Position numbers and translations under genes: made by a program. A DNA stretch of 64,000 bases from Cephalotus follicularis (Eukaryota; Streptophyta; Magnoliopsida; Oxalidales; Cephalotaceae). Below are positions 1 to 64,000 of this stretch, piece after piece. The notes beneath the pieces were generated by a model. That model was not told the DNA's origin, ran no database searches, and saw nothing but the letters and a program-made list of their open reading frames with translations. Numbering within the stretch: the first letter of the stretch is position 1; every line of letters starts with the position of its first letter. Where the stretch lies: the NCBI GenBank assembly GCA_001972305.1, contig BDDD01000044.1, positions 62,001 through 126,000 of the forward strand. The letters are read 5' to 3'.

Positions 1-19
1 AGACGACGCTCTAATTGTA

Positions 20-180
20 AACGTCGACGCGTTGAAGTCAAGTGTGTCAGTTGACCTGGACGAAGACTTAAAGCGGCGACGGTTTGTAAGAAAGTGTAAG
101 CGCTTTAGTCGGGATAGAAGTGGAGAACTCAGGTCAAGCCCATGACCGGCGACGGTTAGGGAGAAAACGTCGACGCTTTG
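20..180. repeat. GTCGAC palindrome cluster (dialect CGTCGACGC) at window start
   Basis: Two perfect GTCGAC cores (23-28, 169-174) are accompanied by decayed copies (GCGACGG, GTTGACC). Their flanks match the CGTCGACGC dialect of elements C, M, N and B. The cluster is degenerate, so spacing is less regular than elsewhere. Confidence 0.6.
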
Positions 181-610
181 AGCTACAGACAAAATGCAAA
201 ATCTGACTTTTTGGCATTTTGTGAGTGAAAATCTTTAATTTTGGACACGTGTCAGGCCAGGGGAGGATGATATGAGATGTTATCAGATGATCTAACAAGT
301 GTCATCACATGGATTGGTGGAATTTGAGCACATGGGCTGCCAAGAGAGAGAGTTGAGTTGTGTGAGAAAGGGAGAAGAATTGCCTCCCAAGTAACCCTTC
401 TATTTAACGGCTAAGAGGGTTGAACTCAGTCATTTTGGCTGAGAAGGAAAGTGCTCCTGCTCTGAGTGAAGTGGAGAATTCGTGGGAGAGCAAAAGAGAA
501 AGAAATTCTAAAGCAAAGTAAGGAAATTCTATACCCATTTATGTCAAAGCTTCCTCTGTTTTGATTCAAAATTATACAACAGATTGTTCTACTGATATCT
601 TGTTCAATTG

Positions 611-859
611 TTGATGAATTTTTGAATGGTTGGATGTTCTGGAAACCTTAGGATTTCCTCTTAAATTTTTATGCTTTGCATGTTTCAAGATTCTATCATT
701 TTCTTGATGAAAATTCATGTTTTAAATGGCTGTTTGGGTACTGTTTTATTCTTGGATTATGCAGCAAATTCTTTAAATTATTTCTTGCTCGTTTCTTGAT
801 GAAAAATTAAATGGTTGGATGTTTTGAAAACCTTAAGATTTCCTCTTTAACTTTTATGT
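611..859. repeat. Direct duplication, period about 185 bp
   Basis: The segment at 611-674 (TTGATGAA ... ATGGTTGGATGTT ... GATTTCCTCTT) recurs at 796-859 with few changes. It is a diverged tandem duplication within the LTR-like sequence. Confidence 0.7.
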
Positions 860-1403
860 TTTATGTATCTCAAAATTCGGTCGAATTCTTGATAAGAATC
901 AATGTTTGATTTTACTGCGCATGCCCTATTTTCATATGGAACCAGCCACTTTCAAAAATTCATAACGGATTTAATTCTCAACCAATTGTTATGATCTTGA
1001 GCTTTCTGAATTCTTAAAGAGGTCTAGTTTAATGTTTATGTTTTAAGTTTTATCTGAAAATTCTTATTTCTATATGAATTATCAGTTTTAGCAAAGCTAC
1101 GCAAAACTGTTTTTATGAACATATTTGAGTCAATTACTCAAATGAAGAGAAAAGTTTATGAATTGTGAAAGAAATGTTATGAAATGATTTTTATGAATGC
1201 TTTGAGCTGATCAATCAAAGTAAATCATGAATGAACCACCCTTGGATTGCGATCCAAGGGGAATGGAGCGACATGCTCAATGTTAATAGAGCGAGATGCT
1301 CACAGACATGCATGTGATGGAAGGATAGTTGTCGGGGAGTGCACAATGCCCCGTTGAAGCGGTGTAAAGGGTTCATTAAAGTTTTTATGACTTCTATGTT
1401 TAT

Positions 1404-1492
1404 GAAATGTTCTAGTTATGAGTTTGTAATTAGAAAAGTGATATGCTTTACGAAATGTTCTAGTTATAAGTATTGACTAGAAAAATGTTATG
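1404..1492. repeat. Short direct duplication, period about 50 bp
   Basis: GAAATGTTCTAGTTAT is followed by a T/A-rich stretch and CTAGAAAA-like sequence, and the pattern occurs twice in a row. No function is evident. Confidence 0.5.
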
Positions 1493-2243
1493 ATGAAATG
1501 TGTTTACTATAAAAATGCCTTACTAAGCTATTTTGAGCTCATTCCTTGCAATGTTGTTTTCAAATAAAATGTTTTCCGGAAATGAATGAATGGAGATTAC
1601 GAGCTTAGAGGAAGCTCTTAAGAAGGAGTTTTTATGAAAGAAAGGCTATGCGATGATGTTGCATTAATGTTTTTGTATGTAATAAGAACAAATTTTTTAT
1701 GCTGTATTATATGTTTATGTAGAAGGATGATCCTATGTATATGTAGACCAACGATATGGTTATTACATCTTTGCATAAGATGATTATGTGTAAAGTTTGA
1801 ATTTAAGATTGTGTATGATGTTGCAAGACATGAGTTTATGATGCAATGTACTTTTAGAGAAGAGTACCAAAGGATGTAACGTTTCACACCCAACATAACG
1901 CAACCGATCCTCGGAGTTCGCTTTGAGCTATTAGAGAGCTCGGGTCGGGGATCTTACATGTCATATGTCAACAACATATGTCTGTAGCATTCTTGTGGCT
2001 TGCAGGGACACCCTAATCTAACTGGATGTGCAGATGGGATGCATCGGTTTGGTCGGTGGTAAAGGGTACATCCAAGAATCAACTCTCCTTAGTATTCTCA
2101 TTGTCTATGATGGGATGCTATGTGGGAACTGCTCCCGGGTTCCATACCTTGATCTGTGGTGTATTATTATCTATGATGGTATGCTGAGTATGAGTGCATG
2201 GGTGTTCTCCGTTCCTTTCCATTTTGCCGGGGTTAGCGAGCTG

Positions 2244-2437
2244 TGGCTCAGATAGATAGTAGCGGACGAGGTCCGGATTGATTCTAGCGGGCAAGGCCTG
2301 GATATGTGGTGTGTGTGTATGCATTTGGCCTGGGATGGTGACAGACCACAGATACTATGGTGGATAGCAAGTTAAGGCTCGAATAGATACTAGCGGACGA
2401 GGTCCGGATAGATTCTAGTGGACAAGGCCTGGATAGA
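2244..2437. repeat. Direct duplication, period about 127 bp
   Basis: Two copies of a segment containing AGCGGACGAGGTCCGGAT and CAAGGCCTGGAT lie at about 2244-2308 and 2371-2437. Within LTRs of this window, the similar position holds a GGGGCCAGGAGTTGGCG-like block, so this is probably an expanded LTR segment. Confidence 0.55.
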
Positions 2438-3178
2438 TGTGTATGTTTTGCCTGGTATGGCGGCTGACCACGGCATATGGTGGTATTGTTCCTCTTCGCT
2501 TGTTTATCTTGGGCACAGTTGTTTTATTTGTGATGTTATCTTTTGTTGGAAATCCTCTGTATATTGATGTTTGACTCTCCTTTCCTTTGGCAGACTCTGA
2601 GGAGTGGAGCATTTTTATATTGCTGAGTTTATGTTCCTTTTGTTTACCTCTAACTTGTTCTGTTTTACCCAGTGGGGCTTGATTATATACTTTTCCTTGT
2701 GCGTCCAGTGGTTGTGGATGCTCTGGAGAATGCTTGTTCCTGCTCACTAGTCATTTGGACTAATCCTCTCCCAGTTGTTTTGCAGAGGAAGCTGTTGTGG
2801 CTGCCAGGGCAGTCTTGTGGGTTGACAAGGTAGTCTTCGAGGGAGATGAGCAGAGCTTTCGGCTTCACGGGCTTGTCCTTACATGCATTCATGGGGGCAT
2901 ATGGGTTTTATTCTTTTGTTGTATGGTCCTCGGCCTGAGGAGGATGTGATATTCTTTTGTATAGGTCCCTGGCTTGTGAATAGGGGATGATGTTTCGGTG
3001 AACAAGATTTATATTATTTTTAATGATAATATAATGCATTCTTGAGATGAATTATTGTGTTTAATTATGTGATCTTGTGTTTTTACTTGAAACGTTATGT
3101 TACGATGTTCTGCTTGTTTATCGAGAAGGTTACCCGAGGTCGGGTAGGTAGGGGGATCTCCCGGGGGCGGGGGTCAAT

Positions 3179-3762
3179 CTGTGGGGCTCCTGTCTTGACC
3201 TCAGTGTTGTTAGTGCTGGGATGGTTTATGCTGTGGTTTGGCATATGTCGCCGGGCTCTGTCCGAGGAGAACATGTTGTCCGAGGAGAACGTGTTGTCCG
3301 GGGAGGACATACCGGAGGAGGTCATGCCCGGAGAGGTCATGCCCGGGGGAGGGAAGCCTGGGGAGGACATGTCCGGGGAGGCATGCCCGGGGAGGACATG
3401 CCCGGGGTCAGTCGTCCAACGAGGACATGCCCGAGGATGGCTCAACCGAGGAAGGCATGTCTTAGGATAGAGGTGCAGGCTTGGCTTGTGTTTGTTGTGT
3501 TGTGTTGAGTAGTGTTGGCATCCCCTGCCCGAGACCCCTGGCAAGACGTAGTGTTGCATTCTCTGTCCTGGCTCCCTCCCCTGGCATGTTCTTTTAGTGG
3601 AACGGTACGTTTGGGCAGTGGCTGTTATGTTCCTTTAGTGGAACGGTGCATTTGGCAGTGTTGTTGTGTTCCCTTTATTTAAACGATGAGTTTTGGAATG
3701 GTTTTATGTAAGGCTTATTTATAGTTATGCCATTCCTGTTTTGTTTTCTTCCCTGCCATGTA
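3179..3762. repeat. GC-rich spacer with minisatellite and short duplications
   Basis: Between about 3245 and 3470 an imperfect 14-18 bp unit built on GAGGACATGCCCGGGG repeats roughly 13 times, sharply GC-rich against AT-rich flanks. At 3588-3690 a unit of about 41 bp (TTAGTGGAACGGT ... TTTGG) is repeated twice, with a third decayed start. Open frames across it simply reflect the repeat. The region ends where copia RNase H homology starts (about 3763). Confidence 0.7.
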
Positions 3763-3932
3763 AGTCTCCTGCTTCGAACTCCTCCAACTCATAACACCAC
3801 CGTTCAAGGTAAACACGTATCCCGAAATGGATTGTGATCATTAGGTTCTCAACTGACTATCTCATTCGTATATCAAGAAGGTATCCTGAGTCCGTATAAG
3901 GTACTTAAGGATTTTAGATAGGGGTGTCCCTG
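3763..3932 (-). pseudogene. pol: Ty1/copia RNase H fragment
   Basis: Read on the minus strand, the DNA encodes ILKYLIRTQDTFLIYE, the link between copia reverse transcriptase and RNase H. After a small deletion and a stop comes SGYVFTLNGG and SWRSSKQE, the typical copia RNase H core. The piece is about 50 codons of a domain normally near 140. It is cut at both ends: by the repeats on the left and by a plus-orientation copia LTR on the right. It overlaps the same part of the protein as the fragment at 8061-8578, so it comes from a second copia copy. Confidence 0.75.
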
Positions 3933-3934
3933 TA

Positions 3935-6040
3935 TGCCACGAGAGGTGGTTGTATGCATATGTATAGACACTCTTTATGTAAACATTCTTAATTCCATTA
4001 TTGTTTTATGTGCACATTCTATTAAAGATGGCATTTTGTTATATGTATTATCCCAAACCATATTTATGGATCAATTAATCGCCATGTTGATTGAACAAAA
4101 GTGTTTGATCTCATGCCTGAGAGGCTATGATAATGAGATCCTTACTCCCTTCTGACAAAATGTTCTAAGTCATAGGTTCACACTATTAGGGCAATTGATG
4201 AACTATAAGGACTTGTCATGTTCTGCTTGCTCCCGATGTTGGGGGGGATGGGTCATCTCATTGCCATTTGGGTTTACCCTAAAGCTGATGCGGGGTACGT
4301 GCGCGGAGACATGACCCTGAACTGACTCACCATAGGAAACCTATTTGGAATGCTCATACCCTTGTCAATAGGATTCATATAGTCTCGGTAGTGTATAGTC
4401 GTAGAGGACTAGTATATCATACGTGATTTATGTTGTATCCTTAGATCTGAGTGGCTGGCATGTGTTGTGTAGTAACCGCTTGGCTTTGGTTTCCGCCTTC
4501 CCTAGTACTAGCCACGTGTTGGTAAAAGGGTTGTCTTTGGGCCTTATGGGAGCTGCATTGAGATGTATGGGTGAGCACGCAATATGGAATCGTCACACCC
4601 GCATTGATGGGTCACTAGATCTATAGTATTTATGTTCGTTGAAACTTAAATCCTAGCCAGGTGTAGGCATACTGGAATAAGAGGTTCCTAGGATGTCTAC
4701 CAATAGTCTCAGTGCGAACATGAATTTTATAGTTATCCCGGTTTTACCTAGGGTGACATTAATCCAAACACTAGTCCGCGGTCTAAGCCAAGGATGACGA
4801 GGGATACATCACACAAACACCGATGATTGTGGAAAGTACCGGTTAACGTACGATAGACGTGGTACTATGGTCCTCGGATCTGTGGTGGTGATTGGATATC
4901 ACACTGGGGCCAATTAGATAGCCGAAAGACTATTGGGGTGGTCCTACCCAAAATTTGGGATGTTTTGGGAAATATATCATTGTACTGGAATCAACCGGGC
5001 TTTCAGGTCCCGCCTGGTTATGGAATCAGTTCACGTGTGAAGGGCACATGTCATTTAGTGAGAGGATGACATCAAGGGGATGTTAATTGGCCTATGAACA
5101 TTTATTTTGTTGGACTTTGTCATTTTGTTTGATATAAGTTCAAGCTGCAGCATAAATAGAATATTTCGGGCTAAGGGGTATTTTTGTCATATATAAATTT
5201 TTACGTAATTCATGGAGAGAGTGAAAATTTGGGCCAAACCCTAGTCTTGGTATGGCTAGGGTTTGGGATGCCTAAATGTTGCCATTAATCATGTATTAGA
5301 AACTTTTTAGCTACTTAAAAGTTGGATTTAAACTAGCCTGACATAGTTGACTTTTCAACTTTGTTAGTATGCTTATTATCACATGTGTATATTGCCTGGC
5401 TATTAATCCTTCCATATGGCCTGCCCAATGCAAGGAGGAGAGAGTGTGTGTGTGTTGTTTACATTTCATTGGTTGAAATGTTAAGTGAATTAGAAACATT
5501 TCATTGTCTCATTAAGGGCACACGACAACAATACATAATAAGAAGTAAGTGAATTGATTTTTTGTGGTTCACTATATTCGCTTCTCTAACACACTACTTC
5601 CTCTCTTCGGTCGTCTCTCTCTTTTCTTTCTTCTCCTTCATCACTGTTTCTTAAAGGTCTCCATTGATAGAGTTTTAGATCTCCAAAGCTCAAGAAGAAA
5701 GAAGCAAAAAGAACCCCCCTCTCACCCTCCATAGCTCTTATTAGGTAGAGTTTTTCATTTTAAGCTCTACCTACTTTGAGTATAGTTTTTAGATTTGAGT
5801 TTTAGCCTAAACACCTTCCCAAAAGTATCTTGCCATCACTTTGGGAGCATATTTTGTGAAGGAAGAAAGCTTGGAAATCAACTTGGGTCATCACAAAAAC
5901 TTGGAGTGAATGAGTAAAGAACAATTGGTAAATTTTCTATGATCTACTTCCTTCCTTTTGCAAAGTGGTGTCTGAGTTGGTTGTAGTTGAAAGAAAAATA
6001 CTGGGTTTATGGACATTTTTGGCAATAGATGCATAGGATG
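3935..6040 (+). mobile_element. Ty1/copia LTR, plus orientation
   Basis: This 2.1-kb non-coding block is homologous, in inverted orientation, to 6060-8050, which is the 3' LTR of copia I. Shared landmarks in order include TCATAGGTTCAC, CTCATTGCC and TTTCAGGTCCCGCCT, then a CT-rich leader near 5600-5640 and GAAGGAAGAA near 5860. Because the adjacent copia coding piece on its left is antisense to it, this is best read as a solo or truncated LTR. Borders are approximate, with no TSD confirmed. A short purine/TG-repeat stretch lies at 5433-5456. Confidence 0.65.
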
Positions 6041-6059
6041 TATAACTTTAATTTTCATT

Positions 6060-8050
6060 AAAGTGGCTCCAAAACAAAAAAAAAAACATCCCATAAACTA
6101 ACTTCATAAATGATCACAAACAACCTAGGATCGCTAATCAACAACCTAATCAAACAATCACTTATATACATATTGAAGGATAGAGATTATACCAAGCTAC
6201 CAAACTTCTTCCTTCAAGAATCCCTTCTAAGGCTTCAAGCTTTAACTCACGAACAGACAACAGCGGAATAACCAATACAAACCAAAGCCTATATTTCTAA
6301 TCCTAATCTAGGATCAATTTAGGAGATGTAGTGCTAAATGAAAACAATACACCACCTATAGAAATCAAGCTATGGTGATATGGTACAGTTTTCTCTCTTT
6401 TCTCTTTTGTTCTCTAAGAACAACCCAGTAGTGCTCTCTCACTATGAAAAAAAAATGTCACTCTACTAAGCAGAAAACATTTTCTGTCTCTCTTATGCAT
6501 CCCCACATCCAGTGTAATGATCCATAACATATGCATCACCATAAAGCCAGCCATTATGAAAAAGAGTTAACAGGATTTCATTCCTTGAATAGAAATCCCG
6601 TTTTCCATCCATGGTGCCATGACAAGTTAGGTTTCCTTTTCTTTCTTGCATGACTTACGGCTTATCCTTTTCGCTGTTACATGACTCATGCATTTTCCAA
6701 CAATGAAAATGCGTTGTCATGCAAGTTGTCTTCTAACAACCGACCAATGAGAAGATAGATTGAGAGATAAGAGAATACACAATCCAATTATGCTTTAATA
6801 CCATAATCATGCTAGTATGTTAGGTCAACTAATCAATCATGTAACATCACTAATACACCATAATATAACATGTTCCATCACACATTATAAAACTATACGA
6901 TATATGTATCCAATACATATACACGTGAGGCGGGACCTGAAAGTTCAGAATAAAATCGGTAACAATGGTATGTGACTAAGACGCCTTGCTCTTAAGTAAA
7001 CTCACCATTAATAGTCCTTGACTATTTTAAGACCTAAACCTATGACCATAATATTCCAGGTGTGTAAATTAATCCCTTGATTAATTTCCACAATTAAGTC
7101 CGTTTCTGATACATCCGATACTTTATCTTGATGACAGTTACCGTGTACTATAATCCCTTGTCATCCTCGGCTCTGATCACGCCCTAGGGTAAGGATACGT
7201 GCCAACCCTAGATATGCAGGTATCTATAAATCTGTAGATACCATCATGACTATCGACAAGCCTTTCTCGAAACCCTAGGTTCAAGCTCGTCGTAACCTAG
7301 CAAGGTATTTGAAAGTCCACAATTAATATAGATACTATAGAGCCAATCACCCTCACATCAGGTGCGATGATCCCATGTTGTGAACTCACTTACATTCACA
7401 TAAATCCTGCAAGACCAAAAAGCTGCCTGTTTGCCAGTCCCGCGAAAGAACTTCGTAGGGCATAAATCAAAGTCATACAGTTTCTATGCAATGTACAATA
7501 GCCTCTCAGATGTAAGAATCAGAAAAGTTCACCAAGAACTTGCTAGACTCATAGAGTCTATACACTACTGTCTCAGATGGGAAACTCTACTGACACGGGA
7601 TATGTGGCCATCCAAATAGAATTCCCACGGTGGGTCATGTTCAGTGTACAAGCTCCCAACAAGCACCCCGTATTAGCTTTAGTGTTCAACCCAAGTGGCA
7701 ATGAGATACTCCACCCTCCCATTCGCGAGAGCAAGGATAATACAGCAAGTCAATGCGGTTCACGAATGCCGAAAATAAGTGAACCTATGACTCGGAACAG
7801 TTTAGTCACAGGGAATAAGGAAGTCGTACTCATAGCCCTTGGCTCGACAACCGACCCTTTGATGTGACAGGGCACCATATATGTAAGCAGTGACATGCTT
7901 CAATTATGTGATAAAACATATACAGTTATGTCATTAATAAAATATAATTTGCACAATGTAACATGGATAGAACAAGACTGTATATAAAATGAGTAGAGTA
8001 CAAGTACATCCAGCCACCTAGTGTCTTGACGGGTCACACACTCTCTAAAA
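6060..8050 (-). mobile_element. 3' LTR of minus-strand Ty1/copia element I
   Basis: The LTR follows (on the minus strand) the RNase H end and polypurine tract of copia I. Its sequence parallels the plus-orientation LTR at 3935-6040 along most of its length, but is clearly diverged. The minus-strand start reads TTTTAGAG, probably a mutated TGTTAGAG. A CT/AG-rich leader is at about 6390-6450. The left border near 6060 is inferred from where the inverted homology stops; the approximately 40 bp between the two LTRs is A-rich. Confidence 0.65.
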
Positions 8051-8060
8051 ATCTCCCACC
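8051..8060 (-). promoter_or_regulatory. Polypurine tract of copia I
   Basis: The minus strand reads GGTGGGAGAT directly ahead of the LTR, the usual copia primer site for plus-strand DNA synthesis. Confidence 0.7.
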
Positions 8061-8578
8061 TGGCCCTCAAGCCACGAAGCCCTATAGTTCAAGCCCATCA
8101 TACTATGATGAAGCTCGAATACATTACTACACAGAGCTTTAGTCAGTGGGTTTGCTATATTTGCCTCTGAGGCAACCCTCTCTAATACAATGTCTCATCT
8201 GTCAATGATCTCTCGGATCAAGTGATAACGCCGCTGGATATGATTGGACTGTTTGTGAGACCTGGGCTCCTTGGATTTTGGAACAACCGCATTATTGTCA
8301 TATTAGAGAACTACAGGACGACAAATGGTTGGAACCACTACAAGTTCAGCTATGAACTTACGCATCCAAACACCCTCCTTTGCAGCATCCGAGGATGCTA
8401 TATACTCTGCTTTCATAGTTGAGTATGCTGTATTCTCTTGTTTTGAGCTTCTACAACTCACAACATCGTCGTTCAGGATATAGACATATCCTGACTCTGA
8501 TTTGTGATCATCGGGATCATTATTGAAACTGGAGTCACTGTATCCCTCCAATTTCAACTCACTATCTCCACCGTAGAT
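8061..8578 (-). pseudogene. pol: Ty1/copia RNase H, C-terminal part of pol (element I)
   Basis: On the minus strand the sequence encodes GYSDSSFNNDPDDHKS, SGYVYILNDD, SSKQE and MKAEYIASSDAAKE, which are copia RNase H motifs with the first catalytic Asp in GYSD. After a frame change it continues with recognisable HLIREI-, NPLTKAL- and MMGLNYRASWL-like sequence up to a stop just before the polypurine tract. The upstream (plus-strand right) end is cut by the Athila-like element C at 8579. Lineage within Ty1/copia is not resolved. It is non-functional because of frameshifts and truncation. Confidence 0.85.
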
Positions 8579-8769
8579 TGTTCACGAATGTTGAATGTTT
8601 TAAATTTATACCGCAAGTGCACGATTGTGCAGTAACGAGTCGAACACTAGGAAATCAAGTTAAATTAATTTTAATATATTTAACTTAGGCATAGTATGCA
8701 AAATAGAGGATTCTTATCCAAATCTACTCATAAACATGCAAAAATAAACTAGTTAATTAAAACAGGAAA

Positions 8770-8862
8770 TAAAGGCGTCGACGCTTTGTCAAGGAGTCGA
8801 CGGGAATAACTAAAAAACATGAAAGTGTCGACGCTTTCTATCAAGGCATCAACGGTTTAACT
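8770..8862. repeat. GTCGAC palindrome cluster, distal part of C LTR
   Basis: Cores GTCGACGC, GTCGACGG and GTCGACGC are joined by a decayed ATCAACGG. The first two cores are 20 bp apart and the last two are also about 20 bp apart. Confidence 0.7.
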
Positions 8863-9593
8863 TGCAGAATCAAAAACTAACTAATATTAAAGCATACAAA
8901 TAAGAGATTAACAAAGCAGTAAATAAAATAATTGAAATATGTAAAGAAAGGATGGTTTTATGGTATAGAAACTCACCATAGATTATATTGAACAATTCAC
9001 TTACTTGAACGATCAAACCTTGATAATCAACGGTAGCTAGATCGATACGGAGTGCGACCGTGATGACAAATCGTATGAGTAGTCATGATAGGTGTATATG
9101 GTGTGTGGCAGAGGCGACAAATCTTATGAGTAGTCATGCTAGGTCTATACGAAGTGTGTTCGGCGTGGTAAACCGTATGAGTAGACTCCATTGATTGCAT
9201 TCAAAACCATTCATTCAGCAACATTCATATTCACTGACAAGATGTTTGTTTATTTTAATCAGACAGACACAGTGTGTATCAAGGCAGAAAATTGAATAAC
9301 AAATCGAATATTCGAGGATTTTCACTAATGGGATTGTAACAATACAATCTAATAGCTTGTTCTAACCCTAAAAACCTTAAATGTTGAGCTACTAAACAGT
9401 GTAAAATAAAAACTACAAGAATTAAAGAAGATAACTAAAAGGGTGGCTAAAAAGCTTGTCACTAACTTTGCACATTGTTTATGGCCGGCCTTGTAGTGTA
9501 TTCATACTTACAAAGTTGCTAAAAAACGGAAATAAAACAACCCTAATACAAAACTGGCAAAAATCTGAACTTTTCATATTTGCTGCTATCGCA

Positions 9594-9892
9594 AGCGTCG
9601 ACGCTTATGTCTTGGGTATCGACGGTTTGGCGTTTTTCATTAACTGAGATCCGAGATTTAAAGCATTAAGCGTCGACTTGAATATTCAGCAAAGTTGCGT
9701 TAAGCGTCGACGCTATCGATCAAAGCGTCGGCGGTTTTGGTGAAGCGCTGACTCTTTATGTAAAGGCGTCGACGCTTTAAGTGCATAATTTGATTTTTTA
9801 AACTTATGCGCTAGGGCGTTGACACTTTGCATTAATCTAGTGGCGCTTTCCTATTAAGCATCGATGCTTAAAGTCCAGGCATCGAGGCGTTG
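9594..9892. repeat. GTCGAC palindrome cluster, proximal part of C LTR
   Basis: About ten sites of the form (A)GCGTCGACGCT lie here, including a perfect 14-bp palindrome AAGCGTCGACGCTT at 9594-9607, plus decayed forms (ATCGACGG, GTTGACAC, ATCGATGC). It begins about 210 bp from the LTR start in element orientation. Confidence 0.75.
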
Positions 9893-10105
9893 CTCTGTTT
9901 TCCTGCAGAAAATTGCTAACTTTCAAGTCTTCAAGTTTTAATCGTTTTCTCTTCAATTTTTGCCAATTTCAACTAGTTTTTCTTCACTTTAATCTTCTTG
10001 CTCTTGTATCTAAAAACCAATTAAGAACAAACAAAGTAGTCTATTCCAAGCATAAAAATATCACAAATAAATCATTAGAAACAACACATTTTTATGCTAA
10101 ACAAA

Positions 10106-10119
10106 TACCCCCAAACTTG
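10106..10119 (-). promoter_or_regulatory. Polypurine tract of element C
   Basis: The minus strand reads CAAGTTTGGGGGTA, preceded by GAGGACAAGCAAAG. This pairing is characteristic of the 3' end of Athila/Tat-type elements and marks the boundary to the 3' LTR. Confidence 0.8.
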
Positions 10120-11068
10120 AACTTTGCTTGTCCTCAAGCAAACGAAATGGAAAGCTAAAACAAGAACACAAAAACTAAAACTAAAATAGAAAACATAAAC
10201 AAAAACCTAACTCACTTTCGTAGGAATCACGATTGTATTTAGCATATGCAACAAGACGTTAAACCCTTAGGAGGCCCTAGTGGACGAGTTTTGTCTCGTG
10301 AGTGTTTTCCAGCGAATAAGCACACCAAATTCAGTTCATTAAAACTTTGACAATAGGCAAAATGTATCTCTACTCAAAAATTCATAGGCAACCCCCATAC
10401 TTGAATTTTATTATCTCGTCCCAGGTTCTAGAATCAAAACACATCTCAATTAAGAAGTTTTACAAAAAAATTTTGTTTTACCATAATATATATCAATCAA
10501 GAATGCATTCTTAGTCAACATAAAATCCCAGTTTGAAGTCAAACAAAGAACTTTAGCACTCATATATATATATATATATTGATATTTCTCATTCTTTCTT
10601 TTCTTTTTCTTTTGCTTTATTCAAACTCATTCCTCCACTACCTTTCCATCTGAATTGTCATGGATGCAGCAAACACTAGACATCCAAAGTACTAAGTAGC
10701 TTAAGAATTTACAATTCGCACATGCAACAACGAAACCTTACCAAATCAAATTCGTGCAATGTCTTAGCCTTTTCAGCTTTCTAAAAGACCCATGTAGCGA
10801 GCTTTCGACCAGTTACTCTCAAACCACTTGGCTTTAAGGAACTAGGTGTAGAACACCCCTAAGGCTTAATTACTCGAATCAATTAGGCTACAGACTAGGA
10901 CTAAATTCAACGAGGTAAAATGACTTTCATTTTTCATTTTTCTTTATTGTTAAATAAAGAACAAAATATATAAGAAACAATGCAATAAAATAAAGAACAA
11001 AAGGGGTAGGGTTTATCGGATATGATCATGGAGGCTTGAAATATTGAGACTCATGAAGGTGTATGGCC
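10120..11068 (-). other. 3' untranslated part of element C
   Basis: This A/T-rich DNA lies between the polypurine tract of C and the insertion site of element A. I see no protein domain. It includes an (AT)n run at about 10562-10579 and a T/C-rich stretch around 10590-10620. The last bases (TCCTC, 11069-11073) are one copy of the target-site duplication of A. Confidence 0.6.
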
Positions 11069-11073
11069 TCCTC

Positions 11074-13741
11074 TGTAATACCCTGTTTGTCCGTGCGTAT
11101 ATTTTCGGGCTTTTAATTTGTTTTGTTAGTAGGTGGCTTTAGGTTGGGTTATGTGTTTTGGGCTGACTGATACCAGCCTAGGTTTTTGGATATGCTAGTA
11201 TGTGTTTATGCATAAGTAGATTGAATTTTATTTTAATTTATTAAAAATAGTTTTTATTGACAAATTAAAAATCAAATCCTTTATTTTAAATTCTTTTCTT
11301 CTCATTCTCTTTTCTCTCTCCCTTATCTCCCCCGTGCATTTCTCCCTCTCATAACTCCTTTCCCCGATTCTTTCCTTCTTTCCATCTTATCCTCCTAAAA
11401 ATCCTCCTACTTCATTATGCTATCATATTTTTGTTTCCTAGTTTCCTTATTCCAGCCGAAATTAGCTCTCTTTTCTGTTTAAGAATGCCCTTGTCCACAG
11501 TTTTGCATCACCTCTATCTCTCTCTCCAGTTAGCCGAACCTGCAAGCTGAGAGTTGTTTTGTTTTTCGTGCAATTGTCATCAAAATTAGGTTTGTTCTTT
11601 ATGGTTCAGTTTAGAGATTGTTTTGTTTTATTATGTACAACCTTGGCAGACTATTGAGTCTTGTGTTTTCTGTCCTTTTCCTGTGAACAGTAGTTGTAAG
11701 CCTTAAGAATTTTATGTTCTTCCTATAGTTTTGTGTCGTCATTACAGGTTGGTTTCCTTTTGTTTTGTTGTGATGCTTAATCTTGTCTTGTTATGATTTC
11801 GTTTGCATATCTATATAGATTGCTAGAATTCAATTTTGATTCCTACCACTCTATGAATTCTCATTGTTTATAAGTTATTTTATCAGCCCTTAGGCGTCTG
11901 CATAAGTTATAATCTGGTTTTTAATAACTGGTGGTTGGTATTTTTAACAATAATTTGGCTATCTATATATGTATGCAATTGATTAGAATTTTGTCTCACT
12001 TTTAAGTATAGCTTATGTCAGTAATCTATCTTATGTTCAGTGTTCTATAACTATTTTAAATACCTCATAAAGTCTCATTGATTAGTTGTGATCCACTGGT
12101 AATGAGAAATCTAGGTTTTGATAGAAAAATTGCATAGGACAGTTAGTTTATTGTGTTCTGTCACGCAGTACAGTCGATTGTTTCCATAAACAGTCGGCTA
12201 TTGTGTAGTCGGATGTTTGTCAGATCAGTCGACTGCTATGCCTTGCATAGTCGACTGGACCCCTGTCTCAGTCGACTGGCTGCAGTTTTGCTTGGGTGGT
12301 CGGCTGGCCATGTGGTATAGTCGACTGCCCAACTTAAAACAGTCGGCTGGTCAGTCTAGGAAATTCCTGTTTTCAAGTTTCCATATCCGTTTTCCTTCTT
12401 GTTGAATCGGAATCAATTTTTAACACTGTTATAATCCTGATTTAGTGTCCGTAATTGTTTCAAACCATTATATGGATTATTTCATATTTTATAAATTTTT
12501 GTGCTACCGAAGGTGCAGTTTAGAAATTGTTGATATTTTGATAAATTATTTTGGGAGCGCATAAGGTACGGATACTATCGTTCTTTGGCTATCCTAATCT
12601 GATTTTATTGAAGCAATTCAGTTTTTACCTTTTGATTTTATTGAAATGAATTTCTCGCTGTTGGATATTCGGTTTTATCTTGAACAACATATGTTTTATT
12701 ACTAAGTTTAATATTACCGATTTTACAATTAGAACATGGTTTTCACTATCGACAATATGTTAAATGTACATGACTTTCACCATCGAAGGTATGTTAACTT
12801 TCAGATACAAATATGATTATGATTTCAGATATGTGTAGAATTGTTTAGAAAATTTGTTTATGTTTTAAATTGTTTTAGAATAAAACAATATTTTTAGCAT
12901 AATAACATACAGAGAAAGACTTACCTATGAGGTATCATAGGCATGTTCCTTTGGCACAGAGGACATGACACCTATCGTGACGGTGTGATGGTCTACAGCG
13001 TCTCTTTTTATATATATCCTGAGGGTAGGGTATGGATCCATTTGAGGCGTATGAGTCGACTATAGTTATTATCAGATTCAGATTCAGATTTTGGGATTGA
13101 TTGTGTAGTGCCATACACATCTTTCTGTCAGAGCATGTTGGAATATATATATATGTGCATCAGATTCTCTGTTATGAAATTTTGAAATCAGATAAAGTTA
13201 TGAATTATGAAAATCTTGATAAATGCTTTTTGGAAAGTTATGATGATCTTATAACTGTTTTCATTAAATATCCTGGTTTACATTTTTAAGAGTATTTAAC
13301 TATGTTATTTTTTGGTTTTAAAGTTCAAATATTTTGTTTACTGTTTTACTTTCCTTATCCGTAGTAGGGTTTGCTCAGCCGTCTTTTTGTTTCCATGTGG
13401 CAGGTTATCAGGAACAACGGCGCAATGTGTGATGAGTGATTTCCACCTATATATGAGGATCATCTAGGAATTTTGATCCTATTTCGTTTATGTGGTCTCA
13501 TGGTCATGTTAGAGCCTGTATTTTAAACAATGTCATGTTTTTCATATTATGACTTCGGATTATGATTTTTGTTTTGTTATAAGTTTCAGACTATGTTTTC
13601 AGATTATGAAATGTTACGTTTAGACCACCACGTATTTTGAATAAACATAAGTTTATGCTTTGAGTTCATGTTTAGATATTCTATTTTGTTTAGTTCCTTT
13701 TTATGACCTGTAAGCGCTCCCAATCCTCCGGGGGTGTTACA
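11074..13741 (+). mobile_element. 5' LTR of element A
   Basis: The 2668-bp LTR runs from TGTAATACCC to GGTGTTACA. It has a CT-rich leader at about 11285-11345, a palindrome cluster at 12172-12350, and at about 13369-13415 a block GGTTTGCTCAGCCG ... GGCAGGTTATCAGG that is also present in LTRs E and F. Confidence 0.93.
12172..12350. repeat. GTCGAC palindrome array (dialect CAGTCGACTG) in 5' LTR of A
   Basis: Nine sites of the form AGTCG(A/G)CTG or decayed relatives lie here. Successive core-to-core distances I count from the first site are 20, 15, 20, 22, 21, 28, 21 and 22 bp. Confidence 0.85.
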
Positions 13742-13746
13742 GATTA

Positions 13747-13758
13747 TGGTGTCAGAGA
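13747..13758 (+). promoter_or_regulatory. Primer-binding site of element A
   Basis: TGGTGTCAGAGA lies 5 bp after the LTR. It resembles the canonical plant TGGTATCAGAGC site that pairs with the 3' end of initiator-Met tRNA, with mismatches. Confidence 0.85.
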
Positions 13759-13911
13759 GTAGGTTTTGTTACTTAGAAGACCTAACTAGGTTTGATCTGT
13801 GAGATTGGGTAGACTTTGGGTTAGGGCTATTTCGTTGTGGTCATTTCGATACGTCTTTTGATACGATTTTTGTTTCCTTTTGATATTTCATGTTTCGATG
13901 TCTTTTCGTAG

Positions 13912-15050
13912 ATGGTACGAACAAGGAACACTCCTTAGAGAACTACACCGACTGGGACTCATGAAGAAGTCAGAAATGAGCCTACTGTGGATGAGCTAGT
14001 GAGACAAGCAGTTTATCAAGAATTTAATCGAGTTATGCATCAGCAAAATCTGGGACAGGGTCACCGAGAGAAAGATGCTGAGGACAATGCACCCGCTGAT
14101 GTTCATGCGAATAGGGGTGCTGGGGACCGGCTTGACACTCCAATTTATGTTTGGCTCGAGTGGTTGCAAAACAGAGGCCACAGTCTTTTAGCTCAGCAAT
14201 CACACCTATTGAGGCTGAGCAATGAGTCGCACACATGGAAAAGATTTTTGATGTGTTGGGTTGTGATCATGAGCAGAAGGTTAAATTGGCTGCTTACAAG
14301 CTGGAAGGTGATGCTCAAAGGTGGTGGAAAAACTTGAAGTTGGCTAAGGGTGGAAGATTTATTGATGCTTTATCCTAGTCGGGGTTCTGTGAAGTTTTCT
14401 ACCAGTAGTACTTTCCCACTGCTGACATGGAGGCTTATGAAAGAAAGTATGTGAATACAACGCAAAAAGATGGAGAGTCAGTTACTGAGTTCTTAGCCCT
14501 GTTCACCAGATTGGCAGGCTTTGCTGGATCCGCGGTGGGGACGGCAGAGGAACAGGCTGAAAAGTTTAAGTGGAAATTGCACTATCAACTCAGACATAAG
14601 CTAATAAATTTAAGGTTTACTGATGTTTCTAAAGTTGCCAATGCTGCAAAGAACATAGAGTTGGAGAGGTTAGACTTCCAGGCAGCTCGACAAGAAGGCG
14701 AAAGGAAGCTGGGCATAGCTGATGCTCAGGGCCAGAATTCTAGGTAGAAAAATAAAGGGCAAGGCAGTCAGTGGAATAAAGGCCGTGAGAATAAGCAAGA
14801 AAAGAAGAATAATGATCAAAACAAGGGAGGAGGACAACAGCGTTAGCAAGCAAATGATCAGAGGCAAGCTCAGGGAGCTGGTGGTGGGGGTAACCCCAAT
14901 GTTTAGATTGCACAGTGTGAGACTTGTGGGAAGAGACATCTAGTTGGGACTTGTTACAAAGCGACTAGAGCCTGCTTTGTATATGGACAGCAGGATCAAC
15001 GCTTTATGGATTGTCAGGACCCTCATACGAAGGAGATGAGAGGTAATGGC
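13912..15050 (+). pseudogene. gag: gag of element A
   Basis: The likely start is ATG 13912, followed by MVRTRN and an early TAG at codon 9. Further on, in changing frames, are the conserved gag segments KLEGDAQRWWKNLK (about 14290-14335) and YERKYVNTTQKDGESVTEF (14433-14489). A basic stretch precedes a zinc knuckle CETCGKRHLVGTC (about 14915-14953). A second knuckle is ruined: CFVYGQQDQRFMDC has lost its second Cys and its His. Gag would form the virus-like particle and bind RNA. Several stops and at least two frame changes make it non-functional. Confidence 0.85.
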
Positions 15051-15059
15051 TGAGATGCG

Positions 15060-15540
15060 GGACATCGAAAGGTTAGAGGCAGAGTCTTTGCTTTGACTAC
15101 TCATCAATCAGCAAATGCTCCAGGTACTGTTTCAGGTTTTCTTTCTATTGGTAACCATGGGGCTTCTGTGTAGTATGATACTGGATCGACTCATTCTATT
15201 GTGGCAAGTTCTTTTGTTCAGCATCTTGGAGTGCTTTTTCAGCCCTTGGATCCAGTTATGATCCTTTCTACCCCTATGGGTACTTCTGTTATTGTATCAG
15301 AGTATTTCAGAGATTGCCCTATTTCGTTCGATGACAAGGTTCGTGAGGCGGACTTTCTTCCTATTGATATGCATGATTTTGATATGATTCTTGGCATGGA
15401 CTGGTCAGACCAACATCGAGCTTCGATTGACTGTCACGCTCAGAGGATTTTATTTGGAGATGTGGATAGACCTGATTTTATTTATCAGGGATCACGACTG
15501 AAGAAGGATGTCAAGATAATCTCGGTTTTGAAGGCTTAGA
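15060..15540 (+). pseudogene. pol: Aspartic protease region of element A
   Basis: After GRVFALTTHQ comes an active-site-like YDTGSTHS at about 15172-15195, just after an in-frame TAG, then MILGMDWSDQHRASIDC, a standard marker near the end of the Ty3/gypsy protease domain. The domain normally cuts the Gag-Pol polyprotein. A TAG ends the frame at 15537-15539. Confidence 0.85.
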
Positions 15541-15578
15541 AGGTTGTAGCTAAGGGCACTGAGGGTTTATTTGCTTTT

Positions 15579-16600
15579 GTGAAAGATGTCTCTAAGGATG
15601 AACCTCGCCTTGAGGATTATCATGTGGTTAGAGAGTTTTCAGATGTGTTTTTGGAGGATTTACTAGGATTGCCACCGCAAAGGGAAGTGGAGTTTACCAT
15701 CGAGCTCATTCCTGGAGCGGGACCTATATCTAAAGCACCGTATAGGATGGCACCGTTAGAATTGCAAGAACTGAAGGAGCAGTTGCAGGAATTGCTAGAT
15801 CAGGGTTTCATTAGGCCGAGTGTTTCACCGTGGGGTGCCCCAGCTCTATTTGTTAAAAAGAAGGACGGTTCTATGAGGCTATGCATAGACTACAGAGAGC
15901 TGAATCGGATTATTGTCAGGAACAAATACCCTTTGCCTAGGATTGATGCCCTATTTGATCAACTCCAAGGTATAGGGTATTTTTCTAAGATCAATTTTAG
16001 GTCCGGATATCATGAGCTATAGGTGAAAGATGAAGACATACCTAAGACTGCTTTTTGCACACGGTATGGTCATTATGAGTTTCTGGTGATGCCGTTTAGA
16101 CTTATGAATGCGCCAGCAATCTTCATGGACCTAATGAATCGGGTGTTTCACGAGTTCTTGGATCGGTTTGTGATTGTGTTTATAGATGATATTCTTGTGT
16201 ACTCAAATTCAAAGGAGGAACATGAAGATCAGCTTCGTATAGTGCTGGGGATCTTGAGGAAGAATCAGTGATACGCAAAGTTTTCAAAGTGTGAGTTCTA
16301 GTTGGAACAGGTGGCATTCTTGGGCCATGTGGTTACTGCTGAAGGCATCAATGTGGATCCTACTCAGGTTGAGGCTATTACTAAATGGCCGAGATCTACC
16401 ATAGTGACATAGGTGAGGAGCTTTCTGGGTTTGGCTTGTTACTGTAGACGGTTTGTGGAAGGTGTTTCCTTGAAAGCCTTACCACTGACTTAACTTATGA
16501 GAAAGGGGGCCAACTTTGTGTGGAATGACGAATGAGAAGTAAGCTTTGAGAAGTTGAAGAATGGTCTTGTGTCTATACTGATTCTTCGTTTACCGTCTGG
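15579..16600 (+). pseudogene. pol: Reverse transcriptase of element A
   Basis: Motifs appear in the usual order: a YRMAP segment, [63 protein letters not shown] with an altered start, and the catalytic FIDDILVYS (about 16180-16206). The thumb region FLGHVVTAEG follows, then RSFLGLA. In-frame stops occur after HEL (16021-16023), after RKNQ (16269-16271) and several times downstream. The enzyme would copy element RNA into DNA in the cytoplasm. Confidence 0.9.
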
Positions 16601-16960
16601 GTCAGGTGGATACAAGACATACAGTGATGGGATGTGTTTTAATGCAGCACGGTCATGTTATAGCTTACGCTTCGAGACAGGTTAAGCCTTATGAAGTGAA
16701 CTACCCCACACATGACCTAGAGTTAGCAGCAGTTGCTTTTGCGTTGAAAATTTGGAGGCATTATTTGTACGGAGAAACTTGTGACATTTTCACCGATCAC
16801 AAGAGTCTTAAGTACATTTTCACTCACAAGGAGCTGAACTTACATCAGAGGAGATGGTTGGAGCTTCTGAAGGATTATGATCTGAATATTCACTACCACC
16901 ATGGTAAAGCAAATGCGGTAGCTGATGCTCTTAGTAGGAAGAGTTCTGGGAGTGTAGCGG
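16600..16960 (+). pseudogene. pol: RNase H of element A
   Basis: A YSDG-like catalytic motif at about 16618 is in a different frame from what follows, so a frameshift lies near 16610. The continuing frame has [37 protein letters not shown] with the conserved Glu, IFTDHKSL with the conserved Asp, and ends ADALSRK. This is a typical Tekay-type RNase H with a damaged start. Confidence 0.88.
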
Positions 16961-17823
16961 CTTTGCTTACTCAGTCGCAGTTGATAGCAGAATTGGAGCA
17001 TTTAGACTTGAATTTGTTTGTTCATGGTTATAGAGGATATATGGTCGGTATGAATGTTGAACCTACCCTTATATCTCAGAATAATGTGGCTCAGAGTGAC
17101 GATGGTGAGTTATGGGCCTTGGTTCAGAACGTTGGTGAGCGTAAGCAGTCGAAGTTTCGTGTGGATGAGCATGGTGTGATATGGCTAGGTAGTCATTTGT
17201 GTTTGCCGGCTGATCCTATTGTCAGAGAGGCTATTTTGTCTGAGGCACATAGTTCACCATTTTCTATACATCCGGGTTCTAAAAAAATATATAGAGACTT
17301 CAAGAAAAATTTCCGGTGGAATGCAATGAAGCGGGATGTAGCCGAATTTGTTGGGATGTGTTTGGTCTGTCAGCAGGTCAAGATTGAGCACCAGCGAGCT
17401 AGTGGATTGTTGCAGCCCTTGCAGATTCCAGTATGGCAATGGGAGAGCATAGCGATGGACTTTGTTACAGGTTTGCCAAGGACTTTCAGAAGGAATATTG
17501 CTATTTGGGTAGTGGTGGATCGATTGACCAAATTGACTAACTTTTTGGCTATTAGAGAGGATTTCTCTGTGGACCGTTTGGCAGAGACTTTCCAGCAGTA
17601 GATTGCGAGACTTCACGGGACACCTGTCTCCATTGTCTCGGATAGGGATCCCCTTTTCACTTCGCGGATTTTGAAAGGATTCCAGATAGCTTGGGGAACA
17701 CGGCTCAATTACAGTACACCTTTCCATCCACAGACATATGGGCAATCTGAGAGGACCATCCAGACTTTAAAGGATATGCTGAGGTATTGTGCTTTCGAGT
17801 GGACTGGAAACTGGGATGAGTAT
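16961..17823 (+). pseudogene. pol: Integrase of element A, N-terminal and core part (5' of solo LTR N)
   Basis: The zinc-binding HHCC segment is visible ([11 protein letters not shown] ... CLVCQQ, about 17250-17372). The catalytic core then has [10 protein letters not shown] (first Asp, about 17456), IVSDRDPLFTS (second Asp, about 17635) and GQSERTIQT (Glu, about 17742). A TAG at 17599-17601 breaks the frame. The coding stops at WDEY, where LTR N was inserted; the same frame resumes at 20572. Confidence 0.9.
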
Positions 17824-17984
17824 TGTAACGCCCGAGATTTCCGTGTAATATTATTTCACAAGTAAATGTACTCTTAAATTGTGGAATTAATAAAAGAGGG
17901 ATTTTCCAAATTTGGTGATGTTTTCCCAATCCTTCTTATTTAAAGCTTTGTTGTTTAATGTCAAAAGAATGTTGTAAAGGACTA

Positions 17985-18137
17985 AAACGACGCTGTCTTG
18001 AAGGAAAGACGTCGACTCCTTTATGAAACACATCGACGCCTTTTTGGCAGAATGTTTCACGTAAATGCATGCACATGCACCTCGATCGGGACCAAAGACA
18101 TCGACGTCTTTCGGAAAGACGTCGACGTCTTAAGTTA
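17985..18137. repeat. GTCGAC palindrome cluster 1 in LTR N
   Basis: ACGTCGACTCC, ACATCGACGCC, ACATCGACGTC and ACGTCGACGTC occur about 160-310 bp into the LTR. Spacing within each pair is 20-22 bp. Confidence 0.8.
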
Positions 18138-18426
18138 GAATGTCTTGCATGTTACCTCCTAACAGAAAACGTGCAAGAGGGTATCAAGTGGAGGCCTTCT
18201 GCAGGCGCCTTGGTGCATGGTAGAGACGTGTTGTGCATGCTACTTGTTTTCAGACATGCATGTATCAGAGTGGAGGGAGAGGAATGACACATGGGGTTGC
18301 ATGCAGGCCATGGTGCCACCCTCAATACCTGCTCCTGCAAAACAAACGGGTCAGATTTGGGAAAGGGGAATAATGGACTGTTTGTACATGCAACGAATTA
18401 GAAAGGGATAAGAGAGGACTTACCTG

Positions 18427-18434
18427 CATAAAAC
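18427..18434 (+). promoter_or_regulatory. TATA-like box of LTR N
   Basis: CATAAAAC is followed by a pyrimidine-rich stretch (CTCCTCCTTATTCATC). The same 8-mer sits at the matching place in both LTRs of D, supporting a core promoter. No transcript evidence is available here. Confidence 0.5.
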
Positions 18435-18654
18435 TCCTCCTTATTCATCTCTGGGTTGGCTAAAACACTTTTGTAAGGAAACAGAGAGTAAGGAGAGAAG
18501 ATCACCATTGTTGAACATTGATGGAAAGCTTGAAAGCTTGGAAGCTTGGAGCTTGGAGCCACTAGTGCAACTTCGGGACGAATCTTTGGGAGTTGCTGTG
18601 ACCTGTTGGATACACCAAGGGGTGGACTTTCCTGTTCCTAACGTGGGACAAGAG

Positions 18655-20182
18655 GTAGGGGAAAGCCATGACTGTATCTCAAGTTATTATCCATGCTTAG
18701 TCTATGATTTTGAGTGTACTTTATGCATGATTCTTGAACTGTTTTGGTTACTGGTTTGATGCCATGACATGTTAGGTATGTGTTAAGTATCTGCATGTGG
18801 GTTTCTTGCCATGTTTACCCGTTGATATGCATGATTGTGGGTTGTTGAAGTTACTCTTTGATAAGTCGTGAGGTAGAAGACGACACTGTTGGAAATGACG
18901 TCGACTTCTTTTAGAATAACATCGACGCTTTTATGTATATACACTGTCGTTTTGAGGACCCGGACCCTAAAACGTCGACCCCTTTATAATTACATCAACG
19001 TCTTTCATGTTTTACCTCGACACTGACTGAGAGAGATCGACGTCCTTGGGAAGACGTCGACACCCAGGCTGCTTACCTTGTTTTTGTAGAAAAAGGCATC
19101 GATGCCTTTTAGTTAGACATCGACGCCTTATCGATGATACGCTGTCGTTTAAGGTTCCTTCTGTAGAAGAACAAGCTGACACTGAGGCTTGGATTTCGAC
19201 GCATGACTGGAAGACATCGACGTCTTTGGGGAAGACGTCGACGTCTTTGCTACTGTTTGAAGATTTCTTCATCGGATGACACGAAACGATCCCAATTCCT
19301 ATTTGGGTGCACTTGAGCATATGTATGCATTGCATATGTACTGTTTACTGCCTGATTGTGTACTGTTTGTGTGTTGATCACAATTTCTAATGTATTAACA
19401 CTTTGGAAATATATACATGTGTCCGGAATAAGATATTTTGGGTACAAAAATATGTATTGACCAAATAAAACATTTTCAACCGAACCAGTAATGATTTACA
19501 CTACTGAACTGTTTACTGATAATTTCTACAGAAAATACCTATTTTCAAATGTGTCACTCTTGTAAACATTTTGAAAATAACTTGACTGATGTGGATCAAA
19601 TCGACCACTACTGATTACTGTACTGTACTGCCTGAATTCATTGGTTGCTCTATGAATTACTATGTGATTGTGCTTGAACCACTAGTTGCATGGCGGAGAC
19701 TGCCAGCGCCGACTAGTGGAGGGTTGACCTAGGGGCCAGGAGTATGGCTGGGTAACTCACTGTACTGTTGCCTAGCTCGGTTGCCTTATGTAGGGGCCGA
19801 AGTGGGAGTGTAGCGTGGGGCCAGGAGTTGGCGGCGCTACACATACTGCCTGTTGTAGTCCTATGTGGACATCCTGACTGTTGTGGTCCTATGCGGACAT
19901 ACTGTACTGTACTGTTTACTGGTCCTTTACGGACATTACTGTGATTGTTGACGTAGCCCTGGCCGGGTTACTACTGCACCGTTATTGTACACATATATTT
20001 CTTATATATGTAACACTGATATTTTACTGTACTGATATACGTATTTTCATATATGTATAAAACTGGGTCTCCACTGCACTGCATCATTCATGCATTCATA
20101 TCATGACATGCACTGATTTTAATCTTGAGCTGCTGTTATGCTTTAGCCAAGTGAGGACAACGGCTAACCCCCTACTTTTCAG
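18655..20182 (+). other. Predicted LTR intron in N
   Basis: The donor-like AGAG|GTAGGGGAAAG at 18655 follows a conserved purine-rich exon-like segment ending CCTGTTCCTAACGTGGGAC. The acceptor-like box CCCCCTACTTTTCAG ends at 20182 and is followed by ATTGATG. Matching donor and acceptor boxes occur in B, D and H. This is inferred; splicing is not shown. Confidence 0.45.
18870..19250. repeat. GTCGAC palindrome cluster 2 in LTR N
   Basis: About a dozen sites (ACGTCGAC, ACATCGACG, ATCGATGCC and decayed forms) lie 215-600 bp after the donor-like site. They have the ACGTCGACGTC dialect flanked by CTTT. Confidence 0.8.
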
Positions 20183-20571
20183 ATTGATGCGTGGACTGGC
20201 TAGACGGACATGGGCGAAGATCCAGTTGTTGCTTTCTTCATTTTACTTCTCCTGTTGTGCATCAAACCTGTTGTGGTTATGCTTTTAAGTTGTACTGTTA
20301 TTTTGATTCTGTTCTTAAAGGAATTTAAACTTGTACTGTATTTCCCGCTCCGTTTTTATGGGCGATTAGCTTAACGTTTTGTACTGGAGTAGCGTGTGGT
20401 ATGGGACACACGTTACGGTTTACAGCTTATGGTTTTGTGCTTCCGCAACTGTTTGTACCTTGTTAACAGTTTAAGTTTTAAACTTCACGGTTTTGCATGA
20501 GCTGTATTGTATGTTAATTGCCTTTACCGCTTTAATGCTGCGTTTTTTTGTAAACGGGGTGTGACAAGTAT

Positions 20572-21243
20572 CTAAGCTTGGTGGAGTTTGCCTACAAGAA
20601 CAGTTGGCATGCTAGCATTCGGATGACTCCGTTTGAGGCTTTGTATGGGAGAAAGTGTCGAGCTCCAACGTGTTGGGATGAAGTAGGAGAAAGAGTTATT
20701 GAGGGACCCGAGCAAGTTCAGATCGCTACTAATAAAGTAACTATAGCTAGGGAAAGATTGAAGGTAGCTCAATCCTGATAGAAGAGTTATGCAGACAGAC
20801 ATCGGAGGGACTTGGAGTTTAAAACAGGTGAACATGTGTTCTTGAAGGTTTCACCTTGGAAGGGAGTCCGTCGGTTTGGATTGAAGGGTAAGTTGAGTCC
20901 TCGGTTTATAGGGCCGCTTGAAGTTCTGGAAAAGGTTTGCGTAGTTGCTTATCAGTTAGCTTTACCTCCACAGTTAGCACATGCCCATAATGTGTTCCAT
21001 GTGTCTATGTTGAGGGGTTATCAATATCATCCTGTACATGTGGTTCACTATCCTTTGGATAGGATTCAGGAGGATTTATCTTGTGAGGAGGAAGCTGAAG
21101 CTATTCTGGAGCGACAGGAGCGGGTTACGAGAAGCAAGACCATTCCATTTGTTAAGGTCTTGTGGAAAAACCATCCTGAGAGTGAGGCTACATATGAATT
21201 GGAGGAGCATATTCGAGAAGAATACCCTCGCTTGTTTGTTTAA
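20572..21243 (+). pseudogene. pol: Integrase C-terminal part and chromodomain-like tail of element A
   Basis: Coding resumes in frame as LSLVEFAYKNSWHAS, then TPFEALYGRKCRAP and KSYADRHRRDLEF. The integrase C-terminal GPLEVLEKVCVVAYQLALPP is followed by NVFHVSMLRGY. The last 50 or so residues (RSKTIPFVKVLWKNH to EEYPRLFV) are the Tekay/Del chromodomain-like tail, which in chromoviruses is thought to steer insertion to chromatin. Two adjacent stops (TGA TAG, 20776-20781) break the frame. The frame ends at TAA 21241-21243. Confidence 0.88.
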
Positions 21244-21285
21244 GGTATGTGGTTGCTTATGATTTCGGGACGAAATCCTTTTTTT

Positions 21286-21295
21286 AGGAGGAGGA
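21286..21295 (+). promoter_or_regulatory. Polypurine tract of element A
   Basis: AGGAGGAGGA lies directly before the 3' LTR. It is the usual primer site for plus-strand DNA synthesis. Confidence 0.85.
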
Positions 21296-22394
21296 TGTAA
21301 TACCCTGTTTGTCCGTGCGTATATTTTTTGGGCTTTTAATTTGTTTTGTTAGTGGGTGGCTGTATGTTGGGTTATATGTTTTGGGCTAACTGATACCAGC
21401 CTAGGTTTTGGGATATGTCAGTATGTGTTTATGCGTAAGTAAATTTAATTTAATTTTAATTTATTAAAAATCAGTTTTTATTTTATTATTAAAAATCAAA
21501 TCCTTTATTTTAAATTCTTTTCTTCTCTTTCTCTCTTCTCTCTCCCTTATCTCCCTAGTGCATTTCTCCCTCTCATAAGTCCTTTCCCCGATTCTCTCCC
21601 TCCTTCCATTTTCTCCTCCTAAAAATCCTCTTACTTCCTTATCCTATGAGATTTTTGTTTCCTTCATTCCTTATTCCAGCCGAAATCAGTTCTCTTTTCT
21701 ATTTAAGACTGCCCTTCTCCACGGTTTTACGTCACCTCTATCTCTCTCTCCTGGTAGTCGAACCTGCAAGTTGAGAGTTGTTTTGTTTTTCGTGAAATTG
21801 TCATCAAAATAAAGTTTGTTCTTTATGGTTCAGTTTAGAGATTGTTTTGTTTTATTATGTACAACCTTGGTAGACGGTTGAGTCTTGTGTTTTCTCCCCT
21901 TTTCCTGTGAACAACCATTGTAAGCCTTACGAATTTTGTGTTCCTCCTACAGTTTTGTGTCGTCATTACAGGTTGGTTTCCTTTTGTTTTGCTGTGATGG
22001 TTAATATTGTCTTGTTATGATTTTGTATGCATATCGATGTAGATTGCTAGAATTCAATTTTGATTCCTGCCACTCTATGAATTGTCATTGTTTATATGTT
22101 ATTTGATCAGCCCTTAGGCGTCTGCATAAGTTGTAATATGGTTTTTAATAACTGGTGGTTGGTATTTTTAACAGTAATTTGGCTATCTAAATATGTATGC
22201 AATTGATTAGATTTTTGTCTCGCTTTTAAGTAAAGAATCTGTCAGTAATCTATCGTATGTTCAGTGTTCTATAACTGCTTCAAATACCTCATAGAGTCTC
22301 ATTGATTAGTTGTGATCCCCTGGCAATGAGAAATCCAGGTTTTGACAGAAAAATTGCATAGGACTGTTAGTTTACTTGTTCTGTCGCCCAGTAC

Positions 22395-22605
22395 AGTCGA
22401 CTATTTCCATAAACAGTCTGCTATTGTGTTTTGTGTAGTCGGCTGCCTGTCTGATCAGTCAACTGCTATGCCTTGCACAGTTGATGGGACCCCTGTCTTA
22501 GTCGACTGGCTGCAGTTCTGTTTGGGTAGTCGACTGGCCATGTGGTATAGTCGACTGCCCAGCTTCAAACAGTCGACTAGAGTCTTGTAACAGTCGGCTG
22601 GTCAG
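22395..22605. repeat. GTCGAC palindrome array in 3' LTR of A
   Basis: It is the counterpart of 12172-12350. It carries one more unit than the 5' copy: AGTCGACTAGAGTCTTGTAAC lies between two sites that are adjacent in the 5' LTR. Confidence 0.85.
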
Positions 22606-23357
22606 TCCAGGAAATTCCCGTTTTCAAGTTTCCATATCCGTTTGTCTTCTTGTTGAATCGGGATCTGTTTTTAACACCGTTATACTCCTAATTTGGTGTC
22701 TGTAATTGTTTCAAACCCTTATATGGATGATTTCATATTTTATAGATTTTTGTGCTACCGAAGGTGCAGTTTAGAAATTGTCGATATTTTCATAAATTAT
22801 TTTGGGAGCGCATATGGTACGGATACTATCATTCTTTGGCTATCCTAATAAGATTTTATTGAAGCAATTCAGTTTTTACCTTGTGATTTTATTGAAATGA
22901 ATTTCTCGTTGTTGGATATTCGGTTTTATCTTGAGTAAAATCTGTTTTATTACTAAGTTTAATATTACCGATTTTACAATTAGAACATGGTTTTCACTAT
23001 CGACAATATGTTAAATGGACATGACTTTCACCATCGAAGGTAAATTATTTAGAAAATCTGCTTATGTTTTAAATTGTTTTAGAATAAAACAATGTTTTTA
23101 GCATAATAACATGCATAGGAAAACTTACCTATGAGGTATCATAGGCATGTTCCTTTGGCACGGAGGACATGACACCTACCGTAGCGGTGTGATCGGTCTA
23201 CGGTGTCGCTTTTTATATATATCCTGAGGGTAGGGTATGGATCCAATTGAGGCATATGAGTCGACTCTAGTTATTATCAGATTCAGATTTTGGGATTGAT
23301 TATGTAGTGCCGTACACGTCTTTCCGTCAGAGCATGTGGGTCTCGCAAACCTCTTGC

Positions 23358-23365
23358 ACATATAT

Positions 23366-23410
<45 letters not shown>

Positions 23411-23411
23411 T
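23358..23411. repeat. (TA)n(CA)n microsatellite
   Basis: A run of TA dinucleotides interrupted by TACATACA passes into CA repeats. The 5' LTR at the matching place (about 13142-13154) has only a short TA run. Confidence 0.9.
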
Positions 23412-24007
23412 CAGATTCTCTATTATGAAATTACGAAATCAGATAAAGTTATGAATTATGAAAATCTTGATACTATGCTTTTTTGGAAAGTTATGATTAT
23501 CTTATCACTTTTTTAATTAAATATTCTGGTTTACATTTTTAAGAATATTTAACTATGTTATTTTCTGGTTTTAAAGTTCAGATATTTTGTTTACCGTTTA
23601 CTGTTTTACTTTCCTTATCCGTACTGGGTTTTGCTTAGCCGCGTTTTTGTTTCCAAGAGGCAGGTTATCAAGAACAACGGGGCAATGTGTGATGAGTAAT
23701 TTCCACCTATATCTGAGGATCATCTAGGAATTTTGATCCTATTTCGTTTATGTTGTCTAATGGTGATGTTAAGGCCTATCTTTTAAACAATATTATGTTT
23801 TTCAGATTATGGCTTATGATTATGATTTTGGTTTTGTTATAAGTTTCAGACTATGTTTTCAGATTATGAAATGTTACGTTTAGACCACCACGTATTTTGA
23901 ATAAACATAAGTTTATGCTTTGAGTTCATGTTTAGATATTATGTTTTGTTTAGTTCCGTTTTATGACCTGTAAGCGCTCCCAATCACTCCTGGGGTGTTA
24001 CATCCTC

Positions 24008-24197
24008 CATCGGTGCAGCTGTAAATTGCAAAAATTCTCGTAGTTGCCGCTTGTTAACCTTAAACGCGTTTCCAATACCTGTCCTACAAAACTCAAACAT
24101 ACCATGTGAAAGCACAATTTTAATAATATAATCATCATCCCAACAGATGGCCACCAATAAAATCCATCAATAGAACCATAATATTTAAGTGCATCTC
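24008..24197 (-). pseudogene. Element C fragment between insertions A and B
   Basis: The minus strand encodes DGFYWWPSVGMM ... FVGQVLETRL, one of three diverged copies of a unit of about 92 bp; the other two are at about 33198-33384 beyond element B. No known function is recognised. The last five bases, ATCTC (24193-24197), are the left target-site duplication of B. Confidence 0.6.
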
Positions 24198-24578
24198 TGT
24201 CACACCCCGTTTTTCCACAACAAGACAACATATAAAGTGGTAAGGCAATCAACAGATATAATTCAGCTCATGCGATAATACGAATAAACAAAAACCTTCA
24301 GTAGCGGAAGCAATAACATAAATGAGCCGAATTTAAACATACATCACGCATCCCATACTACGTGATGCCCAACAAGTTTATAATATAAAACCCACGTCAT
24401 TGTCGATCGCCCAAAACGGAGCGCGATAAATACAGTACGAGATAACAAAATATCCTTTGTTACAATAATCCAAACAACATGATCAATGTTCATTATTTCA
24501 GTACATAAAATAAAAGGAGCAACTCAGTCTTCTCCATAAGCCTCCTTGCATGCTCCGTATCATATCCACTCCATCAAT

Positions 24579-26229
24579 CTGTTACAGTAGAGGTTAGCTT
24601 TTGTCCTCACTCGGCTAAGTGAATAACTTATAAATACAGTTTAAGGTCAAAGGTAATGCGTATCATGAATGAATGCATTATGATGCAGTATGACATGTAG
24701 TTTTCACAGAAATATATCTCCGTATATACATATAAAAAAATATATGCATGCTCACAGTACAAGTATAACTCATAAGTTATCTCAACAAAGCAGTAAATAT
24801 GTTCCAAAAGGAACCAGACAGTCCAGTCGTCCTGACCGTCGCCTCCTCCTGGCCCGAACGTCAAGCACTCTTACCCCATCCCCGTTTGCGAACGGTTTTG
24901 GAGCAAGTCCTCCATAAGTTGCTTAGCATGGTGGCTAAACCAACAGCAGTTACTAGCACAGCGGCTGAGTAGTCATCAGGCACAAGCAATGCACAGTACA
25001 AGTCAAGAAATAAAATATAATTACTTGATCAAATATATTTGTTTAAAATATATTACTCCGTTCACAAGTTGTGATAAGTTATAAAACTTAAAACAATACA
25101 TTTGGTTGTATGATCAACCCTTTAAAACGTTTCTCCATCTTTGGAAATACTTCCTCGATCATTTCGAAAATATATAAATCCATATGTTGACAAATATACA
25201 TTTTCGCACAATACATTTAATTGCGCCATCAATCCTTTAAAACATTTCTCCGTTATTGGAAAATACTTTCCCAGCCAGTTCGAAAATATATAAAATCATA
25301 TGTTGATAAATGTACATTTTCGTATAAAAATGATTATAGTAATCATGCAATATTTTCAAAATGGTTAACACTTTTTAGGAATCAACCATAATGCAAATCA
25401 CAGTAACAATGCAAACATATGCTCAGAATGCATCTAAGATGGTTTCTAGAGTCGTTTTGGGTCTAGCGGGTCCCATTCGAGTGAAAATCCATTAAACAGG
25501 GGAATAGGCATCGATGTCTATCCCTAAGGCGTCGACATCTTTACCTTAATGCGTCGATCCTATGTACAGTTATTCCCAGGCGTATTTGGATCAAAGTCGT
25601 CGATGTCTTTCCAAAGACGTCGATGTCTTTATAATACCAGAAAGTATCAGTTCACGAATTTTGATTCTGCAGGGTAGAATCCGGCCTTTTAATCCTTCAT
25701 GTAAACGAATCTCACTCTCTCAACGCGTAAGGCATGCTACTGGTTAACAGGGAATATAACTAGAACATCATTTCATACATAAAACATGTAATCCCAAGGG
25801 CTGTTCACCAACAACAGTAAACACTATCGTTCTGCAATACCCAGAAAAGGCTTCAATGTCTCCCAAAAGACGTCGATGTCTTTCGCATTCACACACGAGG
25901 GCATAACATTACTGTTATGTAAAGCCCATAAAAGGCATCGATGTCTTCCTCATTTTCACACGAAGGCATCTACGTCTTCATGTAGACGTCGATGTCTATC
26001 CAACCCAGAACGTTTTCTCCACAGTTTTAACACACCAAGCAATCATCAAATCATCCATACACAACCCAGTTCAATATTCGTGTAATCACACATGCTTGCT
26101 AACTCCGTATATCACAGTAAACACCACAACAAGTCCATAATCACAATTCAACCATTAACATGCAATTCATCATGTTATCCATTAACTTAAAACCAAAAAT
26201 GCATGTATAAATTTATCACTTTCCCCTAC
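24579..26229 (-). other. Predicted LTR intron in the 3' LTR of B
   Basis: On the minus strand, CCAGTTCCTAACTTGGAAC and then AACAAG|GTAGGGGAAAG give a donor-like site at 26229. AGTGAGGACAAAAGCTAACC is followed by TCTACTGTAACAG|ATTGATGG, an acceptor-like site ending at 24579. The spacing is 1651 bp. The same pair exists in the other LTR (32336 to 30667). Splicing is inferred only. Confidence 0.45.
25505..26000. repeat. GTCGAC palindrome cluster 2 in the 3' LTR of B
   Basis: Sites of the form GCATCGATGTCTT and ACGTCGATGTCTTT fall in three groups (about 25508-25560, 25598-25632 and 25853-26000). Neighbours within a group are 20-22 bp apart. Confidence 0.8.
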
Positions 26230-26739
26230 CTTGTTGTTCCAAGTTAGGAACTGGAAAGTCCACCTCTTTGAGTTCCCAGGTTCTAGCCACAGTAGCTCCA
26301 AGATCCTCTTAGAAACTGTTACCCACGAGCTCCAAGTCTTTAGCTCCAACAGCTCAACAATGGTGGCCCTTACACTCACTCACACTCACTGGTTTTCTTT
26401 CCTTTCTTTCCTTTAGTGTTTTAAAGAGAGAGAGAGGAAGGAGGTGGTGTTTTATTATGGCAGGAACCTTCCACTTTTCTCTTTGCTTCACAGATAACCA
26501 CACACTCTCGTGCTCACCTTCTCACTCTCTGGTTTTGGCTCCGATCTTCCCTTCTGCAGGTTGCAGGTGAGGACAGTATATCCTATTGCATGCACTAGGT
26601 CAAGGACACGTTTTGAAGCATGCCTGGCAACACCCCAGCATGATCAACACGTCCCATTGTGCATGTCAAGGTGTCTGGATAATGCCTCAAAATTTCCCAT
26701 TGCATGCCATTCTGTCAGTGTTAATCGTGACAGATGTTC

Positions 26740-26900
26740 TTTACAAAGGCGTCGACGTCTTTCCTTAGACGTCGATGTCTTTTCCTCCTTTTGTAAGAAG
26801 GTGTCGATGCCTTCTCTCCATATCGACATGAATGCCCATGCATTCACGTGTACCTCGGATCTAATAGGCATCGACGTCTTTCCAAAGACATCGACGCGTT
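26740..26900. repeat. GTCGAC palindrome cluster 1 in the 3' LTR of B
   Basis: Sites GCGTCGACGTC, ACGTCGATGTC, GTGTCGATGCC, GCATCGACGTC and ACATCGACGCG lie 172-330 bp into the LTR in element orientation. They are upstream of the TATA-like box. Confidence 0.8.
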
Positions 26901-27071
26901 TCTTCCTAAACTGCGCCATTTTCAAGTTTAACTCATACAATTCTTTCCCCAAACAATATTTAGGGTTTGTAAGCATATTTGGGGTTGAAATCTCAAACAT
27001 TTTCATTAATTCAAGTTTAAGATTACATCTTAAATCGAAATATTACCATCCTGTAAATACCGGTTGTTACA

Positions 27072-27085
27072 TCCACCCCTCCTTC
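27072..27085 (-). promoter_or_regulatory. Polypurine tract of element B
   Basis: The minus strand reads GAAGGAGGGGTGGA directly before the 3' LTR. It is identical to the tract of element D. Confidence 0.9.
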
Positions 27086-27109
27086 AAGAAATTTCATCCT
27101 CGAAATTAA

Positions 27110-28074
27110 CACAATACTAAAACAAATGCGGGTAACGTTCTCGGATGTCATCCTCACGTTCCCAAGTTGCTTTATCCGGACGATGAAACTGCCACTAAAC
27201 CTTTACCATCGGAATGGACCGGTTCGTCAATACTTGTGTCTTCCAATCCAAGATTCTCACGGGTGACTCCTCGCAAGAAGGATCACCCCTCACCGTAACC
27301 GAGTCATAATCCAAGACATGTGATGGATCACGGATATAACCTCGTAGCATTGATACATGGAAGACATCATGTACACTTGACAATGTAGGAGTCAAGGCTA
27401 GCTGATAAGCTACCTCCCCAACCCTTTCCAGAATCTCAAAAGGACCAATATAGCGTGGCGCTAACTTTCCCTTTTTCCCAAATCTTTGCACCGCTTTCCT
27501 CGGAGATACTTTCAAACATACGTAATTTCCAACATTGAAGGTTAAAGGCCTTCTCTTCATACTATCGGCATAGCTCTTCTGCCGGCTCTGTGCTGCTAGC
27601 AACTTTTCTTTGATGAACCTGACTTTCTCTGAAGTCTCCTCCACCAAATCCGACCCAAGCAATGGTCGTTCACCAACCTAGTCCCAACAGACGGGTGACT
27701 TAAACTTTCTCCCATACAGTGCCTCGTATGGAGCCACGCCAATACTCGAGTGATAGCTGTTATTGTATGAAAACTCTATCAGAGGAATATGGTCTTCCCA
27801 CGTCCCACCAAAATCGATCACGTAAGCCCGAAGCATATCTTCCAAGGTTTGGATGGTACGCTCCGATTGTTCATCCGTCTGAGGGTGGAAAGCAGTACTG
27901 AGATTCAATCTTGTTCCGAAGGCTGTCTGGAATCTCTTCCAGAATTTGGAAGTGAAGATCGAATCCCTATCGCAAACGATGCTCACCGGAACACCGTGCA
28001 GTCCCATAATCTCCTTCACATATAATCGAGCCAACTTGCTCGCAGAATCATTGACATGTGTAGGCAATGCATCA
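27110..28074 (-). pseudogene. pol: Integrase remnant of element B
   Basis: On the minus strand, coding starts abruptly inside the integrase core at [12 protein letters not shown], so the HHCC finger and the first catalytic Asp are gone. [11 protein letters not shown] (second Asp) and [14 protein letters not shown] (Glu) remain. The C-terminal RYIGPFEILERVGEVAYQ, VFHVSMLRGY and the chromodomain-like SIPMVKV follow. A TAG at 27195-27197 replaces the CAG seen in D, and there is a small frame break near 27670. Confidence 0.88.
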
Positions 28075-28450
28075 GCACGTAGCCCAAGCCCTTACCCGAT
28101 GCATCGCTATAGACTGCAAAGCCCTCATTACCCTCAGGTAATGTCAAGATAGGAGCGGAAACCAACCGATCCTTCAATTCACAGAAACTAGCTTCGTAAT
28201 CATCATCCCAGACAAACAAGGTCTTCTTCTGGGTCAATCTAGTCAAGGGTTCAGCTATTCTCAAAAAGTTTTGAATAAACCTTCTGTAATACCCCGCCAA
28301 GCCAAGAAAACTGCGTTCCTCCGTTACATTCCTTGGCTGTGGCCAATCTCGTACCACCACTGTCTTTGATGGATCCACCGCCAAACCTTCTCCGGATACA
28401 ATGTGACCAAGGAAGATCACATAGTCAAGCCAAAATTCACGCTTACTGAA
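28075..28450 (-). pseudogene. pol: RT thumb and truncated RNase H of element B
   Basis: The minus strand reads [46 protein letters not shown] and then [15 protein letters not shown] with the first RNase H Asp. Coding is lost right after VLM and resumes in the integrase core. By comparison with D, about 0.9 kb is deleted, taking the rest of RNase H and the integrase front. A frameshift near 28450 separates it from the RT palm. Confidence 0.85.
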
Positions 28451-28784
28451 TTGGCATACAACTGCTGTTCTAGGAGAATCTGCAAAGCCAACCTCAGGTG
28501 GCAAGCGTGCTCTTCCTCACTCCTTGAGTACACAAGTACGTCGTCTATAACCACAACGACACACTGATCCAGGTACGGTCGAAACACCTCGTTCATCAAT
28601 GACATGAACGCAGCCGATGCACTGGTAACACCAAAAGGCAACACGAGGAACTCATAGTGACCGTATCTTGTCCGGAAAGCAATCTTCTCAATATCTCCTT
28701 CCCTCACCCTCAACAGGTGATCACTTGATCTCAAATCAAGCTTGGAAAACACCCTCGAATCATTACCATGAATCACTATTCAAG
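28417..28784 (-). pseudogene. pol: Reverse transcriptase palm of element B
   Basis: The minus strand encodes [28 protein letters not shown], a run through [15 protein letters not shown] and the catalytic [15 protein letters not shown]. The fingers before SRVFSKLDL are missing; sequence beyond about 28785 is not RT. The domain was once a standard Tekay RT. Confidence 0.87.
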
Positions 28785-29022
28785 CGATGCAATTCACGTT
28801 CTTGATTATGTTACCTGGGTCCTAGAAGTCCACTAAGTATGTGTGTGGTCCCACACTAGCCTACGCATATGTATAACCATCCCTTAACAAGGTACTGAGA
28901 ATCATCATTCCCTTACTCATTAGTTGGTCCCAAACGTCCAACTTAACATTCACTTAACTATGGCTATAATATAGTCAACCAATTAAAGTCATTATGATCA
29001 AGTATGATGCAAGTAAGAGCAA
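28785..29022 (-). other. Unrelated segment replacing protease and RT front in element B
   Basis: About 240 bp with no homology to the D interior sits between the end of gag and RT. In D the corresponding interval is about 0.85 kb and encodes protease and RT fingers. No TG..CA ends or duplication are obvious. It may be filler DNA captured during repair of a break, or a diverged insertion. Confidence 0.55.
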
Positions 29023-30175
29023 AAATCTTACCTCCCATGATGCCCTTGCCCTTATCTCCCTGCTGTGAAGGTCCCGCTGCGGCCCCGCAGTTACTAGCTG
29101 GTCGAGTAGGTGCCATAGCCTGACTCTTCGGGCAATCTCTCACGGAATGTCCAGATGCCCCACACCTCAAACACAATCCGTTCATCCTCCAGCAATCTTT
29201 CTGTAAGTGGCCTTTACGACCACAGTGATAACAAGCTCCAGTTCCCGCATTACTCCCCTGACTAGGAGTACCCTGTGTGGCAGTCTGTCCAGATCTGTTC
29301 TTCGAGGATTTAGTCAGAGAATCACCGCTTTGCCATTTTGAAGAAGCTGGTCTTGTTGGGCTCTGTTTATTTTGTTGTGCCCGGGCCCTCTCTGCTCGGT
29401 CCTCACAGGATATGCTTTCCAGCAGCCTCGCTTTTTGAGTTACCTCCGGAAAAGTACCCAGCTCCATATCCCTAATCCTCGACCGAAGATCTGGTCGCAG
29501 ACCCTTCAGGAATCTCCGTATCTTTTTCATATCATTGGCTACCAGATAAGGTGAATGTCTGGCTAGCTCCATAAACCTGGCCTGGTACTCGACCAAAGTC
29601 ATCTCCCCTTGACGTAACTCCAGAAGCTCTGTCTCCCTCCGTTCTTGCTCAATACGGGGTACATAGGAGTCGAGGAACTCTGTCCGGAACCTCTCCCATG
29701 TGGCATCGAGTCCAACTAACTCCCACTTTGCTTTGACCATGTCCCACCAGTGAGCGGCCTCTCCCCATAGACAGTACACGACAAATTTCTGCTTCTGAGT
29801 ATCGGTACAGTCCATCACTGCAAAAATCTTCTCCAAGTCTTGAAGCCATCTTTCAGCAATCATAGCATCAAGTTCTCCCCAGAAGCTAGGTGGATTCTGC
29901 CTCATAAACCTTTCGATATCCCTTCCAAACTGACTACAATCCTCCCCCGGGCAGTGATCGGGAGCTCTATGTTGAGGTCGAGCTTGCGCGTAGTACTGGC
30001 ACATCTCCTCCGCATTGGCCATATTAAAGGCCATCGGTTGCTGGAAGTAGTCCGCAATCCGGGACATTGGGTCCCTATCATCTTGACGAACGTTCACTCC
30101 TTGCGGCATATTCATTCCTTCAGGGGCATTGGCTCCAACCGCCCTAGCCCTACCACGAGTTCTCCTTCGGTCCAT
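28964..30175 (-). CDS. gag: gag of element B (403-codon open frame)
   Basis: This is the longest uninterrupted element frame in the window. It starts MDRRRTRGRARAVGANAPEG and has the capsid-like region with FMRQNPPSFWGELDA, WLQDLEKIF and TEFLDSYVPRIEQ. A basic Gln/Ser-rich stretch then precedes two complete zinc knuckles: CYHCGRKGHLQKDC and CLRCGASGHSVRDC. Native sequence runs to GGKIFALT; the last 15 or so residues read into the foreign segment. It would build the particle and bind RNA. With no protease left, processing would need help in trans. The ATG lies about 110 bp inside the PBS. Confidence 0.9.
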   Translation of the reverse strand: MDRRRTRGRARAVGANAPEGMNMPQGVNVRQDDRDPMSRIADYFQQPMAFNMANAEEMCQYYAQARPQHRAPDHCPGEDCSQFGRDIERFMRQNPPSFWGELDAMIAERWLQDLEKIFAVMDCTDTQKQKFVVYCLWGEAAHWWDMVKAKWELVGLDATWERFRTEFLDSYVPRIEQERRETELLELRQGEMTLVEYQARFMELARHSPYLVANDMKKIRRFLKGLRPDLRSRIRDMELGTFPEVTQKARLLESISCEDRAERARAQQNKQSPTRPASSKWQSGDSLTKSSKNRSGQTATQGTPSQGSNAGTGACYHCGRKGHLQKDCWRMNGLCLRCGASGHSVRDCPKSQAMAPTRPASNCGAAAGPSQQGDKGKGIMGGKIFALTCIILDHNDFNWLTIL

Positions 30176-30270
30176 TTGTTCCTATAAGAAGGACGACGGT
30201 TATTCACAACTTTAGGAAACAATTTATTGATTCCCAAGGAACTTATCCAAGCTAAGAATATATGGAATAT

Positions 30271-30282
30271 GCTCTGATACCA
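30271..30282 (-). promoter_or_regulatory. Primer-binding site of element B
   Basis: The minus strand reads TGGTATCAGAGC, the canonical complement to initiator-Met tRNA, three bases from the 5' LTR. Confidence 0.95.
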
Positions 30283-31591
30283 CGTTGTCACACCCTGTTT
30301 CTCCACAACAAGACACCATATGAAGTGGTAAGGCAATCAATAGATATAATTCAGCTCATGCGATAATACGAATAAACAAAAACCTTCAGTAGCGGAAGCA
30401 ATAACATAAATGAGCCGAATTTAAACATACATCACGTATCCCATACTACGTGATGCCCAACAAGTTTATAATATAAAACCCACGTCATTGTCGATCGCCC
30501 AAAATGGAGCGTGATAAATACAGTACGAGAAAACAAAATATCCTTTGTTACAATAATCCAAACAACATGATCGATGTTCATTATTTCAGTACATAAAATA
30601 AAAGGGGCAACTCAGTCTTCTCCATAAGCCTCCTTGCATGCTCCATATCATATCCACTCCATCAATCTGTTACAGTAGGGGTTAGCCTTTGTCCTCACTC
30701 GGCTAAGTGAATAACTTATAAACACAGTTTAAGGACAAAGGTAATGCGTATAATGAATGAATGCATTATGATGCAGTATGACATGTAGTTTTCACAGAAA
30801 TATATCTCCGTATATGCATGTATAAAAATATATGCATGCTCACAGTACAAGTATAACTCATAAGTTATCTCAACACAAGCAGTAAATATGTTCCAAAAGG
30901 AACAAGACAGTCGAGTAGTCCTGACCGTCACCACCTCTTAGCCCCAACGTCAAGCACTCTTACCCCATCCCAGTTTGTGAACAATTTTGGAGCAAGTCCT
31001 CCGTAAGTTGCTTAGCACGGCGGCTAAACCAACAGCAGTTACTAGCACAGCGGCTGAGTAGTCATCAGGCACAAGCATTGCACAGTACAAGTCAAGCAAT
31101 AAAATATAATTACTTGATCAAATATATTTGTTTAAAATATATTACTACGTTCATAAGTTGTGAGAAGTTATAAAACTTAAAACAATAGTTTTGGTTGTAT
31201 GATCAACCCTTTAAAACGTTTCTTCGTCTTTGAAAATACTTCCCCAATCATTTCGAAAATATATAAATCCATATGTTGACAAATATACATTTACGCACAA
31301 TACATTTAATTACACAATCAATCCTTTAAAACATTTCTCAGTTATTAGAAAATACTTTCCCAGGTAGTTCAAAAATATCTAAAATCATATGTTGATAAAT
31401 ATAGATTTTTGTATAAAAATGATTATAGTAATCACGCAAGCTTTTCAAAATGGTTAACACTTTTTAGGAATCAACCATAATGCAAATCACATTAACAATG
31501 CAAACATATGCTCAGAATGCATCTAAGATCGTTTCTAGAGTCGTTTCGGGTCTAACGGGTCCCATTCGAGTGAAAATCCATTAAACAGGGG

Positions 31592-32110
31592 AATAGGCAT
31601 CGATGTCTATCCCTAAGGCGTCGACGTCTTTACCTTAATGCGTCGATCCTATGTACAGTTATTCCCAGGCGTATTTGGATGAAAGATGTCATGTCTTTCA
31701 AAAGACATCGATGTCTTTATAATACCAGGAAGTATCAGTTCGCGAATTTTGATTCTGGAGGGTAGAATCCAGCCTTTTAATCCTTCATGTAAACGAATCT
31801 CACTCTCTCAATGCGTAAGGCATGCTACTGCTTAACAGGGAATATAACAAGAACAACATTTCATACATAAAACATGTAATCCCAAGGGCAATTCACCAAC
31901 AACAGTAAACACTACCGTTCTACATACCCAGAAAAGGCGTCGATGTCTCCCAAAAGATGTCGATGTCTTTAGCATTCACACACGAGGGCATAACATTACT
32001 GTTATGTAAAGCCCAGAAAAGGCATCGATGTCTTTACTCAAGCATCGTTGTCTTCCTCGTTTTCACACGAAGGCATCGATGTCTTCATGTAGACATCGAT
32101 GTCTATCCAA
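31592..32110. repeat. GTCGAC palindrome cluster 2 in the 5' LTR of B
   Basis: It is the counterpart of 25505-26000 with the same groups, plus an extra site ATCGTTGTC at 32044 spaced 20 bp from its neighbour. Confidence 0.8.
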
Positions 32111-32844
32111 CCCAGAACATTTTCTCCACAGTTTTAACACACCAAGCCATCATCAAATCATCCATACACAACCCAGTTCAATATTCATGTAATCACACAT
32201 GCTTGCTAACTCCGTATATCACAGAAAACACCACAACAACTCCATAATCACAATTCAACCATTAACATGCAATTCATCATGTTATCCATTAACTTAAAAC
32301 CCAAAATGCATGTATAAATTTATCACTTTCCCCTACCTTTTTGTTCCAAGTTAGGAACTGGAATGTCCACCTCTTTGAGTTCCCAGGTTCTGGCCACAGC
32401 AGCTCCAAGATCCTCTTAGCAACTGCTACCCACGAGCTTCAAGTCTTTAGCTCCAATAGCTCAACAATGGCGGCCCTCACACTCACTGGTTTTCTTTCCT
32501 TTCTTTCCTTTAGTGTTTTAACGAGAGAGAGAGGAAGGAGGTGGTGTTTTATTATGGCAGGAACCTTCCCCTTTTCTCTTTGCTTCACAGATAACCACAC
32601 ACTCTCGTGCTCCCCTTCTCACTCTCTGGTTTTGGCTCCTATCCTTCCCTTCTGCAGGTTGAAGGTGAGGACAGTATATCCTATTGCATGCACTAGGTCA
32701 AGGACACGTTTTGAAGCATGCCTGAAAACACCCCAGCATGATCAACACGTCCCATTGTGCATGTCAAGGCGTCTGGATAATGCCTCAAAATGTCCCATTG
32801 CATGCCATTCTGTCAGTGTTAATAGTGACAGATGTTCTTTACAA

Positions 32845-33005
32845 AGGCGTCGACGTCTTTCCTTTGACGTCGATGTCTTTTCCTCCTATCGTAAGAAGGT
32901 GTCGATGCCTTCTCTCCATATCAACGTGCATGCCCATGCATTCACGTGTACCTCGGATCCAATAGGCGTCGACTTCTTTCCAAAGACATCAACGCGTTTC
33001 TTCCA
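32845..33005. repeat. GTCGAC palindrome cluster 1 in the 5' LTR of B
   Basis: It is the counterpart of 26740-26900. GCGTCGACGTC, ACGTCGATGTC, GTGTCGATGCC, GCGTCGACTTC and ACATCAACGCG are visible; the last shows CpG loss. Confidence 0.8.
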
Positions 33006-33174
33006 AAACCGCGTCGTTTTCAAGTTTAACTCATACAATTCTTTCCCCAAACAATATTTAGGGTTTGCAAGCATCTTTGGGGTTGAAATCTCAAACATTT
33101 TCATTAATTCAAGTTTAAGATTACATCTTAAATCGAAATATTACCATCCTGTAAATACCGGGCGTTACAATCTC

Positions 33175-33400
33175 CTACACATGTCTTATCAAGTCTAAGC
33201 ACACAATGTGAGTAAACAATACAAGAGCCCACAATGTGAGAATCATCCCAACAAGACCTCCACTAGTAAAAACCATTAAGAATATCATGAGTACCTGGCC
33301 AACAAATCTCAAAAGCACCGTATGAGAAACAGTTTGAACAATACAAGGATCGGCCCAACGAGATATCCACCAGTAAAAACCATCAAGAGAACAAGAATAG
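33175..33400 (-). repeat. Two copies of the element C unit that encodes GFYWW
   Basis: Two diverged direct copies (about 33198-33276 and 33292-33384) match the single copy at 24078-24168 across element B. On the minus strand they read DGFYWWISRWADP and NGFY*WRSCWDD. The first copy abuts HDYSCSLDG, which resembles the RT motif region HxYxCFLDG, so the units may have grown from an RT segment. No function is known. Confidence 0.6.
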
Positions 33401-33942
33401 TCATGGTCAACCAACCAATCAGACATTCGATCATTATCAATACACACCCTCCATCCTATTTTATCTTTAGTAGGGAAAAAGTTATTTTCGAGGGTGGTGT
33501 GAGGGTGAAACGGCGTGCTAAGCTTGTTAGTGAAATGGGATAGATCATCCCATTGACTATCCAAAATAGAATCATTGATCCCATCATCCAACCAACTCAG
33601 AATTCCTTTTTGTGTGACCTCTAATTCCTCGAATTCTTTCAAACATTCCATGAAGTCTCTATCAAAATCTTCATCAAAGTACGTTTGGTCAGGCGTGGCA
33701 AGTTTGTGAGTGTAATGGGATAGATGATCCCATTCACTATCCGAAGTTGGCTCATTGAGCTTATTTTTCAGCGACATTAATGCTTCCTCATTTTCCAACC
33801 ATGTTAATATTTCCTTTTGGGTAGCTTCCATGTCCTCAAATTGTCTCATACACTCAATGAGGTCGAGATCAATGTCGGTGTCAAAATTTGTGTCAAAAGT
33901 GTTAGGAATCGAATGTATTACATAGTCTTCATCGAAGTCAGC
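33401..33942 (-). pseudogene. pol: Acidic linker and decayed RT start of element C
   Basis: Downstream of the protease the minus strand encodes a Glu/Asp-rich stretch. Two related segments are seen, MRQFEDMEATQKEILTWLE and FEELEVTQKGILSWLDD, showing an internal duplication. Then comes GWRVCIDNDRMSDWLVDHDY, recognisable as RT GWRVCIDYRKLN joined by deletion to the (R)L.GHDY.C.LDG motif, with the intervening residues missing. The catalytic YxDD region is absent. Confidence 0.65.
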
Positions 33943-34510
33943 TTAATGCTTTCCCAAACGGAAAATGTTAAAGTCCATTGACGACTTTCCAAAACTAAAC
34001 TTCATGAGACCATTTCGGCAATTTATCAATGCATTACTAGTGGCAAAAAATGGTCTACCAATGATAACTGGGATTTGATCTTTTATATTCACAACAGGTT
34101 GGGTATCTAGTACGATGAAGTTGACAGGAAAGAAAAACTCACCGACCTTGATCAAAACATCCTCAAATTCCCCCCTTGGTACTTTTACATACCTATCAGC
34201 TAATTGCAAAGTCAATGTGGTTGGGCGCAACCCTCCTAAACCAAGTTGATCAAAAACAGAAGAAGGCAACAAATTCACACTTGCTCCTAAATCGAGCAAA
34301 GCATGTTCAATTTTGGTATTCCCAATGACACAAGAGATTGTTGGGTAGCCAGGATCTTTATACTTTTGAATCTTGGGTTGTGAGATAATCGCAGTGACAT
34401 TGGCTACCAAGAAAGCCTCTTTCGGTGTTTGAAGGATCCTCTTTTTCGTTCATAATTCTTTTATGACTTTTGCATTAGAGGGCACCTAAGTGTTGAGTAT
34501 TTATTTGGAC
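33943..34510 (-). pseudogene. pol: Aspartic protease of element C
   Basis: The minus strand reads a decayed KVIKEL(C)TKKRTLQTPKEA, YKDPGYPTISCVIG and then the active-site segment ALLDLGASVNLLPSSV. QLADRYVKVPRGEFEDVLI, FIVLDTQ and IIGRPFFATSNALI follow. This is the Athila-type protease, whose active Asp lies in LLDLGAS. The open part is 155 codons (34410-33943) and ends at TAA after RLGKH. Confidence 0.85.
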
Positions 34511-35406
34511 ATGCTTAAACAAATCGATGATCTTTTCCATTGCGGAGCCTTTCTTACTTTGCAATCTTCTTGGGAAAGGGGTTGCGGGATAATATGAATG
34601 CTCAGATAACGCCACTGGTTATTCCTTCTTCTTCTTCTTCTTCTCTTCTTTGTCCTTCTTTTCTAGTTGTGCACTTGCATTCGTTGGTTACGGAAAGCAG
34701 TCAACCAATTATTGTTGAAAGTTTTCATGCGCCAAGGACTCTTCCAACTGTTCACTGTCATTTTCAATTTGATCTGCAAGTTGGTATTCATTTCCACTCC
34801 GTAGGGAAAAAACTTGTTTTGATTGTCCCGAAGAAGAAGAGGGGCATTGTAGGTTAGATGGTGGTTGGATGTCCATGGGCTGATTCATGGTCCTTCTAGG
34901 ATTCGAGTTTGACTGGGAGGGAATTTTTCCTTTCTCTGGCGTATGAAACGTAGATGCTAGCTAAGAGATTTGCTTCTCCATGTTGTGCTGACTAGTCATA
35001 ACAGTGGTCATGAGAAGCTCCATGCTCTTTTCTAACGAGGAAATCCTAGACATGTCTTCCCTTTTGTTCAACAATCCAGATGATTGTTGATTTTAAAATT
35101 GATTTTGTGGGAAGGATGGTTGGACATCATTTGAATTCGGGGGAAACCTTTGATAAGTCTATTGTGGTGCAGACTGGTTAGCGAAGCTCAAAGGTAGCCC
35201 CAAAAAGTTTGACGGTTGACCAAAAAAATTTGATGGTCTTCTTTGGTTACGCCCTTGACTCCATGAGAAGTTTGGATGATTTCTCCAACCCGGATTGTAA
35301 GTGTTACTATACGAGTTGTATTGATTCATTGCAGACACGTTCTCATGAGGATAATGATTTCAATGTAGTTATCCCATTCTTCAACAACATGACTAGGGGA
35401 CTGGCA
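34511..35406 (-). pseudogene. gag: gag C-terminal linker of element C
   Basis: Low-complexity coding decay lies between gag and protease. On the minus strand a Lys/Glu run corresponds to the (CTT)n microsatellite at 34625-34645. Before it, NKREDMSRISSLEKSMELL and MTSQHNMEKQIS are visible, a coiled-coil-like segment typical of Athila gag. Many stops. No zinc knuckle seen. Confidence 0.6.
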
Positions 35407-36250
35407 CTAGGAACACAGAGGGACGCTTTGATTGACGAGATTTACTTGCTTGGGACCCCCAACTATCGACTCCAATCTAGTGATGAGGTTGTCTAACTGT
35501 GCCTCCTTAGCAACTGGTCCCTCTATAACGTACCCCTTACTTTGTAACGCTCTATCAGAAACTTGAGTGGACTCCCACTCCATAGTTCGCTCACCCAAAT
35601 CTAGAAGGAAATTCCAAGCCTGGTTCTCATCGGTGTACGAGGTGAACCCATCAGGACACATCGACTCGACCAATTGCTTGGTCGGGTAGTCGATGCCTTT
35701 GTGGATGATTTGGTACAAATGCCATGTGTTCAAACTATGATGTGGACATTCTAAGATAAGGTCTTTGAAATGTTCCATGCATCAAGAAAATGATTCATTG
35801 GGTCGCTGGCGAAACTGGAGAATGTCATTCCTAAGCATATTGGTTTTATGAAGAGGAAAGAAGTTCTTTAGGAACGAGATTGTGAACTGATCCCATGTAG
35901 AGATGGAATTAGTGGGGAGACTATATAGCCACTTCTTAGCTCCATCTTTAAAAGCAAAGTTAATGAATCGCAACTTGATATCATCATCAGATAGTTGCTG
36001 GAGTTTCATGAGGGCACACACCTCCTTGAACTCTCGAAGGAAGAGATATGTATCATCATTGGGTAATCCATGAAAGTGTGGGAGAATGCTAATGAACTGG
36101 GATTTCAACTCAAAAATGTTCCCTTGAGGCGCAGGCAACATGATACTGGATGGTTACGCTATCCTTGCGGGATAGAATTTATCGCGAAGAGTTTGAATTG
36201 GGCGCGCGTCAGCCATTGGTGCAATTGGTGGGTTAATTCTTTCTAAGAGA
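35407..36250 (-). pseudogene. gag: gag N-terminal domain of element C
   Basis: The minus strand starts with TLRDKFYPARIA, a stop, then MLPAPQGNIFELKSQFIS, ILPHFHGLPNDDTYLFLREF, LKDGAKKWLYSLP with a Phe/Lys variation, and SWDQFTISFLKNFFP. After a TGA (about 35777-35779) it continues CPHHSLNTWHLYQIIHKGID. These match the Athila/Tat-type gag domain that builds the particle. Internal stops disable it. Confidence 0.8.
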
Positions 36251-36309
36251 TTATTGCGACCACCCACCCAATCAGGCATACACTAAAGAAAGCACTAACG
36301 AACGTATAA

Positions 36310-37092
36310 TGTAATACCCCGATTCGTTGTCGATAAGTTAGTCGTTAAATGTTTTGTTTTTGTCATATGTTATATGTTATTGTTCCGTCAGACCGTTTGA
36401 ATATGTTTTTGATAAATTTTTCACGTTATGTTCTAGGCATTAAGCGTCGACGCCTTTGTCTTAACCGTCGAAGCCTTAGCAGTGTTGTTTCTCGTTTTTC
36501 TTCCAGTATTGAAAACGTCGACGCCTTGTTATGACATCGGCGCTTTGGTATGAAAGGGCTTAAGCGTTGAAGCTTTTACGTTACCGTCGATGCTTTAGTC
36601 AATTTTCCTTATTTGTGTGGTCTCTGACTTTGTAAGGAAAGTGGGATTTTCTTTCCATAATCCCGTTATTTGTTTCCTTCTATGTTTGCCACATTTTCTG
36701 CTCATTTGGAAAGCTTTAATCCTACACGTTTTTTGCCATTAAAACTCTAGACTTCAACCTTTTAAAACACCACTCCTGCATTGTTTTCAAAAACCAGAAG
36801 CAGCCATTTTCTTACTCCATGTTCATCGTCTTCTTTATCTGTTTTCATCATCTTGAGGTATACACTGATTGTGAGTTTTGATTTCTATTATTTTACCATT
36901 GTTTTATCAAATAGAGAGTTTTAGATTTCCACAGTCATCTATGAAAATCGTTTTTTATTATGTAATGTCTGAAACCATGTTTTTAAAAGTATCTATATTG
37001 TTTTGATGATTACAGTATGCTTATCACTGCGTTTTAGATCATTACATCGATGGTTTTAAACAGAGAATCACATTTTATAACATATCTACCAC
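36310..37092 (+). mobile_element. LTR M, 5' part, cut by copia L
   Basis: It starts TGTAATACCCCGATTCG, preceded by TATAA (a candidate duplication whose partner is not in view). It carries a palindrome cluster 135-290 bp from its start and a donor-like TTGAG|GTATAC at about 36858. After 783 bp it is interrupted by copia L at 37093. The remainder of M was not found in the window. Confidence 0.75.
36440..36600. repeat. GTCGAC palindrome cluster in LTR M
   Basis: GCGTCGACGCC, CCGTCGAAGCC, ACGTCGACGCC, ACATCGGCGC, GCGTTGAAGC and CCGTCGATGC lie here. The first pair is 21 bp apart and the second about 20 bp. Confidence 0.75.
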
Positions 37093-37682
37093 TGTTGAAG
37101 GGTACACAAAAGGCAACCAAGATGTGGGTGAATTGGTTTTGAAGAAAATAACCACCATTTTTAATTATTCAAAACAATAATGACAAAAACAAACAAATTA
37201 CTCTAAACAGTAAAATAAATAGCAAATAAAGTAAAGAGTAAGAGATAGAGAAATGCAAACGAGTTTACAGTGGTTCAGCAAACCATGCCTACATCCACTC
37301 TCCCAAGTCGCGCTTCAGGTTCCACTAGAATGTAATCCCCCGATCACAAATAACGATTCTGAATTGTTACAAGCTGAATCCTAACTCAGATTTTTTACGA
37401 GCTAAATCCTAAATCGGATATTTTATGAGCCAAATCCTATCTCGGATTTTCAAAATCTAAATCCTAAAATTGGGTAAGGTACTAATGACCTAGGGTATAC
37501 AATGGATTTCTGAGTGTTTGTAATGTTTAAAAACCTCTCAAAAAGTTGAATAACAAAAACAGTAATTGCTCAAAGGATCTCAGAAAAGAACTTCGTAAAC
37601 TATAGCTCAAAACTATTCTTTCTTGCTCTTGTATAGCTTGGATATTGCTTGTGTGAGTAGTTGATTATTTCTTCATGGTTTG

Positions 37683-40455
37683 TGTAACACCCCCGGACGG
37701 CGGGAGTCGTCACAGGTCATAACACATAACTTAACATAACATCACTTTATTAGCCAAAACGTGGCGGTCATAGCATAACTGAAAAACTATAAAAATTTAA
37801 CAATAAAGCATTTTCGGAAAGACTTAAACATATACAAGTTTCAAATTTAAAACATAAAACATAAGTATCATTGTTTATGACCAGTAGACATAAAAACACA
37901 AGGATCGCACTCCTTGGGATCCAAAGACATAGGGTAGTCATCTCTCATTCACACATTTCCCCGCTGCTCCCGATAACCTGCCGAATGGAAAACAAAAACG
38001 CGGCTGAGCAAACCTCAGTACGGATAAGGAAAAATAAAAACAGTGAATGATAAATTTTAAAAGCAGTAAGATTTCAATAAAATTCATAACAGAAATCTTA
38101 AGCAATTAAAATAGTTAAATCATATTCAAATATCCATAAAATAAAAATTTCATATCTTTCGAAACAATTATGAAACATTTCAAAAATGTCATTTTACGAT
38201 TCATAAGTCATACTGTGCCACATACATATCACATTTCACATCATATATTCGCAAGGGAGGCGCTAATTACACATGCCCACTAGAATTGAAGTGTACGACA
38301 CTACACAAGTCAATTCTCACATATCACATATCAGATCATACATCAGATCACATATCATATACTAGAATCGATTCATACGCCTCTATCACATAGCGGATCC
38401 ATAAATCCACCTCGTGGGATTTATTTATAACATTCAGAGACGCCGTAGACTAATCACACCGCTACGGAAGTGTCATGTCCCCGTGCTAGGCCTAAGACAT
38501 GCCTATGGTATGCCCCATAGGTGGGTACAATACTCAGTATTCAATCATTTCGAAAACATTGATTTATCAATTTAAAAACACATAAATATATACTTTCACA
38601 AAACATTTTTGAAAATCGTTCACAACGATATCATATCATATATTTGATAACCAAATCATCATCTCTTTTATACTTCGCTATAAAGAGGTGATCATAACAT
38701 ATCGTAACATATCGTATCATTTCGTATCATATGAATAAAGTCTGAATCATTCATAAATATCCAAACCAACTTTATTTTCGAAACATGTCAAAACCATAAA
38801 AAATTTCCAAGTTCATAAATGAAGAAGAATAGTGTAAAGCAAAACTGTTTTCAATTTGAAAAATCAGATAGCCAAGGAAACGATAGAAATCCGTACATTA
38901 TGCGTTCACAATGTACTTATAGATATATGATTTAAATCAATCTCCACTTGAAGCACAACAATCTAAAAGACACCCAAAATGATTCATATAAGGGTCCAAG
39001 AAACATCAGAGACATTAAACAGACTCATTACTGTGTTTGGAAAAGACTCGGATAGATTCGAGGAACAAATGAATCAAAACAGTTGAAAACAGTACTTTTC
39101 TAGGCAAAACAGCCGACTGTTACAGAGCACCAGCCGACTGGGGAAGCTTGGCAGTCGACTAATCCCAAGGGCCAGTCGACTACACAAGACAGACTGCAGG
39201 CAGTTGACTGTCACATCGATCCAGTCGACTACACAACCCAAGACAGTCGACTATGTTCATATGGCAGTCGACAACACATCCAATCCAGCCGACTGTCCAC
39301 ATGAACAGCCGACTGTTCTAGACGATAGAACAACAGAAAATTGGCAATTTCATACAGAAGATAGTTTAAATGATTACCACATCAAACCAGAAACACAAGG
39401 ACATAAACATATGACACTATATGATATTTAGATGACAAAGGAACACATATTTGACATGGAATAAGATGATCAGTGGCTTAACTTCCAAGGAAGACAATAA
39501 CTCTCTAAGCATAAGCCTATGTTCAAGTCTGATTTTAGTTCATTATCACTTAACAGGTATTTAAAACCAGATTATGACATGTGTAGGTGTATAAAATATG
39601 TTGACAGGTTTACTAACACCATGACAGAACATATATATACATAGGAAATCAAAACTTAGAGAACACTAAGAATACTAACAACAAAACCAAAAGACTAGTG
39701 AACCGAATCATTACAGGGGAATCACTAACCTGCGATGACTATCCAGAATCCAGAAAACATAACAAGAACACCACACTAATTTGTTACTTGGCTGTGAACA
39801 AAACAGAAGAAGAAGAAAACCAAAATACTTAACAGTCTTAACAAACTAAAGGAACTCAACCAAATAACAATGGAGGACTAAGATTACCTCTGTAGACTGA
39901 TGAACCACTCCACAGCAATTCACACAGGCTTCCAAAGGGCAAAATTTGTCAGTGGCACCTAACAGAAAAAGGGAGACACATATAAGATGGTAATGTCACT
40001 CTCCAAAAGGGAAAGGAGAAGACAAAATATGCCCACATATGGAAGAAGAGGAGACAAGAATCAGTTTTATATGGAAAGGGAAGATTGAAGACGTGTGGAA
40101 TTTATGAGGGAAAGAGAGAGCTTCGGGAGAGGAGAGGAAGAAAGAAAGGAAAGAAAAGAAGAAAGAAGAAGGAAAAGGAAAAGGAAGAAAAAGAAAGAAA
40201 ATAAATTAAAATGAAATGTTTTAATAATGTTTAAAAGTTATAAAATAAAATAAAGTTTTGATAAAATAAAATTTATAAATATAAGTCCAACCCACATAGC
40301 AATAACATATCAAAATATTTAGGCTGGTATCAAAAAGTCCAAATCACATAGGCCCAAAACACAGGGCAACCGGACATTAAAAATTAATAAAACTAAAAGC
40401 CCGAAACGAACACATAAAAGTCCGTAAAACACATACGAATAAGTAGGGTATTACA
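37683..40455 (-). mobile_element. Solo LTR F (A-like Tekay family)
   Basis: The 2773-bp LTR is in minus orientation (plus strand TGTAACACCCCC to GGGTATTACA) with GTTTG on both sides (37678-37682, 40456-40460). In its own orientation it begins TGTAATACCCTACTT and shares the GATACCAGCCTA stretch and the GGTTTGCTCAGCCG box with element A, so it is a diverged relative. No internal region, hence solo. Confidence 0.95.
39105..39330. repeat. GTCGAC palindrome array in LTR F, the most regular one
   Basis: Ten sites of the form AG(T/C)CGACTG lie here. Core-to-core distances, counted left to right, are 21, 21, 21, 28, 21, 22, 21, 21 and 20 bp. Confidence 0.9.
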
Positions 40456-40617
40456 GTTTGAGCCTCTATTTATAGCTTTCAGATGAATATTACCGTTGCT
40501 ATAGACCAGGAATCGTTAGAGAGGCATTTGAATCAAGTATGGAAAGGATCACACCATTTCAGCACCTTCAATTTTTCCAGATTTCATGTCTGGCTATCAA
40601 TGTCATTAACGTGTACG

Positions 40618-41065
40618 CATGGCGTTGACGTCTATCTACTTATGCTTTAACTCCTATGGCTTTCTGCATTGATACTCAAAGATCTTGTTCATATTTAGTT
40701 CTATTTATGTTGACACACATCTGTGGCGTTGACGTATAGAGAAAAGATGTTGACGCCATAATGTCTTTGCGTTAACGTATAAACTCCCTGTCTGAAATGT
40801 GCACCGTTTGCTTTGACGTCTTGATATGGCATTGACGTCTATAGACAAGGTGTTGTCTCCACTTGTTTTCTACATTAACGTCCAAACCACTATCACCTTT
40901 TGACGTTGACGTCTTTCCTCATGTCGTTGATGTAAATCATAAGTTTCCCAGCACGTTGACGCGAATAAAGATCACGTGGACGAGGATCATCTTTCCAAGC
41001 CCAAAATATGTACTTATTCCCAGCACGTTGATGCCTAAAACTTAGTCGTTGATGCCAAAAAGACT
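40618..41065. repeat. Palindrome array with lost CpG in the copia L LTR
   Basis: About 17 sites of the form GCGTTGACGTC or CGTTGATGCC lie here. The core is almost always TTGAC or TTAAC instead of TCGAC, as expected from C-to-T decay of methylated CpG. Distances of 21 bp recur (for example 40988... region: GTTGACGCG to GTGGACGAG, and GTTGATGCC to GTTGATGCC). Confidence 0.75.
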
Positions 41066-41107
41066 GATATGCAAGTTTTAGCTTTCTTACATTGCAAGTT
41101 AACTTTG

Positions 41108-43463
41108 TGTAAAGACCTGAATTCCCCTTCTTTACTGTTTGGCACTGTTCATGCATATATTTCAATGTATTGAACTGTATTGTACCGTATTGAACTGTAT
41201 TGGATAATTGAAGGCTATCATATTGAGGTATTTTTGTACCTACTGCTTATAGTATTGATCATATGCATGTATAGTCAGGAGATTCGGGAAGAGTTTTGGA
41301 ACTTTGGCTGGATTGACTATATAAGCCAATCCCTTAGCCATTTCTCCTCATTTCTCTCATTTCCCATTCTCTCTCTACCCTTCTCCTTCTCTCCCTCTCT
41401 CTCTCCCAGTCGAGCAGCCTTTCTCCTCATCCCTAGCAGCTTCAGATTTCTCCTCCAGCAACAAACAACAATTGCAAGTCCCCTCTTGGCAGCTTGAACA
41501 AGAAAACAAAAGGTTTTGGGTGTTTCTAGCCATTATTGATTGGAAGCTCAGCTATTCAAGCTCCAATTATTTATAGGATTTGTTTACTTAAATTGCCTAC
41601 TGCTAGCATGATTGATTGATTGAATTGAATGCTCGTATTGAATGGAATTGTGGTATGAGGGTTTTCAAATGGAATCCTTGATATAACTGATCTAGGAATA
41701 TTGAAACTGTAAATTAAAGGTTGTAACAAGTTTTACTAACCTTAAAGGAGTAATTTTAACCCTTGGTCTTCAAAGAATAGCTTTAAATTGCATTTTGACC
41801 TGCGATCGGCTACTTTTTCTGCTAAAAACTGGTTTTTCCTAGCACAGACGTCGACACCTAACCCATTGGCGTCAACGCCTTGAGCTTTTGAACTGTTTTA
41901 CTATGGTTTTATCTGACGTTAGTGTCAACGCGTATCCTTGGCATTGACGCCTATGACCTGGGATTCTTTCTCCCAGGAAAAACATCAACGTAAATCAATC
42001 AGCCATCTCAGTGTCAACGTTTTTGGTTTACGTGTCGACGCCTTGACCCAAGGACGTCAATGTCTAAACCCATTGGTTCATAGAAAGGTGAAGCGCATAG
42101 ATGCCTACATCAACGCCTAAACCTACTGGTTTTTAAAAAATTGATGCGCATCAAGGCCTCCTGCCAAGGACGTTGATGCCCATTAGCCTATTATTGAAAG
42201 TGAATGTTAATCGTCGATGCGTATAGCCATACCGTCGACGCTTAATGCCCTGTTTTGGAAAATTGATGTTTTAAAGCTAGATTTCAACTCCTTTTTACAT
42301 TGCCGCTTGACCTGAGCCTCACTTGAGGTATTCAAGCATTTGAAAATAGTTTTCAATAGTTTTAATGATTGTATTGACATATTGATTGATTGATTTGTTG
42401 AGCCATAAGTGTCATGAATGTAAGTTCGGATAGTTTGATGCACACTCCCATTTTCCTCTTAGATATCACCACTTACTAGCATTGTACTAAGAGATTGATT
42501 GTATTGTATGAATTCTATAGAGTGACCCTATGATTCACATTGGCGTGTTAGGTTGTAGACTCTATCCACGTATCTCATCGATCATTTCATTTATTGTATT
42601 GTCTTGCTGACAAGCATTATTGATTGATTGATGATTGATGCTCCCTGAGTGCCGTAGCTCCTCGACGGTTGTAGCTCCCCGACGGCAGAAGCTCATCGAT
42701 ATTGTATTGACCCAGACGTAGGCTAGAAGATCTATGAGTCCCAAACCTGATCAGTCTGAGATAAGTAGATAGATCTCCCACCCTTTTTGAAGGACTACTT
42801 CCGTGGGATTGATTATTGTCATTGATTGACATTGTATTGACCGAGGTCGCACGCTCTATAGGATATGATTGATTGATTGGGTATTTTATACACCACCACC
42901 GAGTGTCTGCTATTGATTGATTATTATAGATCCTATCTGTATGCTCTGTTATGGGCCTGTGCCATATGAATAGTTAGATCACCCATTGTATGCATGCACT
43001 TACCATATCAGGCATTGATATTGTACATAGCACATTGATATTGCACATTGTACATGCATTCATGTTGCATGGCGGTTCTGCTTAGCTTTTGACTAACCCC
43101 ATCCTACGGGGTGGGGCTGTGTGTGCATTTTGTGTGGCACAGGTACGCCAACAAGTAGCATCGGATAGAGGAATTGAAGATTTGATTTGACCGCATGACC
43201 ATTTTGTTTGGCAAAGCTTGTACTGTATATTGTATCAAAAGGACTGATAAATGTATTGTATTGAAAATGGCGTGTATTGTATTGATGGAAGAGTGTATGG
43301 ATGAAAGGTTAATGTATTGGTTTACAAGAGAACTATTGTACCTTCCGCATATTGAAAACTTTTAAGTTTTTTCGCATTTTTATTTTGCTAGTCCTGACCA
43401 TTGTATTGTGTATTGGTTTGAGAGTAATGTCATGTGTCCGTCCTCCGGGCGCGGGGTGTTACA
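41108..43463 (+). mobile_element. Solo LTR K
   Basis: The 2356-bp LTR runs from TGTAAAGACCTG to GGGGTGTTACA with CTTTG on both sides (41103-41107, 43464-43468). A CT-rich leader is at about 41340-41410, and a palindrome array lies at 41845-42245. The many ATTGATTG and TTGTATTG steps give it a simple-sequence character. There is no interior, hence solo. Clade is uncertain; the ends fit the Tekay LTRs nearby. Confidence 0.94.
41845..42245. repeat. GTCGAC palindrome array in LTR K, partly decayed
   Basis: Sites GTCGACACC, GTCAACGCC, GTCAACGTT, GTCGACGCC, GTCAATGTC, GTCGATGCG and GTCGACGC lie here. Spacings of 21, 21, 22 and 21 bp occur between neighbours. About half the cores have lost the CpG (TCAAC). 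Confidence 0.8.
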
Positions 43464-43550
43464 CTTTGTTGGAGATTCCTTCACATCAAACACACAGATT
43501 AGGTATTTTGTAATCATCAAAACAAAGATTGTAACACATAAATGTCAACA

Positions 43551-43565
43551 ATCTCCCCCTTTTTG
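43551..43565 (-). promoter_or_regulatory. Polypurine tract of copia L
   Basis: The minus strand reads AAAAAGGGGGAGAT immediately before the LTR, preceded by the TCATCATC context common in this group of copia elements. Confidence 0.9.
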
Positions 43566-43909
43566 ATGATGACAAAATATTTACAATAGGGAGGTATAAA
43601 GCATTTAACATAAACTTTTAACATATGTAAAAATTGACTTGTGCAATAAGTTATACCAATACAAACTATGCATACATATACCAACTCAAATAAATTTCAA
43701 CTCCCCCTTAATATGATATCGATATATCAAAAACTCCCGCTTAATGTAAAAACTCAAACAATTCATATCAAGAAATTCAAAACACACTCCCCTTTTTAAA
43801 CAGCAACAAAAAACATTTTTTTTTATTAAACACTCTCCCCCTTTTTGGAAATCATCAAAAGGGATAAAATAATTTCTCCCCTTAAACAATAACAAAGATG
43901 CATATGAAA
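43566..43909 (-). other. 3' untranslated part of copia L
   Basis: The A/T-rich stretch lies between the pol stop and the PPT. It contains several AAAGGGGGAG- or GGGGAG-like purine runs on the minus strand (about 43700, 43735, 43787, 43835 and 43875), apparently decayed duplicates of the PPT region. Confidence 0.6.
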
Positions 43910-44014
43910 CTATTCTATTTCACATAAACCTAGTTCCCTTCTAAGATGTGAGAATGTATTATCATCAAGTGGTTTGGTGAAAATATCTGCAATTTGTTCT
44001 TGTGTGGGAATGTA
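43910..44014 (-). pseudogene. pol: RNase H C-terminal end of copia L
   Basis: The minus strand encodes IPTQEQIADIFTKPLDD followed by NTFSHLRRELGLCEIE and TAG at 43910-43912, the standard end of copia pol. Solo LTR E separates it from the preceding codons at 47363 and beyond. The duplicated ATGTA at the junction is coding. This piece itself has no stop, so L may have been fairly young when E inserted. Confidence 0.9.
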
Positions 44015-47000
44015 TGTAATATCCCGTTTTTCCGTATAGAATTTTCGGGCTTTTCGATTTGTTTCGTGTGGGCTGTCGATTTTTTTCGGTTTGTGGACTG
44101 CCCATTTTTTGGTTTGTTTTGCTTTTGGCTAGGCTAAGCGGGTTTTGGCCTTAGCCTAGTGGGTTTTGATATTAAGTCCATGAATAAATAAAATATTTTT
44201 TGGCTTTTTCTTTTTGTGTTAAAACCATTTTCAGCATTTAAACAATAAAAGAAACCCTATTTTTTATTAAAATTGCTTTCTCTCCCTCTCTCTCTCTCTC
44301 CCCACCGTCTCTCCTGTTCTCTCTCCCCTCTCACCCGCTAACACCGGTGTTGGCACCGATATGGCGCCAGCGAAGACACCGGTCAAACCCCCATGATGTC
44401 CTGAGTCCACCGGACCCAACCCCTACGCCGGACAACGTCTCCACCGGCGTGCGCGACGTCTTCTCTTCCCGCATCTGTTTGGTGTCGATTCTCCCTCTCC
44501 GGTGATCCTCACGACAAGACAATCACATATTTGGCATCCTGGCGTTGAGAGGAAGTGAACCCGACCAGCCCCGACCCTTGGCGAAGCCGAAAAAGCAGAT
44601 CGGTGCAAAGTCCACCCGCTGTCAAAGGCGTTCGTTCTGGCCAAATACGGCGGTTTCATGGCAAACGCGCCTTGGATATGGAATCACCGGCCTCAAACGC
44701 TCCAGGTCGGCCCTTTTCAGTGACTGACCAGCGACGCGTGATAGACACGCGCCGGCCAGCGGCGGCGCGTGAGCCCACGCGCAGCTGTCTCCGGCGACAT
44801 ATTTTCAGACAATTTTTCGACTCCGCTCTTCGCATAGGTGTGATCCATTCCAGTTCCGCGATGTGATTATGACTCTGTGCTCTGTTTCGACTGCTTTCGG
44901 TATACTCTAAACACTACTCCGTTAAATTCTGTTTTCGGTTGAATTATGTATTTATGTAATCGTTTTACAATATTATGAGCTGAACTAGTATTATGATTCG
45001 AAATTGGATGAATTGGACAAATTGGACTTACCTTAGGGAAATCGAAATGATGTTTAGTTGAGACTTCTGTGAATTGGACGTATTAAACCTATTGTTATCT
45101 TATATGGTCATGATTAGTGTACAGTGACCCATGAGTTGAGGTCTTATTTTATTTCAAGTCCTTATGAGAACGATTTTATTTATGTTAGATGTTTGCAACA
45201 ACCGATGAGCGGTCTAGAGAAGTCTCGATATATATGTTCTTGAGGTTATTTGGGTGATCGCATGAGGTACGGATCATTCGTTCCTTGACGCTCTTATTGA
45301 TTTTATTATGAGTAAAAAGTTAGCTTTACAAAATGAATATGTATGGATGTTTTCGTTCTTTGGCTATCTTCATGATTTGATCGTAATAAATTCAGTTTCT
45401 GTTTTGGAAGTACGGATTTTATCGTTCTTGGGCTATCCAACTTATTTGAAATAAACCCAGTTTTATAAGTATGTTCCTTTGGATTTTATGAACGTTGTTA
45501 TGTTTCGGGTTTTGACACGTGCTGGAACTAAAGTTGGTTTTGACATTCTTACGAAATTAAATGTTCTGACTTTGTATATGCTCATTTATGATTTGTTTAT
45601 GAAATGATATGCGATCATCTCTTTTATGATGAATTAAAATGAGTTGATTTCTGATTGTGAAAACGTTTGGATTTCTTCATTTTTGGGTCATTATCCTCCG
45701 ATTTTATTGAAACAAAATCAGTTTTACTTTTGTGAATGGGGTACGGATTTTCTGTTCTTTGGCTATCTGAAATTATTGGAACTGTTTCGTTTTATGAATA
45801 TGTTCCCTTTTGGTTTATGAACTCCGTTATATTTTGATTTTGAAAATAAAGTCACTTAATATTTTATGAGATAAATATTTCTGACTTTAGGAATACAGTT
45901 ATGATGTGATTATGAAATGTTATGCAATCATCTCTTTATTGTGAAATTAATTGAGTTGATTTTCCGATTATGAAAGCATGTGTTTATATCGTTTGAGAAC
46001 GATTTACGATTATGTTGGGAAATCTTTCTATGAATTTTAAATGATTTGATGAAATCAAAGTTTTTGAAATGGTGAAATGCTGAGCTTTTATAACCACCTA
46101 TGGGGGTACCATAAGCATGATGTGAGCCTGGCACGGGGGCATGACACTTTCCGTAACGGTGTGATTTGTTTACGGCGTCTCTCTGGGATATCCTTGGATA
46201 GGATTTGTGATAGAGGCGTATGGATCGATCATAGTTATATGTTTGGGATATGTTTTGGGATATGGGAATTGTATGTGTAGTGCTATACACTGCAATTCTA
46301 TTTGGCAATATGGAATTAGCTACTCCCTTGCTACTATGTGTTTCTGATATGTTATGGGTTTTGGTGCTCAGTTATGGAACCTATGTTTTGGGAAAAGTAT
46401 GCTTTATGTTTTCAAAGTATTGAACTTATGTTTTAAAAGGTTTCGTGTATGTTTTGAAAGCTTTCGTGTATGTTTTGAAAGTCTTGGATTTGGTTTTTAT
46501 GAAAGTTCATATGTGACCTCAAAGAATGTTTAAACTGATTTGTTGATTAAGATTTCTGTTTTGAGTTACTGCTTTTAAATTATCATTTATTTTTTAGTGT
46601 TTTGTTTTGTTCCGTAATATGTTTGTTTTGTACTGTTCAGAAACTGTTTTCTTTTGTTCCGTAAATTGTTCTATTATGTTTCGTAAAGTGTTTCTTTTCG
46701 TAAAATGTTTTGTATTGTATCGTGCTTGTTTAAGATACTGTATCGAGCATGATTTTGTTTTGTTTCGGATACTGTTTCGTTTTGGTAAACTGCTTTGTTT
46801 CGGATACAGTTTTGTTTTGTTCTGTTATGATTTGTAACTGATCTGTTTTGATTCGTAACTGTTCTGTTTTGTTTCGTAACCGTTCTGTTTTCATTCATAT
46901 CTGTTTTGATTCGTAATTATGTTGTTTCGTAATTGATTTGTTTCATAAACTATTCGTAAACTGTTTTATGATTCTACATCCGTACTGAGGTTTGCTCAGC

Positions 47001-47357
47001 CGCGTTTTGTTTTCCATGCGGCAGGTTTTCAGGGACAACATGGGCAAGTGTGATGAGAGAGTTACCCTATGTCAGAGGATCATGTAGGAGTTTGATCTGG
47101 TTATGTTCTTAGTAGTGTTATGGTCGTGTATAGGCCAGTTATCTAAACAGCATTGTGATTTTGGTTTATGATAAAGTTTTCAGATTATGTTTCTGATTCA
47201 GTTTACTTTTCATGATTATACATGTTTTCAGATTTTTAGAACCACCACGTATTGATGATGATCAAGATTAAGATCTTTGATATGTTTTTAGTTCAGTTTG
47301 TGTGACACACCGATCCCTAATCGGGAGTGATCCCAGTTCCGAATCGGGGGTGTTACA
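44015..47357 (+). mobile_element. Solo LTR E inside the RNase H of copia L
   Basis: The 3343-bp LTR runs from TGTAATATCCCG to GGGGGTGTTACA, with ATGTA on both sides (44010-44014, 47358-47362). It carries a CT-rich run at about 44277-44335, a CpG-rich segment to about 44870, and at about 46988-47040 the box GGTTTGCTCAGCCG ... GGCAGGTTTTCAGGG shared with A and F. It has no convincing palindrome array, unlike its relatives. There is no coding or PBS, hence solo. Confidence 0.95.
44330..44870 (+). other. CpG-rich leader of LTR E
   Basis: GC-rich sequence with many CG dinucleotides (for example CACCGGTGTTGGCACCG and GCGCCGGCCAGCGGCGGCGCG) is sharply set off from AT-rich flanks. It follows a pyrimidine run expected near a transcription start. 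The open frames here look like by-products of high GC. Confidence 0.55.
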
Positions 47358-47362
47358 ATGTA

Positions 47363-47500
47363 TGTAAGAATGACATCTTCTTTTTCTATGTGATCTCTAA
47401 TAAAATGATGTCTAATATTTATATGCTTTTCCCTAGAATGATGAACATGATTTTTTGGGAAACAAATACAATAAAATGCATAAAAGTTAAGCATGTAGTT
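47363..47500 (-). pseudogene. pol: RNase H segment of copia L upstream of LTR E
   Basis: The minus strand encodes CICFPKNHVHHSREKHINIR and then HHFIRDHIEKEDVILTYI, the copia segment that normally follows the DNxxAI motif. It leads straight into the piece at 44014 once LTR E and one ATGTA are discounted. Upstream of about 47500 coding is lost. Confidence 0.88.
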
Positions 47501-47593
47501 TTAAACAAACAAACTTCTTTTAACATATGCAAAACATACTCTTGCATACCTTGTTATACCATTTTAGCATAAGTAATCCTCTGCATAAGTAAT
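47501..47593 (-). other. Non-coding copia L sequence next to element D
   Basis: No domain is visible. The short repeat GCATAAGTAATCCTCT / GCATAAGTAATCCTGT straddles the D insertion: its second half continues at 56893, confirming that D inserted here. Confidence 0.6.
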
Positions 47594-47737
47594 TGTAATG
47601 CCCGGGATTTTCATTTATGTGTAATATTGCTTTTCCAATGTAATTTTACACCTTGTGTTAATGAGAATCGTGTTTTCCCTCTTTCCCGTGTTGAAATGTT
47701 GAAAGAAAGTGTGTTGTTGTGTGTTTTTGTGCAGGGG

Positions 47738-47875
47738 CAGCCGACTGCCATGGGGAGGAAGCCGACTGGACCCTTGCTGAGGCATGGCAGCCAGCTGCTG
47801 TGAGGAAGCAGTCGGCTGGTGGGAGTGTCGGCAGAAACAGCCGACTGCCAAGCCAAGGCAGTCGATTGCCATGCG
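47738..47875. repeat. GTCGAC palindrome cluster 1 in the 5' LTR of D
   Basis: AGCCGACTG at 47739 and again at 47760 are 21 bp apart. CAGTCGGCTGG, CAGCCGACTG and CAGTCGATTG follow. The cluster lies 145-280 bp into the LTR, upstream of the TATA-like box. Confidence 0.85.
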
Positions 47876-47968
47876 CTAGACCGCCCACGTGCTGTCTGCC
47901 TTAAGTCACATAAAGTGGGGTGTTTTGGTTTTTATTGTAGACGGCAAGGAGGGGGTCGGGTCTCTCTC

Positions 47969-47976
47969 CATAAAAC
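47969..47976 (+). promoter_or_regulatory. TATA-like box of the D 5' LTR
   Basis: CATAAAAC is followed within 10 bp by a pyrimidine-rich stretch (CCTTTCTCTCCTCTTTCTCC), a plausible transcription start. The same word is at 55027-55034 in the 3' LTR and in LTR N. Confidence 0.55.
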
Positions 47977-48215
47977 ACAGCCTTTCTCTCCTCTTTCTCC
48001 ATCATTCTCTGTGTTTTCAAGAGATTTCTTGTGAGTTTGAGAGTGGAAGTGTGTGTGTGTCGAGGCTACGGAGCTTGTGTGTTGGAACCGTGAAGCTTGG
48101 AGGCTTGACAGTGGGAGTCCGGACCTGTGGAAGGTTGCTGGAAGTGTTGGGGTTGCAAGAGCTTCGGATTTAGACATAAAGAGGTGGATTGCAACTCCTA
48201 ACTTGGAGTTCTAAG

Positions 48216-49535
48216 GTAGGGGGAAGTCGTTTTTGCAACATAATTTCAATTGATAATGTTTTTGATGAAATAAAATGCATGTTTATGTTATATTGTGAGC
48301 TTGGAACGTGTATGTGGATAAATATGTCGTTTTGGGTTGTGTTGGGTGTGTGATTGTGGCTGTTTTAGCAACTGGTTTTTACACCTGCTGCAGAATCCAG
48401 CCGACTGCCCACCTTGGGCAGTCGACTGCCTATGGGTCCAGTCGACTGTTCTTGGGAGGCCAGTCGACTACCCATGTTCGTTTCCAAAAAATTTCTGCAG
48501 GGGTTGTGTAGTCGACTGCTGTAGGTCAACAGCCGACTGTGGGAGTGTGGACAGCCGACTGTCCTAAGGGCCAGCCGACTGTCAAGTGAGAACAGCCGAC
48601 TGTCTAGATAGACAGCCGACTGCCTGGTTGTGTAGCCGACTACCTGGGTGTGGCAGCCGACTACTTTGAGGAGGACAGCCGACTGCCAGTGGTGGGCAGC
48701 CGACTGTTGGGGGCCTGTTTTGCCCGTGAACATATGTATGCATCGTGTATTGTGATGTTTTGCTTCGTGAAGCTTTATAAGCTATTTTGGGTATTGTGAC
48801 TATTGAGTATGAACTGTTATAACACATTTCTGGAAGTGCATTGTAGTTAATGAAAAATCATTACTTTACACGAAATTATATGTTTTGAGAAATTTATATT
48901 TTCGAACCGTGAAAATGGCTTCCAAAAACACCGTGAACAGAGTTTTGTGATATTGAGAACCGTGAACCGTGACATCGTGACAATGAGTTTGTTTTCAGGT
49001 ATTTTGTTTTATAAACTACTTGGAAAACTGTTTTGAGCATCGAGATGATTGTTATTGTGATTGAGCTTGACCGTGATTGCTGATTGTGATTTTGATGGTG
49101 GCCGTACTAGTTGCGTGGCGGAGATGCCAGCGATGACTAGTGGTCTGGTCGACTCAGGGGCCAGGAGTTGGCTGGGTGACTTACTGTATTGTGACCTGCT
49201 TCGTGCCGTCAGGAGTCGGGGCCGATGTGGGATGTACGATGTAGGGGCCAGGAGTTGGCGACGCTCTTCGTACCCACCGTGTACCGTGAACCGTGAACCG
49301 AGTATTGTGTAGTCCTTTGGACTTGTTTGAGACTGTGCATCGTGATATTGTGACATCGTGAATACTGTGATATCGTGACATCGTGTTTTGGGCATATGCA
49401 TATCTATATTTATATATATGCATCGAGATATAGTATATACTGCATCCACTGCATTTATGCTTGGTTTTATTGATCTGTTGTTGTTTTTATGACTTTGGCC
49501 GAGTGAGGACAAACGCTAACCCCCTACTGTTGCAG
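48216..49535 (+). other. Predicted LTR intron in the 5' LTR of D
   Basis: The donor-like site is TCTAAG|GTAGGGGGAAG and the acceptor-like box is AACCCCCTACTGTTGCAG|ATTG. A similar arrangement is kept in N, B and H although the sequence between is strongly diverged. If spliced, the exon from the TATA region would join just upstream of the LTR end and PBS. Unproven. Confidence 0.45.
48398..48705. repeat. GTCGAC palindrome array (cluster 2) in the 5' LTR of D
   Basis: Fourteen sites of the form CAG(T/C)CGACTG lie here. From the site at about 48510 onward the distances are 21, 22, 20, 21, 20, 20, 21, 22 and 21 bp. The array lies inside the predicted intron. Confidence 0.9.
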
Positions 49536-49915
49536 ATTGATGCTGCGTTTCGGATATCGCCGGGCATGGCCGTATCAGACTTTGAAGTGACGGAGTTTTA
49601 TGCTTTAAGTGCTTTGTTAAGCAGTGTAGCGAACATGTTGTACTTTGGTTTATGTACTAATGTTTTGCTATTGTTGTTGTATCAACTTTGGATCATGCTC
49701 CGCTTGTGGGCTTTTTATCTATGTTTTACCGTGGATGTTGTGGGAATCATTCGATATGGGACGCATGGTTCCATTTGTTTTCAGCTTATATTATAGATGC
49801 TTCCGCAAGATAATGTCTGTTTAAAACTTTTAAATTTTATCGTTCTCTGTATAAGCTGCATATATGTTAAATTGACATGTTGTATGTTGTTAATGCGAGT
49901 AGGGTGTGACAGCAG

Positions 49916-49927
49916 TGGTATCAGAGC
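49916..49927 (+). promoter_or_regulatory. Primer-binding site of element D
   Basis: TGGTATCAGAGC lies 4 bp after the LTR. It is a perfect match to the usual initiator-Met tRNA site of plant Tekay elements. Confidence 0.95.
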
Positions 49928-50019
49928 ATATATCCATTTATATGCTTAGCTTGGATACTATCCTTGGTAATTAACATGTTTCCTCAAGAGGACTAATGAC
50001 ATCTTTCTTATAGGAACCT

Positions 50020-51210
50020 ATGGACGGTCGAAGGAGACGCACAAGGCGTAGGGCCGTGAACGAGGATGTTCCTGAGGAAGCGAATGTTGGCGGAGATCAT
50101 AATGCTCCACCGGAGGCAGCACCGAATGTGAGAGACCCCCATGGACCGCATCACCGATTATATCCAGCAGCAGATAGCTGCCAATCAGCAACAGATGGCC
50201 GCTAATACAGCCAACATAGAGGAGATGCAGAAGTTATATGTTCAGGCTCAGCCGATGGCTCCGGCTCAGGGTGCACACGATCATGGTAGCCGGTTTGGCA
50301 GAAACCTAAAGAGGTTTATGAGGCAGAACCCGCCCAGTTTCAGGGGAGAGTTGGACGCTACCGCCGCTGAGAGGTGGTTACAGGACCTTGAGAAGATTTT
50401 CGAGGTGATGGAGTGTTCTGATAGGCAGAAATTGAGGTTTGCCGTGTACCATTTATGAGGAGAGGCCACTCACTGGTGGGAGATGGTCAGTGCTAAGTGG
50501 GAGGATACTGGAGTTGTAGGCACCTGGGAGGGTTTCCAGGAGAAGTTTCTGGCAGCATATGTGCCACGCATTGAGCATGAGCGGAGAGAGACGGAGTTCC
50601 TGGAGCTACGTCAGGGAGAGATGACTATGGCCGAGTACCAGGACAGGTTTGTTGAGCTCGCCAGACATTCAACCTACTTGGTAGCAGATGAGGAGAAGAA
50701 GGTCCGGAGGTTCTTGAGGGGCTTGCGACCGGATCTTCGGTCACGGATCAGAGTGATGGAGCTTGGTACCTTTGTGGAGGTTACCCAGAAAGCAAGGTTG
50801 TTAGAAAGTGTGTTGAATGAGGATAGGGCAGAGAGGGCCCGAGCCCAGCAGAGCAGGCAGACACAGAGACAGTCTAGACCAGCATAGTCCAAGTGGCAGG
50901 GCAGTGGTTCCCCGACGAAATCCCCGAGGAACAGGAATCGGCAGATAGCTTCACAGGGTACTCCTAGTCAGTGGAGTGATGCTAGGACTGGGGTTTGTTA
51001 GCACTGTGGTCGTGCAGATCATCAGCAGAAAGATTGTTGGATGAAGAAAGGGTTATGTCTGAGGTGTGGCACATCGGGGCAATCCATGAGGGATTGCCCG
51101 AGAGGGGCAACGATAGCGCCTACAAAGCCTACTAGTGGTAGTGCTTCTGCTGCAGGACCGTCACAGCGCAGAGATACTGGCAAGGGCATAGTGAAAGGTA
51201 GAGTTTTTGT
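50020..51210 (+). pseudogene. gag: gag of element D
   Basis: It begins MDGRRRRTRRRAVNEDVP at ATG 50020. An extra C in a C-run near 50135 shifts the frame to MDRITDYIQQQ. The body has MRQNPPSFRGELDA, WLQDLEKIFEVMEC, then TGA at 50456-50458 where B has TGG. AAYVPRIEHERRETEFLELR and FLRGLRPDLRSRI follow. The first zinc knuckle has a TAG in place of its Tyr (about 51000); the second reads CLRCGTSGQSMRDC, with the zinc-binding His changed to Gln. It is inactive, but otherwise closely parallels the open gag of B. Confidence 0.92.
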
Positions 51211-51556
51211 TCTCACTCAGACAGAGGTTCCAGAGTCAACTTCTGTTGTGGGAGGTACTATATATGTTTATGGTTTCTCTGCTAGAGCTTTGATGGACTC
51301 AGGAGCGTCACATTCTTTCATTGCTTTCCGTTTTGCATCACGTTTGGATGTGTCTCCTGTTTGTATGCCTTTTGTTCTTGATGTGAGCACACCTTACGGG
51401 GGTTCTATGTGTGCAGACTCGGTGTACCAAGGTTGTGAGCTTTCTGTTGCAGGTGTTTTGTTGTGTGCAGACTTGATCGTGCTACCCCTTTATGCCTTTG
51501 ATGTTATCTTGGGTATGGACTGGTTGTCAGCCTACCGTGCACAGCTGGACTGTTAA
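51211..51556 (+). pseudogene. pol: Aspartic protease of element D
   Basis: The continuous frame has ARALMDSGASHSFIA with the catalytic Asp (about 51295), LDVSPVCMPF, and near the end FDVILGMDWLSAYRAQLDC. It stops at TAA 51554-51556 and the next codons continue the same protein. It would cut Gag-Pol in the particle. The active-site residues are intact; only the stop is damaging. Confidence 0.9.
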
Positions 51557-51562
51557 AACAAG

Positions 51563-52690
51563 GTGGTGGATCTTTGCTTTCCTGATGGGACTACTTTTCA
51601 GTTCCAGGGAGACAGAGGCTTCTCGATGCCGATCATATCCTTTATTCGTGCATCAAGGCATCTGGAAAAAGGGTGCGAAGGGTTCCTTACGCATGTGGTT
51701 GACAAGAGGAAGGAGAAAGGCAAAAGTCTAGAGGAGGTTCCTGTTGTAAGTGAGTTTCCGGATGTGTTCCCTCCAGATCTAGTGTCCTTACCACCGAGGA
51801 GGAGTATGGAGTTTGCAATCGATCTAGTACCGGGTACGGCTCCTGTTTCTAAGGAGCCTTACCGTATGGCTCCTGCGGAGTTGCGAGAGTTGAAGTTGCA
51901 GTTGCAAGACTTGATCGATAAGGGTTTTGTGCGACCCAGTGTTTCTCCTTGGGGTGCGTCCGTGCTTTTTGTGAAGAAGAAGGATGGGTCGATGAGGCTT
52001 TGCATCGACTACAGGATGTTGAACAAGGTAACTATCAAGAACAAATATCCTCTTCCACACGTCGAGGATCTGTTTGACCAGCTGCAAGGGTCGAGTGTGT
52101 TTTCTAAACTCGATCTGAAGTCGGGTTATCACCAGCTGAGGGTAAAGGAGGGAGATGTAGAAAAGACTGCTTTCCGAACGAGGTACGGTCACTATGAGTT
52201 CTTGGTAATGCCTTTTGGTGTCACCAACACACCAGCAACATTCATGTCCTTGATGAACGACGTGTTCCGACCGTATTTGGATCAGTTTGTGGTGGTGTTT
52301 ATAGATGACATACTGGTGTTCTCAAGGAGTGAGGAAGAGCATGTCTATCATCTGAGTCTAGTTTTGCAGACTCTCTGAGAGCATAAGTTGTATGCTAAGT
52401 TTGGCAAGTGCGAGTTCTGGCTCGACCATGTGATCTTCTTGGGTCACATTGTGTCTGGAGAGGGTTTGGCGGTGGATCCGTCGAAGACAGAGGTGGTGCG
52501 AGATTGGCCACGTCCGAGAAATGTGACAGAGGTACGCAGTTTCCTTGGCTTGGCGGGATACTATCGGAGGTTCATCCAGAACTTCTCGAGGATAGCAGTA
52601 CCTTTGAAAAGGATGACTCAGAAGAAAACCTTGTTTGTTTGGGATGATGACTGCGAAACCAGTTTCTGTGATCTGAAGGATCGGCTGATC
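51563..52690 (+). pseudogene. pol: Reverse transcriptase of element D
   Basis: All motifs are clear: [11 protein letters not shown], a YRMAP segment, [83 protein letters not shown] and the catalytic [15 protein letters not shown] (about 52300-52340). A TGA at 52376-52378 interrupts the connection, after which [20 protein letters not shown] and [14 protein letters not shown] follow. The palm is complete and looks catalytically intact apart from the downstream stop. Confidence 0.93.
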
Positions 52691-53090
52691 TCCGCTCCTG
52701 TTCTGGCATTACCTGAGGGTAATGAGGGCTTTACAGTGTACAGTGATTCTTCGGGCAAGGGCCTGGGTTGCGTGTTGATGCAATGAGGCAGGGTGATCGC
52801 TTATGCTTCGAGGAAGCTGAAGCCATATGAGGAGAACTATCCGACTCATGATCTCGAGCTAGCAGCTATCGTTTTTGCTCTTCAGAAATGGAGGCATTAC
52901 CTGTATGGAGCACAGTTTGAGATCTTTACCGATCACAAGAGCCTGAGGTACTTGTTCAGTCAGGATGATTTGAATATGAGGCAGCGTCGTTGGGTTGAGT
53001 TCTTTAATGACTACGACTACAGTATTCAGTACCATCCAGGGAAGGCGAAAGTTGTCGCGGATGCCCTAAGCCGCAAGGCCATGGTTGCCA
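52691..53090 (+). pseudogene. pol: RNase H of element D
   Basis: [18 protein letters not shown] holds the first Asp. A TGA follows at 52784-52786, then [38 protein letters not shown] with the Glu, [12 protein letters not shown] with the second Asp, and [16 protein letters not shown] with the last Asp. It would remove element RNA from the RNA-DNA hybrid. Only the stop breaks it. Confidence 0.92.
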
Positions 53091-54627
53091 ATGCCATGGT
53101 GTCTCAGTGGAAGGTGTTGGAGGACTTCCAGGAATGGTCTCCATTCAATCAGTCACCGGGGATCTTTCTAGCCGACATGCGGGTAGAGCCAGTGTTACTG
53201 CATCACATCAAAGATGCACAACCACGTGATCCGGAGTTGCAGCGGATTCAAGAGAATCTGGATTCGGAGTCTGATTTTAGAGTACATGATGATGGTATTA
53301 TGAGATATCGGGGACAAGTGTGTCTTCCGAATGAACAGAGACTGAAGGATGAGCTACTTCGTGGGGCTCATAAATCCCTGTACAGTATTCATCCTGGTAG
53401 CACCAAGATGTATCAAGACATGAAGAAGTGTTACTGGTGGCCTGGCATGAAGTGGGAGATCGCCGAGTATGTGGCAAGGTGTTTGACTTGCGTTTGACTT
53501 GCCAGACAGTTAAGGTCGAGCACCAGAGACCAGAAGGTTTGCTGCAACCCCTACCGATTCTAGAGTGGAAGTGGGAGCATGTCACGATGGATTTTGTTTC
53601 CGGTTTTCCTTTGACTCGGAACCGCCACAATGCTGTGTGGGTGATTGTGGATCGACTCACGAAGTCAGCTCACTTTTTGCCTACTCATGTTTCTGACTCT
53701 GCGAGCAAGTTGGCTCGGTTGTATGTGAAGGAGATCGTGAGGCTACACGGTGTTCCTGTGAGTATAGTCTGTGACAGAGACTCGATCTTCACTTCCAACT
53801 TTTGGAGGAGGTTTCAGACAGCGTTTGGGACGAAGCTGAACTTGAGCGCAGCTTTCCACCCACAGACAAATGGCCAGTCAGAGCGTACTATCCAGACCCT
53901 GGAGGATATGCTCCGAACTTGTATTGTTGATTTTGCTGGTACTTGGGAGGATCATATTCCCTTAATAGAGTTTTCTTATAATAACAGCTATCATTCCAGT
54001 ATAGGCATGGCACCGTTTGAGGCTTTGTATGGGAGGAAGTGTAGGTCCCCTGTGTGTTGGGACGAGGTTGGTGAGCGACCTTTGTTGGGCTCAGACTTGG
54101 TAGAGGAGACTTCGGAGAAAGTCAAGTTCATAAAGGAGAAGCTGCTTGCTGCTCAGAGCCGACAGAAGAGCTATGTTGACAGTGTAAAGAGAAGACCTTT
54201 AACCTTCGACGTCGGTGATCATGTGTTTTTAAAGGTTTCACCGTGGAAAGGCGTTCAGAGGTTCGGGAAAAAGGGGAAGTTAGCTCCACGCTACATTGGT
54301 CCCTTTGAGATTCTGGAGAGAGTTGGGGAGGTGTCTTACCAGCTTGCTTTACCTCCTGCACTGTCAGGTGTGCATGATGTCTTTCATGTATCTATGTTGA
54401 GGGGATATGTCCGAGATCCTTCGCATGTTCTGGATTTTGCTTCAGTTCCGGTGCGAGATGACCTATCTTGCGAGGAGTTACCTGTGCGGATCCTGGATAG
54501 GAAGACGCAGGTGCTGAGGAACCAAACCATTCCTATGGTAAAGGTTCAGTGGCAGTTTCACCGTCCCGACAAAGCAACTTGGGAACGTGAAGGGGAGATG
54601 AGGGAGCGTTACTCTCACTTGTTCTAG
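53091..54627 (+). pseudogene. pol: Integrase with chromodomain-like tail of element D
   Basis: The HHCC zinc finger is GAHKSLYSIHPG ... ARCLTC. Directly after it an 11-bp tandem duplication (GTTTGACTTGC twice, 53481-53502) shifts the frame. The new frame runs unbroken for about 370 codons: VTMDFVSGFPL (Asp), [11 protein letters not shown] (Asp), [13 protein letters not shown] (Glu), RYIGPFEILERVGEVSYQ, FHVSMLRGYVRDPSHV. The tail has NQTIPMVKVQWQFHRP and WEREGEMRERYSHLF, the Tekay-type chromodomain-like end linked to heterochromatin targeting. It stops at TAG 54625-54627. Confidence 0.93.
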
Positions 54628-54658
54628 TACCGTCTTTATTTCGGGGATGAAATTCCTT

Positions 54659-54672
54659 GAAGGAGGGGTGGA
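54659..54672 (+). promoter_or_regulatory. Polypurine tract of element D
   Basis: GAAGGAGGGGTGGA lies directly before the 3' LTR and is identical to the tract of B. Confidence 0.93.
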
Positions 54673-54814
54673 TGTAAAGCCCGAGATTTTCATTTATGTG
54701 TAATATTGCTTTTCCAATGTAATTTTACACCTTGTGTTAATGAGAATCGTGTTTTCCCTCTTTCCCGTGTTGAAATGTTGCAAGAAAGTGTGTTGTTGTG
54801 TGTTTTTGTGCAGG

Positions 54815-54930
54815 GGCAGCCGACTGGACCCTTGCTGAGGTGAGGCAGCCAGCTGCTATGAGGAAGCAGCAGGCTGGTGGGAGTGTCGGCAGAAACAGCC
54901 GACTGCAAAGCCCAGGCAGTCGACTACCAT
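54815..54930. repeat. GTCGAC palindrome cluster 1 in the 3' LTR of D
   Basis: It is as 47738-47875, but one 21-bp unit is missing between the first two sites. Confidence 0.8.
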
Positions 54931-55273
54931 GCGCCAGATAGCCCACGTGCTGTCTGCCTTAAGTGACATAAAGTGGGGTGTTTTGGTTTTTATTGCAGAT
55001 GGCAGGGAGGGGGCCGGGTCTCTATCCATAAAACCCAGCCTTTCTCTCCTCTTTCTCCATCATTCTTTGTGTTTTCAAGAGATTTCTTGTGAGTTTGAGA
55101 GTGGAAGTGTGTGTGTGTTGTTGCTACGGAGCTTGTGTGTTGGAACCGTGAAGCTTGGAGGCTTGACAGTGGGAGTCCGGACCTGTGGAAGGTTGCTGGA
55201 CGTGTTGGGGTTGCAAGAGCTTCGGATTTAGACATAAAGAGGTGGATTTCAACTCCTAACTTGGAGTTCTAAG

Positions 55274-56511
55274 GTAGGGGGAAGTCGTTTTTGCAACATA
55301 ATTTCAATTGATAATGTTTTTGATGAAATAAAATGCATGTTTATGTTATATTGTGAGCTTGGAATGTGTATGTGCATAAATATGTCGTTTTGGGTTGTGT
55401 TGGGTGTGTGATTGTGGCTGTTTTAGCAGCTGGTTTTTACACCTCCTGCAGAATCCAGCCGACTACCCACCTTGGGCAGTCGACTGCCTATGGGTCCAGC
55501 CGACTGTTCTTGGGAGGCCAGTCGACTACCCATGTTCGTTTCCAGAAAATGTCTGCAGGGGTTGTGTAGTCGACTGGTGTAGGTCAACAGCCGACTGTGG
55601 GAGTGTTGACAGCCAACTGTCCTGAGGGCCAGCCGACTGTCAAGTGAGAACAGCCGACTGTCTAGATAGACAGCCGACTGCCAGTGGTGGGCAGCCGGCT
55701 GTTGGGGGCCTGTTTTGCCCGTGAACATATGTATGCATCGTGTATTGTGATGTTTTGCTTCGTGAAGCTTTATAAGCTGTTTTGGGTATTGTGATTATTG
55801 AGTATGAACTGTTATAACACATTTCTGGAAGTGCATTGTAGTTAATGAAAAATCATTACTTTACACGAAATTATATGTTTTAAGAAATATATATTTTCGA
55901 ACCGTGAAAATGGCTTCCAAAAACACCCTGAACTGAGTTTTGGGATATTGAAAACTGTGAACCGTGACATCGTGAAAATGAGTTTGTTTTCAGGTATTTT
56001 GTTTTATTTGAGCATCGAGATGATTGTGATTGTGATTGAGCTTGACTGTGATTGCTGATTATGATTTTGATTGTGGCCGTACTAGTTGCGTGGCGGAGAT
56101 GCCAGCGATGACTAGTGGTCTGGTCGACTCAGGGGCCAGGAGTTGGCTGGGTGACTTACTGTATTGTGACCTGCTTCGTGCCATCCGGAGTCGGGGCCGA
56201 TGTCGGGATGTACGACATCGGGGCCAGGAGTTGGCGACGCTCTTCGTACCCACCGTGTACCGTGAACCGTGAACCGAGTATTGTGTAGTCCTTTGGACTT
56301 GTTTGAGACCGTGCATCGTGATATTGTGACATCGTGAATACTGTGATATCATGACATCGTGTTTTGGGCATATGCATATCTATATTTATATATATGCATC
56401 GAGATATAGTATATACTGCATCCACTGCATTCATGCTTGGTTTTATTGATCTTCTGTTGTTTTTATGACTTTGGGCGAGTGAGGACAAAGGCTAAGCCCC
56501 TACTGTTGCAG
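55274..56511 (+). other. Predicted LTR intron in the 3' LTR of D
   Basis: The same donor-like TCTAAG|GTAGGGGG and acceptor-like TACTGTTGCAG|AT are present as in the 5' LTR. Inference only. Confidence 0.4.
55455..55697. repeat. GTCGAC palindrome array (cluster 2) in the 3' LTR of D
   Basis: It is as 48398-48705, but lacks three consecutive units (20+21+22 = 63 bp) after the site at 55673. Confidence 0.88.
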
Positions 56512-56892
56512 ATCGATGCTGCGTTTCGAATATCGCCGGGCATGGACGTATCGGACTGTGAAATGACGGAGTTGTATGCTTTAAGTGCTTTGTTAAGCAG
56601 TGTAGCGAACATGTTGTACTTTGGTTTTTGTACTAATGTTTTGCTATTGTTGTTGTATCAACTTTGGATCATGCTCCGCTTGTGGGCTTTTTATCTATGT
56701 TTTACCGTGGATGTTGTGCGAATCTAGCGGTATGGGACGCATGGTTCCGTTTGTTTTCAGCTTATATTATAGATGCTTCCGCAAGATGATGTCTGTTTAA
56801 AAGTTTTAAATTTTATCGTTCTTTGTATAAGCTGGATATCTGTTAAATTGCCATGTTGTATGTTGTTAATGCGAGCGGGGTGTGACAGTAAT

Positions 56893-56960
56893 CCTGTTTT
56901 TACCAAACTTCAAACACATTCAACATACTTAATATAATCATCGCTATAAAGCAGAAAAAG
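56893..56960 (-). other. Short copia L remnant or junction before element G
   Basis: This AT-rich DNA continues the copia L flank after the second GTAAT. Homology to the 3' LTR of G begins at about 56961, without the expected TGTAATGTCC start, so the exact border between L and G cannot be placed. Confidence 0.45.
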
Positions 56961-58369
56961 AATAGCACCCGGCACCATTTAGAAGCGCCAGACGCTTCAC
57001 AAATAAAAAGAGGGATAGATGAGAGAATGGGAGAGAGAACCAGAGAGAGTGGTAGAGAGAGGCATTGACCACGCCGGAGAAGACGACGCCGAGAAGGACA
57101 GAGCTGGCCAGACAGAGCCACCACCACCGATGGTAACCTCCCTTCCCTCTTCTTCTCTTTTCTTTCCTTTTCTCCCCGTCACTGCCGCCATCACTATCGT
57201 GCGTTCCACCGCTGGAATTTTCACGGTAGGAGGACGGTCTTTGTCCCGTGGACCAGCTACGCCCATTTTGGTGTCTGTCAAGGCATGGTTTGCCCGGAAT
57301 CGACAGGAGTTAGTCGAATGAGTTAACTTAGTCGATCTAGCTTGCTGTCAACGGCGAGCTACGCCGAGTCACGGTGAGTTACGGTCACCAGTGGGTTGAC
57401 TGCAAGTTTTGGAGGCTGGATATGGTGTGATTGGAGCTAGACCAACAGGTCGGAGCTCCGGCGAAGCGAATCCACGCCGAGTCTTGGCGGGTTACTTGTG
57501 GAAACGCCTTAAGCTGACTGTTTATGACACTTTTGTGTAGTGGCCAGAATTGTGGATGTTCGGCGAGTCAACTCAGTGAGTTGAATCACTTCCGGCTATG
57601 ACCGTGCGATTCCGTGGCGAGTCGCGAAGGTTCTTCGGCAACATTGTATTGATCGGCCCATTTAGAGGCTGTTTGTGGAGTGGCCGGAGTCTCGATGTGT
57701 CGGGTAGAATTTGGCCTGAACTCTGGTGACAACGATTTGTATTTGCTACCTGTGTGTAAGTCCTAACGGAAAGTGTGATAGTTATTACAGTGACACAATG
57801 AGAGAAAGAGAACTCTGTTGACAAAAGATAGTGCTATGCTCGTGACAACGAGTGAAGCTTAGAGGAGGTGGCAATTCGTGGATTCCGCTGCAAGTCCTCC
57901 CAACTCACAAGGTCAGCTGTTAAGAGGTAGGTATACATATGCTCCAACGGTATATACCCAGATTACTATGGGCTTGATCCCCTTCGTATACACCGGCAAG
58001 GGACGGTAATATACGAATGGTAGATCACTAGAGTACAGATATGCTACTTTACTTGCATTCATGCATTTTGAATGGATTGTACGGTTTGATATGCTATTCA
58101 TTGATGATTGTGTGCTAAATGGATTATTACGGTTATGCATGATTGATTATATTGTATGAGACTAAACGAGATAACCCATTCATGACCCTCATCTTTGTCA
58201 TGAAGATCATGAATGGTAGACCACATCATATGGTATGGATATGGTATGCGTGGACCTACGGTATGCACTGTGTGGTCAATGTTATTACATGGTGAGTGTG
58301 TAAACAGTGGAATGGATCTTATGGATCGTACGGTCATGGATCATGCGGTAACGGATATGGAATGGTCTG

Positions 58370-58510
58370 AAATGGTTATGGGATGGCCATGGTTATGGTT
58401 ACGGATGGTCATGGTTATGGTTACGAATGACCATGGTTATGGTTACGGATGGCCATGGTTATGGTTATGGATGGCTATGGCTATGATTACGGATGGCTAT
58501 GGATGATTGT
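58370..58510. repeat. Tandem GGTTATGG-type repeat in the LTR of G
   Basis: Units of about 24 bp or multiples of 6 bp, built on ATGGTTATGGTTACGG and ATGGCCATGG, repeat about six times. Confidence 0.85.
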
Positions 58511-58552
58511 TGATTTCATGACTTAAGGAACTGTGTACGGGTATAATGGACA

Positions 58553-58765
58553 AGTGACCGACCGAATGACTGAATGAATGAATGATTGACCGAATGAATC
58601 GAATGAATGAATCACCGTCCGAATGACTGAATGAATGAATGAATGATCGACCGAATGAACCGAATGAATGAATGATCGACCGAATGAATGGAAGCGATTG
58701 AATGAATGACCGAGTGAATGACTGAATGATTGAATGATCGACTAGGTGAATGAATGACCGATTCA
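58553..58765. repeat. GAAT/GACC tetranucleotide-derived repeat in the LTR of G
   Basis: Runs of GAAT alternate with GACC, GACT and GATC; a longer unit of about 55-60 bp (GACCGAATGAAT ... AATGAATGAATGA) can be seen repeating. Open frames across it are repeat artefacts. Confidence 0.85.
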
Positions 58766-58771
58766 AAAGGG

Positions 58772-59403
58772 GATTGCATTGATTGATTGAACCAGGACCT
58801 TCGAGGAACTAGGATTGCATTGATTTATTGAAGCAGGACCTTCGAGGAACTAGGATTGCATTGATTGATTGAACCAGGACCTTCGAGGAACTTGGATTGC
58901 ATTGATTTATTGAAGCAGGACGTTCGAGGAACTGGGATTGCATTGATTGATTGAACCAGGACCTTCAAGGAATGGGGATTGCATTGATTGATTAAACCAG
59001 GACCTTTGACGAACCGGGATTGCATTGATTTATTGAACCAGGACCTTCGAGGAACTGGGATTGCATTGATTGATTGAAACCAGGACCTTCGACGAACTAG
59101 GATTGCATTGATTGATTGAACCATGACCTTCGAGGAACTGGGATTTCATTGATTGATTGAACCAGGACCTTCGAGGAACTGGGATTGCAGTCATTGATTG
59201 AAACCATGACCTTCGACGAACTGTGATTGCATTGATTGATTGAACTAGGACCTTCGAGGAACTGGGATTGCATTTATTGATTGAACCAGGACCTTCGAGG
59301 AGCTGGAAATGCATTGATTGATTGAAACCAGGACGTTCGAGGAAATGGGATTGCATTGATTGATTGAAACCAGGACCCTCGAGGAACTGGGATTGCATTG
59401 AAT
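58772..59403. repeat. 41-bp minisatellite, 15 copies, in the LTR of G
   Basis: A 41-bp unit starts GATTGCATTGATTGATTGAA and continues with CCAGGACCTTCGAGGAACTGG. It is repeated 15 times plus a partial copy; four copies are 42 bp, giving 619 bp to 59390. Copies differ at a few places. A 170-codon minus-strand frame over the region is a by-product. Confidence 0.95.
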
Positions 59404-60589
59404 TGTTATGGTATGTGTTATTATGGATTGCATTGTTATGGTTTATATTGTTATGGATCGAATCGTAATGAAACAAAGGGTTATGGATCATACGGTCATG
59501 GATCGTATGGTTAAGAATGGCTATGATATGGTCACGGGTCATATCGTTATGGATCGTAATGGTCCGGATTAGGATGGTGTATGGATATTGATAGTGGCTG
59601 TAACTAGAGAGACTAGTGTTAGCAAAGTTCCATCTTCTCTTCCCTGTTCTACTTACAAATGTTACTCTAGTATGTCAGTAGAGTGAGGACCTCTGTCTAG
59701 ACGCCAAGAGCGCCTAGCCTGTTATCTCGGCAAGGAAGGCCGAGAAGAACATATATGCTCTGGAAGGTCTTTGGAATGATATGGACGTCGAATGATAATG
59801 GAATTGTGTTGGGATCATATGGATATGGTTATCGAATCGTGACAACTATGTATAAATGGCATATTTCTAAATGCTAGTTTTCATAGCATGGTTTATATTG
59901 TTTCTCATGCATACATCTCTCTCATATTGTACACATATCTGCTGCACTTTTATACGTTTCTTGCATATGTATATCCTACACAACCTTCGGGTTGCTGACC
60001 CATTGCATTGTATTGTAATGTAATGGGTCAGGTTCAGGTCCAGGTGACGCGCAGCAGTGATCAGCCAGGTTAAATCGTAGGGTAAGGATCTACATCTCCT
60101 CCGACCTACTTTGCATAAATTTGATATTGTAAAAGAAAAAATAATGGAAAATGGTTGTCTTTTTGGTTCTTGTATATGAGACAACTCTAAAGATGAAATA
60201 AAGATATGTTTTATTTTTGTATATGACCTGCCGGCTTGTGGCAGTGCTTGATTTATATGAGTGTTGATGTAAAGGATATGGATGGGACCTACTACTGTCA
60301 TTATTGTTGATTCCTCCTACGGGAGTGGGAAATTTTTGAGGGCTGAGCCAGTATATAAACTGTGGTTTCTTTACAGGGGGTTTAGTCTGATAAACGAATA
60401 CTTCATGCCCCATTTTTGGGATATTCCAAGAGTTATGATAAATTTATGATTGATTATTCCGCTTGCTTGACTTTGTTTTAAAGTTTTATAAACTTATAGC
60501 ACTTTTGAATATGGATATGAAATAACTGAATGGATGGTATCTCACGCGTCAGATCATGGGGGTTTACTCTCGCCGTTCGGGGCGTGACA

Positions 60590-61101
60590 GCTTGGTATTA
60601 GAGCCGGTCCTATACTGGATACGCCAGGATAGGGTCCTCGGCTACTAATATTGAGAATGATTGATTGAGTTAAAGCGCTATATTTGGAGTTACTGGAGTA
60701 GCGAAATGATAAGTGTTATATGAAGTTTCTTGGAATTATGGTTATAAAAGTGGATAGTTGACTTCTATCTCCTATACAAGGTAGAATATGGAAGGTCAAT
60801 GCGGAAGAACCGCAATGAGGAGATAGAGCCGGGCTGACGACCGGAGGGACCCGAGATGATAGAATTGTGGAAAAGGAAAGTGCAGCCCAAGAAGCAGAAC
60901 GTGTTGCTTCGGCTCAAGAGCGATGCATGGCATGATGACCAAATGGATGGGATGATGCAGTGACAAGCGGCTGCAAATTGACGGTAGTCGATGTGAGGCT
61001 AAGTTTACTGAGGATAGCACCTCATATGGAAGGCAAAGAAGATGGATGGCATTGTACCTCACATGTTTTAACCTAAGGGATCTCGAGGACGAGATTTCTC
61101 C
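60590..61101 (+). other. Interior of element G
   Basis: A PBS-like TGGTATTAGAGC (60593-60604) lies three bases after the LTR. An ATGGAAGGTCAATGCGG at 60788 sits where gag starts in D (ATGGACGGTCG) but is followed by a rapidly lost frame. The rest has no recognisable domain. This looks like a gag start joined by deletion to the 3' end of an element. Confidence 0.7.
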
Positions 61102-61114
61102 AAGGATGGGAGGA
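61102..61114 (+). promoter_or_regulatory. Polypurine tract of element G
   Basis: AAGGATGGGAGGA lies directly before TGTAATGTCCCGG, the 3' LTR start. Confidence 0.85.
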
Positions 61115-61476
61115 TGTAATGTCCCGGATATAATAATAATAATAATAGTGCCCGGTGCCATTTAGAGGCACCAGGCGCTGCACAAATAGAAAGAGGGATA
61201 GATGAGAGAACGGGAGAGAGAACCAGAGAAAGAGCGGCAGAGAGAGGCGTTGGGCGCGCCGGAGAAGACGACGCTTAGAAGCACAGAGCTGGCGTGACAC
61301 AGCCACCACCACCGACGGTAACCTCCTTTCCCTCTTCTTCTCTTTTCTTTCCTTTTCTCCCTATCACTGTCGCCATCACTTCCATGCGTTCCACCATTGG
61401 AATCGTCATGGTAGGAGGCCGGTCTTCGTCCCGGGGACCAGCTACGCCCATTTTGGTGTCTGTCAAGGCGTGGTTT
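61115..61476 (+). mobile_element. 3' LTR of element G, first 362 bp
   Basis: It starts TGTAATGTCCCGG, followed by an (ATA)n run. It parallels 56961-57290 until GGCGTGGTTT, where LTR H begins. The five bases before H, GGTTT (61472-61476), should recur after H outside the window. Confidence 0.88.
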
Positions 61477-61644
61477 TGTAATAACCGCAAATTCAATTCG
61501 TGTACATTGTAACATTGATTAATAAAATGTGCACTCATTTTAATTTAATATCCAATTATTATAATTTGTGATTAGTAATTGCTTGGGATGAATGGATGTA
61601 CAATTGGTGAAGTAACAAGCTAAGAAACCAAAAAACAGCCTTTG

Positions 61645-61772
61645 ACAGCCGACTGCCACAGGTGGCAGTCGACTTCCTGGTTTGTGAAGGGGCAGCCGAC
61701 TGTCACAGGGGAGCAGTAGACTGCCATATGCGTGTTGTGGGCAGTCGACTGCCAGTTGAAGATAGTCGACTG
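61645..61772. repeat. GTCGAC palindrome cluster 1 in LTR H
   Basis: CAGCCGACTG, CAGTCGACTT, CAGCCGACTG, CAGTAGACTG, CAGTCGACTG and TAGTCGACTG lie here. Distances are 20, 27, 21, 28 and 21 bp. The cluster starts 169 bp into the LTR. Confidence 0.85.
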
Positions 61773-62674
61773 GATTTGTACAGAACAGGTGTCTGTGCAT
61801 GCCTGTTAAACTGAACAAAGAGGAGATTGCATGGTGGGAAGGTGTCACATGAGATAGGAGCTGCCAGAGCATGCAAAAAGGCATGCTTGCATGTCCTCTA
61901 TTCCCTCTGCAACTTTCAGACCTGCAACCTGCAAGAATCAAAAGAGAGAAAGGTGAGAAAGAGGTGCATGTGAGAGAAAGAGAAATGTGAGAAAGTTGAG
62001 TAAATGAACTCTGGCGAATTCAAGGCTTATATCAACTGTTGAGTTGTGAGATGAGTGTTAGAAACACTGAATATTGAGGAGAGTTGCTGGAGATTATTGG
62101 AAGCTTGCATTGGAGGATTGAGAGAGCTCAAACAAGGAAGAGAATTGAAGCTTTGGAGTTCTTGGTAAGTCCTTAGTTCGAACTCACTGTTAAATGACGA
62201 TAATGTATCTAGGAGGAATATTGAATACCTTCTGTCAAACATGTTTAAGGTTAACAACTTTAGAATTTGATTTAAAATGGTAAGGGAAAGAAGTAGGAAT
62301 GTGAATATGGAAGCTTAGAAAATTTTAATGATTCTAATTCGAATTGTAATTGTTGGTTAGTTGTATTATGTCTATTGATTTCCTTAAAGTATAGTCATAC
62401 CTCTGTCAACACATTAAGATCATAGGATCCGAATTTGAATAATAGTTGACATAGAGCTCAAAAGAAGTTGTAAAATGGATTAAGGGATTGGTAATAGGCG
62501 ACTCTTGAAGTAGTAATTGTATCTCATAATTAGAAACCTACTGGTACTGATGCATGTGTCCATAAACATGCACGTTTAGATTATATTCTGCTGAATTGAA
62601 ACATTGTTGGTGAAAGAGACTTGGAAACTCAAAGAGAAAGATCATTCCAATTGATCTTGGGATAGCGATTTAAG

Positions 62675-63664
62675 GTAGGGGTAGTGATATGTTATGAAAG
62701 ATATTTTATGCATATTATGTATGTTATTTTCTGTATGATTGCATGTGTGAAATTGGACATTGAATTGCATACAAACTGCTACTGCCTACATTTTCTGGGC
62801 AGAAGCAGTCGACTGTTCTTCATGACAGTCGACTACTCAACCCTATCCAGTCGATTGCCAAGGCAAAGCAGTCGACTACTCAACCAAAGCAGTCGACCAT
62901 TATTGTCTTGTATATGCTACCCTATCCAGTCGATTGCAACGATCGAATGAACTATGTGCTATATGCACAATTCATGGTTTAACCATCATTTTCAAATGAA
63001 AACTATTGTTTACAAGGAACTACTGATTTTATCACCTACTGTTTTATTACCTACTGTTTGTTTCCAAGTGGAAACCACTACTGTAGTGATATCGTTTCCT
63101 TATATGAGATGTACGATCACTGAAATGTTATATGTTTCTAAAGAAAACATTTTATATTGCATATCATATATATATGTAATATTATTGAACTGAATTGACT
63201 GATTGATTGTCTATGCATACCGTGGACGAGTGATGGGAAGATATCACCGATTACGGCGGTGAGCCTACGTGCCAGGAGTTGGCTAGTGCTTATTCACCAT
63301 ACTGATCTGCATCGCAGACCGTGCACTGTTATCTGTCCGCTAAATGCCGGCAGCACTGTTTACCTCCTATCATCAGCGAAGTTGGGGTGATAGCTAGGTG
63401 GCTCGACATAGGCTAGGGGTTAGCGACGTCTTGAGCCCAATACTGGTCTTCGGACAAACCACTGGACTGATTGATTGTACCCTTGTGCGGTATTCTTGCA
63501 TATGGATTGTCTATGGTCACTTGGCATGTTTGCTTATATATTGGCACACTGAAATGTTATTTTAAATATAAATTGTCATACATGTTGCATTCATATATTC
63601 CTTAGCATGGATTATCTTCCCACTTAGCCAAGTGAGGACAACGGCTAACCCCCTACAATTTCAG
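62675..63664 (+). other. Predicted LTR intron in H
   Basis: The donor-like TTTAAG|GTAGGGGTAG matches D and N. A stronger consensus donor, TTG|GTAAGT at 62165, follows a GGAGTTC exon-like end and could be used instead. The acceptor-like box CCCTACAATTTCAG ends at 63664. Inference only. Confidence 0.4.
62803..62940. repeat. GTCGAC palindrome cluster 2 in LTR H
   Basis: CAGTCGACTG, CAGTCGACTA, CAGTCGATTG, CAGTCGACTA, CAGTCGACCA and CAGTCGATTG lie here at distances of 20, 22, 21, 21 and 37 bp. The cluster lies downstream of the donor-like site. Confidence 0.85.
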
Positions 63665-64000
63665 ATTAAGCGAAGAGACCGGAATTACTGCTGAAGCTTG
63701 GAGAGCTTCTAGCTTCGACTTAAGGTTGTTGTTTTGTTATGATGTACTGTAACTTGTATTGTATCGAATGAATCACACTCTGTGTATTGTTGTATTTTTT
63801 CCTTATGTTAAGGATATTGTTAAATTGTACCCGCACGTAGCATGGGATACGTGCGGATGCCTTATATTATAATCCAGTTTTAACTGCTTTCGCTTATGTA
63901 TTTGATTTGTTATGCGAATGCTGGATTATTATTCTTATGCTTCTTTCTGATATCTCCATATATGCTTGTCTTAACGTAAACCGAAATAATAGGGTGTGAC

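Follow-up and report, generated by a model that had tools for sequence, protein, structure and literature searches.

Why do the LTRs of several retrotransposons in one stretch of the Cephalotus follicularis genome carry clusters of the same short palindrome, GTCGAC, and is their regular spacing left by descent and duplication or set by something that reads them? In the window (the whole stretch analysed, 64,000 nucleotides of contig BDDD01000044.1), GTCGAC occurs 58 times against a dinucleotide expectation of 6.6, an 8.7-fold excess that is the highest observed/expected ratio of any 6-mer in the window; the arrays described in an earlier note on this DNA are largely borne out. Elsewhere in the genome, over 20 further loci, the hexamer is enriched 6.2-fold, behind the overlapping CGTCGA (7.0) and GCGTCG (6.6), and it is present in 18 of them, L015 and L018 being the exceptions; four internal blocks, 12.5 kb in total, hold none. 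The two palindromic dialects that had been claimed, CAGTCGACTG and RCGTCGACGY, both exist, the latter extending to AAAGRCGTCGACGYCTTT; their general forms are CAGYCGRCTG for D1 and (AAAG)RCRTCGAYGYC(TTT) for D2, and a third dialect was seen at one locus. CAGCCGACTG, previously read as a simple one-step decay, is instead frequent and lies mostly in one orientation per LTR type. Across 135 non-redundant sites the flank symmetry reaches past the core to about offset 5, and a count over the whole genome gives 48,687 perfect D1 pairs, with the reversed pattern at 166. The arrays also exceed dinucleotide-shuffled LTRs, the comparison suggested at the outset: six LTRs (50 shuffles each) gave 0.04-0.40 own-dialect sites per shuffled LTR versus the 7-19 seen.

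Arrays and their carriers in the window

The elements and arrays are as follows.

21..176, unstranded: D2-type sites at the window start
8777..9823, unstranded: B, two groups of D2-type sites
11074..13741, plus: 5' LTR of E1, Ty3, Tekay-like, TGTAATACCC...GGTGTTACA (LTR pair 87% identical, ends read)
12171..12349, plus: D1 array of the E1 5' LTR, 7 sites, gaps 20, 35, 22, 21, 49, 22
17824..20564, plus: X, E2-like LTR within the E1 pol region (homology with the E2 LTR takes in both of its ends)
18898..19250, plus: D2 array of X, further sites around 18009-18131
21296..24002, plus: 3' LTR of E1 (LTR pair, ends read)
22394..22600, plus: D1 array of the E1 3' LTR, 8 sites
24198..27071, minus: LTR of E2, 3' in sense, element on the minus strand (LTR pair 94%, ends read)
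25508..25626, minus: D2 sites of the E2 3' LTR, more at 25935-25995 and 26749-26810
30286..33169, minus: other LTR of E2, 5' in sense (iMet PBS at 30271; D2 sites at 31597-31649, 32022-32102 and 32847-32908)
36444..36570, unstranded: G, D2 sites upstream of a Ty3-type gag ORF (minus strand)
37683..40406, minus: C, E1-related LTR (about 60-68% identity over main blocks)
39110..39315, minus: D1 array of C, 9 sites, gaps 21, 21, 21, 28, 21, 22, 42, 20
41848..42243, unstranded: H, D2 sites in a repeat also in L010, L016 and L021
47594..49911, plus: 5' LTR of E3, Ty3 (iMet PBS at 49916)
48398..48706, plus: D1 array of the E3 5' LTR, 13 sites, second group at 47738-47868, 6 sites
54673..56887, plus: 3' LTR of E3, D1 arrays at 54817-54926 (5 sites) and 55456-55701 (11 sites)
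61478..63970, plus: K, LTR-like region, distant homologue of the E2/E3/X LTRs, with a homologue in L023
61646..61772, plus: D1 array of K, 6 sites, second at 62806-62936, 5 sites

In the 32 distinct window ORFs scanned, the Pfam matches to gag, protease, RT, RNase H and integrase are of the Ty3 type, and none is to a Ty1/copia domain. The internal ORFs of E1 hold a Tf2-1 SH3 domain and a chromo match below the cut-off, and E2 has Ty3 gag and an integrase SH3; E1-E3 are Ty3 elements and not Sireviruses, and we infer that X is a solo LTR. The families had been said to span Tekay, Athila and Ty1/copia: of these, the Ty3 Tekay-like assignment stands, while Ty1/copia is without a domain in those ORFs and Athila was not established.

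Spacing of the sites and the DNA between them

Within arrays, 66 of 87 D1 gaps measure 20-22 bp versus a random-placement mean of 8.4 (maximum 18 in 2000 runs), and 41 of 118 D2 gaps do so versus 9.8 (maximum 21), confirming the clustering noticed in the earlier note, whose distances for one LTR match array C, where the 42 skips one weaker site. Nearest-neighbour gaps of up to 100 bp give the same picture (D1, 60/83 at 20-22; D2, 64/166 at 19-22), and 35 of 55 D1 gaps remain at 20-22 bp once spacers at least 70% alike are removed. Among the plus-strand matches listed, all 69 D1 pairs (the first ones, all on contig C1) lay at 19-22 or 27-28 bp within an allowed range of 10-40, and 44 of 51 listed D2 pairs lay at 19-22 within 14-29. 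That two helical turns would place the sites on one DNA face is weakly supported: the D2 gaps (n=66) fit a 10.5 bp period broadly, not sharply tuned (R 0.31), the D1 class of 27-29 bp is off helical phase, and among 12 periods tried on the 20 D1 gaps longer than 23 bp, 7 fits (R 0.64) and 10.5 does not (R 0.30). Strict helical phasing is rejected accordingly.

Such spacing could be made without any protein if 21-bp units were duplicated in tandem by slippage. The near-identical units of about 50 bp in L049, with two sites apiece, are repeated whole, a period of 21-22 appears in 20 of 209 motif-free TRF rows (the rows overlap), for example in the D LTR, and D2 inter-site sequence is more alike within arrays (0.60) than between them (0.50; shuffled 0.37), largely because the CTTT/AAAG arms remain in these "spacers". 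D1 spacers, in contrast, are 0.41 identical within arrays versus 0.38 between (shuffled 0.37), and no whole unit is repeated; the earlier note's view that the DNA between sites is not conserved is borne out for D1. (L029, a repeat of one LTR of L009, was part of the spacer and TRF sets but not of the gap, flank-symmetry, random-placement and periodicity sets.) In closer LTR comparisons, moreover, the sites outlast the spacers. Arrays may start out by duplication, but this leaves their persistence unexplained, and we regard duplication as a decidedly unlikely source of the pattern.

It can also be imagined that the palindromes act in U3 RNA, pairing as hairpins or in dimerisation or guiding 21-nt small RNAs, since the sites of one array are mutually complementary and their spacing equals a common small-RNA length. 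However, the sense variant of the E1/C arrays, AGTCGGCT (8 vs 0), keeps pairing through G-U, whereas that of the E3/K arrays, AGCCGACT (15 vs 1), breaks it with a C-A mismatch, and RNA pairing is rejected on this account. D1 spacers are unconstrained, about 10-16 bp per 21 bp being constrained, and the gap classes of 27-29 and about 31 bp break a 21-nt register; the small-RNA target suggested earlier is therefore disfavoured, and an RNA-level role as a whole is highly improbable.

Kinship of the LTRs, dialect use and conservation of sites

A further possibility is that one ancestral LTR segment was inherited or copied among elements, with no independent origin of the arrays. The LTRs of E2, X, E3 and K are homologous (about 58-66% in main blocks outside the arrays) and those of E1, C and D form a second related group; several window LTRs being distant homologues, the in-window families are not all unrelated, and the idea of unrelated families sharing arrays survives through Sirevirus-type copia elements elsewhere in the genome. 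All three such elements seen carry arrays: L009, a Sirevirus by its copia gag, RVT_2, polyC and junction, and L036 and L037, whose assignment rests on polyC and PBS beside an RVT_2 match. L036 and L037 have 13 sites each; the L009 LTR has 6 at one mismatch (1 D1, 5 D2) and 8 D2-like in its array at two, with seven GTCGAC and three D2-like pairs (as many as two mismatches allowed) 21 bp apart, two of the pairs having a partner with no exact GTCGAC. Yet this LTR has no significant similarity to five window regions (best E 0.047), and between homologous blocks E3 has D1 where X and E2 have D2. Arrays were absent from 8 of 10 sampled copia loci, a PBS lying within the fetched 2.2 kb in only four of the eight (L030, L031, L032, L034), and in the others the LTR may fall outside it; exact GTCGAC was not enriched over the ten pooled (5 vs 4 CAGCTG), and classic copia is a weaker negative control than it looks. 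The ten sampled Ty3 loci (2.2 kb each) had clear arrays in three, few sites in four and none in three. Taken together, we consider descent from one segment quite unlikely.

Site counts per LTR (D1/D2) are 7/0 in E1, 19/0 in E3, 9/1 in C, 11/0 in K, 0/14 in E2 and in X and 0/11 in H. L020 has both dialects within about 100 bp, and L041, L044 and L045, three of the ten Ty3 stretches, have 2, 2 and 5 D1 sites with 2 D2 each, the dialects being widely separated in the latter two. The L009 LTR mixes them as well; a single dialect per LTR predominates without being a strict rule.

Comparing the E1 5' LTR with C, identity is 65/70 at sites and 64/109 in spacers, while the two E1 LTRs give 61/70 and 99/109. 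With the motif masked, register is kept in E1-C (6/7 and 7/8), E2-L027 (13/14), L016-L021 (10/10) and the second group of K-L023 (4/5), and is lost or reduced in E3-L020 (2/13), the first group of K-L023 (2/6), E2-L028 (9/14), L027-L028 (7/16), E2-X (7/14), X-L027 (4/14) and H-L021 (4/11), several of these having site identity below spacer identity (L027-L028, 0.42 vs 0.63). In the masked same-insertion control of E3, sites also exceed spacers (0.82 vs 0.73). Sites are thus better conserved than spacers in closer LTR comparisons only.

This bears on the view that a host repressor or methylation reader binds the CpG palindromes and that elements carry them despite its effect. Many variants are indeed CpG transitions: for D2, 35 sites are intact, 54 have one outer CG changed to CA and 38 have lost the central CG (palindromic patterns halved from both-strand counts). 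The D1 central CpG is seldom lost, in 3 sites versus 17 intact and 37 with a T to C variant, and conservation in closer related LTRs is unexpected for a pure liability. CpG observed/expected is 0.59-0.87 over six regions, a whole-LTR and not an island-level value. A silencing target is, on this evidence, unlikely.

Known systems and a putative dimer-binding array

Contrary to the earlier statement that no such element had been described, the repeated motifs (RM boxes) of Sireviruses (Bousios et al. 2010, PMC2829016) are palindromic boxes clustered in LTRs upstream of the TATA box, and further copies precede the ENV-like gene; the Vitis RM, CGGTCGACCG, has a GTCGAC core. That study describes the boxes as specific to Sireviruses, finds a CGG-CCG signature in every case except Tnd-1, and identified no binding protein common to them (PMC2829016). 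The Cephalotus arrays resemble them in the core, in dyad symmetry and in many LTR copies, at least 8 per element (19 in E3 and 14 in E2 in one LTR; 7 + 8 in E1), and in L009 a GTCGAC at 9469 precedes an ORF taken as env-like. The last site lies 92, 106 and 89 bp upstream of the TATA box in L009, L036 and L037; in Ty3 LTRs the distances to downstream TATA-like strings, which are putative promoter boxes, are looser: 150 or 669 bp (E1), 240 (K) and 714 (E3). Unlike RM boxes, the arrays are also found in the LTRs of Tekay-like Ty3 elements, the CGG-CCG signature is missing from the base frequencies of D1 and D2, and the core is common to two superfamilies of one genome; the spacing rule and the dialect swap have no counterpart in the RM passages of PMC2829016. 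Of the array motif itself, only those motifs and insertion-site palindromes (PMC6911290) emerged from the open-access literature, as far as these sources were accessible. Similar clusters are thus known from one lineage; what appears to be new is that two superfamilies within a single genome share the core, together with its presence in Ty3 elements, the spacing rule and the dialect swap.

VANC target motifs of VANDALs, Arabidopsis DNA transposons, are likewise short, dense in non-coding DNA and arrayed in one orientation; their tandem arrays evolve fast, related elements have different motifs, as related elements here have different dialects, and VANC6 motifs also occur in the unrelated AT9TSD1 (PMC5735166, PMC10398659). 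VANDALs, however, encode their binding protein (PMC5735166, PMC10398659), whereas no element-encoded binder was identified here, the motifs differ, and the array carriers are LTR pairs with Ty3/Ty1 domains, not MULEs. Heat-shock elements in the LTRs of ONSEN/COPIA78 and the U3 boxes of Tnt1 are likewise symmetric host-factor sites repeated in U3; their stress responses are known, whereas a factor for the Cephalotus arrays is a prediction. The symmetry of Tnt1 box I is mentioned in PMC2829016.

The preferred interpretation is that the arrays are clustered sites for a dimeric, sequence-specific nuclear protein that controls LTR transcription or silencing, which we hold to be probable. The operator-like reading of the earlier note is thereby retained as the best supported, on the grounds of two-fold symmetry, tight spacing, non-repeat D1 spacers, occurrence in two superfamilies and site conservation above that of spacers in closer comparisons, with binding itself a prediction. 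The binder would be two-fold symmetric and would recognise sites in the non-coding, U3-side LTR upstream of TATA-like boxes, one dimer per palindrome, and the 20-22 bp minimum would be the packing distance between adjacent dimers. Different dialects may be read by related proteins or by one protein with two modes, which would account for the use of mainly one dialect per LTR and for switching between related LTRs. We infer that the sites are bound by a protein, that this protein belongs to the host, and that it activates the LTR or counters silencing instead of repressing it; binding could raise LTR transcription or shield the promoter from silencing. The CBF/DREB family (RYCGAC; a CBF2 site is known from barley) found no support as binder among the open-access papers listed. 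LBD proteins, which recognise CGG..CCG, may be considered as well.

It is tempting, if rather doubtful, to go further and envision one host DNA-binding system, either a single protein or a few paralogues, on which chromovirus-like Ty3 elements and Ty1 Sireviruses of the same genome draw in parallel. Their LTRs would have converged on the GTCGAC palindrome at a fixed dimer spacing of 20-22 bp and would swap dialects while the protein family diversifies, which would amount to a cis code for activation or anti-silencing that spans the genome and both superfamilies. The palindromes offer a concrete 10-16 bp bait for the factor left unnamed by the Sirevirus work. If the sites are read, the exchange of one dialect for another at homologous places in the LTRs would document how elements and a regulator have co-evolved. 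If a protein reads them, much of the retrotransposon load of the 1.58 Gb genome would hang, in two superfamilies, on one recognition system, and such a shared system, if true, could help to explain the success of lineages in a host.

Abundance and dialects of the motif

The GTCGAC motif is real, and its recurrence, the starting point of the earlier note, held in the window (58 occurrences against 6.6 expected; the top 6-mer by observed over expected, 8.7x) as well as in 20 arbitrarily placed 10-kb loci from 19 contigs (194.3 kb without N), where 98 occurrences, 6.2x expectation, were spread over 18 of the 20. In that sample the overlapping words CGTCGA (7.0) and GCGTCG (6.6) outrank GTCGAC, and CAGCTG, which is GTCGAC backwards, was counted 22 times. 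Across the 1.577-Gb assembly, with the same pattern read backwards as control, CAGTCGACTG-N0-30-CAGTCGACTG gave 48,687 matches versus 166 backwards, and GCGTCGACGC-N5-20-CGTCGACG gave 8,205 and 8,198 by strand versus 12 and 16, many matches to either pattern being copies of the same families. GTCGAC was absent from four internal blocks (12.5 kb).

The window consists of Ty3 retrotransposons nested in one another:

E1, Ty3, LTRs at 11074-13741 and 21296-24002
E2, Ty3, minus strand, LTRs at 24198-27071 and 30286-33169
E3, Ty3, LTRs at 47594-49911 and 54673-56887
C, D, X and K, partial LTRs

The label 'Tekay-like' for these would be provisional, as it is drawn from a Tf2-1 SH3 domain, a chromo match below the cut-off and the LTR ends, with no tree behind it. 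For one gag ORF the best protein matches were from Cephalotus follicularis, which filled the first 13 of 21 rows. At 35732-35838 the plus strand matches snoR71, a family of plant snoRNAs (42.5 bits, cut-off 40), and is overlapped on the opposite strand by a Ty3-type gag ORF. A direct-repeat pair of ~340 bp (87%), at 56955-57291 and 61138-61476, surrounds a 41-bp minisatellite of ~15 copies at 58770-59401.

Dialect D1 is YAGTCGACTR, with the frequent variant CAGCCGACTG, and dialect D2 is the longer palindrome AAAGRCGTCGACGYCTTT, in which an outer CpG is often changed to CA or TG. With one mismatch allowed, D1/D2 sites per LTR number 7/0 in E1, 19/0 in E3, 9/1 in C and 11/0 in K, and 0/14 in E2, 0/14 in X and 0/11 in the window repeat H. 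Beyond the window the rule of one dialect per LTR is not strict: in locus L020, the stretch 5668-5965 holds a D1 array and, within ~100 bp of it, D2-type sites, possibly in a mixed LTR, and L041, L044 and L045 also carry both dialects.

Spacing and constraint

Gaps were compared with random placement (2000 runs) for arrays of at least three sites from the window and loci L009-L028. The proposed clustering at 20-22 bp was confirmed for 66 of 87 D1 gaps (random mean 8.4, maximum 18); for D2 it was seen in 41 of 118, where random placement gave a mean of 9.8 and a maximum of 21. Once spacers at least 70% alike were removed, 35 of 55 D1 gaps were still in this class, and 29 of 101 D2 gaps lay at 19-22 bp. 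Among the 69 plus-strand D1 pairs listed, all on contig C1, 57 were spaced at 19-22 bp and 12 at 27-28 bp, with no other spacing within the allowed 10-40; among the 51 plus-strand D2 pairs listed, 44 fell at 19-22 bp (allowed range 14-29). Several of the 27-28-bp D1 spacers, in the C1 pairs and in K at ~61715-61744, have in common a word resembling ATGCGTGTTGTG, which may be a second site. Strict helical phasing, which would have placed the sites on one DNA face, was not borne out by the gap analysis.

Spacer likeness in D1 is 0.41 within arrays versus 0.38 between them (shuffled 0.37), which rules out a repeated 21-bp unit as the origin of the D1 period. The D2 values are 0.60 within and 0.50 between (shuffled 0.37), the excess arising partly because the palindrome arms are included. 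The D LTR, related to E1, carries 21-bp tandem repeats without GTCGAC at 46427-46481 and 46818-46905.

Between the 5' LTR of E1 and C, identity was 65/70 at sites and 64/109 in spacers, versus 61/70 and 99/109 between the two E1 LTRs. Since alignment can be pulled to the motif, it was masked before aligning. Register was then kept in E1-C (6/7 and 7/8), E2-L027 (13/14), L016-L021 (10/10) and the second group of K-L023 (4/5), with identities of 0.79-0.86 at sites and 0.53-0.72 in spacers. It held only in part or not at all in E3-L020 (2/13), the first group of K-L023 (2/6), E2-L028 (9/14), L027-L028 (7/16), E2-X (7/14), X-L027 (4/14) and H-L021 (4/11), in several of which sites score lower than spacers. 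Masked same-insertion controls gave, for sites versus spacers, 0.87 and 0.91 (E1), 0.82 and 0.73 (E3) and 0.89 and 0.95 (E2). These alignments therefore show sites outlasting spacers between related LTRs in the closer comparisons only.

Arrays in Ty3 and copia LTRs

The LTRs of E2, X, E3 and K are distant homologues (~58-66% over the main blocks), and those of E1, C and D form a separate related group. Between homologous blocks, the interval 48317-49085 of E3 carries a D1 array where X and E2 carry D2, which indicates that the dialect changed in place. Ten further Ty3 loci, all encoding the Tf2-1 SH3 domain (10 of 150 matches, 2.2 kb downstream of each), included three with clear arrays: L042 with 18 D2 sites, L045 with five D1 sites and L049 with nine GTCGAC. 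Four had a few sites (L040, L041, L044, L048), and three had none in the 2.2 kb covered (L043, L046, L047). D1 counts were 2, 2 and 5 in L041, L044 and L045, each also with two D2. In L049 the palindromes take a third form, built around TGTCGACA, and lie in tandem units of ~50 bp that are almost identical and hold two sites each (281-620); this array looks young and growing by duplication.

L009 and L029 belong to one Ty1/copia element (Retrotran_gag_2, RVT_2), whose LTRs are 99.6% identical across 972 bp. It resembles Sireviruses in its CA/ATTGG-TATCAGAG junction and polyC, both described for them, and an ORF on its 3' side, which matches Transposase_32, is taken as a putative env-like gene. 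Its LTR contains seven GTCGAC, a TATAAAA 92 bp past the last of them, and three D2-like pairs spaced at 21 bp (at most two mismatches); two of these pairs have a partner site without an exact GTCGAC. Comparison of this LTR with five window regions gave no significant similarity (best E 0.047). Ten further copia loci, spread down a list of 150 scored matches, were covered for 2.2 kb upstream of RT. Two of them have D2 arrays, each of 13 sites, and these are exactly the loci in which the PBS is preceded by the Sirevirus polyC; the remaining eight had 0-1 sites, the PBS being visible in the fetched stretch of only four.

Known relatives and a candidate mechanism

The earlier note knew of no described element of this kind, a view that has to be given up, since PMC2829016 already describes palindromic repeated motifs upstream of TATA in Sirevirus LTRs. 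That text calls them Sirevirus-specific, gives a CGG-CCG core in all elements but one, and states that its authors found no common factor for them; its Vitis motif, CGGTCGACCG, shares its core with the Cephalotus arrays. Compared with that description, the Sirevirus-type arrays here count as new members, except that they lack the CGG-CCG signature. The Ty3 arrays differ in host lineage too, and are therefore counted as a variant of the Sirevirus motifs, not as members. Searches of open-access papers, most of them judged from their listing, gave no report of GTCGAC arrays in Ty3 LTRs.

The common D1 variant keeps G-U pairing in E1 and C but breaks it in E3 and K, and for this reason an RNA-level role is disfavoured. 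We favour a putative dimeric DNA-binding protein that would pack on adjacent palindromes and may act as an activator, as a shield against silencing or as a repressor. Such packing leaves unaccounted for the D1 gaps of 27-29 bp, and likewise the looser TATA distance in Ty3 LTRs, where TATA-like strings lie 150 or 669 bp (E1), 240 bp (K) and 714 bp (E3) away. It would account for the symmetry, the minimum spacing, the unconstrained D1 spacers and the U3-side position, and its nearest functional analogue is the VANC target arrays (PMC5735166, PMC10398659).
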